Assembly: GCF_000259075.1 (NCBI RefSeq)
Contig: NZ_AJKI01000022.1
Span: forward strand, 1-64,000
Source: Marinilabilia salmonicolor JCM 21150
Lineage (GTDB): Bacteria; Bacteroidota; Bacteroidia; Bacteroidales; Marinilabiliaceae
Length of the DNA stretch: 64,000 nt
Direction of reading: 5' to 3'
The position numbers and the translations under genes are program-made. Below are positions 1 through 64,000 of the stretch, piece by piece (positions within the stretch are counted from its first letter, which is position 1; each line of letters starts with the position of its first letter). The notes beneath the pieces were generated by a model. That model was not told where the DNA came from. It did not search any database and saw nothing but the letters and a program-made list of their open reading frames with translations.

Positions 1-95
1 ACGATTTTACGATAAAACAACCTTGTTTTTAGGCTTACCTGCCAAGGTCAGCCCCTATCAAGCCAGTCAGTACATTCAAAATATTTATTTAGGAC
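1..95. repeat. Partial dispersed repeat, inverted relative to 43842-43935
   Basis: The first ~95 bases match the reverse complement of 43842-43935 nearly base for base over the first 48 positions and more loosely beyond. Both copies contain an open frame reading TTLFLGLPAKV followed by a NIY motif. This looks like a dispersed Bacteroidetes repeat that runs off the left edge of the window. No transposase is visible with it. Confidence 0.7.
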
Positions 96-157
96 AGAAT
101 TGTCTAATAATCATTAATTTTGAATTGCGGAGGGGGCTTTGCCTCCACCGTGCAAGG

Positions 158-187
158 GTCGGTTCCGGAAGGGGCCGGCTTTTTTTT
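158..187 (+). terminator. Intrinsic terminator
   Basis: A 9-bp stem with several G-U pairs (158-166 with 171-179), a GGAA loop and a run of eight T residues. It would end a plus-strand transcript entering from the left edge, before the ATPase gene at 258. A second small GC-rich hairpin lies just upstream at 128-146. Confidence 0.65.
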
Positions 188-257
188 AGATGAATTGCTA
201 TAAAATGCTTTTTACAGAAAGCATTTTTTCATATATTTGTTTAATAACCGAAACAAT

Positions 258-1448
258 ATGGAGAAGCTTTTTCAGAAATCATATCAGAAACTATACCGGG
301 TACCAACTCAGTTTAAGAGATACCTGGCAGACAAAATTGACTGGGACAGTCGCCTGATTGGAATTAAAGGAGCCCGCGGGGCCGGAAAAACAACACTGTT
401 GCTCCAATATGCCAAAGAATTTCTGCCACAGGATAATCAGACGCTATATGCAAGTCTGGATGATCTGTATTTTACGGAAAATACGCTTGTCGATTTTGCT
501 GAACAATTTGTCATTCAAGGGGGAAAATATCTGCTTCTGGATGAAGTACATCGTTATCAGAACTGGTCTCAGGAATTGAAGAATATCTATGATGATCAGC
601 CGGATCTTAAGATTGTTTTCACAGGCTCTTCGTTGATACACCTGAATCAGGCCAAAGGAGATTTAAGTCGGAGAGCTGTTATGTATGAGCTGGCCGGATT
701 ATCCTTTCGGGAGTATCTGAATTTTACGCAGGGAACAAATTTTGAGCCAGTCAGCTTTGAGGAATTACTGGAAAACCACACCAATCAGGCATTGCAAATT
801 ATAGAAAAAATACGGCCTCTTGCCCATTTTTCTGATTTCCTTGAATATGGCTACTACCCTTATTTTAAAGAAGCCCATAAACTATACCACCAAAAGCTAT
901 CTGAAACCATTTCACTGGCTTTGAGTATTGATTTACCATCTTCTCACGATATTAGTTTTGCCAGTGTAGAGAAAATAAGATTGCTCCTGCATGTTATTTC
1001 AGAATCCGTACCGTTTAAACCTAATATTTCCAAACTAAGTGAACGCATTGGTGTCAGTCGTAACAGTCTGGTGCAGTTCATTCGTTACCTGGAAGATATA
1101 AGAGTGATAAAATGCCTCTATGCAGATACAAAAGGAATTGGGGCATTACAAAAGCCCGAGAAGATTTATATGCATCATCCCAACCTCCAATATGCATTAG
1201 CTTCTGAGAATCCCAATATTGGAAATGTGAGGGAGAGCTTTTTTATTAATCAACTGGGGGTATTGGAACCAATGAAATATACTCCCGAAGGGGACTTTGC
1301 TTACAAGGACTATGTTTTTGAGATTGGTGGACGTGGAAAAACGAACAAGCAGGTTAAGCACCTTGACAACTCATATGTGGTTGCTGATGGAATTGAGGTG
1401 GGGCATTTGCGCAAGATTCCGTTGTGGATGTTTGGGTTTTTGTATTGA
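258..1448 (+). CDS. AAA ATPase of the AAA_14/DUF4143 type
   Basis: A 396-residue cytoplasmic ATPase of the large Bacteroidetes AAA_14 family. The Walker A motif is GARGAGKTT at residues 38-46, Walker B is LLLDEVH near residue 95, and sensor 1 is FTGSS shortly after. The C-terminal third has the DUF4143-like FEIGGRGKTNKQ segment, which in this family resembles a decayed PD-(D/E)XK nuclease fold. A TTG start at 237 would add seven residues; I prefer the ATG at 258. It stands alone after a terminator. Its cellular role is unknown: relatives are common orphan genes in accessory regions. Confidence 0.85.
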   Translation: MEKLFQKSYQKLYRVPTQFKRYLADKIDWDSRLIGIKGARGAGKTTLLLQYAKEFLPQDNQTLYASLDDLYFTENTLVDFAEQFVIQGGKYLLLDEVHRYQNWSQELKNIYDDQPDLKIVFTGSSLIHLNQAKGDLSRRAVMYELAGLSFREYLNFTQGTNFEPVSFEELLENHTNQALQIIEKIRPLAHFSDFLEYGYYPYFKEAHKLYHQKLSETISLALSIDLPSSHDISFASVEKIRLLLHVISESVPFKPNISKLSERIGVSRNSLVQFIRYLEDIRVIKCLYADTKGIGALQKPEKIYMHHPNLQYALASENPNIGNVRESFFINQLGVLEPMKYTPEGDFAYKDYVFEIGGRGKTNKQVKHLDNSYVVADGIEVGHLRKIPLWMFGFLY

Positions 1449-1708
1449 GAGAAAGAAAATGTGAAGAATATATAACAGGAGTTCCGAAGACAAAATCTTT
1501 TAAAATCTGCAAAGAGAAGCCTTAGTTTTTGAAGCTATCATGCAATGATAGCAATTTAGGTGATGTCTAGACTTAATTAATATCCTTTGGGTTAATAGTC
1601 AATCAATTTATTTCTTTTTTGAGTAAAAATTATGAAATTAAACCCATCTTTAAGTGTTAAAAATAGAACAATTAATTTAGGTTGGCTCGTATAGAAATAT
1701 TTGTTCTT

Positions 1709-2554
1709 ATGGAGAAAATGATTACCGGCAAAGCTTTGTTCGTTAGTCTTTTGCTGTTTTTCTTTGGAATAGGCCAGTGTTTTGCTCAGCAAAACTCACC
1801 AGATACCATAAAAACAGTCGTTTATTTGGAAAAGATTTTTTTTCAGCATGGAGACGCAATGGATTGCATTCACTTAAGGACTGTAGAAGATGGTTTTTTC
1901 AATTTTGCTCTTGATTGTCAAGCGGATTATGATGATTTGGTGAGGTACCATGTTCGTGATAAAAAAGGAATTTGGCTGGTTGAAAATATAAATTATAAAA
2001 ATACCGGCAGAAAGGATTCATTGTCTGGCAGGTTTAACAGTTTATCACTGTCAGACGATTTTTTGTTCTCCTTTATCCAAAACCGTTTGCAGATTGACCA
2101 CAACCGACTTCAAAACGAGGTTGACAAAAAGGTAAGATTGACCTTTCCAATTTCGGATCAAGACAGTATTTATGATTACTGTGTAATTGACTTTATGGAC
2201 TATACGGATTCAATCAAGTTGTTTAGCTATTTTGGACAGTCTGAGGATAAAACCGGTCTTTCATTTGTTCGGAGTGATTCGATAGTCTTAACTGATCGTG
2301 AACGCAAGAAACTCATTAAATTTTTTAATAAGATAAGGCCAGTTGATATTTCCTGTAAATTCAATTTGAATAGTTGGCTATATGAAATAAGTGAAAAAGA
2401 TAAAGAAACTGTTTATTATGTTTTATCCGATCATTGTGCTATGGATAGTCGGAGCAGAAATTATAAGTATAAATACCGACTGTACCATTATTTAAGATAT
2501 TTATGTTCTCTGCATTTTAATTGGTATCCTCAGGATGATAAATATTATTTATGA
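1709..2554 (+). CDS. Secreted protein of unknown function
   Basis: A protein of about 281 residues with an N-terminal signal peptide (hydrophobic run LFVSLLLFFFGIG followed by CFAQQ), so probably periplasmic or surface exposed. The mature part is rich in Asp, Lys and Tyr and I recognise no domain. A TTG at 1682 opens the frame, but the ATG at 1709 or 1718 gives a normal signal peptide. It precedes two small lipoproteins on the same strand. The 230 bases between it and the ATPase gene hold nothing I recognise. Confidence 0.6.
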   Translation: MEKMITGKALFVSLLLFFFGIGQCFAQQNSPDTIKTVVYLEKIFFQHGDAMDCIHLRTVEDGFFNFALDCQADYDDLVRYHVRDKKGIWLVENINYKNTGRKDSLSGRFNSLSLSDDFLFSFIQNRLQIDHNRLQNEVDKKVRLTFPISDQDSIYDYCVIDFMDYTDSIKLFSYFGQSEDKTGLSFVRSDSIVLTDRERKKLIKFFNKIRPVDISCKFNLNSWLYEISEKDKETVYYVLSDHCAMDSRSRNYKYKYRLYHYLRYLCSLHFNWYPQDDKYYL

Positions 2555-2591
2555 AATCTGACAAACCGGGTTGAAATGAAGAATTAATGAT

Positions 2592-3113
2592 ATGGTAAGA
2601 TATATAATTAGCATAGTGATTTTATTCACTGGTATTTCCTGCAACACTGAATCAAAAAAAGAGATTTTATCTATTCGGACTTTGGATATTTCAAATGAAG
2701 ATTTAACTGAAGAAATTATCAGTTTCATGGAAGAAGTTGATCCTCCGAGTGGTAGAGAATCAAATTCTCATCCCTATCTTACGATTAAGTATCTTAATAC
2801 AGATACCGTGGTTTATAGGATTGATTATTTTGGGGGACCTTTGCTTTTTTACCATCATGCAATTGCCTTTTTTGTCCAAGTCGGTGAAGATTACATTCCT
2901 GTGGAGATAGAAGAAATGATGCACTCTTCAGAATTCTTTTTCAGAATAAAAGATGAAGAAATAATGCAGTATTGTAAGCGCTATTTTCCCAAAGAATATG
3001 CATATTATCAAGAAAATGGTGAATGGCCTGTGCCGCCTACCTCGCGAGATCGATATAGAGTGTTAACATTCAAGGGGGATAAACTTATAAATAAAGAAGA
3101 TAGATTCGATTAG
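2592..3113 (+). CDS. Small lipoprotein, paralogue of the next gene
   Basis: A 173-residue lipoprotein with lipobox FTGISC at residues 12-17. It aligns by eye with the downstream lipoprotein: DLTEEIISFMEEVD against ELKEQILEYFQTVD, CKRYFPKEYAYYQ against MKTYYPEEYRYF, and the shared ending LTFKGDKLINK against LTFKDGKMIDK. The two are therefore diverged tandem duplicates. Function unknown. Confidence 0.75.
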   Translation: MVRYIISIVILFTGISCNTESKKEILSIRTLDISNEDLTEEIISFMEEVDPPSGRESNSHPYLTIKYLNTDTVVYRIDYFGGPLLFYHHAIAFFVQVGEDYIPVEIEEMMHSSEFFFRIKDEEIMQYCKRYFPKEYAYYQENGEWPVPPTSRDRYRVLTFKGDKLINKEDRFD

Positions 3114-3234
3114 TTTCATGAATAGAAGTACTCGGTTCCCGTTTTGAAAAAGTGAAAAGTCTTCCCGCTTGAGAATGCCGGCCTCGGAATTGGATTTTTC
3201 AAGATTTTATAGGAATTTATAAACTAAAAGGAGT

Positions 3235-3816
3235 ATGATAAGAAAATTATTTATTGGTTTATTGGTTTCATCCTTGCTTTTTGCTTCTTGTACTGAGAAA
3301 GAAAAAGATCAGGAACAGGATAGGGATAAAAGTTTTTCATGGATTGTTAGTAATGATGAGTTAAAAGAACAAATTTTAGAGTATTTCCAGACTGTTGATA
3401 CAGGAGATAACTTTCAAAATAATGTCCTTTATTTAGGTGTTTCCATGAAGGATTCCTCTTGTTTAAATTATAGCATTACATATATTACTAGTGCTTCATT
3501 TTTTGTGGGTGGCTATACGCATATGATAATTGATATTGAAGGGCATCCGGTTTGTGTATATTTTAATTGTGAAGATCCTTTTTTTCCTTCATTTAAACTT
3601 TCGAATGAGTCCATAATTAAGTTGATGAAAACTTATTACCCTGAAGAGTATAGGTATTTCAAAATGAAGGTTAAAGATTTAGGGAATGACCCAAACCTTA
3701 ATGAAGATAATTTTCAATTAAACACTGTTTTTCCACCTCCAACCACATGGGCGCCGGAAATTTGGGAGTTAACTTTCAAAGATGGGAAAATGATAGATAA
3801 GAGAGTAGAAAGATAA
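3235..3816 (+). CDS. Small lipoprotein, paralogue of the previous gene
   Basis: A 193-residue lipoprotein with lipobox LLFASC near residue 19 and a charged Glu/Lys/Asp linker after the cysteine. It is one of the few genes here with a visible Shine-Dalgarno-like AAAGGAG just before the ATG. It shares its domain with the gene 120 bases upstream (see that entry). Function unknown; an outer-membrane-anchored periplasmic protein is the likely topology. Confidence 0.75.
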   Translation: MIRKLFIGLLVSSLLFASCTEKEKDQEQDRDKSFSWIVSNDELKEQILEYFQTVDTGDNFQNNVLYLGVSMKDSSCLNYSITYITSASFFVGGYTHMIIDIEGHPVCVYFNCEDPFFPSFKLSNESIIKLMKTYYPEEYRYFKMKVKDLGNDPNLNEDNFQLNTVFPPPTTWAPEIWELTFKDGKMIDKRVER

Positions 3817-3850
3817 CCAGCAACTATATTTGATATATGGTTTCTAATTA

Positions 3851-3892
3851 AAAAATAAAAAGAAAGGTCTGTCGGCATTCCGACAGACCTTT
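3851..3892 (-). terminator. Strong terminator ending the SRAP gene
   Basis: A perfect 13-bp stem (3863-3875 with 3880-3892, loop CATT). On the minus strand the stem is followed by a T-rich tract (complement of 3851-3862), as expected for a terminator after the SRAP gene. It can also serve the convergent lipoprotein gene on the plus strand. Confidence 0.85.
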
Positions 3893-3952
3893 CAACCTTA
3901 ACCCTAACCCGATATAAAATTATGACATATTTTTGAAACTTGCAAAATTTGA

Positions 3953-4558
3953 TTATTCAGACGGAACTGCCTGCAAAAAATCATTTTGCATTACCAGCTC
4001 TCCCCCACCGAGCCAGTCTCTTTCAGCATCTGAATTTAAAATTACCGGCATCCGTTTTTTTGTATTGTGAATCTCACTCATCAGCTCATTGGCAGCGGTT
4101 GTGATGATGGTATAGGTATTCAGAGATTCTCCCGTGATTTTATCTGTCCAGGCGTTCCAGAGTCCCGCAAAGGCAAAAGCTTCTTCTTCCGGCAGTGTTA
4201 GAAGGTACTTCTGTTTGGATTTTCCTTTCGGATCCAGCCACTTCCATTCATAGAAACCATCGGCAAGGATCATACACCGTTTGGAAAGTGACGGCTTGAA
4301 AGATGGCTTTTGATCAAGTGTTTCCAGCCTGGCATTGAGAGTGCTTTTGCGGATATTGGTGTCTTTCGCCCATGGCGGAATGAGGCCCCAGGAAAAACCC
4401 TGAATTGCATCATTCCTGTCATTGGCAATTACCGGAGTGACCGGAAAGGTAAACGCATTGAAAATATCCGGAGTGTACCATTCCGGTGTCAGGAACCTGG
4501 CTTTGAAACGATCTTCAAGCTGCTTGAAGGTTTTATTGTTTTTGGTTCTGAAACACAT
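3953..4558 (-). CDS. yedK: SRAP-family protein (SOS response-associated peptidase, HMCES/YedK type)
   Basis: A 201-residue SRAP domain protein. The family forms a thiazolidine crosslink between its N-terminal cysteine and abasic sites in single-stranded DNA, shielding them. Seen here: Cys2 exposed after Met removal (MCFRTKNN), the GLIPPWAK motif, NARLETL, DGFYEWKW and the active-site His segment EIHNTKKRMPVIL. The length is close to the family norm. It is the last gene of the leftmost cassette series and is followed by a strong terminator. A 5'-only duplicate lies at 6996-7196. Confidence 0.93.
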   Translation of the reverse strand: MCFRTKNNKTFKQLEDRFKARFLTPEWYTPDIFNAFTFPVTPVIANDRNDAIQGFSWGLIPPWAKDTNIRKSTLNARLETLDQKPSFKPSLSKRCMILADGFYEWKWLDPKGKSKQKYLLTLPEEEAFAFAGLWNAWTDKITGESLNTYTIITTAANELMSEIHNTKKRMPVILNSDAERDWLGGGELVMQNDFLQAVPSE

Positions 4559-4640
4559 GGTTCATCTTTTAAACGTTGCTGTGTAGGCTTATACCTAATG
4601 TAAAGCGTTGTATCATTTTGAAAGCATGGGAGAGGATAAA

Positions 4641-4690
4641 ACTAAACCTTCAATATGCTGTGGATTGCCCGCCTGAAGAAGGATGGCTGT
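4641..4690. repeat. attC-like cassette junction (degenerate)
   Basis: The gap between the SRAP and TonB-domain genes carries AAACCTTCAATATGC followed by a GG...GCC-rich segment. The same layout (AAC, about six bases, CAATATGC, then GC-rich) recurs at 5680-5710 and 29085-29110. I read it as one arm of a cassette recombination site; here the full palindrome is not clear. Confidence 0.35.
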
Positions 4691-4698
4691 TTTACCAA

Positions 4699-5160
4699 TC
4701 ATTTTGTTCTCCTTTCCTGTCGTATTTTTCTTTTCGTAATTCTATCTATTTTAAAATTTACAGGTAAGGTATATGGACAGCAAACACTTCTTCCTCTTAA
4801 AAAAGCTGGCTTCCAATCAGGCATTTGAGAGACCACTCTTAATGCTTCTTTATTTAACATTTCATATTTCCCCTTTGATATCGCAGCATTTTCAACTTTT
4901 CCAGTCTCAGAAATACAAATCCTTACGTAAACTCTATCTTCAAGTAAATTGCCTATTGCTTCTTCAGGATATTTTATACTTTCTTTGATGTATTCCGAAA
5001 CCGCTTCTGATCCGCCTGGAAATGTGGGTAATTCTTCATACCACGTAAACGCATTAATTGAATCAGGTAAACAATCACAATAAGTTGAATCTTTCTGACA
5101 ATAGATTCCTTCTGAATATCCAAGTGCAATTATTAGAATACAAATTTTAAAAAGGTTCAT
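4699..5160 (-). CDS. Secreted TonB C-terminal-domain protein
   Basis: A 153-residue protein with a signal peptide (LFKICILIIALGYSEG) followed by a TonB_C-like domain: FPGGSEAVSEYIKESIKYPEEA, VYVRICISETGKVENAAI, LNKEALRVVSQMPDWKPA, then a final beta strand. Unlike real TonB it lacks an N-terminal membrane anchor with a Pro-rich stalk, so it is a free periplasmic TonB_C domain of the kind common in Bacteroidetes. Cys27 and Cys29 and the later CC pair could be oxidised. It sits in a short cassette between the SRAP gene and a TonB-plug-like gene. Confidence 0.75.
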   Translation of the reverse strand: MNLFKICILIIALGYSEGIYCQKDSTYCDCLPDSINAFTWYEELPTFPGGSEAVSEYIKESIKYPEEAIGNLLEDRVYVRICISETGKVENAAISKGKYEMLNKEALRVVSQMPDWKPAFLRGRSVCCPYTLPVNFKIDRITKRKIRQERRTK

Positions 5161-5240
5161 TGCAAAATATTTTAATTCTCTGAGATAGAACTAATATTCC
5201 AGCTATAGGTTACTCGCCGTTGTTTTCGGACGCATGATGT

Positions 5241-5648
5241 TTATTCCTGTTCATCAGCACTCTCTCCCTTTAAATTCACGGATAACACACCATACCTTCC
5301 TTTGGAACCATATAAAACGCTGGCAACAACTCCAGACTTAAATGTATATTCATTCACTTCCGATATTTTGATATCTGCTATTTTGTTGTCAACGACATAT
5401 TTGTTGTTAATCAAAACCACCGGAAGGGTAAGGTGCTCTCTCGTAAAACCCTTGGAAAGGTGATGGAAATAACTCAGGTTCAGGGCTAAGTCGTAGAGAG
5501 TGACAGCTTTCTTTATCCTGTAATTTTCGACCAGAACGTCGGTGCTTTTTGTAATTTTCGAACTTACCGCAAGGGTCTTCGTTGTTGTTTGGGCAAAGGT
5601 AGCTGCCATGATTACAAATAATAAGATAATGAATTTTACTTCTTTCAT
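5241..5648 (-). CDS. Secreted protein resembling a TonB-receptor plug fragment
   Basis: A 135-residue protein with a signal peptide (FIILLFVIMAATFAQ). The C-terminal half, with ISEVNEYTFKSG then SVLYGSKGRYGVLSVNLK, has the pattern of the SusC/TonB-dependent receptor plug (usually SALYGSRGANGVILITTK). There is no barrel, so this is a stand-alone plug-like domain. Its neighbour is a stand-alone TonB_C domain, which invites a link, but both lie in a cassette-like region where neighbours need not be related. Function unknown. Confidence 0.6.
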   Translation of the reverse strand: MKEVKFIILLFVIMAATFAQTTTKTLAVSSKITKSTDVLVENYRIKKAVTLYDLALNLSYFHHLSKGFTREHLTLPVVLINNKYVVDNKIADIKISEVNEYTFKSGVVASVLYGSKGRYGVLSVNLKGESADEQE

Positions 5649-5675
5649 AGGTTGGTTTGTTTTTAATGAAGAAAA

Positions 5676-5735
5676 TACAAAACTCTCAATATGCCGTGGA
5701 TGCCAAGGCTGGCGTATACAGATTGTATGCAGTTG
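5676..5735. repeat. attC-like cassette junction
   Basis: The gap contains AACTCTCAATATGCC, then a GC-rich segment GTGGATGCCAAGGCTGG, then GATTGTATGCAG. The last box nearly complements GTTGCATGC at the start of this module next to repeat A. The arrangement matches the clearer junctions at 24-29 kb but is more degraded. Confidence 0.35.
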
Positions 5736-5741
5736 TTATTT

Positions 5742-6656
5742 CTAAAAATATTTTTCAATAATTTCATTTTCAGATTTCTCTTTAGATAAAGAAACTTCTT
5801 TATATGTAATTCCCCTTTCTGAATATGGAAATACTTTTTCTTTTAGTTTATGTGTCGGATAAGCTGCTGCAATTCCTGTCATCTCAAAGTCATCAGTTGG
5901 AAATGGTTCTACAATTAATTTTAAAACCGTAAACTCCTTGCTATAAAAATAATAGCTTATTCGAATTATTGATTTATTATAATTAATTACCAAATAATCT
6001 TCTTCATCAATTACATCAATAGAAAGTTCTTTTAATCTATCTTTTATTGATTGAATTTTTTCTCTTTCAAAAATTTTATCAGGAGTCGCTTTTCTTTCGC
6101 CGTTTTTATCAAAATACTTGTCATTTATTTCTTTCAATGAAAGATACTCATTATTGTTTTTCCATGTTTCTAGTAGAAGTTGATAAAATGTTTCTTGTTT
6201 TGAAAATTGAGTCCCATAATTGCAATAGAAATTAGTATTGTCATAGAAAATATCATCTCGCTGTTCATATTTGTTAAATAAAATTGTGTCGAAAATCAAG
6301 GTATTAATTTCAATTCTATTATAGACAGAGTCAATTTCTCTTTTTATACTGAGAGTTTTGTTAAATGGTGCAACATATATCTTGGCATCCTTTTCACCAA
6401 ATTGAAAATATCTCAATAATTTATTTGATGTAAAAAAAGTGTAGTCTTCTGAAATATTATTCGGCTCATTTGCAGTGTGATAAAATAACCCTAAGACAGT
6501 ATCAGAGGAATTGATTAATTCTAATTCAATCAATCTATTTAATATATTTTCTGGGATATCTTTTTTCACCATAATCCCACGAGATTTATCTTGAGAAATA
6601 TTGCAACTAAATAGTAATGTAATTGAAATAAGAAAAGTATAAAATCTAGTAATCAT
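5742..6656 (-). CDS. Lipoprotein of unknown function
   Basis: A 304-residue lipoprotein with lipobox ITLLFSC near residue 18. The mature protein is rich in Lys, Glu, Asn and Ile, matching the low GC of this stretch, and shows no domain I recognise. It is the first gene after repeat A on the minus strand and so would be the newest cassette of that series if the repeat is an insertion platform. Confidence 0.7.
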   Translation of the reverse strand: MITRFYTFLISITLLFSCNISQDKSRGIMVKKDIPENILNRLIELELINSSDTVLGLFYHTANEPNNISEDYTFFTSNKLLRYFQFGEKDAKIYVAPFNKTLSIKREIDSVYNRIEINTLIFDTILFNKYEQRDDIFYDNTNFYCNYGTQFSKQETFYQLLLETWKNNNEYLSLKEINDKYFDKNGERKATPDKIFEREKIQSIKDRLKELSIDVIDEEDYLVINYNKSIIRISYYFYSKEFTVLKLIVEPFPTDDFEMTGIAAAYPTHKLKEKVFPYSERGITYKEVSLSKEKSENEIIEKYF

Positions 6657-6702
6657 TTTATGTTGTTTTTAAGTACTTGGTTGCTGGCTTTCAATTGCAT
6701 GC

Positions 6703-6938
6703 AACGTTTCTATAACCACACCTCAAAGTGCTATATTCCGTTTGCCAAAAAAAGGTGCACAAAACATACCAATTCTGAATGCTTTGTACACCTTTATGTT
6801 TTCTATCAATTAATCCCCATCCGGATAAGGAGAGGAATGTCAAATATTCTTTATGCTTTATGTAGGGCAGGGCAACCAATTTGTTTTAAAGTTTTTTAGT
6901 TTACTGTAAAACTAGCTTTTTTGTTTTCTTTTTCCAAA
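6703..6938 (-). repeat. Platform repeat, copy A
   Basis: First of three direct copies (A here, B at 23416, C at 32787). Read on the minus strand, the copies share a conserved block that ends with the sequence GAAACGTT (GAATCGTT in B and C), after which each copy continues into unrelated sequence. It contains a hairpin with 13-bp arms (6751-6763 and 6783-6795) followed on the minus strand by a T-rich stretch, so it should also stop transcription. Copy A is shorter than B and C: homology fades at 6938. Confidence 0.85.
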
Positions 6939-6995
6939 AGAGATTTACTGATTCAATCCAAAAATTCCGGTGACGTTACCCCTTATAGCAAACTT

Positions 6996-7196
6996 TTAAG
7001 GGAGCGCCCAGGGAGGAATAAGTCCCCAGGAAAAGCCCTGAATGGCATCATTCCTATCATTGGTAATTACCGGAGTGACTGGAAAAGTAAAAGCATTGAA
7101 AATATCCGGAGTGTACCATTCCGGTGTCAGGAACCTGGCTTTGAAACGATCTTCATGCTGCTGGAAGGTTTTGTTGTTTTTGGTACGGAAGCACAT
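6996..7196 (-). pseudogene. Truncated duplicate of the SRAP gene (5' third only)
   Basis: The frame encodes the first 63 residues of an SRAP protein, nearly identical to the intact gene at 3953-4558, then stops after GLIPPWA. Homology at the DNA level begins around 7008 (4371 in the intact gene) and covers the start codon. The active-site Glu and His regions are missing, so no activity is expected. The break lies about 70 bases from repeat A, which suggests recombination at the repeat removed the rest. Confidence 0.85.
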
Positions 7197-7208
7197 GGTT
7201 TTCGGGTT

Positions 7209-7733
7209 TTAAACTGGTTTTTTCAGCACCTCCCCAACCGGGAGCTTTAGCCTGGCAAGAACCGTTGACGGATTTTTTCTTTGTTCCAGGATATACTCCA
7301 TAACCGGATTGGTGTCCAGTTGTTCAAAATCCATATAGTCTTTCTCTTTGTTAAGGATCTTTACCGGAAAGACTATTCCGGTTTTGGTATCGTTAATAAA
7401 ATACCGGGATTTACAAAAAGATATCCGTCCATAAAATTTTACTCCCTGGGCCATCTTTTCTTTGATGGATTCAATGGTTGGGTTTTTAATAAAAGTCAGG
7501 TGGCAGGCCTGATAATCATGATCTTTATTATCGGAAGTTCTTAAACGAAAAGTTACCACATCGTCTTTATGAGGACAAGTCAAAGTTGGCTCTTTTGTTT
7601 GCCGGGCCCACAAAATCTGTTCTTTTCGTTCATACCGGAAAAAGTAGGACTTTCCGGTTAACTCTTCTTTAATAAATCCGTATTCCTTGTTTACATTAAA
7701 TTGGGTTACCACGCCTCTGTGCTCTTTATCCAT
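7209..7733 (-). CDS. Cold-shock/OB-fold-like protein
   Basis: A 174-residue protein whose first ~30 residues (GVVTQFNVNKEYGFIKEE) match the start of a cold-shock OB fold, which binds single-stranded nucleic acid. A second OB-like half is suggested by VKFYGRISFCKSRYFI further on. It lies 12 bases upstream of the truncated SRAP gene, so the pair may once have been an operon for single-strand or abasic DNA handling. Assignment rests on the N-terminal motif only. Confidence 0.55.
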   Translation of the reverse strand: MDKEHRGVVTQFNVNKEYGFIKEELTGKSYFFRYERKEQILWARQTKEPTLTCPHKDDVVTFRLRTSDNKDHDYQACHLTFIKNPTIESIKEKMAQGVKFYGRISFCKSRYFINDTKTGIVFPVKILNKEKDYMDFEQLDTNPVMEYILEQRKNPSTVLARLKLPVGEVLKKPV

Positions 7734-7830
7734 AAAAATTTCCGATGGTTTGAATGTATAAAGATGGGCATTTTTTATGGAGTCTTATATGTGGTTTTTA
7801 AGATTATCCAATAACCATTTTTCATTATGC

Positions 7831-7883
7831 TGTTCACAAAATCGCAACGTTCACAGAACGTGAACAAATGAATTTTGTGAACA
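7831..7883. promoter_or_regulatory. Nested palindrome with four GTTCAC half-sites
   Basis: Outer arms TGTTCACAAAAT (7831-7842) and ATTTTGTGAACA (7872-7883) enclose inner arms GTTCAC (7849-7854) and GTGAAC (7860-7865). The four half-sites are symmetrically placed between the divergent cold-shock-like gene and the XRE gene. This is the shape of a double operator, perhaps for the XRE regulator, or of a stable hairpin. Confidence 0.6.
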
Positions 7884-7922
7884 AAGTACAAGGAAATGCA
7901 TATTAAGAAAGAGGGATTGGGA

Positions 7923-8023
7923 AAATTGAAATATCTCCGGCATTTCCGGAAATGCTTTAACAATTCCCGGAAAATTCCAACTAATTCCAGGAGATTCCAG
8001 TAGAAGTTGGAAAATTTCAATTT
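7923..8023. repeat. Nested inverted repeats rich in TTCC
   Basis: Outer arms AAATTGAAAT (7923-7932) and ATTTCAATTT (8014-8023), middle arms TTCCAACT (7975-7982) and AGTTGGAA (8005-8012), a 14-bp palindrome CATTTCCGGAAATG (7941-7954), and several further ATTCC units about 10-14 bases apart. It lies in the 446-base gap between 7733 and 8180. It could be a protein-binding array or a folded recombination site. No coding frame fits. Confidence 0.55.
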
Positions 8024-8115
8024 AGCCTGCTACAAAAGATCCTCAAAGAATGCAGCAAAAAAAGAATGCTTTATGCTTACAAATTCTAAATAGAGAACAA
8101 ATTCAATCAAACCTT

Positions 8116-8161
8116 TGTTACATTATTGCGTATTAATTAAATCAATCGTTATTTTGTAACA
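8116..8161 (+). promoter_or_regulatory. Probable operator/promoter of the XRE-ImmA-PIN operon
   Basis: The inverted pair TGTTACA (8116-8122) and TGTAACA (8155-8161) flanks an AT-rich stretch ending 18 bases before the ATG of the XRE gene. The position suits autoregulation by that regulator. Confidence 0.45.
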
Positions 8162-8179
8162 CATCAACAAACTAAAACC

Positions 8180-8515
8180 ATGAAAGCAACCATAGGTAAA
8201 AATATTGCTAATTTACGTAATATACAAGGCCTTACTCAGGACAATCTGGCTTCATACCTGGGTGTTTCCCGTGTACAAATATCTCATTATGAAAGAGGCG
8301 AAAGAGATATTTCCGTAACAGAGCTTAATAAATTAGCTGATTTATTTGGGGTTGAATTGTCTGATCTGTTGGAAGAAAATCCAGAGATGCAAGATCTGAA
8401 CCTGGCTTTTGCTTTTAGAAGTAAAAACACAGAGTCGGATTTGGAACACATCGCCTCGTTTAAAAAAATCGTTCTGAATTACTTAAAAATGGAGCGTTTA
8501 GAAAATGCACTATAA
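8180..8515 (+). CDS. XRE-family transcriptional regulator
   Basis: A 111-residue DNA-binding protein with one HTH_3 domain at about residues 5-60 (GKNIANLRNIQGLTQDNLASYLGVSRVQISHYERGER). The rest is a short helical tail. It overlaps the next gene by 11 bases, an ImmA/IrrE peptidase gene, a pairing in which the peptidase typically cleaves or inactivates the regulator. Likely the repressor and antitoxin-like member of a three-gene module. Confidence 0.92.
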   Translation: MKATIGKNIANLRNIQGLTQDNLASYLGVSRVQISHYERGERDISVTELNKLADLFGVELSDLLEENPEMQDLNLAFAFRSKNTESDLEHIASFKKIVLNYLKMERLENAL

Positions 8516-9230
8516 AATCGAGAAAGAAGCGTCCGAATTCAGGGCAAAATACGGATTTGCAAACTTCGACCCAATCAGATTAAAGAGTCTTTTATTAAAG
8601 CTAAATGTGATTACACTCTTTAAGCCTCTTTCCGAAAACTTCTCCGGCATGGCTGTAAAAGTGGAAAACGCTCGTTTTATGCTTATTAATTCCAACCATT
8701 CACTGGGAAGACAGCATTTTTCTATCAGCCATGAGTTATACCATCTTTTCATTCAGGAAAACTTTACCCCACATCACTGTTCTGCCGGCACGTTCAACAG
8801 GAAAGATTCCACAGAATATCAGGCAGATTTATTTGCAGCACACTTGCTAATGCCTAAAGAGGGCATAATTAGTTTAATACCTGATCACGAATTAGGGAAG
8901 GACAAAATCTCACTTGAAACTATCTTAAAGGTAGAACACTATTTCAGCTGTTCACGAAATGCACTACTGGTAAGGTTTAAAGAACTGGGATTAATTTCTT
9001 CCAGTACAATCAATAACTTTAAATCAGATATTATCCTATCTGCCAGAAAATATGGATATGACGACTCTCTTTATCGACCAGGCAATAAAGATGTTGTTAT
9101 TGGAGATTTTGGGTCTTTAGCAAAGAGGCTTTTTGATAAAGAAAAAATCTCTGAGGGACATTATTTGGAATTGATGAATAGCATCGGCTTTGATGCCTTA
9201 ACAAACACCAATGCCGATGAAATCAATTGA
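8505..9230 (+). CDS. ImmA/IrrE-family zinc metallopeptidase
   Basis: A 241-residue protein with the zincin motif HELYH in FSISHELYHLFIQ near residue 76 and a further acidic helix (STEYQADLFAAHLLMP) that carries the third ligand in this family. Relatives cleave or relieve an XRE repressor on stress or phage signals. Overlaps the XRE gene at its 5' end and the PIN-like gene at its 3' end, so all three are co-translated. Confidence 0.92.
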   Translation: MHYKIEKEASEFRAKYGFANFDPIRLKSLLLKLNVITLFKPLSENFSGMAVKVENARFMLINSNHSLGRQHFSISHELYHLFIQENFTPHHCSAGTFNRKDSTEYQADLFAAHLLMPKEGIISLIPDHELGKDKISLETILKVEHYFSCSRNALLVRFKELGLISSSTINNFKSDIILSARKYGYDDSLYRPGNKDVVIGDFGSLAKRLFDKEKISEGHYLELMNSIGFDALTNTNADEIN

Positions 9231-9732
9231 TAAAAAGAAAAAAATAATCGTTGATGCGGATGTTATCATACATTTTTCCAAAGGCGAACGGCTATTCTTA
9301 CTGACCCAAATATTTTCAAATCAACTATACATAGTAAAGGATGTATTTCTGGAGGTTTTCAAAGGACCACTTCGAATGGAAATTGAAAACTTATTAAAGA
9401 TGTCTCTCCTCAAGGAACTGGATTTTTCATCTGATATGGAAGTCATCATGGAATATGCTCGTTTGAAGAAAAAATTTGGTCCCGGAGAGAGTGCCTGTAT
9501 GGCATATTGCAAATTTCATCGCGATGTGTTAGCCAGTAGTAATTTAAAAGACATTAAACAATATTGCGAAGAGAATGAAATTGCTTATCTGACAACTATG
9601 GATTTCATTGAGGCTGCTTTTGAGACCGGACTGCTTACTGAAAAAGAATGTGATATTTTCATCAATAATGTGATTACCAGAGGCAGTAAAATGCCCAATA
9701 AAACCTTCGCTGAATACAGAAAGTCGCACTAA
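9211..9732 (+). CDS. PIN-like nuclease domain protein
   Basis: A 173-residue protein opening with IIVDADVIIHF, the first strand and Asp of a PIN domain, with later acidic residues at FGPGESACMAYCKF and an Asp near SNLKDIKQY. PIN domains are metal-dependent RNases and the usual effector of toxin-antitoxin pairs. It is the last gene of the XRE-ImmA module, so a toxin role under XRE/ImmA control is likely. It starts within the ImmA gene (20-base overlap). Confidence 0.75.
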   Translation: MPMKSIDKKKKIIVDADVIIHFSKGERLFLLTQIFSNQLYIVKDVFLEVFKGPLRMEIENLLKMSLLKELDFSSDMEVIMEYARLKKKFGPGESACMAYCKFHRDVLASSNLKDIKQYCEENEIAYLTTMDFIEAAFETGLLTEKECDIFINNVITRGSKMPNKTFAEYRKSH

Positions 9733-9822
9733 TTTTAATGGCAATCCAGGTTCCTTCAGGAATTTATTGTGGTTCAAAGGATCAGTTTTAATGGGAATCC
9801 CTGTGAATTAAAAAGGTGCTAC

Positions 9823-10128
9823 TCAAGATAACCTTACCCCAAACAATTTCAACATTAACGGGCTCAATATCACCTCAGGCAAAAGAGCCGGCAGAAAAAC
9901 AAAGAAAAACATTATATCGAAAGGAAAATTCCAGAAACTCCAGATAAAAAATGAGGCCGTTATTGTCAAACACCGGGTCACTAGAATAACCGCCAGACTT
10001 TTTAAAAATGATGTTCTGTTTCTACGCAGAATATAAACCTGAAAACCTGCCCCAAGGAAATAAGTAATTGAGCCCATTAGCAAAATGAGCTCAATTATTT
10101 CTATTATCGGGGTTGGTTGTTGCTCCAT
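9823..10128 (-). CDS. Small three-helix membrane protein
   Basis: A 101-residue protein with three hydrophobic segments (about residues 9-32, 43-66 and 70-95) and no known domain. It lies 35 bases downstream of the AIPR gene on the same strand and may be the last gene of that operon. Small membrane proteins at the end of defence operons sometimes act as effectors; nothing in the sequence proves that here. Confidence 0.5.
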   Translation of the reverse strand: MEQQPTPIIEIIELILLMGSITYFLGAGFQVYILRRNRTSFLKSLAVILVTRCLTITASFFIWSFWNFPFDIMFFFVFLPALLPEVILSPLMLKLFGVRLS

Positions 10129-10162
10129 TGCTTTGAAATTGGGGAATTTCCAGGGTGCTTAT

Positions 10163-12529
10163 CTATATATTAACTCCAAATTTTTTAATTTTATCCAATG
10201 CATTATTTACAATTTCCAGTCTTTTCAAATCAATGTTTTCCTGTGTTTTAACCTTTGATATGACAGTTTTAATAACACTAATCTCATTAAAAGACAGTTT
10301 GCCTGTTTGTTCTCCAATGTCGATGACTTTCTTCCAGGTTTCTTTATCAATTAGTTTTAATCTATTATAAATGACTAAAGGATCGAAAGTTTCTGAATCC
10401 GACAATTTACTGATTGAACTAATATCTGCAAAATCTAACTGAAGCTCTTTTAATTTGGAAATAATTCTACCCCCTCTTTTTATTTCTGAATCAGTAAAAT
10501 TTCCATTTTTCTTTAATTTGCCTCTAATCACTGATACATAATTTTGTTCTACCTGTGTAAGACAGTCTGTACGAATCATATATAAGCATAATCCATCCCA
10601 AAACTTCATACCAAGGGATGTGATTTCTTCTAAGGTGTTATATTTTTCTGTTTCTGCGACTTCATCCGATTTTGAATCATATCTTAATTTGAATTCTTCT
10701 TCTGTTATTAAGTGTTTTTTAATTACATCAAAATCAGTGTTTTCAGCTTTTTTTTCTTTCAGCTTTTCCCATACCTTCTCGCTCTTGGCAGCTTCACTAA
10801 TCAAGGCAACATCAAGATTCGTGAGAAAATCATACACGAATATCAGAAGTTTCTTTAGTTCAGCCTGTAAATCTTCTTCTATTACCTGATTATTCCATAT
10901 CAGACCAAGGTTTAACTTATTCCTGGTAATGTGATGGAAGTAAGATAAGGTATAAGCTACTGTGGGAGCTTTTATATTTGTGTCCCCTATAGGATTTTGA
11001 TTCTTTCGACCAAAAAGCTTATCTGTGGCCTTGAATAATAATGCATTAGCAACAATATCTTCCCAATATACTCTCCCGGGTTTCTTTTTAGAAAATTCCG
11101 CATCAATATCACGCATAAAGGCAGTGTAGTTTTTCTGGGAACCTTTGGCTACATGATATGGTTTTACATGCCATAAATTCATATACTTAGCCACGTCTGA
11201 CTTTATTATTACCTGATTTTTAGGGAATTTCAACTTAAATGCATTTTCCTTACTTTTTGTTGGTTCTTTGTTTAGGGCTTCCTTATATTGTCCTTTTACA
11301 CGTTCAAAAAACCATATAGTTTGTTTATTTCTGTCCTCTGAATCAACTGCATAAGTTGTCCTTGACAGTTCTTCCAGGCGTTGCAGGAATGGACTATTGG
11401 AAGTTAAATCCAGTTCGGATACTTTGTTTTGGCTGTTTGCAAACCGGGAAATAAAAGGAACAGTTTCATCCTTCTTTTCCTCATCCTTGATAACAGTCAA
11501 TTTCATTTGGACAAAAACATCTGATATGTTAGCTTCCTTATAGTTTTTGGCTGTATGAAATAATGACGCTGTAGTCTGTCCTCCGTTTACTATCTGAAAA
11601 TCCTTAATTGCTGTTATTACTTTTTGACCATCATTATTCAGCTTTGTTTTTACTTCCTGGGCTGTTGTTGCCAGTCCATTGTTATATGGTAAAAACATAT
11701 GGGGATTAAACCTTATTGTATCGCGAATTCCCCTGTTTACTTTTCCTGTTTGCTGTAAAAATGCTCTAACGTTACTTTCAAGCAACCTTGTCCCATAATT
11801 CCTGTAAAGATTCGCTAGAATACTTCCAGGTACAATTGCAAGGTAACATTCGTATAATTCATTTTGAGAAGGCATTTCCAGACAGGGTATAACTTCACCC
11901 ATCAATTCTTCAAAATCTATTTCGATGGGCTCTCTATTGCCTCTGGACTGAGATAATCGGTGTAACCTTTCTATATCCCATACTTTAAATGCAACAAGAA
12001 TATCTTCAAGACTCTTTAATTTAAAATTATTTGGTGGCTCATGTGGAATATCTCCATTTGAAAGAATAAAAACATTAATCCGAATAATATCCTTTCGGTA
12101 CTTATGTAATATTGTAGCTAATCCGTAAGCTTCTGTTGATGGTTCAATGTCTTCTAAATAGCCTTTTAATGCTGCATTTACAAAGCCGGTTGACCATTTT
12201 TGAAGTTTTTCAAAGTCAGACTTGCCCAGGCGGTAAAGTTCATTCGTATCCCGGTAGGAAGAAATAAAAATATCTATATTCTCATATCCTTCTTCAATTG
12301 CATAACCATTAATTTTGTATTGAATATTTTCATTTCTATTCTCCTTGATGTAACTACAAAGCCTAATACCGTCTGTTTCTCCTGCATCAGCAAGAGTTTC
12401 CATAACATACTCTGTAAATTTGTTTTCTTTTGAATCACCATTTTCATCGGCATAAACCAATGACTGTACCTCATGATACAAGTTTTGAATAAATGTATCT
12501 AGTTCAAAATCAATGTTTTTATTCTGCAT
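10163..12529 (-). CDS. AIPR-family abortive infection protein (Mza-like)
   Basis: A 788-residue protein with the AIPR domain (Pfam family named for abortive phage resistance). Signatures visible are FNPHMFLPYNNGLATTA, IKDFQIVNGGQTTASLF near residue 310, and PFISRFANSQNKVSE. The C-terminal ~250 residues are helical and not recognised. It is the last large gene of a six-gene overlapping operon with Vsr, cytosine methylase, MutL-like ATPase, Z1 and PD-(D/E)XK proteins, and overlaps the PD-(D/E)XK gene by 11 bases. Confidence 0.92.
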   Translation of the reverse strand: MQNKNIDFELDTFIQNLYHEVQSLVYADENGDSKENKFTEYVMETLADAGETDGIRLCSYIKENRNENIQYKINGYAIEEGYENIDIFISSYRDTNELYRLGKSDFEKLQKWSTGFVNAALKGYLEDIEPSTEAYGLATILHKYRKDIIRINVFILSNGDIPHEPPNNFKLKSLEDILVAFKVWDIERLHRLSQSRGNREPIEIDFEELMGEVIPCLEMPSQNELYECYLAIVPGSILANLYRNYGTRLLESNVRAFLQQTGKVNRGIRDTIRFNPHMFLPYNNGLATTAQEVKTKLNNDGQKVITAIKDFQIVNGGQTTASLFHTAKNYKEANISDVFVQMKLTVIKDEEKKDETVPFISRFANSQNKVSELDLTSNSPFLQRLEELSRTTYAVDSEDRNKQTIWFFERVKGQYKEALNKEPTKSKENAFKLKFPKNQVIIKSDVAKYMNLWHVKPYHVAKGSQKNYTAFMRDIDAEFSKKKPGRVYWEDIVANALLFKATDKLFGRKNQNPIGDTNIKAPTVAYTLSYFHHITRNKLNLGLIWNNQVIEEDLQAELKKLLIFVYDFLTNLDVALISEAAKSEKVWEKLKEKKAENTDFDVIKKHLITEEEFKLRYDSKSDEVAETEKYNTLEEITSLGMKFWDGLCLYMIRTDCLTQVEQNYVSVIRGKLKKNGNFTDSEIKRGGRIISKLKELQLDFADISSISKLSDSETFDPLVIYNRLKLIDKETWKKVIDIGEQTGKLSFNEISVIKTVISKVKTQENIDLKRLEIVNNALDKIKKFGVNI

Positions 12530-13502
12530 TTAAGATTTCTTTAATAACGGTTTCAGAAGTAATCTCAAATTCAACGCAGTCGTTGGGGGATATTTCGTAG
12601 CTGATATGCGAGATTGCCTTGTCTACCATTGACGAAATGATTTTGGGAAATTTATCTGAAACCTGTAAATAGGTAACCTTTCTTATATTGTATGATGTCT
12701 TATTGTATTCATTTTCTATCTCTGGGTTAAGCCCTAAAAAAGATAACTTCAGGTTGAATTCATTAATTAACAGAGGATCTGATTTTAAAATATCTCTAAC
12801 CTCATTGATTTTATTAGTTAAGGTATCTGCACCACTGGGTAACTCTGCAAGCCGGATAAAAGCAATGAAAAGGTTATTAAATAAAGAAGAATCTAATTGA
12901 TATTCATTTGAAATTTTAATTGCAGGGTTATTTAATTTAGAGGTTTTAACTTCAATAGCTGAAGCTCCAAAGTAGAAATCCTGATTAGTTCCTGCGGGAG
13001 CCTGCCAGGATTCAATAACTTTCGTATGCTTTTTAGTTTCTTTAAGTAGAAATTCCAGAATCAATAATTCACCATACAGTCCTCTTTGTTGTTGAGGAGT
13101 GAGCATTTCTCCGGAAAATTTACCAAATAATCTCTTCCAGTATAAAACTCTTTGCGAAATCCTTAGTAATGCATCATCGATATTATAAACCGTTGAAATC
13201 GACCTAATAATATCATCAATGAACATTACGAAAATGTCAGAAAGTTCATTTTCCTGCAGGATTAATATCAATTCATTTGAGGGTAAAACCTGTATTTCAA
13301 CACCAGTAAACCTTTTCAGGTAACTCTGTTTTACAATAGCTCCTTCAGGTAGTTCAACTGAAAAGAATTTGGCTTTTGAAGCTAGAATTGTTCCTAAATA
13401 GCAATTGAAATGGTTTAAATTATCAATTCTCTCTTTTACAACCCCTGTACCTGAGTTTATAATTTGACTACTCCATATTTCTTTGAGATTAGTTACCTCC
13501 AT
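12519..13502 (-). CDS. PD-(D/E)XK motif protein (DUF4420)
   Basis: A 327-residue protein of the DUF4420 family. The nuclease-like core is visible as RGLYGELLILEFLL, then GTNQDFYFGASAIEVKTSK, which supplies Glu, Asp and the E-x-K of a PD-(D/E)XK fold. The family is a constant partner of Z1 and AIPR proteins. It overlaps the Z1 gene by 14 bases and AIPR by 11. Likely the DNA-cutting subunit. Confidence 0.88.
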   Translation of the reverse strand: MEVTNLKEIWSSQIINSGTGVVKERIDNLNHFNCYLGTILASKAKFFSVELPEGAIVKQSYLKRFTGVEIQVLPSNELILILQENELSDIFVMFIDDIIRSISTVYNIDDALLRISQRVLYWKRLFGKFSGEMLTPQQQRGLYGELLILEFLLKETKKHTKVIESWQAPAGTNQDFYFGASAIEVKTSKLNNPAIKISNEYQLDSSLFNNLFIAFIRLAELPSGADTLTNKINEVRDILKSDPLLINEFNLKLSFLGLNPEIENEYNKTSYNIRKVTYLQVSDKFPKIISSMVDKAISHISYEISPNDCVEFEITSETVIKEILNAE

Positions 13503-16248
13503 TTTCTATGTCATTATCATCATCTGTTTGTCCATCCTCGAAATCTGGAATAAGGGGACGAGCAGCAAATTCAACTTTTTCTTCATTTTTTATTTCTGGA
13601 AAAACAATACCCCAGCCAATTAATGGAATACCCTGTTCCAAGCTGTTATCATTTTCCCAGTTTAAAGGATAGATAACTAACAATGATTTTCCTGATTTGG
13701 CCCGAACCTCTTTTATTTCTTTTTCTTTGGGATTTTGTGCGGAAATGTCTAAATCCAGCCGCCTGTCTTTTCTATCCAGAATATTGTTTTTTGGCAGGGT
13801 GAAATAATCCTTACTATTTGGTGGAACACTATTCCTTTCTGGTAAACCTCCTTCGATTATCTCATTTTTACACTCAAATTCAAAAGTCTGTGTGGATTCT
13901 GAGCTAAGGATTACAGCAACAGTCCAGTATTTGAGGGAATCATGTTCGGTTTGCTTATTTATATAATTTGTTAAAACTTCTGGTCTGATATCCGGTAAAT
14001 CGGAGTTGAACCCGGCAATGAAATCTGTAATTAATTCTGACGATACATTTTCCCAGATTATGCCGTTGATCTTATTAGCTTTTTTTGTTCTTCGAATAGT
14101 TGGGTTATCCATTCTATGAAGAAGATTTTCGAAACCTTTAAAGTTGGCTCTGACAACATCATGCCTTTTAATCAACTGATAGGTCTGTTTGATTTTTCCA
14201 GAAAAACCTATTTGTATTTTCTCATGTTCCCGCATTTTCCCCGCACCCGTAATACTTAATAATCCAGGATGTGTTCGTACTTTCAATCTATAATCAACAG
14301 GTCTTTTATTTTGAGCTGACATGACATCAAAATCTGCACGCATCTCTTCGGTAGCCAATGTAATATGTCTGTACCAATTCACTAACTGCTCTGTGGTATA
14401 TAAACGGCATAAATCAACATAGCCTGGTCTGTAACCAAACCATCGCCCCATTTGCATGAGGGAATCATAAAGCCTCGTTGTTCTCAGGTAATAACTCACC
14501 GATAAGCCTTCCAGAGTAATGCCCCGGGCGAGCCTGTTACCTCCAACGGCAATTACTGACAATCCATTTTCATAATCATCATATTTTATGTCTTCTATTT
14601 TATGATATTCAAGTTGACGTGTGTTTTTCGTTCCATGGACTGCTCTTACTTCTATTTTCGTTGCAGCTTCAACCAGAACTGCCCTGACCTCATTCCATGA
14701 ATGTGCTTTGATTTTTGGATCTCTGTAAGCTATCTTTTGTATAACAGAATTGGTCGTTGGTTCAAAGTCATTCTCAAACAGCTCTTGCAATTCATTCAAT
14801 AAGTTTCCTTGTCCGGAACGAATCTGCCGGATATAATCTCTTAATATTTCATTTAATAACCAGGAAACGCGGTCAATCCATGCAACATATAAAGCGACAT
14901 GAACCAACATGGAATTGTGTTTATACTGCTGCCCTCTTAAACGCCTGACTGCACAAGTTAAAATAAAGGACTTTACAGCTTCTTTCAGGCTGGCTGGCAC
15001 ATCATCAGGAAGTTCATCTCTGTTTGTTTTGTTTAGTCTTTTGGGGAAATATGGTTCCTGGTCTTCAGCGAATCTTATAATATCCAGTCCTTCATATACT
15101 TCTCCTGTATCTTCGTTTTCAAAACCGAAAACCTGAGTTGCGCCAATATAATTTGATGGAGGTGGGATATTAACAATAAAGTCTCGTGGAAATAAGTCTT
15201 CACCAACTTTTAGCTTAACATCCTTTACTATAGTCTCTAAATCCTCACTCCACGAGGAAGGAATAAAAATATTCGCATAAGGTGTAGCCGTATATCCAAT
15301 GAATGTATTCTGGTTAAATAGGTTTAATAAAGTCCTGATTAATCTGTTTATGGTTTTTACATCAAGTTCAGTACCTGAATTAACTGAAGCATTATCAGCT
15401 TCATCATCAATTAAAAGCAGGGGAACATTAAATATTTTAGATTCCCCTTTATCGTCTTTATTTGTAAATCCAAGTAGCCAGAGAATTAAATTTTCAAGGA
15501 TGCTTTTGTTTTTCTTTATTACTAAAACAGTGGGACTTTGACCTCCAATAGGAACATTAATTCGTGTCGCAATACTTTTTTTGAAATCTCCATCCGGATC
15601 TGCATTGGTAAATGAATAGATTTCCGTGTCTGCACTTATATGGCCAACACCTGTTTTATTATTCCGTTGCCGTTTTATGAAATCAGAACTATCACGACCG
15701 ATAAAGCCATTGTCAATTCTTCCCTGGGTTTGTCCTCTGAGCGTATTATGAATACCAGCTATAACGATAATCAGTTTGTACCCTGCATCAGTTGCTTTAT
15801 TTATAAGACCGGTATAGTTCGCCGTTTTTCCTGACTGGACATTTCCCACAACCATTCCACGTCTGTCCCAACGTCCTTTGGTTTTGGGATTAACACATTT
15901 ATCCAGTATTTTATCTGTTATATCATCTAATGTATCAATTGGAAAAGAAGCATTCTCCTGATTCATGTAGATTTTATATCTGGTCCATAAATCAGGCTTA
16001 ATATTTACTTTTTCATCATATAGCCAGGGTTTAACATCTTCGGCAACTAATAATGTCGCTTCTTTAGAGTGAACTTCAAAGTCGGCCTCCAGTTGTTCTA
16101 TTAATTCATCCTTATTAATACTCTTGAAATCCGGCATTAACGAAAGATTGTTAACTTCCGTTGCAATGATTTCGTAAGTAACTTCCTTTCTTTTGTATTG
16201 TTGTAATAATACGTGGGCTATATTCCTTGCACTTGAAAATTCACTCAT
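13489..16248 (-). CDS. Z1-domain P-loop ATPase
   Basis: A 919-residue superfamily-2-like ATPase carrying the Z1 domain. Walker A is GNVQSGKTANY, the DEAD-like motif is LLIDDEADNAS, motif III is YTATPYANIF, and motif VI is probably MQMGRWFGYRPGY. Z1 proteins occur with MutL-like, DUF4420 and AIPR proteins in the Mza anti-phage system. It starts 2 bases after the MutL-like gene ends. Confidence 0.92.
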   Translation of the reverse strand: MSEFSSARNIAHVLLQQYKRKEVTYEIIATEVNNLSLMPDFKSINKDELIEQLEADFEVHSKEATLLVAEDVKPWLYDEKVNIKPDLWTRYKIYMNQENASFPIDTLDDITDKILDKCVNPKTKGRWDRRGMVVGNVQSGKTANYTGLINKATDAGYKLIIVIAGIHNTLRGQTQGRIDNGFIGRDSSDFIKRQRNNKTGVGHISADTEIYSFTNADPDGDFKKSIATRINVPIGGQSPTVLVIKKNKSILENLILWLLGFTNKDDKGESKIFNVPLLLIDDEADNASVNSGTELDVKTINRLIRTLLNLFNQNTFIGYTATPYANIFIPSSWSEDLETIVKDVKLKVGEDLFPRDFIVNIPPPSNYIGATQVFGFENEDTGEVYEGLDIIRFAEDQEPYFPKRLNKTNRDELPDDVPASLKEAVKSFILTCAVRRLRGQQYKHNSMLVHVALYVAWIDRVSWLLNEILRDYIRQIRSGQGNLLNELQELFENDFEPTTNSVIQKIAYRDPKIKAHSWNEVRAVLVEAATKIEVRAVHGTKNTRQLEYHKIEDIKYDDYENGLSVIAVGGNRLARGITLEGLSVSYYLRTTRLYDSLMQMGRWFGYRPGYVDLCRLYTTEQLVNWYRHITLATEEMRADFDVMSAQNKRPVDYRLKVRTHPGLLSITGAGKMREHEKIQIGFSGKIKQTYQLIKRHDVVRANFKGFENLLHRMDNPTIRRTKKANKINGIIWENVSSELITDFIAGFNSDLPDIRPEVLTNYINKQTEHDSLKYWTVAVILSSESTQTFEFECKNEIIEGGLPERNSVPPNSKDYFTLPKNNILDRKDRRLDLDISAQNPKEKEIKEVRAKSGKSLLVIYPLNWENDNSLEQGIPLIGWGIVFPEIKNEEKVEFAARPLIPDFEDGQTDDDNDIENGGN

Positions 16249-16250
16249 AA

Positions 16251-17732
16251 TTAATTTAGATATTCAATGATTTGTGGATATTCATTAAAAGGTTCTATTC
16301 GGAGGATTTGTTTTATTGCTATTTCATTTGAAAGGCCTGATTTCTGCAAGGATTTAAACATCAACTTTGCTAATTGAATAGTCCCATTTTCCAGTTCCCT
16401 TTGTTCACTTCTAAGTTCTGCACTTTCGGGATTTTCGCTATAGTTCTGAATTATTGCTTCAACAGGAGTCGTTTCTCCAATTAGCTTTAAAATTGTTTTA
16501 ATATCTTTCTTTTCAACAACTTCATTATTCATGATTTTATTAAGAACCGGATGTTCTTCATTAATGAAATATTCGAAAGCCCCATCCCTTTTTTTTGTAG
16601 CTTTCCATACAGGTTGAAAATCAAAGCTTTTTATTGAATCATCAAGCATTACCTGGTTTCCCCTGAAACGGTAAACGCCTCCTGCAGCCAGCCTGGTCAT
16701 TTTCCCCAGTCTGACCAGGTCCTTTCTAACATTTACCGGTGGGGATGCTGTTGCTTTTTTAATATCAATTTTCCAGTCATGGTCTAACTGATTTGAAATA
16801 TCAATTAAAATACGTGCATTTTTGTAATGCTCATTTTTACTGAATAAACCCAACCAATCAGCATATAACAATAACCTTTCATTTCGATAAATATAAAAGC
16901 CTTGCAATCCATACCACTTTTCAGTTTTTGCTGATTCTCTTTTGTCTTTTTTTATTTTTGAAATATGAGGCAATACGTAGCATTTAACATGAACGTTCGA
17001 ATTGTCAAGAAATTCATTACAAATCAATTGCCCACCTTCCGAATCTTTCATGAAAGGATCCCACGGCTTTATTTCTAAACCATTAATCCAGATTTTAATT
17101 TTCTTTTTTTCAAGGTATCTGTGAAAAACAAGACTAAGGTGTTCCTCAACAGAAGAAAATTCTGACAAGAAAACTTTCCTGGCTGCCTCGTTTTCAATAT
17201 GTGAAATCCCCACAAGTCTATCGAGATGTTCCCACAAAACGATTGATCCGCTATCTAATTCATCCAGCTTTTCAATGTGACTTTCATCAGAGATATAATC
17301 AAGTAATGACCATTTCTCTGTTTTGTTTACAAAGTCTAAATCCCAGCAGCGCTTTAAAATTTTAGAATCTGCCCTTTTAGTTGCAACCGTAAGTGTTTTA
17401 CATTGAGAAAAAGATGAAGTTTTTAACCCCAGACCAAATCTTCCGAGGTCAGTTATTTCTCTCTCATCATTAGGGTCTTTACATCCGGGAGTCATGGCAG
17501 AAACTAAAGTGTTACTATCCATTCCGACACCATCGTCAATTATGGAAACCCATGATTCAGCGCCTTTCCATTCATAATTTACCCATATGTTTCCCGCTTC
17601 AGCTGAAATACTATTGTCAATAATATCAGCAATTGCGGTTTGTAAATTATAACCAAATGCCCTAAACGTATTGATCATGGCACTGGCTTTAGGTGGTGTT
17701 TCTTCGGAAATATAATTATTCAGATTATTCAT
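16251..17732 (-). CDS. MutL/Hsp90-like GHKL ATPase
   Basis: A 493-residue GHKL ATPase. The N box is AIADIIDNSISA near residue 35, G1 is IIDDGVGMD, and G2 is LGRFGLGLKTSSFSQ. The rest resembles MutL-type transducer regions with no nuclease motif seen. It is the MutL-like member of the Mza gene set and overlaps the cytosine methylase gene by 8 bases. Confidence 0.9.
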   Translation of the reverse strand: MNNLNNYISEETPPKASAMINTFRAFGYNLQTAIADIIDNSISAEAGNIWVNYEWKGAESWVSIIDDGVGMDSNTLVSAMTPGCKDPNDEREITDLGRFGLGLKTSSFSQCKTLTVATKRADSKILKRCWDLDFVNKTEKWSLLDYISDESHIEKLDELDSGSIVLWEHLDRLVGISHIENEAARKVFLSEFSSVEEHLSLVFHRYLEKKKIKIWINGLEIKPWDPFMKDSEGGQLICNEFLDNSNVHVKCYVLPHISKIKKDKRESAKTEKWYGLQGFYIYRNERLLLYADWLGLFSKNEHYKNARILIDISNQLDHDWKIDIKKATASPPVNVRKDLVRLGKMTRLAAGGVYRFRGNQVMLDDSIKSFDFQPVWKATKKRDGAFEYFINEEHPVLNKIMNNEVVEKKDIKTILKLIGETTPVEAIIQNYSENPESAELRSEQRELENGTIQLAKLMFKSLQKSGLSNEIAIKQILRIEPFNEYPQIIEYLN

Positions 17733-18975
17733 ATATTTCTTTAAGCTTATTAGCTATCTTTTCTGCCATAAGCGGAGGTACGGCATTCCCAATTTGTTTG
17801 TATGCAGCAGTCCTGCTTGGTTTTTCAGAGATACCTTCAAAAAAGAAATCATCAGGAAAGGTTTGAAGTCTTGCTGCCTCTCTTGGTGTTAACGAGCGGT
17901 TTTGACTTTTATCCGGATGAATATAATAGTGTCCGTCTTTACAAATATGGGCTACCACAGTCTGGGAATATGGTAAATCTGCTGCTACTACTTTAAATCT
18001 GTCAACAAAGGACTTTGTATTTTTATGAGTTTGCCAATGTAAAGGAATATCGTTGTAATTTAATCGTTGTTGACCATCCTCCCATTTTTCGACTGCCAGT
18101 TTGTAAATCCCCTTGTCTTGTTCCGTATTTGGCCTGGAAATATGCTGAGTGGTAAAATCCAATCCGTTTCGGATATGACTTTCAAACAAATACGTCCCGT
18201 TGTAAGGTTTGTAATTTGTCTTGTAGTATTCGCCGGCTCCGGCTCGCAATGAAGGTAAATCCTTAAATATCTCAGAAACAGTTACGCCGGACTGGACTTT
18301 TTCAAATTTAGGATAGAAGCCTTCTTTACCATTTTTCTTCCCAATTAGAATAATTCTCTTTCGGTTTTGCAGAACACCGAAATCCTTCGCTTCTAAAATT
18401 TTATATTCGGTATAATAACCTTTTTCCAGAAATAATTCACGCATCATTTCAAGATAGGAGTCACCATTTTTTGTTTTTGCTGATTTTAGACCAATTACAT
18501 TTTCAAAGACAAAATACCTTGGTTGATAATATTCCAGAAATTTAGCATATTCTCTGAAAAGGTAATTTCTTGAATCACCCTGCATTCTGTTTCCATCTCT
18601 GGATCTGCCAACAATCGAATATGCCTGACACGGTGGTCCCCCGATTATAAAGTCAATTGATTTATCTCCTTTAAGAGAATCAATCTTGTCAAATATTATT
18701 TCATTGTTTTCATCCCCGATTGATAGGTTAATTACAGATTCTCTTTCCTTATTAGGAATTAAAGAATATAATTCTGTACGAGTAATTTTATTTTGAATAT
18801 AATCCAGATAGGAATTGAAATTACCTGTCCTTTTTAAATAGTGGTATGCAGCTCTTGTAATCATAGTGTTACAAGCTGCTTTGTCTATTTCCACGTGAGC
18901 AACAGGCTTAAATCCTGCCCGAATAAATCCTTCCGACAAGCCCCCGGCTCCTGAAAATAAATCTATAAAATTCAT
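17725..18975 (-). CDS. DNA (cytosine-5) methyltransferase
   Basis: A 416-residue C5 methyltransferase. Motif I is LFSGAGGLSEGFIRAGF at the N-terminus, catalytic motif IV is GGPPCQAYS, motif VI is FENV, motif VIII is LQNRKRIILIG and motif X is QIGNAVPPLMAEKIA. The target recognition region lies between about residues 250 and 340, so specificity cannot be read. Its start overlaps the end of vsr by 4 bases (ATGA). Confidence 0.95.
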   Translation of the reverse strand: MNFIDLFSGAGGLSEGFIRAGFKPVAHVEIDKAACNTMITRAAYHYLKRTGNFNSYLDYIQNKITRTELYSLIPNKERESVINLSIGDENNEIIFDKIDSLKGDKSIDFIIGGPPCQAYSIVGRSRDGNRMQGDSRNYLFREYAKFLEYYQPRYFVFENVIGLKSAKTKNGDSYLEMMRELFLEKGYYTEYKILEAKDFGVLQNRKRIILIGKKNGKEGFYPKFEKVQSGVTVSEIFKDLPSLRAGAGEYYKTNYKPYNGTYLFESHIRNGLDFTTQHISRPNTEQDKGIYKLAVEKWEDGQQRLNYNDIPLHWQTHKNTKSFVDRFKVVAADLPYSQTVVAHICKDGHYYIHPDKSQNRSLTPREAARLQTFPDDFFFEGISEKPSRTAAYKQIGNAVPPLMAEKIANKLKEIYE

Positions 18976-19400
18976 CTGTGCTTATTTTCTTTCAAAAATA
19001 CAATTAAATCATTAAAAACATTGTCCCTTTTATCAGATTTTAATTCACATTCCCAAATCACTTTTATACGCCAACCCAAATCTTTCAGCTCATTTATTTT
19101 CAGCTTATCCCGGGCTCTGGTTTTATTTATTTTCTCTAACCACCATTCAGTTTTTGTCTTTGGAACAACAAAATATTTACAGTTCTCATGCCCATGCCAG
19201 AAACAACCATTAACAAAAATTACAGTTTTATATTTGGGAAGAACAATGTCTGGTTTTCCGGGTAGATTTTTATCATTTAAACGATATCGGAATCCATTTT
19301 TGTGTAGAAATTTTCGTACAACGATTTCCGGATTAGTATCTTTCCCTTTAATCATTGACATGTTATAGCTTCTTGTTTCTTTATTGTGGGTATCTGCCAT
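18972..19400 (-). CDS. vsr: Very short patch repair endonuclease Vsr
   Basis: A 142-residue Vsr protein, which nicks beside T:G mismatches arising from deaminated 5-methylcytosine. Family blocks seen are MSMIKGKDTNPE, FRYRLNDKNLPGKPDIVLPKYK (with the catalytic Asp), VFVNGCFWHGHENC and WRIKVIWECEL. Full family length. It is the first gene of the methylase-Mza operon, the normal companion of a C5 methylase. Confidence 0.95.
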   Translation of the reverse strand: MADTHNKETRSYNMSMIKGKDTNPEIVVRKFLHKNGFRYRLNDKNLPGKPDIVLPKYKTVIFVNGCFWHGHENCKYFVVPKTKTEWWLEKINKTRARDKLKINELKDLGWRIKVIWECELKSDKRDNVFNDLIVFLKENKHR

Positions 19401-19490
19401 GATTATAAGTGCGATTGAAATCGTGTGCTTTCAAATAGCTACTTGTCGGGTGCTTTCCAGGCCTAAGGTGGTCTTAAAGACTACTACTCC

Positions 19491-19554
19491 TTTGCAGGAT
19501 TGGAGTTTGGACGAACTCTGTTGCTGTTTTGTATTATGTGTTGGATCCTGCAAA
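19491..19554. repeat. Hairpin at the cassette junction downstream of the receiver-like gene
   Basis: Perfect 10-bp arms TTTGCAGGAT (19491-19500) and ATCCTGCAAA (19545-19554), with an inner GAGTT/AACTC hairpin. The box GTTGCTG at 19520 nearly complements AAAAGCAAC at 23142-23150 on the other side of the two-gene module. That is the start/end complementarity expected of an excisable cassette, weaker here than at 24-29 kb. Confidence 0.5.
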
Positions 19555-19585
19555 TTGTAATTGTATTTGGCTGTGCGGGTTAGCA

Positions 19586-20881
19586 TTATATAATTTGTGT
19601 GATTCCTAACCTGCTAGAATAAGCTGAATATTCAACTTGGATTTCCGATAGCAAATCTTTATTGAAAGTATTTACCTTGTCAAAATCATTAATAAATTTT
19701 TCTTTAGATATGGAAAAAGAATATCTGTAATCGAATAATAATGCAACGTCATTGTCTTCTTCTGCAAAACATAAATGATCATATAACTTAATGGAATCAT
19801 ATTTATGTCCAGTTTTAAACTCTTTACGGGCATTATCCTTCCTCACAGGATTGCTGATTTTAACGCCGCTAAGCAACTTTAAATTTTTACCAAATTTATT
19901 CTGAGCAATATCACATGGCCGAGTTAAAAGCAAACAAATATCTTCAATCTTAGTTTGTTGGTTCTCAATTTGAACTTTCAAGAATTCTTTAACATTCTTA
20001 TCATCTAACAGTCCATATTCTTTAACTACATCTTCTGAGAGAATTTTACTTATTAAACCTGGTGTTATTTTACTTTGGTCAATTGGTTGAGGATGAAACT
20101 TAAAATGAAACCAACTATTTAATTTTGAGTCAATTTCACTATTCAAGCCTTCTTCTATTTTGTATAATGCATCTATATTTTTCTTAATTATTTCTATATT
20201 TGGTCTTGTATTCTTTGAGTTTGAAATTAATACACTATCTAAAGCATCGAAAAGTACTTCTTGCTTCCCAGTCAATTCTTTTTCAGATATCATACTTCTA
20301 CCACCATGTCCTAAAATTATTTTTTGCAATCGCTTTGTAAAATCATCTGGATTTTCGTTCTTCGCAAGATGACCAATTATAAGATTAGATGCTTCTTTTA
20401 TACTCCGTTTCCAAGAGGCCAACTCAATTAATTCTGGTCTTTCATCAAGCTTATATTGTATGTCAGCATGTAATTTTTTAAAGTCCCAATGATTTTCTCC
20501 ATCCTGATAGTCAGACTTCTGTTTTATAATTGTTACGAAAGGGAATCTGTTATTTTCCATTATCTTATTTATTACCTTACCTGCTTCATCTGTATCCTGC
20601 GACCAAATAACAAGAATAAAAAAGGAATTTTGATTGACAATGCCATTAATCCATTCGGAACATTTTTCCTCATCAAGTATCCGGTCCGGAGTATAATATA
20701 TATCTAAAAAAACCAATATGGCATCTTTATAGGTATTGGGCCTTGGAACATCATCTCCAAAAGTGAGATCAGCATTAAAAAATTTAACGCCGTATCCTTG
20801 ATTTCGATAGATTTCAACTATTTCTTCAACTTCATTTCTCTTATCATCGACAAAAAAGATGTTGGGTTCTAATGAAAGCAT
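19586..20881 (-). CDS. Receiver-like protein with unknown C-terminal domain
   Basis: A 431-residue protein whose first ~130 residues look like a response-regulator receiver: FFVDDKR (acidic pair), LVFLDIYY (phospho-acceptor Asp), LVIWSQD (switch Ser/Thr) and a later Lys. The C-terminal ~280 residues are not a standard output domain. They contain LLTRPCDIAQNKF, a Cys-Asp-rich signature I cannot place. It follows the dual-GHKL ATPase by 1 base, so the two are likely a sensor-effector pair. Confidence 0.6.
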   Translation of the reverse strand: MLSLEPNIFFVDDKRNEVEEIVEIYRNQGYGVKFFNADLTFGDDVPRPNTYKDAILVFLDIYYTPDRILDEEKCSEWINGIVNQNSFFILVIWSQDTDEAGKVINKIMENNRFPFVTIIKQKSDYQDGENHWDFKKLHADIQYKLDERPELIELASWKRSIKEASNLIIGHLAKNENPDDFTKRLQKIILGHGGRSMISEKELTGKQEVLFDALDSVLISNSKNTRPNIEIIKKNIDALYKIEEGLNSEIDSKLNSWFHFKFHPQPIDQSKITPGLISKILSEDVVKEYGLLDDKNVKEFLKVQIENQQTKIEDICLLLTRPCDIAQNKFGKNLKLLSGVKISNPVRKDNARKEFKTGHKYDSIKLYDHLCFAEEDNDVALLFDYRYSFSISKEKFINDFDKVNTFNKDLLSEIQVEYSAYSSRLGITQII

Positions 20882-20882
20882 T

Positions 20883-23090
20883 TTATTGATTTTTATTAAA
20901 TGTTAGTTTTAATGCTGCACCCCGATAATCACTAGGGATGTCATAATACATGAAATCTTCCTCTACTTCAATAATGTTAAGCTTACCATACTTTAGCATA
21001 ATGGTATCTACTAAATATAACCCAATACCGATACCATCCTCTTTTCTCGAAAAGAAAGGTCTAACAATATCAGTTATGTCATCCTTAAAACCTGGGCCAT
21101 TATCTGCGATTATAATTGATGGGAAATCATCGTGCATTGTTTTTATATATACACCTTTATTATCTTTGTATATGGTATCTAACCAATGCATGCTATTGTC
21201 TAAGATATTCATAATCATCGTTATAAAGTATCTTTTATCACAGTTGATCTTATTTACCTTACCACTATAATCCAAATTAAAATGCAGCCCCCTAGTTTCA
21301 AACTTCGTCCGATAATTACTAATAGCTTTATTTATTGAATCATGGACTGATATTTTAGAGATTCCTCCTTTTCGAAGTACTGACAGAATTCCATTCAGAT
21401 AATCATGCATTTCTTCAACTTGTTCATTAGCTATATTAACCTTAAAAGGTTTGCTATTTATGACTTCTTTCATACGAGGCACAAGCTTCTCTAGTTCATG
21501 GAGCGCAACAGAAGCAGTCATTCCAACTCCTGCAGGAATTAATAACGTATTTTTTTTATCTTCAAAGTCTTTTTCAATTTTATCAGCTTCATCCTTTAAC
21601 TTCTTCTTCTGGTCCTCTTCGGAAAAATTCGTTGAATCTATTAATTCTTTAAACAAGCTAATTTGATTGGGATTTGAATACGATTTAGAAACAGGTTTTA
21701 TATTTGATAACCATTTATTTCTATCAGTTAGTCGTTCATTTCTGAAATCTGTTAAAATTGTTACAACTATCTCATAAAACAACTTAAATTGCTCATTATC
21801 AATGAAACCTTCCCTGTTTGTTTTTTCAATAAGTTCTGTAGAATTTTCTGAGTCTAAGTAAATGTAACCAATTATCTGATTGTTTGAAAACCATTGTTTA
21901 TTTTGAACCCTTCTAATATCAAGCTCTAACCAATCATCTCCTGGGTCTCCATAATTAAACACCCTCATTTCATCTTTAAATACTTTTACACCTGAATGCA
22001 TTTTTAGCACCTCCTTTACAGTTTTTGCATCGTAAGTGTAATTTTTCAACGTATCTGAATCTAAATCAAAAGAGTAAACTTCAATGAGAATATTACCAAA
22101 CGGATTATTTTTATTAACCAGTTCATTTAGTGTCTGTTCAACTTCATTGCTATCAATTAAATCATCTTCTAGCTTTTCTCGGAGTTTAGGTCTTAATAAA
22201 CCCTTTATATTTTGAGCGGCACTATTAATCGTTCTTTCACCAAATTCAGGATTAAGTTCAAGAGAAAATTTATAATCGACCGTTAAATTAAATTCATCAT
22301 CTAAAAGTGCTGTATATTTATAGGGTGCTATTTCTAATACCTTTTTCGAATCAGGAAAACCTTCTAACCAGTTATTTCCGAAATCTAAATTAATTCTGAA
22401 CTTTGTTTCATCGTTTTTTGGGGATAACATTGATAATGTATTTCTCTTCAATCCCCTTGCCATTCGTCTAGTCCAGTTTTCTTTTAGTCCACTAAGTCTA
22501 ATATATGTACCACTATTATTTTTGAATCTAAATCCCTTTTCATCTTTCTTGATTTTCCATCTAATTGGAATTTCTGATAAATTTATAGATTGGCTGAAAT
22601 CTTTCCAATTGATAAAAAGCTCCACTTCATAATTTGCTATTGTTTGCGATTCAATTTCTCCTGTATTTTCATTTATAGTGATTATCTTGGGACGAGAGAT
22701 TAAAAGTATTTTTTGAGCTAATTTATGAACAGCAAATCGACCTACCCCTTTTTCACCCATAGGTACCCTTTTAAAAACAGGAGACTTAATAACTTGTCTT
22801 TTACCAGTTTCAATATTATAAGGTTTTCTATTGTCTGTCCCAGGTTCAAGCCAAACATTTTCTACGATATCAGTTGTCATTCCTAATCCGTCATCTTCAA
22901 TAATTATGGCTCCTTTTTCTAAATCATCAATATCTCGAAAAAACACATCAACCTTTGTTGCATCAGCATCATATGAATTTTTGACCAACTCATAAATTGC
23001 CATTACTGGGCTTTTAATTAATTCTTCTCCTAGCAATGTTAATATATGTGCTTTAGGATTAAAATGTTTCTCTTTTAATATTTCACTCAT
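20883..23090 (-). CDS. Protein with two GHKL ATPase domains (MORC/Hsp90-like plus histidine-kinase-like)
   Basis: A 735-residue protein. The N-terminal GHKL domain is Hsp90/MORC-like: N box ELVKNSYDADATKV, G1 EDDGLGM, G2 GEKGVGRFAVHKL. The C-terminal quarter is a second GHKL domain of histidine-kinase style: possible phospho-acceptor in SVALHELEKLV, N box NILDNSMHW, G1 IADNGPGF, G2 GIGIGLYLVDT. No membrane segment is seen, so it is cytoplasmic. The partner downstream has a receiver-like domain, so phosphotransfer is plausible. A lone GHKL defence ATPase is the alternative. Confidence 0.85.
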   Translation of the reverse strand: MSEILKEKHFNPKAHILTLLGEELIKSPVMAIYELVKNSYDADATKVDVFFRDIDDLEKGAIIIEDDGLGMTTDIVENVWLEPGTDNRKPYNIETGKRQVIKSPVFKRVPMGEKGVGRFAVHKLAQKILLISRPKIITINENTGEIESQTIANYEVELFINWKDFSQSINLSEIPIRWKIKKDEKGFRFKNNSGTYIRLSGLKENWTRRMARGLKRNTLSMLSPKNDETKFRINLDFGNNWLEGFPDSKKVLEIAPYKYTALLDDEFNLTVDYKFSLELNPEFGERTINSAAQNIKGLLRPKLREKLEDDLIDSNEVEQTLNELVNKNNPFGNILIEVYSFDLDSDTLKNYTYDAKTVKEVLKMHSGVKVFKDEMRVFNYGDPGDDWLELDIRRVQNKQWFSNNQIIGYIYLDSENSTELIEKTNREGFIDNEQFKLFYEIVVTILTDFRNERLTDRNKWLSNIKPVSKSYSNPNQISLFKELIDSTNFSEEDQKKKLKDEADKIEKDFEDKKNTLLIPAGVGMTASVALHELEKLVPRMKEVINSKPFKVNIANEQVEEMHDYLNGILSVLRKGGISKISVHDSINKAISNYRTKFETRGLHFNLDYSGKVNKINCDKRYFITMIMNILDNSMHWLDTIYKDNKGVYIKTMHDDFPSIIIADNGPGFKDDITDIVRPFFSRKEDGIGIGLYLVDTIMLKYGKLNIIEVEEDFMYYDIPSDYRGAALKLTFNKNQ

Positions 23091-23415
23091 TGATTTATTG
23101 TTTTTTTAGTGCTTCTGCAATTCTGCATTACCTGTTTGTTTAAAAGCAACTGTTCGATTGTATGCGGTCGGCCGGTGCTTCCAAGGTGCTAAGTTTGTTT
23201 CAGGCTGTAGGCTTACACAATATAAGTATTTTTAACTCGATCTCTTTATTCAAAAAGTTAAGGTGCAAAAAGCCCTCTTTGTCAATTTCCCAATCCTCAA
23301 AATTAATGCCCCATGTTCGCCTGAAATTAATGAAATTTCTCCTGCCATTTTTATATATTTTCAATTATCATAGTTACTTTATTTGGTAACTGCACCATCT
23401 TTTTAATGAACGCTA

Positions 23416-23760
23416 AACGATTCCATACCCATGCCTCAACGTGAGACCATATTCCTTTTATCAAAACAAAAGGTGCACAAAACATCCAAATTCCGAATGC
23501 TTTGTACACCTTTAAATTCCTTATCAATCATTCCCCATCCGGTTGAGGAGAGGAAGCTCAAATTTTCTTTAATCCTTATGTGGGGTTGGGCCGTCAATTT
23601 GTTTTATTGTTTTAAAGTTTTTTAGTTCCCCGTAAAACTAACTTTTTTGTTTTCTTTTTCCAATGAAAATTAACATTTTTTACCAATAACTCATTTTTAA
23701 ATGATAAAAGGCCACCCCAAGGCAACCTTTCTTCAAATATAATCATCATTTCAATATCGT
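23416..23760 (-). repeat. Platform repeat, copy B
   Basis: Second direct copy, about 345 bp and closest to copy C. Read on the minus strand it starts beside sequence matching the 3' flank of the RecA-fold ATPase gene at copy C. It carries two hairpins that should stop transcription (23707-23730 and 23469-23513), and ends at GAATCGTT (complement of 23416-23423). The bases beyond are unrelated to those beyond A and C. The 23761-24000 stretch next to it shows no gene or repeat that I recognise, and 23151-23415 likewise. Confidence 0.9.
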
Positions 23761-24002
23761 AAAAACATCACCCGCCAATGCTCCGCTTTTTGAGCTATTT
23801 TTTAGACACTGGCTATTTCGGATATTTTATCTATGCATCCTTATTTGCCGATTTTAATACATCCTAGATTGCCGAAAATGATATATTTAATGCCGGTTAC
23901 ACATTAAATACCTTCCCGGAAACCGATTGAAAACACTATAGTTAAATCATTGTAATATAGTTTTTTATTGCGAGGCATCCTGAAGATTGTTTAGTTCAAT
24001 AA

Positions 24003-24061
24003 TAGCCTCCAATATCAAGCGTGTGCAAGCAACGCTTGATTGGTGGCTAAATGTTGTATGC
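24003..24061. repeat. attC-like palindrome after the pentapeptide gene
   Basis: Imperfect arms at 24003-24022 and 24032-24049 (ATCAAGCGT against ACGCTTGAT at the core), followed by GTTGTATGC (24053-24061). That last box is the exact complement of GCATACAAC at 25618-25626 on the other side of the pentapeptide gene. The module is thus bounded by complementary boxes like an integron cassette. Confidence 0.6.
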
Positions 24062-24077
24062 AGGTGTTTTTTTATTG

Positions 24078-25580
24078 TTAGTTTCTACCATATCTCCTAA
24101 ATGCGGATATTGTTTGATAATAGCCATAACTGATAAAAATCCTGCTACAGAATAGAACCAAATACCCATAATTATATGAGTTGATGTCTTTGCCCCATAG
24201 TATTGGATTCCATTCAGTTAAGTTTAAAAATTGAACAAATGCACTTAAAGTTTCTAACCTTGCTTGTCTGGTACATGACCATTCTAATCCGTTATTGGGG
24301 ATTATTAAAAAGATATATAAAAACACACACGCTGAAAAAACGGTAAATAGGAATCCTCTTCCCCAATTTAAGCCATGATGATTTGACCATTTACTAAAAA
24401 ATAAAATTGTCTTTCCCTTATCCCATAATCTTAATTCTCGTTCAAAGACTATCATTTCATAGCTTTTAAATTTCAATGCATTTATTTCATTTCCAGATTT
24501 TCTTAGTGAATTCTTAATTATTCGATAAGATTCTCTTAGTTTTTGCAATGCTTTTTTAGAGATAAGATCATTTGAAATATCTTCTAAACCATCTGTGTTA
24601 TAAACATTAAATTGGTTTGGAATAATTGATTTCTTTTCAATTTTTATGTTCCAGAAATTTGTTTCACAATTAAAATTTGCTCTTGAAATATCCAAGGATT
24701 GCTTAAATTCAGCTGACTCGAAATTTATAAATGAATCTGTTTGAGTTTTGCAATGAATAAATGATAGTTGGTTATGGAAAACCGTATTTGAAAAAATAGC
24801 TCTATCTAGAAAATCTGTTAGATGAAATATTTGAGGGGAATTAAATTCAGCGTAATAGAAATCCACTAGATTATAAAATGTAGTATTGTCGAAATTTGCT
24901 GTGTTCAAAAAATTAACTGAATGAAACTGGACTTTTTCATGAAATTTGCAATTTTTTAAATACAGAGCTTTACGAAATTTAGCGTCGTTGAAAAAGACAC
25001 GGTCTTTGAATTCTATATTCCTAAGATTAAAACTACTAAGGCTAATACTGCTGCAAGGTTCAGATTCTTTGTTGTTTAACTGATTAAATGAGCAAATGTA
25101 ATTAAAGTTAACATTCTTAAAATCAAAGCCATTTCTAAAAAATGCAGATTGAAATGAAACATGTTTTTCAAACACACACCTCTCTAACTTTATTATTTCA
25201 TTAAACACCGATTTCGTAAACATTACATTGTCTTTGAAAAATGTGTCTGATATGGTGATGCTGCTCTTGATGTTTTGACTTTCAAGAATAAATATATTGA
25301 AAAAATTGAAATTTCGTATATAGATATCTTTATTAATTTCTCTCTTCTGAATGACTTCTGAAAGGATATTAAAATAGCAAGAAGGATTTAAATCTATATA
25401 TTTCTCTGTTACATTAATTAGGTCGATAATATCATGAATTGGCTCTTTCCCATAATGGTCAAAACTTCTTATGCTTATGTATGGTACATCTTTATCTAAA
25501 TCTTTGGATTCGTATTCCACTCTTATGCTATAAATTTCTTCTTGGTTTATTATTTTTGTTAATCCTTCAATTTTGTCCAT
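24078..25580 (-). CDS. Pentapeptide-repeat-like membrane protein
   Basis: A 500-residue protein. Residues ~100-330 are a run of five-residue repeats with Phe at regular places (FKDRVFFNDAKFRKALYLKNC, VNFLNTANFDNTTFYNL), predicted to form a right-handed beta helix. The C-terminal ~100 residues hold two membrane segments (FLFTVFSACVFLYIFLIIP and LVLFCSRIFISYGYYQTISAF), the second like the pore helix region of small ion-channel proteins. A membrane effector with a repeat sensor is a reasonable guess. It forms a single-gene cassette. Confidence 0.7.
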   Translation of the reverse strand: MDKIEGLTKIINQEEIYSIRVEYESKDLDKDVPYISIRSFDHYGKEPIHDIIDLINVTEKYIDLNPSCYFNILSEVIQKREINKDIYIRNFNFFNIFILESQNIKSSITISDTFFKDNVMFTKSVFNEIIKLERCVFEKHVSFQSAFFRNGFDFKNVNFNYICSFNQLNNKESEPCSSISLSSFNLRNIEFKDRVFFNDAKFRKALYLKNCKFHEKVQFHSVNFLNTANFDNTTFYNLVDFYYAEFNSPQIFHLTDFLDRAIFSNTVFHNQLSFIHCKTQTDSFINFESAEFKQSLDISRANFNCETNFWNIKIEKKSIIPNQFNVYNTDGLEDISNDLISKKALQKLRESYRIIKNSLRKSGNEINALKFKSYEMIVFERELRLWDKGKTILFFSKWSNHHGLNWGRGFLFTVFSACVFLYIFLIIPNNGLEWSCTRQARLETLSAFVQFLNLTEWNPILWGKDINSYNYGYLVLFCSRIFISYGYYQTISAFRRYGRN

Positions 25581-25617
25581 TTTTTAAGATAGTTAGTAGT
25601 TTTTTTATTTTACACTT

Positions 25618-25753
25618 GCATACAACGCCCACTTGTATGAAATTTTGGGGGATTGCGGGAGTCGTTACTGTCTTCCGTTACAAAATTTGATACGGGACAG
25701 AGAGGTTCACGTAACTACTAAGCCCCTCAGAATTTTATGCATGATATTGGCAG
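25618..25753. repeat. attC-like palindrome between helicase and pentapeptide modules
   Basis: The 136-base interval is bounded by GCATACAAC (25618-25626) and ATTGGCAG (25746-25753), with imperfect arms inside (TGTATGAAATTTTGGGGG against CCCCTCAGAATTTTATGCATG). Each outer box pairs with the box at the far end of the adjacent module rather than with its neighbour, as in integron arrays. Confidence 0.6.
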
Positions 25754-25801
25754 CTGCTGTTATTCTCTTTTTTGTTTAGTCTTCATTTTGTTAAAATCGT
25801 A

Positions 25802-28800
25802 TTATGGGCTTGAATATATTTTCAATTCTATGTTTCCAACCGTGGCAAGATAATGCTGAACATTACCTAATAATAATAAAATGTCATTTGACGGATTTGC
25901 CTTACTTAATGATGGCTGAACAATGTAAATATGAAAACGCATTGCCTTTGACCATTTAGCTTGGTTTAAAAAGTTCTCTAAATCATCTTCTGTTCCTTTT
26001 ATGATTCTACTGCAACTATTGCCTTCAAGTTTCTTTGTTTTACGCTTAAATAAATGATTAAAAAATTCTCTGCCATCTTTGTGTTTCCACTTTAATGATT
26101 TTTCTGCTTGACCACAAACTTGATAGAAGTTGTCAATGTCATTGCTTACATTACCATTTTTAGCATATTTGAGATGGTACAGATGAATATCAATCATTGT
26201 ATCTGAATCATTAATTCCAATAATGTCAGCAATTTCTCCTTTGCCATCATCATCATAAATGATTTGAAAATCGTTTTTTATTTTTTCAATAAAGTAATAC
26301 TGAATTGAATCTTGAATATATGGTGCTATATCTTGAGATTCTTTTCTAATATTTACACCTGTCCAATTGTCTGCAATAATTAATTCATCAGAAATAATAT
26401 CGGGCTGAATTTTAAGTTTGACATAAAGATTTCCAAATAACTGTGAGCCATCAGCGAACCAAATTGTTGGCGTGGTGTCTTGGAAAAAACTCAATAAACT
26501 TTCATTCTTATTCCCATATTGTATTGTACAGATTTGATTTGTTATTTGATTGACTTTGCAATATGGTTCGTTCGTTACTTGGCTGAGACCTATTTCAATT
26601 TCGAATTGAACAGATTCATTCTCTGCCTCAATAACGAACTTTAAGCCCTGATTAATGTCAGCACTCGGATTCAACAAGTTTAACTCTACAAATGCAAAAT
26701 CATAGTTTGAACCATTAATGGATAAAGAGTATCGGCTTTCTTTGTTCTTGTACATTTCAGGATTCCAATCAATCAAAATTGGCATCACATTAGGCCTTTG
26801 CTGTAATTTCTTTATTGCTAAAGTATGTTGCAGCACAACATTAGGGTCAATTGAATTGTCTGAGATTATTTCCCCTATATCTCTACACCATTTTGTTAGC
26901 TCATCTAAATTACCTCTTTGATATGACCATATTTTTCCTTTTACAGAACAACCTAATGATACTTTCTCTCCTTCTTTATAGCCAACTCCAAAGAAGTTGT
27001 TTTTAATCAATGTACCTTGTTCTAATCCTTTTATGCCATCTTGAACAAGTTTTCCAACATATGACTGAAATGTAATATCTTGACCAATAGCTTTTCTTGT
27101 TCCTACATTATAAAGTGCTAACCTATCTACCTTATGAAATATTCTAAATACACTTTCCCCCTTAATAGGGTTTGTGTTCCCATTGCCGAAGATGGCATCC
27201 ATCAATGATATTCCCGAAAATCCCTTTAGGGAAGTATTTAAGAATACACGGTTTATATTAGGTCTTAAATCCCAATGAACCACTACTAAATTCCACTGTA
27301 AATTATGAACTGTTTCAAATCTTCCCCATTCAACTTTTTCAATTTTACCCAAGATGATTATTAAAGTGTTATTACTGTGTCGACTGAAAATGTGTTCGTA
27401 GCCACTAATTCCTGGAAACCCTGATTCCCAATTTGAAGGATGCCAAGTGTCAACGGCACTTTGAAAAATCACTGTGCTCATTGCAGGATTTATTTGCTGA
27501 AAGGGAATAATTGAATCTGAGAGATTATCAAAGTTTTCTAAAAAGGCTTTAATGTTAAGTTCCTTTTCAGTTGCGTTAGCACTTAAACGGGGTAAAAGTA
27601 AATTCCAATCAGAGTTCCGCGCATATAGCTGGTCTAGTTCTTCATGTATTGGTGGGTAAGCGATATTCGTTATAAAACTTGCATTTCCTAATTGGTTATA
27701 TGATGTTCTTGTAAATCGTCCAATGAATTGAAGCGTAATTGGTAAACTTTGTCGTTCATCGTGAATTGCAGCAATTTTAAGATTTGGTAAATCAAACCCT
27801 TCGCCTAACATATTGACACAAACAATTATTGAATGTTCCCCTCTTTTTATTGCTTCAATTTTATTTTTTAAGCCTGCAATTCCTGTATAAACTAATACAG
27901 GATTAAATTCATCGTAATCCCTGTAATATTCAAAAACCTCTCTTGCCCTCACTTTATCTTTACACCTTGCCATAATTAGATGGTTGAAACCATCTGCACG
28001 GTCTGCTCTTAGCTGTTCAATAGCCTTTTCTGTAATTTTTTTATCGGCTAAATCTTTATTGTATTCTCTTATTGGCAGGTAGTTAATCTGTTTGTAATAT
28101 TTCTGTTCTTGTGCTTTCCTTAGAGAAAAATTAAAGATTTGCTTTCCTTGTAAACTCTGTCCGTCATTTCGAAAAGGGGTCGCAGTAAATAGAAATACTT
28201 TTTCCTTGTCAAACTTACTGATAAGTTTTTTCCAAGTTTTCGCCTCTGAATGATGAGCCTCGTCAACAAAAAAATGAGAGAAAGAATTTTTTAATATTTC
28301 TTTCTGTTGAAGTGAAAAACCTGTTAACAATGTCATTGTTGAAACAACAACATTACACTTGTCAATGAAACTTTGTAATTCCCGTGGAGTGGCAAAACCG
28401 CTATTTACAATCCCAACAATGGGATTCAAGCATGATTCATCAGCAATTCCATATTCCTTTAGTAATCCAAGCGTTATAAATTTTTGTGCAATCTGTGTTC
28501 TGAGTGAATCAGAAGGAACAGAAACAAGAAGCTTTTTGCAACAATTTGAAATTAGTGTTGCCAACATTGTTTCTGTTTTACCTGTCCCTGTTGGCATTAC
28601 TACAATTGCTTTGTCGTCAGCGTTGTGAATGTGAGCTAAGATAGAGTGTAATGCACCAATCTGGGGTGGTCTAAGTCCTTTAATATTTTGTTGTTCATCT
28701 TCCTTAATGAATTTGAATTTGTCAATCCAAGTTGTTACAACAACTTCTGGTGTTATGTTTTGAAAAAGTGGATGTTTAAGCCATCGTAGAATTTTTATTC

Positions 28801-29044
28801 TCCCTGCGTTAAAATCCGCTCTTCTAGGAATTTTAGAAGTAAGTAGAATATATCCAATTGTATCATCTTGATGGTTAATATTACTTGTCAACAAGTACTT
28901 CACTCCTTCAGATTGTATTACGAAAGGGGCTGAGCTAATAATTTGAACATTGTCTATTGTTGTTTGCTCTCCAAAAAGTTGCCAAATCTGATTCGAGCCA
29001 ATTTCATCAACAAGTTTTGATATTTTTGGTAGAGTTAATGTCAT
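25802..29044 (-). CDS. Superfamily 2 helicase with nuclease-like C-terminus
   Basis: A 1080-residue protein. Helicase motifs: Q-like motif GLRPPQIGALHSI, Walker A VMPTGTGKTE near residue 150, DEAH box FVDEAHHSEA, motif III FTATPFRND, and motif VI QFIGRFTRTS. The C-terminal part contains ADIIGINDSDTMIDIHLYHLKYA, which fits a PD-(D/E)XK nuclease core, so a helicase-nuclease is likely. It lies downstream of SIR2 and HerA on the same strand but behind a cassette-like junction, so it may or may not be part of that system. Confidence 0.85.
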   Translation of the reverse strand: MTLTLPKISKLVDEIGSNQIWQLFGEQTTIDNVQIISSAPFVIQSEGVKYLLTSNINHQDDTIGYILLTSKIPRRADFNAGRIKILRWLKHPLFQNITPEVVVTTWIDKFKFIKEDEQQNIKGLRPPQIGALHSILAHIHNADDKAIVVMPTGTGKTETMLATLISNCCKKLLVSVPSDSLRTQIAQKFITLGLLKEYGIADESCLNPIVGIVNSGFATPRELQSFIDKCNVVVSTMTLLTGFSLQQKEILKNSFSHFFVDEAHHSEAKTWKKLISKFDKEKVFLFTATPFRNDGQSLQGKQIFNFSLRKAQEQKYYKQINYLPIREYNKDLADKKITEKAIEQLRADRADGFNHLIMARCKDKVRAREVFEYYRDYDEFNPVLVYTGIAGLKNKIEAIKRGEHSIIVCVNMLGEGFDLPNLKIAAIHDERQSLPITLQFIGRFTRTSYNQLGNASFITNIAYPPIHEELDQLYARNSDWNLLLPRLSANATEKELNIKAFLENFDNLSDSIIPFQQINPAMSTVIFQSAVDTWHPSNWESGFPGISGYEHIFSRHSNNTLIIILGKIEKVEWGRFETVHNLQWNLVVVHWDLRPNINRVFLNTSLKGFSGISLMDAIFGNGNTNPIKGESVFRIFHKVDRLALYNVGTRKAIGQDITFQSYVGKLVQDGIKGLEQGTLIKNNFFGVGYKEGEKVSLGCSVKGKIWSYQRGNLDELTKWCRDIGEIISDNSIDPNVVLQHTLAIKKLQQRPNVMPILIDWNPEMYKNKESRYSLSINGSNYDFAFVELNLLNPSADINQGLKFVIEAENESVQFEIEIGLSQVTNEPYCKVNQITNQICTIQYGNKNESLLSFFQDTTPTIWFADGSQLFGNLYVKLKIQPDIISDELIIADNWTGVNIRKESQDIAPYIQDSIQYYFIEKIKNDFQIIYDDDGKGEIADIIGINDSDTMIDIHLYHLKYAKNGNVSNDIDNFYQVCGQAEKSLKWKHKDGREFFNHLFKRKTKKLEGNSCSRIIKGTEDDLENFLNQAKWSKAMRFHIYIVQPSLSKANPSNDILLLLGNVQHYLATVGNIELKIYSSP

Positions 29045-29080
29045 TTATTATCTATTTTACGGTGTCGCACTTTCAGTTAC

Positions 29081-29211
29081 TGCCAACGGATGGCAATATG
29101 CGGAGGCCGGGATTTCGAAGCTCCAACTTGTCAAACCGTTACAATTTTGAGAAAGTGTACAAAAGTTTAAATTACCCACATCCCCCGGCTTACGTATATT
29201 GCGTGTTAGGT
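29081..29211. repeat. attC-like palindrome between HerA and helicase modules
   Basis: The clearest junction: box TGCCAAC (29081-29087), left arm GCAATATGCGGAGGCCGGGAT (29093-29113), right arm with ATCCCCCGGC then GTATATTGC (29180-29202), and box GTTAGGT (29205-29211). On the minus strand it reads ACCTAAC ... GTTGGCA. ACCTAAC fits the integron R'' consensus RYYYAAC and is the exact complement of the box at the upstream edge of the SIR2 module (32783-32789). The remaining bases of the 29045-29333 gap show no gene. Confidence 0.65.
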
Positions 29212-29333
29212 TTTCGTGCTTTATTCTCCTCAGTCTGTCCGTGTGTTGGGGCAGCCATACTCTTTGACAAGTTTTGGTTTGCGCGTTTGCATTTTTGCGT
29301 GACTTGGCAATGTGTATGGTTGCGAAGGGTGGG

Positions 29334-31364
29334 CTATTTACTTTTCTCTTGCCAATCATCCGCAATATCTTTCCAATCAACTTCCCTTTCTACCACTTGA
29401 CCATCTTTATCTTTTCTTGTCCAAACATCCCAAAAGTCTGGGTCGTCAGATTGCGGTCTTTGGTCTATACTTAAATCTCTTATTTTAAGAAGTATTGGTA
29501 ATTCAGAAGCCCAGCCTAACAATATTGCTCTCTGTGATGGAAGAGATGGTAATTCCTTAAGTAAACCTTTAAAGTTATCTGGTAATAATTTACTTACTAA
29601 ATCTTGGTCTCTATCATTGCTTATCCGGTGAAGTATAAAACTGTTACATTGTGATAATACTGTTGGAGATAATTCAGATGGCCTTTGAGAAGATAAAACC
29701 AAACCTAAACCAAATTTTCTTCCTTCACGGGCAATTTTCTCAAATACTTTCGTACAGGTAGATGACGCATTACCTTCAGAATTATCATTATATCTAGTTA
29801 TAAAGGAATGCGCCTCCTCCATTACTAAAACTGTTGGTAAAGTCACTTCGTTTAACTTCCTATACCTTTGTAGTGCTTCAAAAACGATTCTTGAAATCAC
29901 TGCAGTTGTTACATGAATAATTTCAGACGGAACTAAAGATAAGTCAATTATTGTAAATGAAGTTTTATTAGATGCCCCAAGATATTTCTCTAACCATTTA
30001 TCAAGCTCAATATTGGTTTTGTTACCAATAATTGAATCCATCCTTGTGTCGGCTAGTATTGTTCTTATTCTTGCAATCAGAAATTCCAAATATTGTTCAT
30101 TACCAGTCTCTTGAGCAAGAGCCTCTAGGTAACTTAAAAATATATCACCTTCAAAAGGTATTGGAATATCTTCATTCTTTGGATAAAGTTCAACCTCATT
30201 ACCTCCAAGACTAATATAACAAGTTCGAATTGTTTCGATTAACTCTACTATTTCGGTTGTTGTAAATTCAGAATAGTTAACCCAGCCATTATTCTGCACC
30301 TCCTTATGTTTCTGAATTAATTCAGTAATCATTTCATTAAGGTCATTCAGATTATCGCCTTCTAAATCAAAATTTTCTAATGAATTATTCCAAATAATTA
30401 GTCTTTCGGTGAAGTTCTTATTATGAGGAAATCCATTGTATGGTTCACCTTTATTCTCACTAGAAATAGTTGATTGTAGAATAATACCTACAAACTTCTT
30501 TGCTTTTAGGTTAGGGTCTGTCTCAAATGCAAATTCTTCATTCCGCATGGCTCTTAAAGCTCTTTTTAAAAGTGGAAGTTGAGCTTTGGTACTTGCTTGA
30601 GTAAAAGAACTCCACTCAGCACTATTCCATAACCATAAAGGTACATCTAAGCTATTTTTTTCATCTCCAACTTTTAATACTGTTGCCTTTTCCTTAAATG
30701 CTTTTGCATACTCTCCATTTGGGTCAAGTATGATAAATCTGGCATTAGTATTTTCTTCTTGTTCCGTTGCTTCAATTGACCATTGAATTAATCCAGCTAC
30801 GGTACATGATTTGCCACTACCTGTATTACCTAGAACAGCTAAATGTCTCCCAAACAATCTATCAGGGTCAATTTTCACTTCTGCATTTGCAGTTAAAGGA
30901 CTATTACCAATATAAACTCTTCTGTTTTCACCCGATTCAACAATTGATTTCAGTTGTAAATCAGTTGGGATTAATACAGAGGAACCTATACTTGGGAAAG
31001 AATGTACCCCTCTTTGAAATTTGAATGTTTCACTTGATGATACCTTCAGGATACCTAAAGGAGCAAGTTTCATTTTTCTGAGTGGGAAAGGTAAATCAAT
31101 TAAACCATAGTCTTGATACCCCTTTCTTTTAGGAAAAGGAGAACGTTCTATAGCAATCCATTCTATCTGACAAACAATACTTCCTCCTTCATTGGGGATT
31201 AAAACATAACTATTAATTCTAGGAAACTCTCTAGGAACTCCTGCATTTGCAGAGATACCATCTGGAGCATCTAAATCTAGTTGAACTTTGATTTCGTCAG
31301 GAGCAACAAACTCAACTACTCCAATTCTCAATGAAGCATGGTTTTCAATTGGAGTTCTACTCAT
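29334..31364 (-). CDS. HerA/FtsK-family DNA translocase ATPase
   Basis: A 676-residue HerA-like ATPase. The N-terminal ~150 residues are a HAS-barrel-like beta domain; Walker A is AVLGNTGSGKSCT near residue 185; Walker B is VLVMEEAHSF; and the arginine-rich SQRPSELSP segment follows. HerA hexamers translocate DNA and in defence systems team up with nucleases or SIR2 NADases. The ATG at 31364 overlaps the end of the SIR2 gene by 8 bases and is preferred to an upstream start inside that gene. Confidence 0.92.
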   Translation of the reverse strand: MSRTPIENHASLRIGVVEFVAPDEIKVQLDLDAPDGISANAGVPREFPRINSYVLIPNEGGSIVCQIEWIAIERSPFPKRKGYQDYGLIDLPFPLRKMKLAPLGILKVSSSETFKFQRGVHSFPSIGSSVLIPTDLQLKSIVESGENRRVYIGNSPLTANAEVKIDPDRLFGRHLAVLGNTGSGKSCTVAGLIQWSIEATEQEENTNARFIILDPNGEYAKAFKEKATVLKVGDEKNSLDVPLWLWNSAEWSSFTQASTKAQLPLLKRALRAMRNEEFAFETDPNLKAKKFVGIILQSTISSENKGEPYNGFPHNKNFTERLIIWNNSLENFDLEGDNLNDLNEMITELIQKHKEVQNNGWVNYSEFTTTEIVELIETIRTCYISLGGNEVELYPKNEDIPIPFEGDIFLSYLEALAQETGNEQYLEFLIARIRTILADTRMDSIIGNKTNIELDKWLEKYLGASNKTSFTIIDLSLVPSEIIHVTTAVISRIVFEALQRYRKLNEVTLPTVLVMEEAHSFITRYNDNSEGNASSTCTKVFEKIAREGRKFGLGLVLSSQRPSELSPTVLSQCNSFILHRISNDRDQDLVSKLLPDNFKGLLKELPSLPSQRAILLGWASELPILLKIRDLSIDQRPQSDDPDFWDVWTRKDKDGQVVEREVDWKDIADDWQEKSK

Positions 31365-32652
31365 CACCTTCTTTATTTTGATTAGATAATGGAGTAACTG
31401 TACCACGTGCCTTAAGTAAATCAGCCATCTTATATGTGGTACGGTCTATTGCTGGTTTTGGCAAATAATTATCTACTAAAGTCTTTATGTTGCCAAAATG
31501 ATATCCAAGCATTAATGAAATTTGAACAGGTCGTTTAGCTTTTGAATAAAACCTTTTGATTCTATCACCAACATCATCAAAGCCAATAATTACAAGGTGT
31601 GTGGAAGGTATTGTGAGCATGTCAATTAGTACTCGATTAATATGGTCGTCTCCAAAACTATAGCCATAAGTTACAATCGTAGAGTTAGGTCTTATTACAG
31701 AGCTTGCAAAATCTCTGAATAATTCAACATATGGGTATTCTGAAGTTTCCCTATCTTTTGAAGAATTGGGATAAATCATTAGACTACCTTCTTGGCTATA
31801 TCTTTTAATGTCAACAGCACCATACGGCAAAGAAAAACGTCGTACGGTATTATCTCTTTCAATCCAATCTAATGACCCATGAAGTTTTGTAAAATTGACA
31901 ACCCCTTCTAGATATCGAGGTTCTCCCCGAATCCCAGGAGGATTATAATGAATATCTATATTTAGTCTAGAAGAACGAAAAATCGGAGAAATACTACCAA
32001 CAAATCTATCTATCAAATGTAGACCAGCAAGCTCAGCTCCAAATTCTGTAATCCTGTCATAATTAGTTGTAAATAAATTAAGGCGTTCTCGCGTTGCAAT
32101 CCTACTTGCAAAACTTAATAAGAAATTCATGAGATACTCTGCAGGTTCTTCTTTTGCACTAGTTACTACATTTTTCTCTGATTCTAAAACTGCATTTGCA
32201 AAATTGATTATACCAGTTTCTAAATCTTTTTTTAGTGATTCTAATTTTTCTTTTGCAGGTTCTCTAGTTCCTAAAGAAGTAACTATTTCTAAACCTCTAA
32301 TTAGTTCATTTAACGTTCTGATTTCGTCTTCAATATTTGCAACACCTCTTCCAGATTTTTTAGCTGATTCATCTGCGATATGTTTTATTTCGTCAGTATA
32401 TTCTGAAATCACCATATTGCCCATTCCTGCACCAGGACTACCTGTTGCAAGGTGGTGAACCGCAGAAGACATCCCTGCACCTGTCAAAAGTGCTAAATGT
32501 TCACTTTGAAACAAGGCTGTTAACCAAGGCTCTACTACATTTCTCAATTCATCAGAATCAGGATCCTCAATTTCCGTTGGAACTTTATAATCTCGAAGCT
32601 TAAGGATATGTTTTCCTTGCCAGCTTTCTAATTGCTTTTCTTCTGCTGTCAT
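31357..32652 (-). CDS. SIR2-domain NADase-like protein
   Basis: A 431-residue protein with a SIR2 fold: LLTGAGMSSAVHHL near residue 57 (NAD binding), LFTTNYDRITE, VNFTKLHGSLDW (catalytic His) and a C-terminal TYGYSFGDDHINRVL. SIR2 effectors in phage defence degrade NAD+ when activated. Its gene is first in a two-gene unit with HerA, matching the SIR2-HerA type of system (Nezha-like). A direct-repeat platform lies just upstream. Confidence 0.92.
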   Translation of the reverse strand: MTAEEKQLESWQGKHILKLRDYKVPTEIEDPDSDELRNVVEPWLTALFQSEHLALLTGAGMSSAVHHLATGSPGAGMGNMVISEYTDEIKHIADESAKKSGRGVANIEDEIRTLNELIRGLEIVTSLGTREPAKEKLESLKKDLETGIINFANAVLESEKNVVTSAKEEPAEYLMNFLLSFASRIATRERLNLFTTNYDRITEFGAELAGLHLIDRFVGSISPIFRSSRLNIDIHYNPPGIRGEPRYLEGVVNFTKLHGSLDWIERDNTVRRFSLPYGAVDIKRYSQEGSLMIYPNSSKDRETSEYPYVELFRDFASSVIRPNSTIVTYGYSFGDDHINRVLIDMLTIPSTHLVIIGFDDVGDRIKRFYSKAKRPVQISLMLGYHFGNIKTLVDNYLPKPAIDRTTYKMADLLKARGTVTPLSNQNKEGDE

Positions 32653-32682
32653 AATGTCAATTATTTCATTTCAGTCTGTGTG

Positions 32683-32764
32683 TTGGCAAAAATTTGGCTC
32701 TTTTACAAGCTGAAGAATCGGCTTGTGCGTAGGAGCTTGTAAATGTGCCAAATGCGCGTTGGCA
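32683..32764. repeat. Palindrome upstream of the SIR2 gene
   Basis: Arms at 32691-32711 and 32734-32753 (ATTTGGC, then TTTACAAGCT, against its complement) are flanked by two direct GTTGGCA boxes (32683-32689 and 32758-32764). It lies between the start of the SIR2 gene and the end of repeat C. It could be an empty cassette site or the folded start of the SIR2 module. Confidence 0.5.
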
Positions 32765-32786
32765 TGTCGCTCTTGGCATGAAACCT

Positions 32787-33131
32787 AACGATTCAATAAA
32801 CGCACTCCAAAGAACGGTTATATTTCTTTACCAAAACAAAAGGTGCACAAAACATCCAAATACCGAATGAATTGCACACCTTTAAATGCTTATCAATCAT
32901 CCCCCGGCCATAAGAGGAGAGAGATCTAAAATTGTCTTTAATCCTTATGTAGGGTTGGGCCATCAATTTGTTTTATTGTTTTTTAGTTTTAAAGTTTTTT
33001 TATTCCCCGTAAAACTAACTTTTTTGTTTTCTTTTTCAAATGAAAATTAACATTTTTCCACCAACAGATCCTTTTAAAAGAAGAAAGGCCACCCAAAGGC
33101 AGCCTTTCTTCAAACATAATCATTTCAAAAT
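32787..33131 (-). repeat. Platform repeat, copy C
   Basis: Third direct copy, reaching from the 3' flank of the RecA-fold ATPase gene to GAATCGTT (complement of 32787-32794). The next bases on the minus strand give GTTAGGT, which fits the integron crossover box GTTRRRY. It is about 80-85 percent like copy B by eye over its full length. It contains hairpins at 33084-33107 and 32839-32883. As it joins the viral-like core, C may be the original platform. Confidence 0.9.
33084..33107 (-). terminator. Terminator of the core operon
   Basis: A 10-bp stem with two G-U pairs (AAAGGCTGCC with GGTGGCCTTT on the minus strand), a TTTG loop and a following T-rich run. It lies 27 bases after the last core gene. 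The same hairpin is kept in repeat copy B. Confidence 0.75.
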
Positions 33132-33133
33132 CA

Positions 33134-34807
33134 TCAGAACACACTTATCTCCCCACTCCCACCAAACCGGTTTTTCTCGGCCCTGGCCACACCACCGATA
33201 ACCACCACAGAAGTATCACAATCATGCTCCCATTCAGCACTGCCACGGAAATTTCCGGTTTTGGTGACCTTATGAATGGTGACCAGGTTCATGTTGGGGT
33301 ATTTCAAGGTAAGCTTGGTTGCTGCTTCCGGAGAGAGACGGAGACTGTCGGCACTGTCCAGGAACACCACGTCGTATTTGCTAAGATCCGCCGGTATTTT
33401 ATCCACCAGGAAGAGATCCGGATGCACCGCTTTGAGCATCTTGATTTTCTTCTGGAGCGTGGCTCCGAAGCCTTCCTCGTTGGCTACAAAAAGAACGGTT
33501 TTTCCCATTTGGTCGGCCAGGTATTTAGCCAGGTCGATTGCCAGGGTGGACTTACCGCTACCACCTTTGCCGTAAATCATCAACCGGAAAGGCTCACTCA
33601 TATCACCCAGCAGCTTGTGCCACTTTCCGGAGAGTCCCATGGGATAGAAAGCTTTTTTCTCAAAATCGGTGGAGCGCATTGCTTTACCGGATTTGACAGT
33701 AATTTTCCGATTCTGTTTTTCCAAACCATCCAGGCCTTCCAGACCTTCCATACCATTAAGTTCTGACTGACTGATAGTGGGAGTTATGGTACTTCCGGCA
33801 ATGTATCTCTCCAGTACTCTTTTGATGATCTTAAGTTTTGTGTTTAAAGGCTTTGAGGCATTAACCCCTGCTTTTCCGGTTTCTATCTTCTCCAGTATCT
33901 TCCTTGCTTCCTCTTTAACACCGGTCTTGCCCTGAATACGCAGGAAACGTTTAATGACCAAAACAGCCGGCATGGTTGCCAGTCCTGTGGTAATAGCTTT
34001 GAGTTCTGTAAGCTTATCTTCAGAGAAATTGACAGTAATGCTGCCGCCATCATTGACCATGGCAATCAGTTTGTCCTGCATGTACTCAATCTGTCCGGAA
34101 TAGGTTGAGGCTTTGCGTACACGCCTTTCAATGATGGCTGTCTGCAATGACTTCAGCATGGTAAGCAGCTCCTCATGAGTTTTGGTTTTCCCGTTCATCG
34201 CCACAAAGCGACGCAGAAATGAAACTTCAGCATCCACTTTTTCGGTATGCTCGGGAAGTGGTTTGTCAATGCGGGCCAGTTTTTGTCTAATCAGACCTTG
34301 TAAAACTGTTTCAGAAACTTCCTTTTTTGTGCCCTTGTCGGTTCGATAAACATAGGTCGGTTCTCCTGATTCTGCATGTGAAAGGGATTCAATTTCCGAC
34401 TTTTCCACATATCCGTCCACGTAGGCATAGAGAAACTGGCCTGCTTTGTACTTGTGCTTCTTCAGCTTTTTGCGGGATTGTCGCGGCTTTTTTTGTTTTT
34501 GAGTTTCTTTGTTTTCCTGTTTCTTAGTTTTTGAGTTTTTTTGTTTGGAAGTTTCTTTGTTTTCCCCTTTACCTCCCCCACTTTTCAAGGCTTCCGGGTT
34601 TGCTTTGATGTCCTTGTCCAGAATCTCGAAATACTTTTCCAGAATACGGTGGATGGTCGCCAGATTCTCCGGGTTGGTCTCCTCATGAATGTTCTCGATG
34701 ATCTTGATTATCTCCGGGTGTTTGCGGGTAAAAAAGTCGCCGTGTGCCAGTTTAGAGAAGTCAATACCTTTTGCCTTCTCAATGTAGTTGTCGATAGTAA
34801 ATGCCAT
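33134..34807 (-). CDS. RecA-fold ATPase with N-terminal helical and Lys-rich linker regions
   Basis: A 557-residue protein, last gene of the core operon. The C-terminal ~180 residues are a RecA/Sak4-like ATPase: Walker A IYGKGGSGKSTLA, a following FVANEEG, Walker B DVVFLDSAD, then VTIHKVTKTGNFRGS. Ahead of it lies GMEGLEGLDGLE, a motif echoed in several structural proteins, and near residue 80 a Lys/Asn/Gln low-complexity linker. The ATG at 34807 follows the element's recurring AATTTCACAAAATG-type start box; a longer frame would run back into the helicase gene. Role could be recombination or genome packaging. Confidence 0.8.
   Translation of the reverse strand: MAFTIDNYIEKAKGIDFSKLAHGDFFTRKHPEIIKIIENIHEETNPENLATIHRILEKYFEILDKDIKANPEALKSGGGKGENKETSKQKNSKTKKQENKETQKQKKPRQSRKKLKKHKYKAGQFLYAYVDGYVEKSEIESLSHAESGEPTYVYRTDKGTKKEVSETVLQGLIRQKLARIDKPLPEHTEKVDAEVSFLRRFVAMNGKTKTHEELLTMLKSLQTAIIERRVRKASTYSGQIEYMQDKLIAMVNDGGSITVNFSEDKLTELKAITTGLATMPAVLVIKRFLRIQGKTGVKEEARKILEKIETGKAGVNASKPLNTKLKIIKRVLERYIAGSTITPTISQSELNGMEGLEGLDGLEKQNRKITVKSGKAMRSTDFEKKAFYPMGLSGKWHKLLGDMSEPFRLMIYGKGGSGKSTLAIDLAKYLADQMGKTVLFVANEEGFGATLQKKIKMLKAVHPDLFLVDKIPADLSKYDVVFLDSADSLRLSPEAATKLTLKYPNMNLVTIHKVTKTGNFRGSAEWEHDCDTSVVVIGGVARAEKNRFGGSGEISVF
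34484..34566. repeat. Low-complexity TTTCTTTGTTTTTCTG tract, copy 1
   Basis: A degenerate pyrimidine-rich tract within the ATPase gene, read as a Lys/Gln/Asn/Thr linker (KQKNSKTKKQENKET). Related tracts sit at 38703-38790 and 40288-40376. Confidence 0.7.
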
Positions 34808-34817
34808 TTTGTGAAAT
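34805..34817 (-). promoter_or_regulatory. Start-box ATTTCACAAAATG, copy 1
   Basis: Identical 13-mer directly over the ATG of the RecA-fold ATPase gene, continuing with GCA. It settles that gene's start. Confidence 0.6.
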
Positions 34818-34826
34818 ATTAGTTTT

Positions 34827-37800
34827 TCAGAATTCAAATTCCATCTCCATTTCCAGCTCAAGGGCTGTTGCCAGGGAGAACGCTTTTGGTTTTTTTGTCT
34901 CTTTGCTTTGCCCCACGCGTTGCTTATATCGCTTTTTGTCAATGGCCAGCTGATGGCGTGCATACGCTTCATCCGGATCCTGATGTGCAATAACCGCAGA
35001 CACATCTTCATCCTCAAAGATGAGCTCATACATGGTTCTTGACATCTGGGCCGATAGTGAGTATTTGTCCTGCAAAATTTGCGTCACCTTGGACAGCAAT
35101 GAAGGATTGAAGTTTCCCACCATGTTGCTGCTCCGCTTATTAAAGCCGTCATTCCCGTTCATCAACAGGAACAAATCAGAATCTGTGTAAATATCTTTGT
35201 TGCGGGCACCATAGGGAATTACCAGGTCATAACCATCGTAACTACGGGACAACACAATGCCATTGGTCAGTGCTACCAGTGAGTTTCGTTGCAGCGACTG
35301 CAGATAAGGCAGAATCTTAATGACCGGCACCTGAACACTGGCCGTTGCTTTGTCCTTTTCCCATCCATCAGGCATCAGAATACCTTTCTCTTTGCCTCCG
35401 CCCTGCAAAGTAAAATCAATCAACTTTCCCCGGTAATTGGCGATGCCCTGAAGAATATTATCCGTGATGATGTAACGGGTAATCCGATCTGCCTGGCGTT
35501 TTTTCATCATTTCATCCCACTGATTGAGAATCTCCACCTGACTGTAATTATCCAGAGAACTGCTCAATCCTATGATTCGCTCCACCATGGCTCCCTGATC
35601 TCCGGAAAGTGCCAGTACCATGTATTTGCGACCATCTCCAACGGCAAAGCGTACCTTTATTTTGGAAAGTGTGTATGGGTTTTCTTCCTTTTGGTTGATG
35701 ACAAATCCCAGGAAAACGGACGGAGACGGATCATTGGAAACAATGTTGGGCACGTAAACCCCTCGTCCGGGATAAAATATCCTTATGCGATTGCGAATGG
35801 CCCGCCTGAGAAGTTCCGATTTCTCCTGCTCCGATTTGATAAGTGATGCTTTGGAATTTTCAATCTCATCCATCCGTTTTTTAAGGTAGGCAGACTGCTC
35901 TGCCTGACTTTTCATTTTTTTGTAATTCTTCTCCTGACGAATATGCCTGCGGGCCACCTCCAGACGCTCATCAATATGACTGAGCATATTTTGAAGCCGG
36001 GCTTCCAGTGATTTTTCCATTCCGGCAATAATCTTTTCTGTATAAACCATCGGATCATCGGTGCCGGTGGTTTGCCGGATCAATTCCTGAATCTGACTTT
36101 TTCGAAACGGCTTTCGCAGGTTGGCGCAATCGCAGGTTTTCAGGATAGAGTCACGTCCGAAAGCACTTTTGCCGCCTTTCCCGGCCTTGATGACTTTTCT
36201 GTCAATAACCACAGCATCCAGAGCCACGGCTTCCACCTCCAGGTCATATTCCTCGATTTGCTTGAGATACTCCACGTATTCGGTGTATCGAAGGGCCATA
36301 TCGGCATAAAACTTTTCCTGATCGGTCACCGAAAGAATCGCTACCCGGCCTGAAACTTTCTGAATTCCCCCTTCGCGTACTTCCGGGACTTCCGCCCCAA
36401 GCGGTTTACCCAACATTTCATCGATCTCCGGGTTTTCTATAAGATAATCCGCTACCAGCTTGTCACCGTATTTGTTCAGAAAATCCACCTGCTCCCCTAT
36501 CTGATTCTGATTGGCCTTTTGATTACTGGTGGTGTTGGCATCCAGACTCCGGAGTTTTCGCTGCAGCATCATTTGAAGCCGCTTTTCCGCCGGGATAGCT
36601 GATGAAATGTAGCGGTAACGGGGCTTGAGTATTTGTCCGGTGCGGTTGATGCGCCCGCGTTTTTGTACCTCGGTGTTAATATCCAGCTCGGGCTGAAGCA
36701 CAATCATTTCGCGCTGCTTCACCTGTCCTCTGGCAACCTTCCGGGTCACAATGGCATGAGCAGATGCACCGGTGGAGCCACTCTGATTGATCAGCAGGCA
36801 ATCCACCTCATTGTCGTTGTACTGGCGAAATGCATCGTTGGTGGCAATCCGCTTTCGACTCAGAATAGTACCCGTTTCTTTTCCGGAAAACTGCACCATG
36901 ATTTTCCGCCCGGTTACCTCGGCCACTTTGAAGCCGGCCTTTTCAATAATCCCCACAATCCGGTCAATAGGTGAAATGGTGATTCCGGTGGATACGCGGT
37001 CTATCTCATCGGTGATCCGGTTGTACTCCGCCAGAGCTTCCTCACTAATCATGGCCGGTTCCAGATAATCATATTTCTTCTGTCCACGGTAATCGGTAAT
37101 GGTTATTTTCAAAACCGATTTAAGCCCTTTGTACAACACATGCTTAAAGTCCGTATTGATTGCTTCTCCCGGTGCGGATTCAGCAATCTCTTCCAGAAAC
37201 GAACCCATGGTGTTGGCAAAAGCAATAATCGGTTTTCGTCCGGCTTTCAGCGAACGGATGGCATCACGGGCCACATCCTCGGCTTTCAGACTCAATAGCA
37301 ACTGATTGATCACATTAAAAACTTTGGAGAAATAAGGCTGATTGTCCACACCCCCGGAAGAAGTCCCTTTCCGAGCCTGGGCCTCTCCGCCTTCTGCTTT
37401 CATGGCATCATCCATGTTATCCACGGCCTCGGTAACATAATCTTTTTGAAAAGCAATGATGTCGCGGATAATTTCCGTCACCTTATCACCAATGCGGCGG
37501 TGTTCCCGCTCATTTTCGGTCAATGTTACGTAATCCACTTCAATGCCCTCAAAAGAGCGTTCCCGGCGGATCATTTGTCCCTCAGACACCAGCTGGGCCG
37601 ACAAAATCTCCTGCAATGCCACCCCGCCACGGGTAATGGAGTCCACCAGCTCATCTTTGGTCATGTTGGCCTCCGAAAGACAGGTTTTCAGTGCGTAAAT
37701 AGGCATATTGTCCGGTCGCTTGGCAAAGGTGGCAGACAGGAACACCACTCCCGCAGCATTCTGAATCACATTCATCAGGAAAGTGCCTGTCTGTGAAGCA

Positions 37801-38702
37801 CCTGAAGCACTGTGGGCTTCATCCATAATGATGATATTCCCTTCCGCCATTTTTGCCAGGAACATGGGTTTTAATGGTTTCTTCTCCGGCTGATTAAACT
37901 GGGTATAGGTAGCCAGGATAACATCATATTTCTTTGGCAGTTGCTGCGATTTGAAAACCGATTCCTGAACAGCTTTGGCATCGGGCTGATAAAGAATATT
38001 TCCTTCCGCATCCTTTATTTTGGTTTTGGCATCATCGGCATTAACGATAAACGGCACCAGGTGCCCGGAACCAATGTCTGCCAGATCCCGGTATATGTCA
38101 GAGAAAAGATTGGGCTTTTCACTTAAAAATATGGGAATCTTTTTTTGCTGATTGGCATAACGTATCATGGCCGCTGCAATGCGTCCTTTGCCAATACCGG
38201 TCTGGTCTCCCACAATCAAAGACTGGTTGCGTTCTTCAATATTGTAGATGGCTAGGGCAACGGCATCAATCTGCTCGGCAGACAAAGCCTTTTCCAGTTC
38301 ATCTTTGGTTTTATACCCAAGCTTTTTACGCACCAGTTCAAACACATTGCCTCCCATCTGCTTTTTGATTTTACGGGCTGCAATGTGGGTCTCATCTACC
38401 ATGGAATCCGGAACCTGGGTTTCCAGTATTACCCCTTCTTCCGAAACGGGAATATAAAGTTCCCCGAGTCCTTTGCCTGCTGACTTGTATCCACGGGAAG
38501 TCAGAAACAATTGCCAGTGATGGGGGTTGCGCTCTGATAAATCTTTCAGCCGGGCCGAAAACTTTTTAAAGCCCGAAGCCGGCTCAAAACCCCAAAACAG
38601 CAGTTTCTCACTGATTTCCGGAGCGGGTCTTTTATCGAATGTTATTGTTGCCTTCGACTGCAGGGCCTGTTTCTTTTTGTCAATCTGTATGTGAAAGGTC
38701 AT
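34827..38702 (-). CDS. Strawberry-Notch-type helicase (polyvalent protein)
   Basis: A 1291-residue SF2 helicase of the Strawberry Notch class found in phages and conjugative elements as part of polyvalent proteins. Motif I is VGDQTGIGKGRIAAAM near residue 170, motif II is IIMDEAHSASG, motif III is FLSATFAKRP, and the helicase C-terminal half contains LINQSGSTGASAHAI and QKRGRINRTGQ. The extreme C-terminus is ALELEMEMEFEF, shared with two neighbouring proteins. Such proteins are thought to act on incoming or replicating element DNA. Confidence 0.88.
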   Translation of the reverse strand: MTFHIQIDKKKQALQSKATITFDKRPAPEISEKLLFWGFEPASGFKKFSARLKDLSERNPHHWQLFLTSRGYKSAGKGLGELYIPVSEEGVILETQVPDSMVDETHIAARKIKKQMGGNVFELVRKKLGYKTKDELEKALSAEQIDAVALAIYNIEERNQSLIVGDQTGIGKGRIAAAMIRYANQQKKIPIFLSEKPNLFSDIYRDLADIGSGHLVPFIVNADDAKTKIKDAEGNILYQPDAKAVQESVFKSQQLPKKYDVILATYTQFNQPEKKPLKPMFLAKMAEGNIIIMDEAHSASGASQTGTFLMNVIQNAAGVVFLSATFAKRPDNMPIYALKTCLSEANMTKDELVDSITRGGVALQEILSAQLVSEGQMIRRERSFEGIEVDYVTLTENEREHRRIGDKVTEIIRDIIAFQKDYVTEAVDNMDDAMKAEGGEAQARKGTSSGGVDNQPYFSKVFNVINQLLLSLKAEDVARDAIRSLKAGRKPIIAFANTMGSFLEEIAESAPGEAINTDFKHVLYKGLKSVLKITITDYRGQKKYDYLEPAMISEEALAEYNRITDEIDRVSTGITISPIDRIVGIIEKAGFKVAEVTGRKIMVQFSGKETGTILSRKRIATNDAFRQYNDNEVDCLLINQSGSTGASAHAIVTRKVARGQVKQREMIVLQPELDINTEVQKRGRINRTGQILKPRYRYISSAIPAEKRLQMMLQRKLRSLDANTTSNQKANQNQIGEQVDFLNKYGDKLVADYLIENPEIDEMLGKPLGAEVPEVREGGIQKVSGRVAILSVTDQEKFYADMALRYTEYVEYLKQIEEYDLEVEAVALDAVVIDRKVIKAGKGGKSAFGRDSILKTCDCANLRKPFRKSQIQELIRQTTGTDDPMVYTEKIIAGMEKSLEARLQNMLSHIDERLEVARRHIRQEKNYKKMKSQAEQSAYLKKRMDEIENSKASLIKSEQEKSELLRRAIRNRIRIFYPGRGVYVPNIVSNDPSPSVFLGFVINQKEENPYTLSKIKVRFAVGDGRKYMVLALSGDQGAMVERIIGLSSSLDNYSQVEILNQWDEMMKKRQADRITRYIITDNILQGIANYRGKLIDFTLQGGGKEKGILMPDGWEKDKATASVQVPVIKILPYLQSLQRNSLVALTNGIVLSRSYDGYDLVIPYGARNKDIYTDSDLFLLMNGNDGFNKRSSNMVGNFNPSLLSKVTQILQDKYSLSAQMSRTMYELIFEDEDVSAVIAHQDPDEAYARHQLAIDKKRYKQRVGQSKETKKPKAFSLATALELEMEMEFEF

Positions 38703-38790
38703 GTTATTGCTTTTTAGTTTTTAAGTTTCTTTGTTTTTCTGTTCTTTACTTTCTGAGTTTTTCTGTTTTTCAGTTCCTTTGTTTTAATCT
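38703..38790. repeat. Low-complexity pyrimidine tract, copy 2
   Basis: Lies between the methylase stop and the helicase start. In one frame it would read like the same Lys/Asn/Gln linker but is broken by stop codons. Suggests a former fusion or slippage-prone junction. Confidence 0.65.
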
Positions 38791-40221
38791 TTCTTTAATG
38801 GCTGCAATGCGTGCCTCACGGTTGTTGAAAACCCGGCCAATGGTTATTTCTTCTCCGTCGATAAACCGGGCCGTCCAGGTGCGGTTGTGGTAAAACTGTA
38901 CTTTGGAGAAAGCTTTGTATCCCTTTTCCCGTTTGTCGGCTTTGCAGGCAAAAAGCTCTGGCACGACCTGTGATTCCTGTAAAACCAAGGGTTCTTTCTG
39001 GCTCTTAATGGTAATCTCCACAATTCCGGAACGTGGTAATCCGGTCACGATGCCGTTGGTAATGATGTTTCCGGTGGCCAGGAACGAAACGCGGTCTCCG
39101 GTTTTGAAAAGATGTTCCTCCTCCGGTTTTTGAGCTGCCAGATCCAGAAAGTGCCGGATGTCACAATTAAGGATTCGCTCATAAAGTGCATCAAATGAAG
39201 TGACCACCTCCCGCAGATGCCGGTTCTTTGCGCTGCCTTGCGGAGCATAGTCCGCAATTCCTGCGGGTGTCTCTTTTCGTCCTGCAATCAGGATAAGACG
39301 TGTATCAAAAGCGGTTCCCTGACGGGAATAGAGTTTTTGCCCGTCGATGGGAATGATGTCTTCCACATAATAAAAGTGATAGAGAAAATTCAGAAAGTAA
39401 CGATCACTCTTGTTGGTAATCACTCCGGAATCAGGATTGTAGCGGGTATGACCGCCAATGATTATGGCTGCCCGTCCGTCATCTTTCATGGTTTCAAGGG
39501 CCCGGATAGCCATGATGTGCTCCAGCTTTTTAATGTGAAAACCTTCTACCTGCTCGATGGCTTCCAGATCTCCAAAAGGAGGATTGGTAATGATTCCGTC
39601 ATAGATTCGTCCAAATCCGAATGGTAGAGAGGCATCCAGACTGGTAATTATTCTAAAGGGCTGTCGGTTCAGGTTTTGAAGACGTATCTTGTCCAGCTCA
39701 TTTACATGAAGCTGATTATATGGTAGTGCGTGACAAAGAAGTCCGTTGCCGGCACTGGGCTCAAAGTATAGGGCCTCTCCCTTGGGCTTTTTGACCCACA
39801 ACCCGGCCATGAAAGAGATAGGTGCCGGGGTGGAATATTGTTGCAAAAGGACACTCATGGAAGTGCGGTGCGAAAGATTGACCTGGGATCGGTAAAGCTC
39901 CACTACTTTCTCAAAACGCTGACGAAAGTTTCGTTTTTCATTAAAAGCAATGCGGCGGGCTTCCTGTGCAATAGCAAGTTCTGTCAGCTCTTTAACCTTA
40001 TTTTGGTTATCAATCCCAAAGCGCTGACGGGCCAGTTTCTCAATGCTGGTTTTATTGTGAGATGTCCGTTTGTGTAGTTCCTGCTGTACGGCTTTAACAA
40101 AATCAGCTTCCCGACTGCCGGAACCTTTGGAATCATCAGAAAAAGAAAATTCCATTTCTGTTTCCAGTTCCAGAGCCAGGGCGATGGACAATATGGTGAG
40201 TGTAACTTTGGCGGTCTTCAT
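38770..40221 (-). CDS. N6-adenine DNA methyltransferase-like protein
   Basis: A 483-residue methyltransferase. Motif I is YFEPSAGNGLLCH near residue 153, catalytic motif IV is GIITNPPFGD, and IIGGHTRYN follows. Residues 16-27 (ALELETEMEFSF) match the C-terminal tag of both adjacent large proteins. The C-terminal domain may be an OB or SH3-like region. Likely protects element DNA from host restriction, as part of a polyvalent set. Starts 5 bases after the peptidase gene. Confidence 0.85.
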   Translation of the reverse strand: MKTAKVTLTILSIALALELETEMEFSFSDDSKGSGSREADFVKAVQQELHKRTSHNKTSIEKLARQRFGIDNQNKVKELTELAIAQEARRIAFNEKRNFRQRFEKVVELYRSQVNLSHRTSMSVLLQQYSTPAPISFMAGLWVKKPKGEALYFEPSAGNGLLCHALPYNQLHVNELDKIRLQNLNRQPFRIITSLDASLPFGFGRIYDGIITNPPFGDLEAIEQVEGFHIKKLEHIMAIRALETMKDDGRAAIIIGGHTRYNPDSGVITNKSDRYFLNFLYHFYYVEDIIPIDGQKLYSRQGTAFDTRLILIAGRKETPAGIADYAPQGSAKNRHLREVVTSFDALYERILNCDIRHFLDLAAQKPEEEHLFKTGDRVSFLATGNIITNGIVTGLPRSGIVEITIKSQKEPLVLQESQVVPELFACKADKREKGYKAFSKVQFYHNRTWTARFIDGEEITIGRVFNNREARIAAIKERLKQRN

Positions 40222-40226
40222 AAACT

Positions 40227-42275
40227 TCAGAATTCAAAAGCCATTTCCATCTCCAGTTCCAGTGCTTTGGCAATGGTCACGGGAGCATTTTGTTTTTTTG
40301 TTTCTTTATTTTTTTGTTGGGAAGTTTCTTTGTTTTTCTGTTCTGATGTTTTTTTATTTTTCTGTTTTTCAGTTTCCACAAAAACAACCCCGCCCTGAGC
40401 ATCTCCCTGTTTGTCCAGTTCAATAAATTCATCCACCCGCTGATCGGTAAAAGGCACAAACCGACCGAGTTCGATCACTTCACGGGCCTCACGGATAATG
40501 CTCTCAAACAACCGGTTGAGAAAAACTCTTTCTTCTCCCTGTGGATAAACGCCCACTCCGAAATGGGCGCCGCTAACCAGGTAGTTGTTTTCCATTCCTT
40601 TGGCAGTCAGCCGGTCAAAAACAAAACACTCAAAAGCCCTGGCAAACATCTCTACCGGAGAAGCCCAGTATTTGGTGCCGTAGAATTTGGATTCTGCATA
40701 GAATTCTGAAATATTGTTAAGGGTAAGCGGGATGTCCAGAAATTCAAGACCAAACTTTCGGGGAATGCTGCTCAAAAGCGCTTTGGCATTGCTGTAAAAA
40801 GACGGATATTTAAGATAGCCGGGGTATCTTCGTTTCAGGAAATCGAGAGATTCTTCGGGGGACTCTCCATATTCCAGGCGGAATGCGTATTTGGCATCTT
40901 TGGTGTAAAACCTTCGGGTAATGGATTTACCGGCATTATGCTCATTATTGCCCTGATAGGTAAAACGGCCCAGATTGGTGACTTTGTTGTATAAATGAAG
41001 AGCTTTCGGATTTTGGATATAGCTGTCACTGTCAATTTCAATATGTTTTTCACGAAAGGCATAATAGCTGGTGGCCATTTTACCTTTCCGGAATCCGTAG
41101 CTCATCCCCAGCAGATGGTCAAAGAAATGGCCCCATTCGTGCGCAAGAGTTCCGTCCCCGCGCTTGCGTGTAAGATTGATGATCCGGCGCACGGGTTCAT
41201 AATGTGCCAGAGCTTTCCCTTTTCCCCTGGCAGCAAATGCAATGGCCAGATTTCCGATTTCATGAATCCGGCGAATGTCAATGTCCAGGACTTCACATAA
41301 ATCGGTGATGGCACCAATGAAATAGCGAATATGCTCTTTCAGCTCCTTGTCGGTAATGGAATTTCCGATTTGCACGGCATTAAAACCGTATCTCTCTGTC
41401 AGTACCTTTTCAGAGATGTCATTATCAGAGATAAACAACCCGCCTTTGCGCCTGATGTGCGAAAGCGGCAATCCTGAGTTAATTTCAATTTTATCGCTTT
41501 TCTCCGTGCTCTTAGTCTTCTTTGGAAAAGCCCATTCCCACGAAGGTTCTTTATAGAGGACATTGGCAGTTTCATGAACCTTCCTGCTTTTCAACATCAG
41601 CATGTTGGAAAAACGGGTTGAGAAGTTCTCGCTTAACAGGCGTGTAAAATAATAGTGTTTTTGGGTTTTAAAATAATGATCTAACCGGTCGTAATGATCT
41701 TTCAGGAAAAGATCCACTTCGGTATAATCACGGCAATCTTTAAATTCCAGTGTGTGTCGTATCATTCCGGAAAGCTCAATCGTCATTTGCGCGGAAGTGC
41801 TGTAAGCCATCGCTGCTTCCAAGGACCACAAAACATCTTGCAGATTATCCACCAGGGGTTTTGCCGTATCATATTCATCCAGTTTCTGCTGAAGATATTC
41901 CGCCGTCCTGACATAGACTTTTCGCATATCCGCGGTATTGGCAGAAGGCTTTGGCGGAAAAGATTTCCGGAATTCATTTTTCAGATAACAAAGGGCCGGA
42001 TCGGCATTGGATTCCTTCAGGATTTTAAAGTCATAAGCAGGCCAGACGTTATCTTTTACCACCATCTCGATGGCGGAGACTTCGTCCTGTTCCAGTTTGT
42101 CCAGGTCTTTAGAGTTGACCAGAGATCGCATGGCAGCGCGCTCTTTGGCAGATCCGGGAACATACTCTCCCGCATCCCTGAACTTACGTTTTTTCTGCTT
42201 TTCTTTAAGAAACTCCACCACATCAGGCGATTGTCCCAATGTTCCTTTCAGAAAAATGTATTTTACCTTTCCCAT
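40227..42275 (-). CDS. Polyvalent protein with zincin metallopeptidase domain
   Basis: A 682-residue protein. The middle contains LPLSHIRRKGGLFISD and an ERYGFNAVQIGN segment typical of large polyvalent-protein-associated domains, followed by the zincin motif TLAHEWGHFFDHLLG near residue 380 and a later Glu-rich helix. The tail is a Lys/Asn/Gln repeat ending in the tag ALELEMEMAFEF. Polyvalent peptidases of phages and conjugative elements are thought to disarm host proteins or process co-injected ones. Overlaps the preceding small gene by 13 bases. Confidence 0.8.
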   Translation of the reverse strand: MGKVKYIFLKGTLGQSPDVVEFLKEKQKKRKFRDAGEYVPGSAKERAAMRSLVNSKDLDKLEQDEVSAIEMVVKDNVWPAYDFKILKESNADPALCYLKNEFRKSFPPKPSANTADMRKVYVRTAEYLQQKLDEYDTAKPLVDNLQDVLWSLEAAMAYSTSAQMTIELSGMIRHTLEFKDCRDYTEVDLFLKDHYDRLDHYFKTQKHYYFTRLLSENFSTRFSNMLMLKSRKVHETANVLYKEPSWEWAFPKKTKSTEKSDKIEINSGLPLSHIRRKGGLFISDNDISEKVLTERYGFNAVQIGNSITDKELKEHIRYFIGAITDLCEVLDIDIRRIHEIGNLAIAFAARGKGKALAHYEPVRRIINLTRKRGDGTLAHEWGHFFDHLLGMSYGFRKGKMATSYYAFREKHIEIDSDSYIQNPKALHLYNKVTNLGRFTYQGNNEHNAGKSITRRFYTKDAKYAFRLEYGESPEESLDFLKRRYPGYLKYPSFYSNAKALLSSIPRKFGLEFLDIPLTLNNISEFYAESKFYGTKYWASPVEMFARAFECFVFDRLTAKGMENNYLVSGAHFGVGVYPQGEERVFLNRLFESIIREAREVIELGRFVPFTDQRVDEFIELDKQGDAQGGVVFVETEKQKNKKTSEQKNKETSQQKNKETKKQNAPVTIAKALELEMEMAFEF
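40288..40376. repeat. Low-complexity pyrimidine tract, copy 3
   Basis: Encodes the Lys/Asn/Gln/Thr linker just before the C-terminal tag of the peptidase. DNA units resemble AGTTTCTTTGTTTTTCTG on the plus strand. Confidence 0.7.
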
Positions 42276-42487
42276 GGATCAAAAACATCAATAATTTCAT
42301 TAAGACTGACATCCAGCCATTCTCCTTTCAGCTCCGAAGTTTCAGGAGCCTCAACCACTTTCCCGTGGGCCAGTGATTTGTTAAAGCAATAAACCTCAAT
42401 AACTATTTCTGTCTGATCGCGAATCACCGATATGTGACTGCGCTCAAAAAGCTGAGAGAATGTATCTTCTGATTTTGTGGTTGCCAT
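42263..42487 (-). CDS. Small protein of unknown function
   Basis: A 74-residue acidic protein (MATTKSEDTFSQ...) with no recognised domain. The ATG at 42487 is preferred over a TTG two codons earlier. It overlaps both neighbours (44 bases into the upstream gene, 13 into the peptidase gene), which supports co-translation. Confidence 0.55.
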   Translation of the reverse strand: MATTKSEDTFSQLFERSHISVIRDQTEIVIEVYCFNKSLAHGKVVEAPETSELKGEWLDVSLNEIIDVFDPWER

Positions 42488-42668
42488 ATTCAAGGATCGC
42501 TATGGATTTGACTTCATTTCTGTTTATGATGAGCTCTGCAACCGGAATACTCCGCTTGTTGTAGCTTTTTATCAGCAGGCAATAGCCGTTCTTCTCTGTA
42601 ATCCCGCATAGTTCGCCACTGGTGTAAGAATTTCCGTTATGAAAGCTTACTTCTGCCCGGATCTTCAT
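42444..42668 (-). CDS. Small beta-rich protein of unknown function
   Basis: A 74-residue protein, probably beta-rich (VSFHNGNSYTSGELCGI, CLLIKSYNKRSIPVAEL), with no known domain. Its ATG overlaps the stop of the upstream membrane protein gene (ATGA). Confidence 0.6.
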   Translation of the reverse strand: MKIRAEVSFHNGNSYTSGELCGITEKNGYCLLIKSYNKRSIPVAELIINRNEVKSIAILEYGNHKIRRYILSAF

Positions 42669-43243
42669 TTGTAATCTTTTTGCCGGCTGCCCATGGAGCT
42701 GCCAAAGTGAAAACCCACCACCTGATTGCGTTCCTGCAAAAGCGAACCAATTACTGTTCCTATGGCTGCACCAACAACCGATCCCAGGGAGCTTCCGATG
42801 GTTACTGCCGTCTGTTTGTCCTCAATAAAACCCGATGCCAGGAAAACAGCACTGATGGTTACTGCTACCTGTACCAAAAGCAAAATGAAGATGTAGGTCA
42901 GATTCCTGCTAATGATCTGCTTTCCGATGGCATCGGCAGAAGCCTTGTCGGCATCAATGTACTTTTGTCGCGCACCTTCCCGGTCAGACACCTCTGCTTT
43001 ATAAGCTTCAATCTCCAGGGCATACATTTCCTTTTCCCACTGCATCCGGTATTGTTGCAACTCTTCCAGTGCCAGTCTGGCTTTTTCATCCTTTTCGGCT
43101 TTGGATTTTAGCAGATCACTCACTTTTCCTATGGCCACCCCGGCAGGATTAGGAGATGTGGCAATTTCAAAAATATCAGTCGCAATGGAGGGTACTTTCT
43201 GCATCACTTCGGCGCAAAATTGCTTAAATGATTTCTTTACCAT
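42665..43243 (-). CDS. Coiled-coil membrane protein, holin-like position
   Basis: A protein of about 192 residues with a charged coiled coil (KAEKDEKARLALEELQQYRMQWEKE) followed by two membrane segments (NLTYIFILLLVQVAVTISAVFLA and a Gly-rich SLGSVVGAAIGTVIGSLL). The frame is open further upstream but that would overlap the endolysin gene; the start at MVKKSFKQF leaves a 5-base gap. Following an endolysin gene, it could be a holin or a virion-membrane protein. Confidence 0.65.
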   Translation of the reverse strand: MVKKSFKQFCAEVMQKVPSIATDIFEIATSPNPAGVAIGKVSDLLKSKAEKDEKARLALEELQQYRMQWEKEMYALEIEAYKAEVSDREGARQKYIDADKASADAIGKQIISRNLTYIFILLLVQVAVTISAVFLASGFIEDKQTAVTIGSSLGSVVGAAIGTVIGSLLQERNQVVGFHFGSSMGSRQKDYK

Positions 43244-43248
43244 GGGGA

Positions 43249-43803
43249 TTAGGGGATTAAGAGTTTGTCCCCAAATGAGGTTTGATTGAAGACCCGCTCT
43301 TTGAGCCATCCGTAGATAAATTTCCGTTGTTCCGGTCGCGCCTGGGCAATCTTCACATAACGCGAACACTGCACCGCATTCATCAGTATGCAAAGTCTGT
43401 CGGGCATGGGATAGCGATTGACAAAAGCCAGAGTCTTATATCCCAGACGACCGTCAACTTCCAGATCTTTACCGTACCGGTTCCGGTGATTAAGCAGGTT
43501 ACAACTGTTTTGAAGAATTTCCACCGCTGTTTCCGGGCCCATATTTACGGCAGTGTCCAGCAACTCAAAGGCCAGCTGGTCGTTGCTAATTTTATCAAAC
43601 CCGGGTTTATACCAGTACTGCCGGAGATAAATATCCCTGGCCGTTTCTACAGTCAGATCTGCCATCGGGCCATTATACCCGTTATCTCTTGCAGTTTTCA
43701 GGGTAATCCCGAATTTTGTTTCTCCTCCCAAATCCGATGGGTCATTCACGTACCCTCCTTCGATTTCAATGATTTTGGAAATGAATTGATGTTCTCTTGC
43801 CAT
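43249..43803 (-). CDS. GH108-family peptidoglycan hydrolase (endolysin)
   Basis: A 184-residue lysozyme-like enzyme. The GH108 catalytic motif is IEGGYVNDPSDLGGETKFGIT at residues 13-33 with the catalytic Glu, followed by ELLDTAVNMGPETAVEILQ and a C-terminal peptidoglycan-binding-3 region (VDGRLGYKTLAFVNR). Cuts cell-wall glycan for host lysis or entry. Starts with the recurring AATTTCACAAAATGGC box. Preceded by a 400-base gap holding a dispersed repeat. Confidence 0.93.
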   Translation of the reverse strand: MAREHQFISKIIEIEGGYVNDPSDLGGETKFGITLKTARDNGYNGPMADLTVETARDIYLRQYWYKPGFDKISNDQLAFELLDTAVNMGPETAVEILQNSCNLLNHRNRYGKDLEVDGRLGYKTLAFVNRYPMPDRLCILMNAVQCSRYVKIAQARPEQRKFIYGWLKERVFNQTSFGDKLLIP

Positions 43804-43813
43804 TTTGTGAAAT
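43801..43813 (-). promoter_or_regulatory. Start-box ATTTCACAAAATG, copy 2
   Basis: Identical 13-mer directly over the ATG of the GH108 endolysin gene, continuing with GCA. Confidence 0.6.
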
Positions 43814-43841
43814 TTTTATTGTTAAGTCAGACTCACATCAG

Positions 43842-44110
43842 TGCTGAATAAATATTTGTAATGAGCTTTCTGTCTTGATTGGGATCGACCTTGGCAGGTA
43901 AGCCTAAAAACAAGGTTGTTTTATCGAAAAATCGTCTCTGTTTGAGTCTCGTGCGCGCAGCAAGCGAGATGAGTTTTGACGATTTCGATGAAAGAACCGT
44001 AGTTTTTAGAGCGAAAGCTGGCTCAGTCTTGACTTTTTTTGATTACTTTTTTGTGTTAAGACAAAAAAGTAATTCAGGGTTTAAGGGATGAAATCCCTTT
44101 TTTAATACAT
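43842..44110. repeat. Dispersed repeat inserted in the core operon
   Basis: A 270-base noncoding-looking block inside the otherwise gapless operon. Its left part (43842-43935) repeats the first 95 bases of the window in inverted orientation. Its right part holds a plus-strand frame reading RAASEMSFDDFDERTVVFRAKAGSVLTFFDY, which I believe recurs in Bacteroidetes genomes, and a small inverted repeat (TTACTTTTTTGTGTTAAG against CAAAAAAGTAA). Probably a late insertion that separates the lysis genes from the structural genes. 44111-44202 holds nothing recognised. Confidence 0.65.
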
Positions 44111-44202
44111 TGGAACGATTTAAAATTCAACCATTAAGCTGTGTGTAAAAGTTTATGTTCAAGAATGATCATAACGCAGTAAACGGGCTTTATTGACGAA
44201 CA

Positions 44203-44670
44203 CTATTTAGTTGCCAGTCCGGTGGGGAAAATCTGCTCATAAAGCATCTGGTCATTTTCCTTCTTGATTAGAAGCATCTTTTTAATCTCTTCATTGCTGG
44301 AGCTAAGCAAAATGAAATACTCATTCATTCTTTTCAGCTCCATCTTAACGCTGGCATTGGTTTGCCCGATGCGCCCATCCATCTCGTCAAGATTGGTTGC
44401 TACCTGACGGAAATTGCCTGCCACTTCAATGCGAAATTGCCGAAGGCTGTCGGTTGAAGCATTTTTCTCATGTTTCAGCTCCACAAGCTCCTTTTGAAGA
44501 GTGGGGATATCCTGTAAGTAAGCCAGCGTCTCATCTACCTTGCGCCCGATTGTCCATATTTTTGTGATGACCGAAAATGAAAGAATCGCGGCAACCAGCA
44601 GATTCATCATTCGTGCAGAAAACAGACTGCTTCCGGTGATCAGTCGGATTTGTTGAATTAACTCTTTCAT
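44203..44670 (-). CDS. Single-span membrane protein with coiled coil
   Basis: A 155-residue protein: membrane segment at about residues 22-40 (MMNLLVAAILSFSVITKIW), then a long coiled coil to about residue 135. The layout resembles an inner-membrane spanin or a virion membrane/scaffold protein. It starts 4 bases after the delta-60 gene ends. Confidence 0.65.
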   Translation of the reverse strand: MKELIQQIRLITGSSLFSARMMNLLVAAILSFSVITKIWTIGRKVDETLAYLQDIPTLQKELVELKHEKNASTDSLRQFRIEVAGNFRQVATNLDEMDGRIGQTNASVKMELKRMNEYFILLSSSNEEIKKMLLIKKENDQMLYEQIFPTGLATK

Positions 44671-44674
44671 AGCT

Positions 44675-46342
44675 TTATCTGTTAAATCCGTTGTAGTTTA
44701 GTTTTATCAATGCTCCTTTGGCTTGTCCGTTGCACTTCACAAAGGTTCCACCTAAAAGAAAAGTGCCGTCACGTAAAGGTTTCAGAAAATAAGCTGTCCC
44801 TTTGGCGTTTGAAGAGTTCAATATTTCTGCTGTTTGAAAGCTCTTGTCAAAAGAGCCGTCACTGTTGACCCGAAAAAGACTGTTGAAAAAAACTTCCTCC
44901 TGATGGATCAGTGGATCCGATCCATTGGTACTCAGTAAAACTTTCCCGTCAGGGGTGGGATACATTCTTCCGCCATTGCTGTTGTGTGGATATGGCCCAA
45001 GGGAGAAATCAGTAACAAAGGTCTCGTCCACGGTGCCATCGGAGTTTAAACGCCAAATCTGGCTTGCTCCGTTAATACCTGTGCTTTGTCCTCCTGCCGC
45101 CATGATTTTTCCGTCAGGTAATACGGCCATTCCGCTGAATCTCAAATCGGAAATTCCTGCTCTGAATGTGGGATCAGTCGTTCCGTCAGGGTTTAGACGA
45201 ACACAATAGAGACTCTCCAGACTTCCGTTAATCCGGTTCTTACTGCTGTAATAAATCAGGATTTTAAGATCTTCCTGGATAGCAATACCTGACGGAGCAT
45301 TAGAGGATGAACTTCCCGTAAAAGAAAAAGTATTGTCAATGGTGCCATCAGCATTCAACCGCACCAGTTTTCCGGTAAAAGGCTGCCCTTCGTAGCCGAC
45401 AATGGAAGATCCCCAGACATATATTTTACCATCCGGAGCAATATCAAACCCGTTAGGAGCTACGGGGATCCCTGATGAACTAAAAAATCCGGAGGTACCC
45501 GTTAAAAATAAAGGATCCTGGTTGCCCTGTTTGTCCAGCTTGCAAATATGTTTGAACTGTTCGTTGTAAAACTGTCCCAACACAATGGCTCCGCTGCCAT
45601 CGGGGGAAAGTTTTACTTTGTTGATATAAGAATTTAAAAATCCGCCGAAATCTGTGCGAAAAGGTGTCCCGTCCGAATTAAGAATAAACAAACGGTCGGT
45701 GGCTTTTATACCCAGATAGTCATTGGCAGAGCCAACCACCCATATTTTGGGATTTTCCGGATCCTCAGAGTAATCCACATCAATGGAAGAAACACTCGGG
45801 TTAGCCGAAGAGGCTGTATTAAATCCCCGGGTATCTTTATTAAAAATCCTTTGCCCCTTATTTTTACCCGCAAAAAGAACTGAAGCAAAAGGGGTGGCAG
45901 AGGAAATGTTTATCTTGTAAATTCCTTCCGGGATAGAAATTAAATCGTCTGATGCAAAGGAAAAATTATCAATAATCCTCTTTTCTTCATTAAAAACACC
46001 GGTCAGTGACAATCCGGATATGCCTGAATTGAATTCATGTTTAGATAAATCCACATCCTGATCAAAAATCACATCCTGCTCATTTGTTGCGGAAAAACTG
46101 ATCCGCACAGACGGAACCATGGCTTTCAATTCATCTTCCAATTGCGGTTTCCAGTGGTTATTGGTGATTCCTCCCTCCAGAACATATTTGGTTTTAGTGC
46201 TCAATACCCGGGTTTCCATACCTTCGTATCGAACAGCCGGATCAATGGCATCGCGATCTTCCAGAGAGGCAACTACCGTCCTTTGAGTATCCACGGGTAC
46301 GTTCTTATTGACCTTAAATCCGTCAATGATTTCAATGGGCAT
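44675..46342 (-). CDS. Delta-60-repeat protein, candidate fibre or spike
   Basis: A 555-residue protein with no signal peptide. Residues ~190-550 hold about seven delta-60 (beta-propeller-type) repeats, each with a core like LNADGTIDNTF, LNPDGTTDPTF, LNSDGTVDETF or VNSDGSFDKSF, and a following PDGKI or VLPDG turn. The first ~150 residues look like a virion-attachment domain. In a phage-like operon the natural reading is a receptor-binding protein; in bacteria such repeats occur on surface proteins. Confidence 0.75.
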   Translation of the reverse strand: MPIEIIDGFKVNKNVPVDTQRTVVASLEDRDAIDPAVRYEGMETRVLSTKTKYVLEGGITNNHWKPQLEDELKAMVPSVRISFSATNEQDVIFDQDVDLSKHEFNSGISGLSLTGVFNEEKRIIDNFSFASDDLISIPEGIYKINISSATPFASVLFAGKNKGQRIFNKDTRGFNTASSANPSVSSIDVDYSEDPENPKIWVVGSANDYLGIKATDRLFILNSDGTPFRTDFGGFLNSYINKVKLSPDGSGAIVLGQFYNEQFKHICKLDKQGNQDPLFLTGTSGFFSSSGIPVAPNGFDIAPDGKIYVWGSSIVGYEGQPFTGKLVRLNADGTIDNTFSFTGSSSSNAPSGIAIQEDLKILIYYSSKNRINGSLESLYCVRLNPDGTTDPTFRAGISDLRFSGMAVLPDGKIMAAGGQSTGINGASQIWRLNSDGTVDETFVTDFSLGPYPHNSNGGRMYPTPDGKVLLSTNGSDPLIHQEEVFFNSLFRVNSDGSFDKSFQTAEILNSSNAKGTAYFLKPLRDGTFLLGGTFVKCNGQAKGALIKLNYNGFNR

Positions 46343-46352
46343 AGCTTTATTA

Positions 46353-47294
46353 TTATGGGTAAATGACTGAAAATACTTTGTTTGCTACCGAAGTGGGTGC
46401 AATGCTTCTCCAGACAAAATATCCGAATGTCCACTGAGGATATTTTTGGGAAGTGGTAACCATCATATTCTGCATGAAAAAGGAATCTGAAACATCAAAG
46501 CCGTTGTTATCGCGAAAAACCGGTTTCACATTTTTAAAAGGGGGTGCAAACCAGATGTATTGGTTTTCTCCGTTTAAAGGAATTGCAAATTGTCTGGTGG
46601 AATCAGCAACAACCACCTTTGACAATCCGTTGTAAATAGTGGCACCATTTAAAAGCGGTGCCATACCATAGAGCACCGGATAGTAGAAACTGTAAGTTCT
46701 CAGTCCGGAAGCAATGCTGCCGGGTGAGCCGTTTCCACCCACGTCTGTCAGAGCTTTAAAGACTTGCTTTTTATTGTGCAGGGGTGCAGTATCATCTCCC
46801 TGAATCGTGATTTGCGCGGAGAAATCATCTGTGGTTCCAACATGCACCAGGGTATCGCCGTTGCTTACATAAATTATCCGACGGTTAGCAATCTCTGTCT
46901 CATCATTGGCCGTAATGGTGGCCCTGAGTGTAACACTCTGACTGGTGCCATATTCATAAATGGCATCATTACCCGTAAAAGAAATCTCCGCAGGCACGAA
47001 AGGATAAAAGTATTTTTCCAGAAAACCCTTTACCGAAATGGCCGCCGGGTTAATTTGTGGAATACCTGCCCGCTTTACGGTGCGGTTGCCGTCAAAAGGC
47101 AAATCGGTAATCAGTGGAATGTCAACAATACCTCCCGGTTTATCCGGATCACTTACTTTTCGGATTGAAGAAGCAATGTAAGCCTCATTGTCAATGATGA
47201 CATATTCTCCCTCCACAAAGCGAACTCTTTGGGAGGAAAAGATATAATCGGGAAACGCGGCCTCAATGCCATTGACTGATGTTATGAGAATCAT
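46353..47294 (-). CDS. Beta-rich candidate virion structural protein
   Basis: A 313-residue protein without signal peptide or membrane segment. Mostly beta strand with Ig-like patches (AEISFTGNDAIYEYGTSQSVTLRATIT, FSAQITIQGDD) and aromatic C-terminal half ending in a TFGYFVWRSIAPT segment. No family recognised. Between the delta-60 fibre-like gene and a lysozyme-like gene it is a candidate spike, penton or collar protein. Confidence 0.6.
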   Translation of the reverse strand: MILITSVNGIEAAFPDYIFSSQRVRFVEGEYVIIDNEAYIASSIRKVSDPDKPGGIVDIPLITDLPFDGNRTVKRAGIPQINPAAISVKGFLEKYFYPFVPAEISFTGNDAIYEYGTSQSVTLRATITANDETEIANRRIIYVSNGDTLVHVGTTDDFSAQITIQGDDTAPLHNKKQVFKALTDVGGNGSPGSIASGLRTYSFYYPVLYGMAPLLNGATIYNGLSKVVVADSTRQFAIPLNGENQYIWFAPPFKNVKPVFRDNNGFDVSDSFFMQNMMVTTSQKYPQWTFGYFVWRSIAPTSVANKVFSVIYP

Positions 47295-47305
47295 GGGATG
47301 GAGAT

Positions 47306-47881
47306 TTAAAGCATTTGGTAAGCCTCTTCAAACTGACGATCAGTTACAGGGTAAGCGGGGCCGTTTTCCATCACGGACATGGCACGCACCAGATTTTTCA
47401 GCAGCGCTTTGGTGCTGACGAGTCCTGCATTTTTATCCAGACCGGTCTGTGACACAACAAAGGTGATGTAACCGGAAGTATTGTTTTCCGATGGCGGAGC
47501 ATACTTCCCTATGAGCTTAACCAGAGTATTGTACCCACGGTCAATATCATTTTTCAGCTGCTTTATCATGGCCCTTACTCCGTATTCAAAGGAGATAAAT
47601 TGTTCAAATGTCCTGTCGGAGTTTTTACCTGCCGCAATTTTTCCATTCCAGGGGGAAGAAGTAATCTTCAGGTTTCCCGGATTATTGTTGCGGATTCCCC
47701 GTGGATAGTCAGAGCTGAGAAATCCCGGCAGTCCGAAATAATTTCTGACCGCCGGGTCACTCTCACGACTGACATGGGGAAAAGATTTTCGTTTATTGGC
47801 CTGTCTTACCGCTATGATGGCCAGGATCATGCTCCCTGCAATTAATGAGGCAGCTACGATTTGTCTGGTTCTGCTTTCCAT
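47306..47881 (-). CDS. Membrane-anchored phage lysozyme-like protein (RGIRNNNPGN family)
   Basis: A 191-residue protein with an N-terminal membrane segment (IVAASLIAGSMILAIIAV at residues ~8-25) and the phage structural-protein motif YPRGIRNNNPGNLKI near residue 63, then WNGKI, FISFEYGVRAM, and APPSENNTSGYI. Proteins with this block occur in virions of several phages (often annotated structural protein P5) and resemble lysozyme or transglycosylase folds. An anchored version suits a virion with an internal membrane. Confidence 0.8.
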   Translation of the reverse strand: MESRTRQIVAASLIAGSMILAIIAVRQANKRKSFPHVSRESDPAVRNYFGLPGFLSSDYPRGIRNNNPGNLKITSSPWNGKIAAGKNSDRTFEQFISFEYGVRAMIKQLKNDIDRGYNTLVKLIGKYAPPSENNTSGYITFVVSQTGLDKNAGLVSTKALLKNLVRAMSVMENGPAYPVTDRQFEEAYQML

Positions 47882-47883
47882 GC

Positions 47884-48366
47884 TTAAAAGGGAACATTAA
47901 GTGAGTTGAATATTTCGCGTACTTTGTTTTTGTCTTTGCTGCCCAGCTCCTCATTAAGCCAGCCTACCAGGTTCAGATCATTGCCAAACCAAAGACTGGT
48001 AACCATTCCATACCGACGGATGCCGAAAGATTTGATTAGCATTAGAAGATCATCCCGGTTACGCATGCTCCCGAGTATAGGAAAGATGGTATCCTCGTCT
48101 GTTCCCGGTCCGTCCATGGCCAGATAAAGGCTTTGGGCCATAATCCCGTATTCACTGTCACTGTACGAAAGGCCTGTCTTGCTTATCTGTAGTTTATTCA
48201 GGTTGTTGCCGGGTGTTACTTTGGTATTGCCCTTTATCTTTTTGTAAATGAAATAGCCTCCTCCTACGGTCAGCGCGGTCACAAAAACCAGCTTCATCAT
48301 CGAAAAAGATTTGTCGATTATTCCGGGAGCGGCCTGAACGGCAGCGGCAGCGACTAAAGGGTTCAT
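47884..48366 (-). CDS. Membrane protein with an annexin-like repeat
   Basis: A 160-residue protein with one membrane segment (MMKLVFVTALTVGGGYFIYKKI) and then an annexin-like unit: AMDGPGTDEDTIFPILGSMRNRDDLLMLIKSFG, matching the GxGTDE-xx-I-xxx-L pattern. Annexin repeats bind calcium and acidic phospholipid. One repeat is unusual, since annexins carry four. Known Bacteroidetes phage proteins with this unit may exist, but I cannot verify that here. Likely on or in a viral membrane. Confidence 0.65.
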   Translation of the reverse strand: MNPLVAAAAVQAAPGIIDKSFSMMKLVFVTALTVGGGYFIYKKIKGNTKVTPGNNLNKLQISKTGLSYSDSEYGIMAQSLYLAMDGPGTDEDTIFPILGSMRNRDDLLMLIKSFGIRRYGMVTSLWFGNDLNLVGWLNEELGSKDKNKVREIFNSLNVPF

Positions 48367-48378
48367 GAAAATAAGGTT

Positions 48379-48561
48379 TTAAACAAGGTGGATAAACTTC
48401 AGCGCCGTTTTGGCTACCGAAGGATTGTCGTTGACTTTCTGTAAAAGCAGCAAAAAATCATCGTGATTGACCTTCTTTACCACATTTTGCAAAAGGTTCT
48501 CCATGCGTTTGATCTTTAAAAGACTATCGCTCTGAACCTGAACAGTGATATGATTTTTCAT
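48379..48561 (-). CDS. Very small protein
   Basis: A 60-residue helical protein (MKNHITVQVQSDSLLKIKRMENLL...) with no domain, filling an otherwise empty gap in the train: 3 bases after the upstream gene and 12 before the next. Position and strand support it more than its sequence does. Confidence 0.5.
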   Translation of the reverse strand: MKNHITVQVQSDSLLKIKRMENLLQNVVKKVNHDDFLLLLQKVNDNPSVAKTALKFIHLV

Positions 48562-48564
48562 ATT

Positions 48565-49566
48565 CTAAGCCTCCTCCTGTTGCAGTGATTTTTGCCTGAT
48601 GATTTCCAGCAATTCAAGCTGTCCCTCCACATTGTTTTCCATGTAAGCCATCACATGAATAAGGTGGTCAATGGCTGTTTCGGGCCAGGTGGAAAGTACC
48701 TGGGATATCTCCCGTATGGTATTGGCTTTGGGTGTGGAATCAATTGGAGGGGCTTCCGTTTTTGACATGGATTGACCTGCAACGGGGACTGCCACATTCA
48801 TATCTTCATCAATACCTAAAAGCCCTTTCAGCATGGGACTTTTGGTGGCCAGCTGCATGGCAATATTTGTGATAGCGCCTATTCCGACATCTTTAATCAG
48901 TCGGTTGGGTTTGTATTGCTCGTTTTCCTCTTTCAGCTCTTCGTTGGCCGTTTCAAGGCTATCCAGGGAATGACGGGTTTGACGCAGCTCATCATCCATC
49001 TCCCGGTTTTCGGTTGAAAGCTTTTCCAGCTTTTCTTCCAGCAATGTAATGTGGTTTTTGAGCTCCAGTTCGGTAAACTTGCGGTCATAGTTGAGACGGT
49101 CGATCATCATATCTTTGGTGTGACGTTCCCGCTCAAAAGCCAGCAAAGCTCCCAGACCGTTTTTGACTCCCTCGAATCCTTCAATACCGCTCAATCCTTC
49201 GAATACATTGTCGATGGCATAAGGTGCCACCAACGGTTGCATCATTGGCATATTTACAGCAGTGACCCCGGGCCCGGGTTCTTCGTTTATACGGATCCGC
49301 AGGGGATAATTGCTCAGTGCATTGCCTTTAATGCCGGTAAATTCCTCTATAATAATCACATCAGGAGTGAAATTATTCATCATCTTGTTGATGCATTCGC
49401 GAAACACAGTTCCGCCTTTCATCCTTTTGGTAATGAACTTATGCGCAATCCCGGGATTGGAGTCATTCTCGTAACTAACCAGAAAGGCATAAGGACTCTT
49501 GGCCTCGTCCCAATAGTCGTATTTCTTGGCGATGGCTTCAATTTCTTTTAGGTATTTCTTTTCCAT
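48565..49566 (-). CDS. Coiled-coil structural or scaffold protein
   Basis: A 333-residue soluble protein. Residues ~1-115 are mixed alpha/beta, then a Gly-rich linker FEGLSGIEGFEGVKNGLG near residue 128 of the kind seen in the ATPase and transglutaminase genes, then a coiled coil (LEEKLEKLSTENREMDDELRQTRHSLDSL) and a short tail with MLKGLLGIDEDMNV. Scaffold or minor virion protein is likely. Confidence 0.55.
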   Translation of the reverse strand: MEKKYLKEIEAIAKKYDYWDEAKSPYAFLVSYENDSNPGIAHKFITKRMKGGTVFRECINKMMNNFTPDVIIIEEFTGIKGNALSNYPLRIRINEEPGPGVTAVNMPMMQPLVAPYAIDNVFEGLSGIEGFEGVKNGLGALLAFERERHTKDMMIDRLNYDRKFTELELKNHITLLEEKLEKLSTENREMDDELRQTRHSLDSLETANEELKEENEQYKPNRLIKDVGIGAITNIAMQLATKSPMLKGLLGIDEDMNVAVPVAGQSMSKTEAPPIDSTPKANTIREISQVLSTWPETAIDHLIHVMAYMENNVEGQLELLEIIRQKSLQQEEA

Positions 49567-49578
49567 GTCGTTAATGAG

Positions 49579-49941
49579 TTATTCGTGATCGTGATAAATG
49601 GGCTGGACTTTTAAAAATTCCAGTTTGTAAGGGCGAAACGTGAGGTAATTCTCCAGAGTGATTTCCATGTAATCGCGAAAAGCGGCATATTTTGACAACT
49701 CCAGATTTCCGTACTCGATGGCTGAAGTGGTAAAGGTGTAATCACTACTGCGGATGCGCAGACGTGCCACCTGGTCAATGTCATTCAGATTCTTTCCGGT
49801 CAGGAAGAAGAAAGCATTCCCGATGTCATGAATCTCTTTCGGGGAGTTGATCATGAGCACCAGGGGCACTGTGACATGCCTCTTGATATTTTCCAGTTCA
49901 TAAACCTTTTCCCTGATTCTTTCCTGTAGAATTACATCCAT
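49579..49941 (-). CDS. Small protein of unknown function
   Basis: A 120-residue acidic protein (MDVILQERIREKVYELENIKRH...) with no membrane segment or known domain. 12 bases before the coiled-coil gene and 12 after the 383-residue structural candidate. Confidence 0.6.
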   Translation of the reverse strand: MDVILQERIREKVYELENIKRHVTVPLVLMINSPKEIHDIGNAFFFLTGKNLNDIDQVARLRIRSSDYTFTTSAIEYGNLELSKYAAFRDYMEITLENYLTFRPYKLEFLKVQPIYHDHE

Positions 49942-49953
49942 GTTGTCAGTCGG

Positions 49954-51105
49954 TTAAATGGTTTCGTAGAAAAAGTAAGCCTTCACATGAAAGGGATTGA
50001 CTGCCCGTCCGTTGTTTTTAAAAACCAGGCGGACAAAAGAGTTGACCTGTTCCTTTTGTGAAAGCCGCAACAGATCGTAATGCACACTTTTGGAATTCAT
50101 ATTCAGGTCGATGGGTATATCACGTATAGCGATGTCACGTCCACTGTTGAACAATACACTCAGTTCCCCCACATTGGATTTGTCCCAGTTGATGTTTTGC
50201 CGGTAACTACCCGATTTTATCCAGGTTATGTGATTGAAAAAGTGGTTCAGCGCAATGCGGGCCGTTTCATAAGCATCAAAACTGTAGGTGTTATAGGTCT
50301 GCGGCACATAGCCAAACCACGATGAGTCGGGATAACCGTAAAGGTTCCCAAACCAGGTATAGGCATTTACTTCCCTCGATCCTTCCCGGCCTCCGGAAGT
50401 AATCGTTACATAAACGGTGGCTGCTTCATAAGTTTCCCTGGCAAAATTGGATGGCTCTTCAAAGAATGTGTTTCGGTAGTTGGGAGTGGTTGCTCCGGTT
50501 TTGAGCGTCATCTCCTTTGCAAAATTCTGGTACCAGGCTTTTAAATCCTCAGGGTTCCAGGCTTTTTGCTGTGCCACAAACTTCAGAGGTTCCTGTGTGC
50601 CGTAGATATAGCTTCCGTCCACCAGCTTTTGTTTGTTTACTCCCAGCTGTACATACCAGCGTTGTCTGAGTCCGATGGCAAAGAATCCTGCATTTACCCG
50701 GTCTTTCAGCGTGACCAGTTTGCCATTCAGATAATCAGCGGTAAAAATGCTTTTCTTCTCGGAATCCTGCTCCCTGTCAATAAGAGCGGTGATGTATTCT
50801 GATACCAGCGAGTTAATGAAATGATCACGAGCTGATTCTGTCAATTCCTGATCACCTGCACCATTCTCAAGTACACTTCGCCCCATAAAAGCCGGGAGTC
50901 CCTGATTGTCATTCAGGAAAGCGGTTGCCGTATAAGTGGGTTGCAAATGGTCATAACCCCAGGAGACGGTAACGCCTTTTTCGCGGTCATAAGCATTCAC
51001 AAGCATTCCGGTAACCTCGCGTGTATTCAGAGGTAGCTGGATGTCTGCCATAAAATCCTCATTGGGAAAAGCCTGGTGGGTATGTATGAGCACTTTCTTT
51101 GCCAT
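49954..51105 (-). CDS. Candidate capsid protein, beta-rich
   Basis: A 383-residue soluble protein without signal peptide. Beta-rich at both ends (FMADIQLPLNTREVTGMLV, and SFVRLVFKNNGRAVNPFHVKAYFFYE) with aromatic loops (YTWFGNLYGYPDSSWFGYVPQTYNTYSF). Size and position fit a major capsid or penton protein of jelly-roll type. No sequence family is recognised, so this is inference from context. Confidence 0.5.
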   Translation of the reverse strand: MAKKVLIHTHQAFPNEDFMADIQLPLNTREVTGMLVNAYDREKGVTVSWGYDHLQPTYTATAFLNDNQGLPAFMGRSVLENGAGDQELTESARDHFINSLVSEYITALIDREQDSEKKSIFTADYLNGKLVTLKDRVNAGFFAIGLRQRWYVQLGVNKQKLVDGSYIYGTQEPLKFVAQQKAWNPEDLKAWYQNFAKEMTLKTGATTPNYRNTFFEEPSNFARETYEAATVYVTITSGGREGSREVNAYTWFGNLYGYPDSSWFGYVPQTYNTYSFDAYETARIALNHFFNHITWIKSGSYRQNINWDKSNVGELSVLFNSGRDIAIRDIPIDLNMNSKSVHYDLLRLSQKEQVNSFVRLVFKNNGRAVNPFHVKAYFFYETI

Positions 51106-51122
51106 GCAGGGAAATGAAAAAA

Positions 51123-51542
51123 TTAATAATCAATGGCCCTCAAATAGACACTTACTGTGTATGGATAAACAGCTCCGGGAGCAGCTCCGTCTTTATAGTT
51201 CAGCTTGATCTTGCTGTTGCGGGCGCGTACATCAAACTCGTAAGGCATATCGTTGATACTTACACCCACCGTGCGGTTGATCAACACCGCCTCAAAGCCT
51301 TCGGGGATAATCTCGGTGTCATCAATACTCAGATCGATCATGGAACCCACCAGAGCGTTTTGCTGATCCACATTGATGAAAGCTCCGGTAATCCGGTCGT
51401 GCTCCTGCTTGGTGTTGGTATTCAGTAATTGTGATTGTCCGGCCTCGGTTATCTGAAGCCTTAAAACCTGATATTTTTGTTTGCCTCTGAGCTGCTGCGG
51501 TTGCCCTTTCTTTCTTACCGAGCCTAAATCTTCATTTTCCAT
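51123..51542 (-). CDS. Candidate minor capsid protein, beta-rich
   Basis: A 139-residue protein starting at MENEDLGSVRKK; the frame is open upstream through a basic, TM-like run, but the ATG at 51542 is a better start. Beta-rich core: YQVLRLQITEAGQ, ALVGSMIDLSIDD, AVLINRTVGVSIND, ending AVYPYTVSVYLRAIDY. It resembles a small jelly-roll or decoration protein. Inference from position and strand pattern. Confidence 0.5.
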   Translation of the reverse strand: MENEDLGSVRKKGQPQQLRGKQKYQVLRLQITEAGQSQLLNTNTKQEHDRITGAFINVDQQNALVGSMIDLSIDDTEIIPEGFEAVLINRTVGVSINDMPYEFDVRARNSKIKLNYKDGAAPGAVYPYTVSVYLRAIDY

Positions 51543-51649
51543 GGCAGAGAGTTTTTTAGTTTTTTTGTTGGTAAGAAAAGACGGCTTTTGCTGCCGCCTT
51601 TTCCTGAAAAAAATCCAGAACAGGATTAGAAACATAAAGCCCGTTCCTC

Positions 51650-52411
51650 TTACTTTTTGTGCACTTTACACCCTACGAGAGTAAACTTCACAGCTTCAAG
51701 CGCTGCTCCTGCTTTGGTCATGGTCAACCTGGGTTTTATCTCCATCTGGGGCTTGATCCATTTGGGGTGATCCAGTTTGAAAATGTGACGCTTGCCACCA
51801 TCGGTGCTTTCGTTGTTGAAAATCTCACAGGAGATATTTTCAGGCAACAGACTTTCTGCACCCACTTTTAATTCAAACTCGCCATTTTTGATTTTGGCCG
51901 GCAAATCATCCACAAAATCACTGTCGGTAGCTGCCCCGCCATCCGGGAATGTACCGAAGTCAAGACATACGGCAGTAACCAGGAAATGCTCATTCAAATC
52001 GAGCTTGGCTCCGTTAAGGTTGCTGCGACCGGTTGCTTTATCATCACTACTGGTCAGCAGGTCAATGACACTTTTGCCTTCGATTGCTTTTATTCCGTAG
52101 ATGTTGGCATCTACCACCTGAAGAGCCCTGTTGGCCAGACCTTTTACAATTTCCGGGGGTAATTCATTCTTCTTCATCTCAAAGAACCCCTTGGAGGTAA
52201 TGTCGGTGCGAAAAGCGGCTGCCGTCATTACACTGTTTTTACCCCTGTTTTGTCCGGCATTGTGGGCCTGACGAACAAAAGGCTTAACAGCTCTTTGTGA
52301 AATTCTCCTTGCGGCGGGACGACGAACCTGGGCGGGAACCCCGATTTCACCCAAAACACCTTCGATTTCCTCTTCCATAGAAGAGCTTGCATACTCTAAA
52401 CCTTCAATCAT
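51650..52411 (-). CDS. Candidate capsid protein with basic N-terminal arm
   Basis: A 253-residue protein. N-terminal motif IEGLEYASSSMEEEIEGVLGEIGVP, then a basic arm (AQVRRPAARRISQRAVKPFVRQ), then an eight-strand-like beta region to the C-terminus (LNEHFLVTAVCLDFG, EFELKVGA, ISCEIFNN, KRHIFKLDH, PRLTMTKAG, AVKFTLVGCKV). The arm plus beta sandwich is the plan of many icosahedral capsid proteins. No family identified. Confidence 0.5.
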   Translation of the reverse strand: MIEGLEYASSSMEEEIEGVLGEIGVPAQVRRPAARRISQRAVKPFVRQAHNAGQNRGKNSVMTAAAFRTDITSKGFFEMKKNELPPEIVKGLANRALQVVDANIYGIKAIEGKSVIDLLTSSDDKATGRSNLNGAKLDLNEHFLVTAVCLDFGTFPDGGAATDSDFVDDLPAKIKNGEFELKVGAESLLPENISCEIFNNESTDGGKRHIFKLDHPKWIKPQMEIKPRLTMTKAGAALEAVKFTLVGCKVHKK

Positions 52412-52470
52412 GGCATTAATTAATTAGTGATTAAAACTGTTTTATCGGAAAGAAAGCAGCTTGTCAGTTA

Positions 52471-53082
52471 TTATGCTGTTATTGCCAGGTCATCGTCTTC
52501 ATCAATAGCTGAGATGGAGCCGTCTCCGTCAAGTCCGGCAGTGATTTCATTACCGGTAACCGCTGATAAATCGCCAATATCCCCGGCACCCTGAATTTCC
52601 GTTGAAACTTCCTCAACAATCTCTTCCTGATCATCGTCAGGGCCCATAACGGGAATTTGATATTCAGGCAGTGCCTGGTAAGAAGGTGGAACATCTCCCA
52701 GGCCCGGGCCTGCAAGCATCTTCTGGCCTGTTATCTTTTGCACACCATCCACCACGCCATAGGCGGCAATTCCCAAACCTACGCGTTTAATCAACGGATG
52801 CTTTACCATCTGATGGGTTACCAAACCAATACCGGCGGTTACCACCGGGCGAATAAACTGTTTCAGATCTGTGCCGTCAATCCCCATCATACCACTCACG
52901 GTATTGGTGCCCTGATCAACAAAGCCGGCCACGGATTTTCCCAGGATAAGTCCGGTTCCTACGGCGGCTGCAAATTTTAAATCGTCAATCATCTTATCAC
53001 CCGACACCCGGGAGGAAGTTCTGCGGGAAGTTCTGCTAACGTACCTCCGGCGTCTTCGTGTTGTTGTTTTTCTTTTTGCCAT
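52471..53082 (-). CDS. Arg-rich, Gly-rich membrane-associated virion protein candidate
   Basis: A 203-residue protein with three parts: a very basic N-terminus (KRKTTTRRRRRYVSRTSRR) that may bind DNA, Gly/Ala-rich hydrophobic segments (FAAAVGTGLILGKSVAGFV and VGLGIAAYGVVDG), and an acidic tail. Suits a protein that links genome and viral membrane. Starts with the recurring TTTCACAAAATGGC box. Confidence 0.55.
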   Translation of the reverse strand: MAKRKTTTRRRRRYVSRTSRRTSSRVSGDKMIDDLKFAAAVGTGLILGKSVAGFVDQGTNTVSGMMGIDGTDLKQFIRPVVTAGIGLVTHQMVKHPLIKRVGLGIAAYGVVDGVQKITGQKMLAGPGLGDVPPSYQALPEYQIPVMGPDDDQEEIVEEVSTEIQGAGDIGDLSAVTGNEITAGLDGDGSISAIDEDDDLAITA

Positions 53083-53092
53083 TTTGTGAAAT
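53080..53092 (-). promoter_or_regulatory. Start-box ATTTCACAAAATG, copy 3
   Basis: Identical 13-mer directly over the ATG of the Arg-rich virion protein candidate, continuing with GCA. Confidence 0.6.
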
Positions 53093-53111
53093 TTTAAAGG
53101 GGTTTTTCTCT

Positions 53112-55280
53112 TTACCGAAGAGTTACTTTTTTAACTCCTCTTCGGGTTTTTCTGCGTACTGCCGTTTTTCTTTTAGCAGGTTTTCTTTTCTTTTTTGTTC
53201 TGTTGGGTGCCGGAGGGCCTGCCAGGGCTTTAGGGCGGCTGGTTGAACGGGGCAGGGCTGCCGGTTTTTTCTTTGGTTTGAACATTACATAGGCTGCTGT
53301 CCCCACAAGAAGAAGACCTCCGCCAATAAGTAACTTCTTCTTATGCCTGGCCAAAAAACCGGGCTGTTGAACGGGTGCTGGTGTTGACATAGTTGATATG
53401 GTTTGCATTGGATTTGCATAAGATTGAACAGGGGCCCTGGCTGCTACGCGGGGTGCAATAACCGGTGCCTTTGGTCTGGCATAAGTTTGTGCCTGCACAA
53501 CCGGTCTGGAAACAACCGGTCTGGATACCTTAGGCCTGCGTGAGGCAACAGCACTTTGAATAAGCCGGGTGGCTGGTACAATGGTTTTCCCACCTGAAGA
53601 ACTGCTTCGTGACTTATTTACCAAAGAAGATGTGAGTTTCCCTGCTGCAGGTGCCAGAGCCATAGTTAACGGATTGGAGGCAACCACAGCTGTTAAAATC
53701 GGGGCAACCAGAGGTATTGCAATTTTTTTGACGGTATTAAATCCTTTCTTTGCCACCTTGAAAACACCTTTCCCTACTTTTTTGGCAAGTCGACCGATTT
53801 TCTTAAAGAATCCTCCCTCCAAACCGCCATCGAGGCCCTGAATGGTTAATTTAAAAACACCGCTGTTCTCCAGAAGCTCTTCATATTTCTCCAACCGCTC
53901 CAATACCTGATCACGCATGGGAGTATGCCAGTATTTAATGGCATCATTGAGCATGTTGAGCAGACTGGCCGGATCATTGGTAAAGTTTTTTACCAAATCG
54001 GGGTTGGTCTGAATTGCATCGCGGGTTTTGACCAGGTAATTGTAAGTTTTCTTCAACACATCATCATCAGAAACATCACCGAGGCCATCCAGCCCTTCAA
54101 GGAACGTCCTTCCCGTGATAACATCTTCAAGATCTGCATTGTCAATGCCGTGAAGCATTTCGATGGGCATTCCTGCCAATCCTTCTACCGAATAAAGTGA
54201 AGCCATATTAAAATCGTCTTTTTGTTCTGAGTAAGGCTTCTCAAAATTGAAGCTGTCCAGAACCGGGTCAATAATAATTTCAGGGTTGTTGTCTGTCGCG
54301 GGAATGCACACGTAGATATGCTGGTAATAGTCACGTCCGTAATACTTGGTTATGCGAAACTTGAAAGGGATCTGCAGGCAGTGAAGAATAGACCCGCAGA
54401 ATATTGAATAACAGTCACAGTCAATGCCGGCACTGTCAATGCCCATCTGTTTGTGACGCACCTGACCATCATGCCAGCTGCGGGCAGGAGTCCTAAGCTC
54501 CTCCACGCCGGGTCGGTCACGGCGGTATTGCAGGTAATTGTAAGCAAATTCAAAGATGTTGGCCGCCGTTTCCTGTACGGTACGTCCTTTCAGAACCTGT
54601 GCTATTTGTGCCGCTTCCTGATGGTGGTCACGAACAATCCGGATGGCCAGATCAACCACTTCTTCCACCTCACCATTGCTGGTAAGCCGTTTGTTTTTAT
54701 TATCCGGTTTGGTAAAATACTTATTGAATCTGGAACCATCTTTCACTTTCCGGGGGCCTGCCGACAAAGCCAGTCCTGTTCCTTCAAGTGATTTGGTGGC
54801 AGTCATGGTGGTCCCGTTGATTTTAACGGTAATGAAAAATGTAAGATGATCGGCCAGGAGCTGTTTTAGTTGCTCTGAATTATGGAGTATGTCCTGCGTT
54901 ACACCATTACTGTTCAGGGAGTGAACAGGCATCTCAATCCTGATGCTCTTTTCTCCGGCTGTATTTGGTCTGATTACCGTTGTTGAACCATCCGGCGTTG
55001 AATAACCGATGGGCTGACCTTTGTAAAAAGCTTTTACCGAAGGAATTTGAAGGTTTACCGTGTTTTCCGAATGGTTGTAGATCCTGATTCCGACCGAGAG
55101 GATTACTCTGTATCCGGCAATATCAAGCACATTGGAGGGAACAACAAGGTTGTGAATTTTGAAAGAGGAAATAACGAAAGAAACCCGGTCACTGATGTCC
55201 ATCAGCGACCAGAGTTTCTTTACTGCAATGCCGGTTCCGACGGCAAATAACCCAAACAAAACTGCTTTCTTCCGATTCAT
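53112..55280 (-). CDS. Transglutaminase-fold protein with two membrane anchors
   Basis: A 722-residue protein. N-terminal membrane segment (KKAVLFGLFAVGTGIAVKKLW), an LEA14-like beta domain (residues ~30-190), then a papain/transglutaminase-like core with the Cys region SAGIDCDCYSIFCGSIL near residue 285 and the His region YYQHIYVCIPAT and Asp in IIDPVLD. The motifs EGLAGM, LEGLDGLG and LDGGLEGG follow. A basic, Pro/Ala-rich stalk leads to a C-terminal membrane segment (KKLLIGGGLLLVGTAAYVMF) and a basic tail. Could process or crosslink virion proteins, or cut peptidoglycan. Confidence 0.75.
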   Translation of the reverse strand: MNRKKAVLFGLFAVGTGIAVKKLWSLMDISDRVSFVISSFKIHNLVVPSNVLDIAGYRVILSVGIRIYNHSENTVNLQIPSVKAFYKGQPIGYSTPDGSTTVIRPNTAGEKSIRIEMPVHSLNSNGVTQDILHNSEQLKQLLADHLTFFITVKINGTTMTATKSLEGTGLALSAGPRKVKDGSRFNKYFTKPDNKNKRLTSNGEVEEVVDLAIRIVRDHHQEAAQIAQVLKGRTVQETAANIFEFAYNYLQYRRDRPGVEELRTPARSWHDGQVRHKQMGIDSAGIDCDCYSIFCGSILHCLQIPFKFRITKYYGRDYYQHIYVCIPATDNNPEIIIDPVLDSFNFEKPYSEQKDDFNMASLYSVEGLAGMPIEMLHGIDNADLEDVITGRTFLEGLDGLGDVSDDDVLKKTYNYLVKTRDAIQTNPDLVKNFTNDPASLLNMLNDAIKYWHTPMRDQVLERLEKYEELLENSGVFKLTIQGLDGGLEGGFFKKIGRLAKKVGKGVFKVAKKGFNTVKKIAIPLVAPILTAVVASNPLTMALAPAAGKLTSSLVNKSRSSSSGGKTIVPATRLIQSAVASRRPKVSRPVVSRPVVQAQTYARPKAPVIAPRVAARAPVQSYANPMQTISTMSTPAPVQQPGFLARHKKKLLIGGGLLLVGTAAYVMFKPKKKPAALPRSTSRPKALAGPPAPNRTKKKRKPAKRKTAVRRKTRRGVKKVTLR

Positions 55281-55424
55281 AAAACGAAATTAGCAGCATG
55301 GAGATTCCCCTTTCGGGGTTGCTCAGGTATTCAGGGTGTTTCTGTTGTTTTTTACCGGTTACCCGGGAATTATCTGTCTTTCTGCATAGTAACAGGGATT
55401 GGCTGTTGCTGAGCGGTGTTGACC

Positions 55425-55712
55425 CTAGTTACGGTGTTCAAAAAGCTTATTGGTAATCTTCTCCTTGAGAGAAACAATGGCATCATCAAGCAGCTCAAAG
55501 CCCAGATCCACAATTTTGCGCGACATTTCTTCCGGCAAAAAATCAGGAAGCCGGAAAGGGGAGTTCCCGGACAGTTCTTTTAATCGCTGGTGCATGGCCG
55601 ATTGAATATTAATAAACTCATCTGCATTACCTCCCTTGTCGGGATGGTATTCAAAAGCCAGGCGGCGGTATTCCACTTTCAGCTCTTCGAGGGTGTGACA
55701 GTGGTCGAACAT
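55425..55712 (-). CDS. J-domain (DnaJ-like) protein
   Basis: A 95-residue protein that is a J domain almost alone: LEELKVEYRRLAFEYHPDKGGNADEFINIQ, with the HPD tripeptide that activates DnaK. The tail (EEMSRKIVDLGFELLDDAIVSL) is helical. Recruits host Hsp70, in line with other viral J proteins used in replication or capsid assembly. Overlaps the preceding gene by 34 bases. The 144-base gap after it shows no gene. Confidence 0.88.
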   Translation of the reverse strand: MFDHCHTLEELKVEYRRLAFEYHPDKGGNADEFINIQSAMHQRLKELSGNSPFRLPDFLPEEMSRKIVDLGFELLDDAIVSLKEKITNKLFEHRN

Positions 55713-55963
55713 GAGAAATACTTTTTAGTTTCGGGACTATCAATGTCGGGCAATCCAAAGTGATCAATGACTATTTGCGCCTGCTTTGGAGTCAGGGTTT
55801 TGTGCGTAGGCACATAGCCGGCTGCCCTGAGTTTCTCCATGACTTCCCGGCTTTCTTTCAGCATCCTGGAGAATGCCTCCACCGGGCGCGAATAAACCCC
55901 TTCGCGCATGTACATCCGGGCGAAGAGGGACTTGGGGACACACCCCTTGATTTTTACTTCCAT
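55679..55963 (-). CDS. Small protein of unknown function
   Basis: A 94-residue basic protein (MEVKIKGCVPKSLFARMYMREGVYS...), helical, no domain recognised. Overlaps the J-domain gene by 34 bases. Confidence 0.6.
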   Translation of the reverse strand: MEVKIKGCVPKSLFARMYMREGVYSRPVEAFSRMLKESREVMEKLRAAGYVPTHKTLTPKQAQIVIDHFGLPDIDSPETKKYFSCSTTVTPSKS

Positions 55964-55979
55964 AAGATTGTTTTAGAGA

Positions 55980-56291
55980 TTAATTAATGGGGGACTTTTC
56001 GTTTTGAGGCCCTTGTTTTTCAATGGTTCTCCGTGGATAATGGTCATTCCAGGAATCGGTAAAGGGAATCATTCGGTCAATCTCCACTCTTGTCCGGTTG
56101 TCGAAGATGATGACTTTCTGAATTTCCGACTCATTGAAGCTGCGCATGACGTAGCGTTTCAACTTCATGGCACCGTACTGAAGTGAATAGTGATCCCATT
56201 TGGTAACAGAGGCCCTGTTCGTAGAAGTTCCATTGCGGAACACAATCCAGGCATAGGACAAGGCCGTATCCGGATCAAAGAATTTTCCCAT
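55980..56291 (-). CDS. Small protein of unknown function
   Basis: A 103-residue protein (MGKFFDPDTALSYAWIVFRNG...) with beta-alpha pattern and no known domain; YVMRSFNESEIQKVIIFDNRTRVEIDRMIPF is its most regular stretch. 12 bases after the HTH/replication gene. Confidence 0.6.
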   Translation of the reverse strand: MGKFFDPDTALSYAWIVFRNGTSTNRASVTKWDHYSLQYGAMKLKRYVMRSFNESEIQKVIIFDNRTRVEIDRMIPFTDSWNDHYPRRTIEKQGPQNEKSPIN

Positions 56292-56303
56292 GATGTTAAA
56301 GTT

Positions 56304-57824
56304 TTAAGCGTTGACAATAACGAAAGGTTGTTTGGTGTTTCTCAGCTGTTTAATCTCGTCCAGCATCGACAGGAAACGTTCATCGCTTTTCTCTTTGGCC
56401 GGGGTAGTTCCCATCGGACAACTGGAAACACGCTGAATAAACTCTGTCTCCATGTAAGGGATGGAGCGTCTTACCGAATTTAGCTGACGGGTGTAATTCT
56501 CGATTGAGGGATTTTGCAGGTAGTCTTCCACGCACTGAAGCAGCTTTTTCCTATCTGACTTCTGCTTTGCCTTGCGATCCTGCCATTCCTTTTTCCGGGT
56601 AACCCATTTGAAAGTGCCGACAAGTCCGTTGGAGTTGTCTTTATGGAAAAACACGGAAGGAGAGACAAACCACCTGCCGGTCAGGTAATACTCCTTTTTG
56701 CGCAGATAACCGGAAGCCATGACCAGACGGTTTCGAAGGTTCTCAATTTGCAGTTCAAGGGCTCTGGGCGATGTGTCGTGACAGAAGTAGTTGGCAGCCA
56801 GGTATTCAATGGTTTGTTTCTCTTCCGGGCGGTGGACCTTGCGTCCGTTCCACAGCTGACCGCCATAAAGGGTTTTCAGATGGTCAGGCAGCAGTTGATT
56901 ATCCTGGTGCGGGTCTGCATTCCACAAAAGCCAGACAGCGTATTTGTAGAGGTATTCCGCCGCCAGCAGCGACCTTTTCCGGGCATTCGACCCGCTCTGA
57001 TTAACATAATCGCGCCCGCCCCCTGGCTTGTCGAAATTTTGCACCGCAGCCCGCTCCGGAAAACCGGCATACAGGGCAGGATCGGCAGACAGAACCACTT
57101 CCGGTGTCTCTAAAAGTGTCTTTTTATCCGTCTTTGAATCAGGCATTTCATTGCCCGTGTCGAGGCCGGATTCATTTGAGTTATCAACACTCTGAGAATT
57201 AACCGGAATTATTTTTTTATTTTTTCTGAAAGAAACAGATACTTTAGATGGTTTGCATTTTGCTTTATCTTTGAGGTAAACGGCTGAATTTCCGCCTTTT
57301 AAAAATCTAGAGGTCGGATGGTAATCAGGATCCTCCGCATCCCAGAGTAAAATGAGCTCGGGATTTACGTACAGATCATAGTTGGCCTGTACACCATGGG
57401 TGATTTTACTCTTTATGGCTCCACATTCTTTCAGCCGTTCCAAACGTCTGTAAATGGTAGAGGCTGCCCTGGGGGTACTTCGGCTCAGACGATAGGCCAG
57501 ATCTTTATTGTTGGTGTTAATCCGAACGGGATTACCAATGGTAACTGCCAGGGGAGATAGTTCCGTGCTTTCGAAAAGAGATAGCTTCAGCTCAAACTGA
57601 CTGACGGCTTCAAAGTAAAGTTGTTGGAGCAGGGAACGGTGAGCTTCGGTGAGTTTTTGCTTCCTGTTTTCAGGGAAATTCCGATTGTGTTCATCAATTT
57701 CCCGGTTAGAATGGAATATGAAATTATCCAGAATTTGCTGGTGAATCTGAAAACTTTCCCTTTTTATATAGGGCCTGGCTATTGATATTCTAGCCAAAGG
57801 TTTGTACTTTTGGAGCGAATTCAT
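56304..57824 (-). CDS. Winged-helix protein, candidate replication initiator or regulator
   Basis: A 506-residue protein, first large gene of the core train. A winged helix lies near residues 105-150 (AYRLSRSTPRAASTIYRRLERLKECGAIKSK), similar in style to the N-terminal domain of replication initiators and conserved element regulators in Bacteroidetes. The C-terminal half is basic and Trp-rich. The ATG at 57824 overlaps the stop of a 19-codon leader frame (ATGA). A GTG at 57866 would extend it but ignores that arrangement. Confidence 0.6.
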   Translation of the reverse strand: MNSLQKYKPLARISIARPYIKRESFQIHQQILDNFIFHSNREIDEHNRNFPENRKQKLTEAHRSLLQQLYFEAVSQFELKLSLFESTELSPLAVTIGNPVRINTNNKDLAYRLSRSTPRAASTIYRRLERLKECGAIKSKITHGVQANYDLYVNPELILLWDAEDPDYHPTSRFLKGGNSAVYLKDKAKCKPSKVSVSFRKNKKIIPVNSQSVDNSNESGLDTGNEMPDSKTDKKTLLETPEVVLSADPALYAGFPERAAVQNFDKPGGGRDYVNQSGSNARKRSLLAAEYLYKYAVWLLWNADPHQDNQLLPDHLKTLYGGQLWNGRKVHRPEEKQTIEYLAANYFCHDTSPRALELQIENLRNRLVMASGYLRKKEYYLTGRWFVSPSVFFHKDNSNGLVGTFKWVTRKKEWQDRKAKQKSDRKKLLQCVEDYLQNPSIENYTRQLNSVRRSIPYMETEFIQRVSSCPMGTTPAKEKSDERFLSMLDEIKQLRNTKQPFVIVNA

Positions 57825-57880
57825 TTTAGTATGTTTAAAGTGAATAGACCTCCACAGGGGTGCCACCTTGTGGTTGTCAT
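57821..57880 (-). CDS. Possible 19-residue leader peptide
   Basis: Starts at the conserved TTTCACAAAATG box, reads MTTTRWHPCGGLFTLNILK and stops in TGA that overlaps the ATG of the winged-helix gene. The coupling layout suggests a translated leader. Too short to prove by sequence alone. Confidence 0.35.
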   Translation of the reverse strand: MTTTRWHPCGGLFTLNILK

Positions 57881-57890
57881 TTTGTGAAAT
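57878..57890 (-). promoter_or_regulatory. Start-box ATTTCACAAAATG, copy 4
   Basis: The 13-mer ending in ATG, upstream of the winged-helix gene; here its ATG opens the 19-codon leader. Identical copies lie at 34805-34817, 43801-43813, 53080-53092 and 58310-58322. Confidence 0.6.
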
Positions 57891-57950
57891 TGAGTGTTAT
57901 CGCCAATAATGCTCAAATAAGGGGACTCCAAAAAAGTCCCCTTTCTCTAT

Positions 57951-58250
57951 TTAATGCCCTCTGTAAGGGCGTCTTCCGGTTGTTTTTGATTCTGCAAGAA
58001 ATTCATCCAGGGCTTCACGTGTAATAATGTATTTTCTGCCTGAACGTTGAGCTTTGATTTCACCGCGTCGAAGGATCTGAACTAAAGTATTGCGGTGGAC
58101 TCCGATGATTTTTGCAGCCTGTTCCGTATCAAAAATTTCTTTATCCGATATGGATACAATATGACCGCTCAATGAGGCAAGTTCGGTTCTGAGAAGTCTG
58201 ATTTCGGACATCAGTACTTCAAAAGGATTTTGAAGTGTTTGGGTTTCCAT
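57951..58250 (-). CDS. Excisionase-type HTH protein
   Basis: A 99-residue protein with a C-terminal MerR-like excisionase domain (DTEQAAKIIGVHRNTLVQILRRGEIKAQRSGRKYIITREALDEFL). The N-terminal part is a short coiled coil. ATG at 58250 (METQTLQNPF) is chosen; a longer frame lacks support. Divergent from the repressor at 58549, as expected for the control region of a temperate element. Confidence 0.85.
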   Translation of the reverse strand: METQTLQNPFEVLMSEIRLLRTELASLSGHIVSISDKEIFDTEQAAKIIGVHRNTLVQILRRGEIKAQRSGRKYIITREALDEFLAESKTTGRRPYRGH

Positions 58251-58309
58251 ATAATTATGTTTAAAGTTAAGTAGTGCAGGGGTTTTATGTGTGCCAAAGC
58301 CTGCATACC

Positions 58310-58322
58310 ATTTTGTGAAATT
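58310..58322 (-). promoter_or_regulatory. Start-box ATTTCACAAAATG, copy 5
   Basis: Identical 13-mer 60 bases upstream of the excisionase-like gene. Its ATG opens only an 8-codon frame (MVCRLWHT). Leader sequence after it (TGGCAC ... ACTTTAAACATA) resembles the leader of the winged-helix gene. Confidence 0.6.
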
Positions 58323-58437
58323 GGTTATTAAATTTTTGTTTTTAAGTTTTATTATTTTCAATATTTACTCCGGTTTTCAGCCTGCCCCGATTAAATGCTG
58401 TGTTTTTAGCAACCTTCAACCATCTGGTAACCTTTGA

Positions 58438-58472
58438 GTTTAACAGGTTTTTTACGTGAAGATATGTTAAAC
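58438..58472. promoter_or_regulatory. Operator candidate between divergent repressor and excisionase genes
   Basis: Perfect 8-bp inverted repeat GTTTAACA (58438-58445) and TGTTAAAC (58465-58472) in the 298-base divergent control region (58251-58548). Probably bound by the phage-type repressor. Confidence 0.5.
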
Positions 58473-58548
58473 ACAAACATAGAATAAAAGTGGATTCAAT
58501 TCTAAATTTTAATAAAATATTTTTCACTTTCATGTAAATATTTTCAAA

Positions 58549-58956
58549 ATGTCAGTAAAAGAGAGACTTAAAACATTTATCAGATACCGGGGCGTTGGTG
58601 AACGACAATTTTGCCGAACCATAGGTGTATCTGAATCGTTTGTTAGTGCCATGCGCAAATCGCTGCAACCTGATAAGATAACCAGCATTCTCCACCAATA
58701 CCCGGAACTAAACATTAACTGGCTTCTTACCGGTGAGGGCACCATGGTACAAAAATCTCATGCCAGGCTAAAAGAGGCCAAAACCACCATCCACGTTCTC
58801 AATAATCTTATTGATTCCCGGGAAGAGCGTATTCATATTCTGGAAGAAGAGAATACTGCTCTTAAAAGTGAGATTGACTCCCTGCACAAACAACTCATCC
58901 TTTACAAAGAACGTCATGACTCCGGTAATTCTTCCGGAAAGGCTGAGTCATCCTGA
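58549..58956 (+). CDS. Phage-type HTH repressor
   Basis: A 135-residue protein: an HTH domain at residues 3-60 (ERLKTFIRYRGVGERQFCRTIGVSESFVSAMRK) with the INWLLTGEGTM segment common in phage CI-like repressors of Bacteroidetes, then a coiled coil (EERIHILEEENTALKSEIDSLHKQL) for dimerisation instead of a peptidase domain. The only plus-strand gene of the core; it faces the excisionase-like gene. Likely the lysogeny or maintenance repressor. Confidence 0.82.
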   Translation: MSVKERLKTFIRYRGVGERQFCRTIGVSESFVSAMRKSLQPDKITSILHQYPELNINWLLTGEGTMVQKSHARLKEAKTTIHVLNNLIDSREERIHILEEENTALKSEIDSLHKQLILYKERHDSGNSSGKAESS

Positions 58957-59006
58957 CCTTTCCCGAGCTTTCCAGTACCTTTCGCGACCTTTTCGGCACC
59001 TTTCTT
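58957..59006. repeat. Five CTTTC direct repeats in helical phase
   Basis: CTTTC or CTTTTC units begin at 58958, 58968, 58979, 58989 and 59000, that is 10-11 bases apart, just past the repressor gene and before the recombinase gene's end. The spacing puts all units on one face of DNA, as in arm-type integrase or accessory-protein sites. Confidence 0.55.
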
Positions 59007-59033
59007 CTGCAGAAGTGCTGTAATCGGGACCTA

Positions 59034-60251
59034 TTAGTTCCATTTCACATTCTGCAACTGCTTTTTTAGTCGCAGTTCACTCTGATGGATGTAAATCATG
59101 CTGGTTTTTATGTCACTGTGTCCCATGAGCTGCATGATCATATATGGATTGGCGGTTATATCAGCCAGCAAAGTGCCAAAAGTATGCCTGGCCACATGAA
59201 AACTTATTGCTCTTCTGGTTTTGGCCATTACAGCAATAGCCTTCAAATGTCGGTTAACCACCTGGTTGGGAATGGGCCTTATGAGTCTTTTAAATCCATT
59301 TCTGCTCTCCAGTAGTTTTTTAAGATATTTTTCTGCTTTCCCTGCAAAAAGAAGATAAAGAGGTAATACCACATCAATACTTTTGGCATATTCTACTTTT
59401 TTTTGTCTGATGCGGATGGTATAGCCTTCTTCTGTCTTTTCAAGGTTATCTTCTTTTAGAGCCATTACATCAGAATATCTCAGTCCGGTATAAGCTGATA
59501 AAAGAAAAAGATCTCTTACATAAGAAATTTGGTCAAACCCAACCTCCGGAAATTCAATTTCCTCAATTCGCTGAACTTCTTCAATAGTTAGATTCTCTCT
59601 TGTACCGGGTATCTTCTTTGTAGAAAAGTTAATGTAAGGATTATCCTCTACCCTAATGTACTTGCGTTTGATAGCAACATTAATGAATCTAAGCAGGTTT
59701 TTATGGTGTTTATGAATAGTGTTTTGCTTTAATTTTTTTGACCTCAATAATTTATCAAAGGCAACAACCTTATCATAATTAAAATCGGAAAACTCACAAC
59801 CATCTCCCCCACAAAACTCCTTAAACATATTAATGGTATAATTCCATTCTTTCCGGGTGCCGGGTGCCGCATGTACTTCTTCTTCATATTCTTTTTCAAG
59901 AAAGGTAATCAAATCAAAAGGCGCATTATTATTTTTCAGAAAATCTTCAAGAGAAGACTTGGAAAAAACCCTTCCACTGTTTATCAGAGAATACTCAAAC
60001 CTCTGAAGGCGGTTGACTAAATCATCAAGGTATTGATTGAATGCGATAAAATTGGGATGAGACGATTTGACTCTGTTTCTGTATCTGCCACTTGTTCCCC
60101 ACTGATCTGCTTCTAAAAAAACTTTAGTGGAAACATATTTCCTTTCAGTGCGGCTAAAATACACTTCTAATTCAACAGGTGCTTTATCATCCTTCTCCAG
60201 TTGTTTCTTTCTTCGATTGAAAACATACTTAAATTTTGCTTGTTGGGTCAT
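59034..60251 (-). CDS. Tyrosine recombinase (phage-type integrase)
   Basis: A 405-residue tyrosine recombinase of the Bacteroidetes type with an arm-binding N-terminus, a SAM-like core-binding domain (residues ~105-200) and a catalytic domain: first Arg in SAYTGLRYSDVMAL, HxxR in SFHVARHTFGTLL, then LMGHSDIKTSMIYIH with His and the nucleophilic Tyr. Located 190 bases from the 3' end of tRNA-Pro, a common integration target. It lacks the extra alpha-helical insertion of integron integrases. Confidence 0.95.
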   Translation of the reverse strand: MTQQAKFKYVFNRRKKQLEKDDKAPVELEVYFSRTERKYVSTKVFLEADQWGTSGRYRNRVKSSHPNFIAFNQYLDDLVNRLQRFEYSLINSGRVFSKSSLEDFLKNNNAPFDLITFLEKEYEEEVHAAPGTRKEWNYTINMFKEFCGGDGCEFSDFNYDKVVAFDKLLRSKKLKQNTIHKHHKNLLRFINVAIKRKYIRVEDNPYINFSTKKIPGTRENLTIEEVQRIEEIEFPEVGFDQISYVRDLFLLSAYTGLRYSDVMALKEDNLEKTEEGYTIRIRQKKVEYAKSIDVVLPLYLLFAGKAEKYLKKLLESRNGFKRLIRPIPNQVVNRHLKAIAVMAKTRRAISFHVARHTFGTLLADITANPYMIMQLMGHSDIKTSMIYIHQSELRLKKQLQNVKWN

Positions 60252-60372
60252 ACGTTTTTCAAAAAATGTGATACATCAGGAAAAATATCCTGGTTAACTG
60301 TGTCACAAATGTATCACAAAAACGAATTGAAGATGTTTTTTTAAAACACAACAAGAATATCTCAAAACGCAC

Positions 60373-60408
60373 AAAAGCCGCATAAACATTGACGTCTATG
60401 CGGCTTTT
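60373..60408 (-). terminator. Terminator after tRNA-Pro
   Basis: 12-bp perfect stem (AAAAGCCGCATA with TATGCGGCTTTT) followed by a short T run on either strand. It would end the minus-strand tRNA transcript. Confidence 0.75.
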
Positions 60409-60438
60409 GTATTTTCTGTTAATCGTAAAAATTTTGTC

Positions 60439-60515
60439 TGGTCGGGGTACCAGGATTCGAACCTGGGACCTCGTCGTCCCGAACGACGCGCGCTACCGGG
60501 CTGCGCTACACCCCG
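60439..60515 (-). tRNA. tRNA-Pro (anticodon CGG)
   Basis: The minus strand folds as a cloverleaf: acceptor CGGGGTG with TACCCCG-like partner, D arm GCGCAGCCCGGTAGCGC, anticodon stem CGTCG/CGACG around TTCGGGA (anticodon CGG, reads CCG), T arm CCAGGTTCGAATCCTGG, discriminator A and encoded CCA at 60441-60439. Its 3' end faces the recombinase gene. Confidence 0.95.
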
Positions 60516-60628
60516 AAAACAAGGAATATCTCCCGTTTGCGATTGCAAAAATATATTTTTTTTACGAAATAACTTTACATTGTTAAGATAATTTTGGAAA
60601 TTTGCGCGAAATAAAAGCTTAACCCCAT

Positions 60629-61990
60629 ATGCTTAAATATTTTACAAAAACATTGGTAGAAAGATTCCTGACTGAGGAAGATGATTATACGGATCATTTT
60701 TTTTGCCTAATTGTCTGCCTGACCTTTTTGTTCTCGGCCGTCAGTACGCTTTTTAATCTTTTAATTGGCTTACCCGGAATGGTTGCGTTATGGAGTGCTG
60801 TGGTCAGTTTATTTCTCCTGATTGTTTTTTTTCTCTATCGTTATCCCGGTAAAAAATACCGCTCTTTTGCAAAGGGGCTTTTTTATACTTCTGCTGTAAT
60901 TACCCTCAACGGAATGTGGATTTTTAATGGAGGTTCACAGAGTCCCTCTCCAATTATTTTTTTAGCGTTTATGGCTCTTATCGTATTTCTGGAGCCAAAA
61001 CCTGGGGTCGGTATTATTTCACTGCTTCTTGGGCTGAATGTGGTAGCATTACTCTTGCTGGAGCTTTTCTTTCCCGACATTGTATTAATGTATCAATCCG
61101 CACAACAACGGACCATGGATTTTGTAGTGGTTATTTCCTTCCTGTTTTTGGCAGTTGTGCCCACCCTCACCTATTCCCGCAAGATTATTATTCAACAGAA
61201 AGAACAGGCAGAAAAAGACAATCAGCAAAAATCAGCCTATCTGGCCAATATGAGCCATGAAATCCGTACCCCCATGAATGCCATCGTGGGTTTTGCTGAA
61301 TTACTTAAAAGTCCTGACCTGACAAAAAATGAACAACATGATTACATTGACATCATCCGGCAAAACAGCGACTTATTGCTCAATATGCTGAACAATATTC
61401 TGGATTTATCAAAACTGGAAGCCAAATTGGTAGAGATAAATACATCAGAATTCAGCATCTCCTCTTTATTTAGCCAGATTTACAATGCCCACATCACACA
61501 AATCCGGAAAACCAGACTTTTTTTCGAGAAAGATATTCCGGATGAAATCAAAAACATTGTTATCAAAAGTGACCGAACACTTTTGTTTCAGGTATTTTCA
61601 AACCTCATAACCAATGCCATAAAAGTCACCCGGCAAGGGGAAATACGTTATGGAGTAAGATTAAAGAACCAAAAAGTACATTTTTTTGTTTTTGATACAG
61701 GTCCGGGAATCCCCAGACAGCAGCAGGAGAAAATATTTGAACGTTTCAGTCAGCTCAACAATGGCTCAGATGTAAGCTTCAATGCAGATGGTGTTGGACT
61801 TGGCCTTTCTATTTGCAAGGCCATTCTCAACCTTTTAGACGGACAGATCAAACTCCATTCCGAGGTTAATAAAGGATCAACCTTCATTTTTTCTTTCTCG
61901 ACCGATATTCTTACAAGTCAGGAAGGTGAAAAAGAATCCGGACAATCTGCCAATATTCCTATAATAGAAAAGGAACAAGCATTCTCATAA
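60629..61990 (+). CDS. Membrane sensor histidine kinase
   Basis: A 453-residue kinase. About six membrane segments fill residues ~25-185; the HisKA box MSHEIRTPMNAIVGFAELL has the phospho-acceptor His near residue 210; then the N box FSNLITNAIKVTR, G1 FDTGPGIP and G2 GVGLGLSICKAIL of the ATPase domain. No receiver domain is attached and no partner is adjacent. Part of the host chromosome beyond the tRNA. The ligand is unknown. Confidence 0.93.
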   Translation: MLKYFTKTLVERFLTEEDDYTDHFFCLIVCLTFLFSAVSTLFNLLIGLPGMVALWSAVVSLFLLIVFFLYRYPGKKYRSFAKGLFYTSAVITLNGMWIFNGGSQSPSPIIFLAFMALIVFLEPKPGVGIISLLLGLNVVALLLLELFFPDIVLMYQSAQQRTMDFVVVISFLFLAVVPTLTYSRKIIIQQKEQAEKDNQQKSAYLANMSHEIRTPMNAIVGFAELLKSPDLTKNEQHDYIDIIRQNSDLLLNMLNNILDLSKLEAKLVEINTSEFSISSLFSQIYNAHITQIRKTRLFFEKDIPDEIKNIVIKSDRTLLFQVFSNLITNAIKVTRQGEIRYGVRLKNQKVHFFVFDTGPGIPRQQQEKIFERFSQLNNGSDVSFNADGVGLGLSICKAILNLLDGQIKLHSEVNKGSTFIFSFSTDILTSQEGEKESGQSANIPIIEKEQAFS

Positions 61991-62159
61991 TCTTCTAACC
62001 TTGCATCGCCAGAACCAAACAAGTAAAAGAAAGCCAATTAATAATTAGCTGGATAAGTTGATTGCTCCGCAATTACTTCTTTTTGGCCACGAAACGACCG
62101 AAAGGAGTTCGGTAACACCTTAAAAAGTCAATTATGATGTTGTCAGTTCTTGCAAGCAA

Positions 62160-62290
62160 GCAAGAGAGCTAAGGGGCACAAATTACACGAATTTATGCCT
62201 TCAGGCGAGTATTGAATTGCAACACTCTTTTAAGAACTGCTTGCAGTTCTATTAATTCGTAAAATTCGGGTAATTCGTGGACGCCAAACA
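62160..62290. repeat. Intergenic repeat with AATTCGTG-type arms
   Basis: Within the 370-base gap after the kinase gene. ACAAATTACACGAATTTA near 62180 is roughly inverted against AATTCGTAAAATTCGGGTAATTCGTGG near 62252-62280, a type of intergenic repeat I associate with Bacteroidetes. 61991-62159 shows nothing further. Confidence 0.45.
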
Positions 62291-62291
62291 A

Positions 62292-62310
62292 AAAATGGCG
62301 TAGCCATTTT
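62292..62310 (-). terminator. Terminator of the symporter gene
   Basis: Stem AAAATGGC/GCCATTTT with a 3-base loop, followed on the minus strand by a T run. Lies 50 bases past the symporter stop codon. Confidence 0.7.
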
Positions 62311-62360
62311 AGAAATATTTTGCAAAAAAACATGAATATCAGGAGCAAAACACTAATAGG

Positions 62361-63773
62361 CTACTCCTTTAGCGTTTTATTTTCCAGATTAGTAGTTTTA
62401 TCCACAATTGTGGAAACAGTTGCATCTCCTGTGACATTTACAACGGTGCGCATCATATCCAGAATTCGGTCAACCGGCAGAATAATACCAATCCATGCCG
62501 GATTAAGGCCTACCGAGCTCAAAACAACCATCAGCATTACCACTCCTGCACTGGGAATTGCAGCAGCTCCGATACTGGCAAGAGTAGCGGTAAGTACAAC
62601 GGTGAGTTGCTGACCTATGCTCAAGTCCACCAGATGCATTTGCGCCAAAAAAACCACTGCCACTGCCTGATAAAGGCTGGTTCCATCCATATTCACGGTA
62701 GCCCCGATGGGCAGGACAAAACTGGAAATCCGCTTATCCACTTTCAGATTCTCTTCAACACACTCAAGTGTAACCGGTAGTGTGGCAGCACTGCTACTAG
62801 TAGTAAACGCAAGCATTTGTGCAGGACTGATGCCTCGAAGAAAATCCATAAAAGATATTCCTTTAACAAAAAAGGCCATGAATGCCGGATAGATAACAAA
62901 GGCCATTATAACCAGTCCCAGAACAACAACCAGTGAGTACCAGGTAAGGCCTTTGAATAGTTCCAGAACATGTCCCGGATTGCCTCCGGCCATCTGGTTC
63001 ACCATCCCTGCCATGAGGGCAAAGACAAAAAATGGTGCTGCAGCCATTATGAGCTCTACCATTTTAAGAAAAACCTCAGCTATCGAATCAATCAATCGTT
63101 TCAGCGGTGCCGCTTTTTCTGAAGGGACAAACAAAAGGGCCACACCAAAAAATATTCCGAAGAAAATCACCTGAAGCATATTTCGGTTGTCGGACAAACT
63201 TAAAAACAAATTGCCCGGCACCATATCTTCCAAAAACACCAACGGCCCATTTTTTTCTGCCTTTTGTGCCGTTTCCAAACGAATCCGGACCTCATCTGTC
63301 TCTTCAAATCCCCTTTTTTGTGCGACCTGATTCAGAACCTGATGATAAGTGCTGTCACGGGAAAACCACCGACCGTCTTTGGGAGTCAGCCCCTGCTCCT
63401 GAAGCCAAAGCTCATACCCCATTCTGTTTTCCAGGCGAACTTCCTTTTCAATGGTTTTTCCTGGAGCCAGTACATTTACCAATACAAGTCCCACTGTAAC
63501 CGAAAGAATGGTTGTTGACAGGTAAAACAACAATGTTTTTCCGCCAAGTCGCCCCAGATCACGCGGATGACCAAGACTTACAATACCGCCAATAATAGAA
63601 AAAAGAACCAAAGGAACGGCAATAAGCTTCAACAAATCAATAAAAATCCGGCCCCAGGGAGCAATCCAGTTTTCGGTGAATGTTCCCCACCCCAGCCAAC
63701 TGGATGCAAGTGCCCAAATGATTCCCAGCACAAGTCCGATAATGATTTTCCAATGAAGAGGAAGCTTTTTCAT
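62361..63773 (-). CDS. Dicarboxylate/amino-acid:cation symporter (DAACS family)
   Basis: A 470-residue transporter of the glutamate/aspartate family. The family blocks FTTSSSAATLPVT (re-entrant loop HP1), GATVNMDGTSLYQAVAVVFLAQ (TM7, with the NMDG cation site) and SIGAAAIPSAGVVMLMVVL (HP2) are present, with about eight membrane segments. An unusually long periplasmic loop of ~80 charged residues follows TM2-TM3 (around KTIEKEVRLENRM). Moves dicarboxylic amino acids with Na+ or H+ across the inner membrane. Confidence 0.95.
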   Translation of the reverse strand: MKKLPLHWKIIIGLVLGIIWALASSWLGWGTFTENWIAPWGRIFIDLLKLIAVPLVLFSIIGGIVSLGHPRDLGRLGGKTLLFYLSTTILSVTVGLVLVNVLAPGKTIEKEVRLENRMGYELWLQEQGLTPKDGRWFSRDSTYHQVLNQVAQKRGFEETDEVRIRLETAQKAEKNGPLVFLEDMVPGNLFLSLSDNRNMLQVIFFGIFFGVALLFVPSEKAAPLKRLIDSIAEVFLKMVELIMAAAPFFVFALMAGMVNQMAGGNPGHVLELFKGLTWYSLVVVLGLVIMAFVIYPAFMAFFVKGISFMDFLRGISPAQMLAFTTSSSAATLPVTLECVEENLKVDKRISSFVLPIGATVNMDGTSLYQAVAVVFLAQMHLVDLSIGQQLTVVLTATLASIGAAAIPSAGVVMLMVVLSSVGLNPAWIGIILPVDRILDMMRTVVNVTGDATVSTIVDKTTNLENKTLKE

Positions 63774-63777
63774 TTTT

Positions 63778-63880
63778 CAATTAGCAATAAACAATGAGCA
63801 ATTAGCAATGATCAATGATCAATAAACAATTAGCAATGATCAATTAGCAATTAGCAATGATTAATTAGCAATGATCAATA
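63778..63880. repeat. Degenerate tandem repeat between aroC and symporter gene
   Basis: About seven imperfect units built on CAATTAGCAATGAT and CAATGATCAATAA fill the gap between the genes. Simple AT-rich expansion; no protein or RNA structure stands out. Confidence 0.75.
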
Positions 63881-63882
63881 AT

Positions 63883-64000
63883 CTACTGATAAGTTTTATT
63901 CATCAGCCAGGCATCCACAATGACCATCGCAGCCATTGCTTCCACGATGGGCACAGCACGTGGCACCACACAGGGATCATGTCGTCCGCGTGCTTTCATC
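63883..64000 (-). CDS. aroC: Chorismate synthase, C-terminal fragment (cut by window edge)
   Basis: The last 38 codons are visible: [18 protein letters not shown] and [10 protein letters not shown] match the conserved end of chorismate synthase, the final enzyme of the shikimate pathway (EPSP to chorismate). The remainder lies past 64000. Host housekeeping gene. Confidence 0.9.

Follow-up and report, generated by a model that had tools for sequence, protein, structure and literature searches.

Solitary attI-like repeats as probable platforms for stepwise cassette capture in Marinilabilia

Three repeats and the DNA behind them

The window analysed here, a 64,000-nt stretch of contig NZ_AJKI01000022.1 from Marinilabilia salmonicolor JCM 21150, carries an integrative element with a tRNA-Pro gene as its attachment site (60439-60515) and a tyrosine integrase with an arm-binding domain (59034-60251); these and all other features described below are on the minus strand. 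The element core ends in an AAA_24 ATPase gene (33134-35029; translation probably begins farther downstream than the listed start), directly followed by a repeat, C (32787-33141; model core 32787-32893, crossover G at 32789). The relatives of this ATPase in two other Marinilabilia genomes, 91% (G004) and 87% (G001) identical, also have the repeat directly behind them. Two more copies, B (23416-23767; core 23416-23523, crossover G at 23418) and A (6703-6947; core 6703-6805, crossover G at 6705), lie farther along, and all three are annotated as putative solitary attI-like platforms. The core model matched them with E-values of 2e-17 (C), 1.7e-17 (B) and 4e-16 (A), which are self-matches since all three copies were in the alignment used to build the model.

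Base-level alignment confirmed that the three copies, noted in the preliminary description as sharing one orientation, are homologous, with pairwise identities of 84% for B and C (328 columns), 79% for A and B (248) and 72% for A and C (266). A whole-genome search with B recovered C (E-value 9.8e-92), A (1.6e-56), two further full copies on contigs C57 and C23, and short matches of 32-48 bp. The minus-strand ends are GAAACG|TT for A and GAATCG|TT for B and C, after which the sequences diverge. By eye, in the alignment, the two hairpins already described for B and C are present, the second (AAAGGyTGCC...GGCCTTT) only in these copies and the first (AAAGGTGyACAA...TTGTGCACCTTT) in A as well. No terminal inverted repeats were seen by eye, and tRNA was the sole Rfam match at gathering thresholds across the whole window, so that the repeat corresponds to no known RNA family. 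Homology between B and C begins at 33141, inside the final bases of the ATPase gene (stop codon 33134-33136). Copy B thus has the ATPase 3´ flank, as previously stated, and this flank is part of the repeat unit, because a similar extended form is found on contig C306 of genome G003, where a search for the ATPase gave no match. The proposed origin by a single duplication of the core boundary is not supported, since the repeat sits at unrelated places in several species.

A cassette was recognised by its first ~10 bases, from the GTT onward, recurring in reverse complement just past its gene, and the DNA behind C can be divided into three putative cassettes. Cassette C1 (29087-32788) encodes SIR2 (31357-32652) and HerA (29334-31406), both assigned by PADLOC; it starts with GTTAGGTTTC and ends, ~120 bp past the HerA stop codon, with GAAAACCTAAC (one mismatch), and its attC-like site (29085-29207) is a 123-nt imperfect palindrome with an arm score of 13, compared to 5.9 in shuffles (0/500 as high). 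Cassette C2 (25626-29086), with a DEAD/ResIII helicase gene (25802-29044, Pfam), has an attC-like site of 126 nt (25624-25749; arm score 11 versus 5.6, 2/500 shuffles as high), though the match between its start, GTTGGCAGTA, and its end, CAGCTGCCAA, is limited to the core 7 bases and fails the one-mismatch test. Cassette C3 (approximately 23984 to 25625) encodes a pentapeptide-repeat protein (24078-25580) and has an attC-like end from 24055; it starts with GTTGTATGCAAGTG and ends with CACCTGCATACAAC, its palindrome is weak (equalled or exceeded by 13/500 shuffles), and sequence like its end also closes cassettes at two other loci, L125 and L127.

The DNA behind B (10163-23417) comprises genes for an HATPase (20883-23090), a protein of unknown type (19586-20881), Vsr, a DNA methylase and MzaB-E (Pfam and PADLOC assignments). 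This large Mza module starts at the junction; a matching cassette end was sought and not found. Behind A (5668-6704), the gene for a 304-aa protein (5742-6656) is followed by a truncated attC (5668-5731; 48.6 bits with the attC model); the start, GTTGCATGCA, and end, CTGCATACAAT, differ by two mismatches and fail the one-mismatch test. A second truncated attC is found at 4608-4693 (63.8 bits). Within the window, a cassette reading is supported only for what follows C and for the gene behind A, where the attC is decayed and two bases mismatch.

Junctions and cassette ends in related genomes

The preliminary description had taken the AACG/CGTT junction for the breakpoint of a repeatedly used insertion platform and had proposed seeking the repeat in related genomes. 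That search was carried out with 14 aligned copies from four Marinilabilia genomes, and it bore out both ideas: the repeat is constant, the DNA behind the CG|TT junction varies, and varied cassettes stand behind the same repeat. The alignment of the window with M. salmonicolor sequence halts at 32787 (L034:92), exactly at the GTT. The cassette behind a G004 repeat resembles one behind an attC in the genome of the window (89% over 71 bp, beginning with the shared CGTT), and G003 and G004 have a solitary site after similar upstream sequence with different cassettes behind it. For 13 of the 14 repeats, what follows is a same-strand gene or, on G004 C11, a cassette start, the exception being the G003 C41 repeat, where the next gene is on the opposite strand. 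The M. rubra repeat has lost the GTT. Ungapped column identity was 0.67 over the ten bases that immediately precede the G, 0.50 and 0.33 farther upstream, and 0.52, 0.42, 0.29 and 0.32 downstream of the junction, which is only weak evidence for a breakpoint. Upstream of B and its G003 counterpart, a continuous common unit was considered and rejected, as a 156-bp block is shared before the sequences diverge. A partial repeat was also observed on a Marinilabilia MAG contig (L111, 41 bits). A pattern match in Wenyingzhuangia (L113) is probably due to chance and had no R1 profile match, and the viral contigs searched gave no match to the repeat pattern and no confirmed relative of the ATPase.

The complementarity between cassette starts and ends was assessed with a 10-base test allowing one mismatch, a setting fixed after earlier results had been seen; the last two site sets given here are independent of it. 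The test was passed by 7/12 repeats (3 exact) compared to 31/1095 shuffled decoys (2/1087 exact), with five repeats failing and two of the 14 omitted (G004 C11, which runs off its contig, and M. rubra, which lacks the GTT). The corresponding numbers were 9/13 versus 3/1203 for attC junctions and 2/3 versus 1/272 for integrase-adjacent attI sites. With unchanged settings, 4/6 other sites passed (4/552 decoys), two of the six adjoining an integrase or integrase fragment, as did 10/18 new sites found with the core model (7 exact; decoys 22/1579, 1 exact). These last were among 20 sites chosen by hand from 31 new forward-strand places; two of the 20 lacked the GTT and were not scored. The core model thus predicts cassette junctions in other genera. 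A looser version with no positional limit gave 5/15 versus 11/433 with one mismatch and 12/15 versus 140/433 with two.

Relation to integrase-adjacent attI sites

The final ~107 bp of each repeat, consisting of the terminator hairpin and the CG|TT end, form a site with homology to the attI region located just past the gene for a XerA-like integrase in G031, G025 and Marinilabilia salmonicolor. In a comparison that took in 30 integrase loci, the R1-core profile matched directly behind the integrase stop codons of G031 (E-value 7.9e-12, through the CGTT), G025 (2.1e-9) and G004 (1.6e-6); the homology extends over ~100 bp and includes the hairpin. An attI adjoins the integrase gene at a chromosomal platform on C17 of the window's own genome, G001 C20 and G004 C30, with the order integrase, attI, cassette and attC on C17. 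The same genome has 21 attC matches and a six-site array on C34. For the 12 of 24 attC matches with both canonical ends, arm pairing was better than in all 300 shuffles in 11 cases and equalled by one shuffle in the other; the core length of 133-134 nt falls within the 57-141 nt of integron attC sites. The GTT is kept at the attC starts, of which one in 13 strictly fits the integron R' consensus GTTRRRY by eye (GTTAGGT), and few junctions overall fit the strict form.

The integrases differ from IntI in a defined region. Aligned with 2a3v, 67 residues of the chain (178-244) face 25 query residues, corresponding to the missing IntI insertion, and the TIGR02249 matches of three Marinilabilia integrases skip positions ~182-238, whereas the alignments with the archaeal Xer 4a8e and with XerA 5hxy are continuous. 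A canonical IntI was rejected as a candidate, with 0/11 genomes above the TIGR02249 cut-off. The 380-aa integrase type, the attI of which resembles the repeats, is lacking from the window's own genome, where the C17 integrase is 691 aa long and its attI is not matched by the repeat profile. The type was also not among the matches in G003 (seven clear sites) and G002 (one site), assemblies that are fragmented and 94% and 89% complete. G025 has sites at seven places, one of them beside its single XerA-like integrase, and one site in G031 lies behind an integrase end that is clipped by the contig end.

No integrase was found within 1.6 kb upstream of a repeat, including for several arrays with attC-like sites. 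The check, for a single motif in three frames, was positive for 0/14 repeats, 0/4 other sites and 0/17 model-found sites with enough upstream DNA, compared to 5/5 complete positive controls; it is meaningless for L163, L164 and L167, which are <200 bp from a contig end. The order-level sample comprised 149 genomes, the window's own included, and hairpin echoes on the reverse strand were not taken as sites; most of the sites in the first model listing stood in the model's own alignment. At L156 and L157, a tyrosine recombinase gene, by eye of an IS91-type element, is present ~740 bp downstream. We also considered whether the 5´ half could be an integrase-gene remnant. When 13 of the 14 copies were aligned locally with the terminal 200 nt of the G004 integrase gene, the scores were at shuffle level (best case, 5/100 shuffles as high), so this possibility was rejected.

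Interpretation and comparison with integrons

Taken together, these observations make it quite probable that each repeat serves an integron-like cassette system of Bacteroidota as a solitary attI-like site for stepwise capture. The comparisons suggest a mechanism sharper than first proposed, in which the platform is an attI-like site, the junction is an apparent G|TT crossover and the inserts appear to be cassettes, each bounded by ends of its own. In every repeat, the 3´ third would be a copy of the integrase-downstream region (terminator hairpin and attI, to CG|TT) minus the integrase gene. A recombinase would join circular gene cassettes to the repeats between G and TT, and genes would accumulate in one direction behind each site, every cassette terminating in a separate attC-like end. 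We infer that a chromosomal integrase, encoded downstream of pyrG-yidC-like genes (on C17 here), serves the solitary sites in trans. The sites themselves may have multiplied through copying, and the hairpin would block transcription from outside.

An unlikely alternative is that the repeats are relics of complete integrons that lost the integrase gene, leaving frozen arrays moved by homologous recombination or the carrier element alone. The decayed attC sites behind A, the decayed M. rubra repeat, the missing integrase type in the window's own genome and the clipped integrase end in G031 would all fit such a history. However, sister species have different cassettes at the G|TT of the same site, one cassette follows a repeat in one species but an attC in another, cassette ends are exact at many sites, and G025 keeps one such integrase yet has sites at seven places. 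These four observations favour cassette exchange at sites that were already dispersed.

It is considerably less probable that the repeats have no relation to attI and that cassettes merely landed there, as reported for attG sites scattered over genomes. Cassettes can enter genomic sites other than attI, outside the integron platform (PMC12901181), but attG sites are reported to have diverged from classical att sites, while the repeat core shares ~100 bp of homology, hairpin included, with integrase-adjacent sites and its model predicts junctions in other genera. Least credible of all is an ordinary interspersed, MITE-like repeat or a conserved leader RNA that precedes accessory genes by chance. 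Multiple copies of ~250 bp with one or two hairpins would fit this reading. The lack of terminal inverted repeats by eye and the placement of all repeats except G003 C41 at the head of a same-strand gene or cassette start argue against this, and for the 3´ half it is refuted by a 3´ edge that coincides with a recombination point with cassette ends.

The system inferred from solitary attI-like sites resembles integrons, which are known from drug resistance and include sedentary chromosomal ones, in that its cassettes share an orientation, its attC-like palindromes measure 123-134 nt and have AAC/GTT ends, the apparent crossover is at G|TT and an attI lies behind the integrase at one chromosomal locus. 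Integrons typically have one attI near one integrase with an extra domain (PMC9024848); here, the integrase lacks the IntI insertion and is far under the IntI model cut-off, many attI-like copies stand apart from it, and its gene points toward the cassettes. CALIN, defined by two or more attC sites without an integrase, likewise have no integrase beside the array (PMC9024848), but the arrays described here have an attI-like head. In the delta-attI cassettes of mobile integrons, attI sequence away from the integrase is recombination-active (PMC12901181), but in that case part of an attI stands in for a cassette's attC end within a single integron, while here the units head separate arrays at many loci. 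Integrons in this phylum are not new as such, since Bacteroidota are among the integron-bearing phyla (PMC8618304) and a complete integron is reported in Salinibacter (PMC9024848). Searches of the open PMC literature, mostly at listing level, showed no solitary multi-copy attI sites or I2-less Bacteroidota integron integrase. The insertion is reported to be incompletely conserved in a subgroup of integron-like recombinases, yet is described as essential for integron function (PMC8138268), which counts against an integron-like reading of the I2-less integrase. We consider the chances about even that an I2-less integrase serves, in trans, many solitary attI platforms on the chromosome and the integrative element, as a system distinct from canonical integrons.

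If so, one genome would operate many cassette arrays in parallel, with multi-gene anti-phage cassettes among their contents, and the system would be either the survivor of a pre-I2 stage or an independent invention of cassette capture. It would offer a natural test case for the shift of an integrase from double-strand to single-strand recombination (PMC7790495). Such a system at family level would alter the way in which cassette capture is searched for, because IntegronFinder 2.0 seeks IntI and attC and detects attI for class 1 alone (PMC9024848). As some of the cassettes look like anti-virus defences, capture at solitary sites would also explain how defence genes are assembled behind the core of a mobile element in these bacteria.

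Repeats A, B and C and the second repeat

Three direct copies of one repeat, as proposed in the preliminary description, were borne out by alignment: A (6703-6947), B (23416-23767) and C (32787-33141), all on the minus strand, match above chance, being 72-84% identical across 248-328 columns. The window covers the initial 64 kb of contig C22 (113,588 bp), and a search of the whole genome (5.0 Mb, 72 contigs) detected five full copies. Together with those of 60 relatives, 12/61 genomes contained matches. Those of at least ~200 bp were confined to four of the five Marinilabilia genomes, while the remaining matching genomes, G002 among them, had just 31-58 bp; the short matches in relative G025 turned out to be attI cores. 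In an alignment of 14 copies from four genomes, 13 end with GTT at the 3´ end. The exception, from M. rubra (strain WTE16), lacks its GTT, and its alignment with the window stops at 32827. The 5´ half of the repeat aligned with the integrase gene no better than shuffles did.

All-against-all comparison revealed a second repeat of ~135 bp that separates single genes in the arrays behind the first, with 21 matches in this genome, including a regular six-site array on contig C34. A gene unit begins at the DNA behind ...GGGAC|GTT of the second repeat, and just 3´ of the stop codon the unit closes with its own start in reverse complement, followed by AAC AAAGCTAT.... This complementarity is the R´/R´´ relation of integron attC sites, as defined in PMC12901181. 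The second-repeat sites are imperfect palindromes: among the 12 of 24 sites that have both canonical ends, 11 beat all 300 shuffles and the other was equalled by one shuffle.

Proposed cassettes behind the repeats

Complementarity of the R´/R´´ type was also detected at the first repeat, where a cassette runs from G|TT onwards and has its end 3´ of the gene, though it may close with an attC of a different type. Using 10 bases with at most one mismatch and an end near the ORF stop, 7/12 repeats passed compared with 31/1095 decoys (shuffled starts). A looser variant (11 bases, no positional limit), applied to 15 sites including three next to an integrase, gave 5/15 vs 11/433 decoys with one mismatch and 12/15 vs 140/433 with two.

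Behind repeat C, three minus-strand cassettes follow in order. The SIR2-HerA cassette (29087-32788; both names are PADLOC assignments) starts with GTTAGGTTTC and ends with GAAAACCTAAC, with a palindrome at 29207-29085. The helicase cassette (25626-29086; start GTTGGCAGTA, end CAGCTGCCAA, palindrome 25749-25624) fails the cassette test, the match between its ends being limited to the core. The pentapeptide protein cassette (23984-25625) has the start GTTGTATGCAAGTG, the end CACCTGCATACAAC and a weak palindrome from 24055. Repeat A is left with one gene and a truncated attC, and repeat B is followed by a defence module of the Mza type that includes a methylase and Vsr, for which no clean cassette end was found. 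Other array genes carry PADLOC labels of restriction-modification or candidate defence, and 7/10 chosen proteins had matches at 1e-10 or better. Cassettes with phage-resistance functions are known in general, as part of PMC8618304 notes.

Several other features were observed. A 196-bp direct repeat (91%; 4367-4562 and 7005-7200) comprises the start of a SRAP gene and, immediately upstream of repeat A, a truncated duplicate of that start, and a 98-nt inverted repeat (85% complementary; 1-98 and 43838-43935) spans 44 kb. Within 34827-42275, two large core proteins have a near-identical C-terminal peptide (ALELEMEMEFEF and ALELEMEMAFEF), and a third resembles them in a segment close to its N-terminus; T-rich repeats of 8/16 bases occur in the vicinity. 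An AT-rich tandem array of 7/14-base units (GCAATTA/TCAATGA; 63749-63923) adjoins a dicarboxylate symporter gene. Elements that pair a tyrosine recombinase gene with an adjacent IS91-type Y2 transposase gene occur at or near att junctions, identified with Pfam in L066:5218-7630 and by eye in loci L075, L076, L156 and L157; the L066 element (start GTTGAACTAAAC, end GTTTAGTTCAAC) resembles a cassette with its own recombinase. Group II introns (Rfam) in or beside cassette arrays (L072:3383-5549, L066:9056-9253 and L075:5042-6580) recall the introns targeting attC that PMC12901181 mentions.

The integrase, its attI and the solitary sites

Contig C17 encodes a 691-aa tyrosine recombinase; 3´ of its gene come an attI with the end CTATAGGGACG|TT, then a cassette and then an attC. 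Recombinases of 704 aa in M. rubra and 380 aa in the relative M. salmonicolor MSL42 (G004) lie downstream of genes that, read by eye, we take to be pyrG and yidC. The flanks of the C17 locus align with those of the M. rubra locus on either side, and in M. salmonicolor a repeat-type hairpin and attI lie immediately 3´ of the recombinase stop codon. When a repeat-core profile was run against 30 recombinase loci, three had a match immediately 3´ of the gene: G031 (E 7.9e-12, through CGTT), G025 (E 2.1e-9, to the contig end) and G004 (E 1.6e-6). Because of these matches, we read the 3´ third of the repeat as a putative terminator and attI without the gene. The C17-type integrase (L065:6179-8254, L073:5450-7561) is about double the usual length with two SAM-like matches, as might result from fusion or duplication of a recombinase.

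The associated recombinase retains the tyrosine-recombinase residues. Among proteins of solved structure, it matches archaeal Xer/XerA proteins and the Vibrio integron integrase 2a3v best. In its predicted structure, which is of moderate quality (mean pLDDT 80, pTM 0.50, 8 sequences), a recombinase fold is joined by an N-terminal domain.

A covariance model built from 20 attI-like sites detected five sites in this genome, seven clear ones in G003 (a Marinilabilia MAG), five in G004 (one integrase-adjacent) and one each in G001 (M. rubra) and G002, most of them already in the model's own alignment. Matches extended to 19/71 genomes and 6/21 genera of the family, training genomes counted, and to 4/149 genomes of the order, this one included. 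Outside the repeat family the model gave 31 new places, of which 20 were chosen; 18 of the 20 had the terminal GTT, and with settings unchanged 10 of these 18 passed the cassette test, seven exactly (decoys 22/1579, one exact). A recombinase motif was found upstream of 0/20 new sites (17 with enough upstream DNA to count), and at 0/14 repeats and 0/4 other solitary sites; the same check recovered the recombinase in 5/5 complete controls. In searches of open PMC papers, we found no account of many solitary attI sites.

Breakpoints in relatives and relation to integrons

Both M. salmonicolor and M. rubra conserve the core of the element carrying repeat C, in the latter as far as a tRNA-Pro. The alignment of the window with M. 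salmonicolor ends at 32787 (position 92 of locus L034), exactly at GTT. The M. salmonicolor cassette starting there is the one found behind an attC on contig C52 of this genome (89% over 71 bp, the match starting at the common CGTT). In G003 and G004, a solitary site lies behind similar upstream sequence with different cassettes, both with exact ends. The integrative element that carries repeat C sits at tRNA-Pro (59034-60515). On contig C23, the 3´ end of this tRNA recurs together with its native flank (L072 near 1750), probably marking the far end of the element, and another solitary attI follows.

We infer that a chromosomal integrase acts in trans on the solitary sites. A simple version of this is disfavoured because the 380-aa type, the one with a repeat-like attI, is absent from this genome and was not found in G002 or G003. 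The repeats and cassettes work like an integron, and integrons are already recorded in Bacteroidota (in part of PMC8618304). The system is not assigned to canonical integrons, because the insertion that defines IntI, carried by canonical integron integrases, was tested for and is absent from this recombinase (67 residues of 2a3v stand opposite 25). A passage of PMC8138268 describes this insertion as essential for integron function, yet incompletely conserved within the integron-like subgroup. The repeats are most probably solitary attI-like sites, into which the recombinase would join circular cassettes between G and TT.
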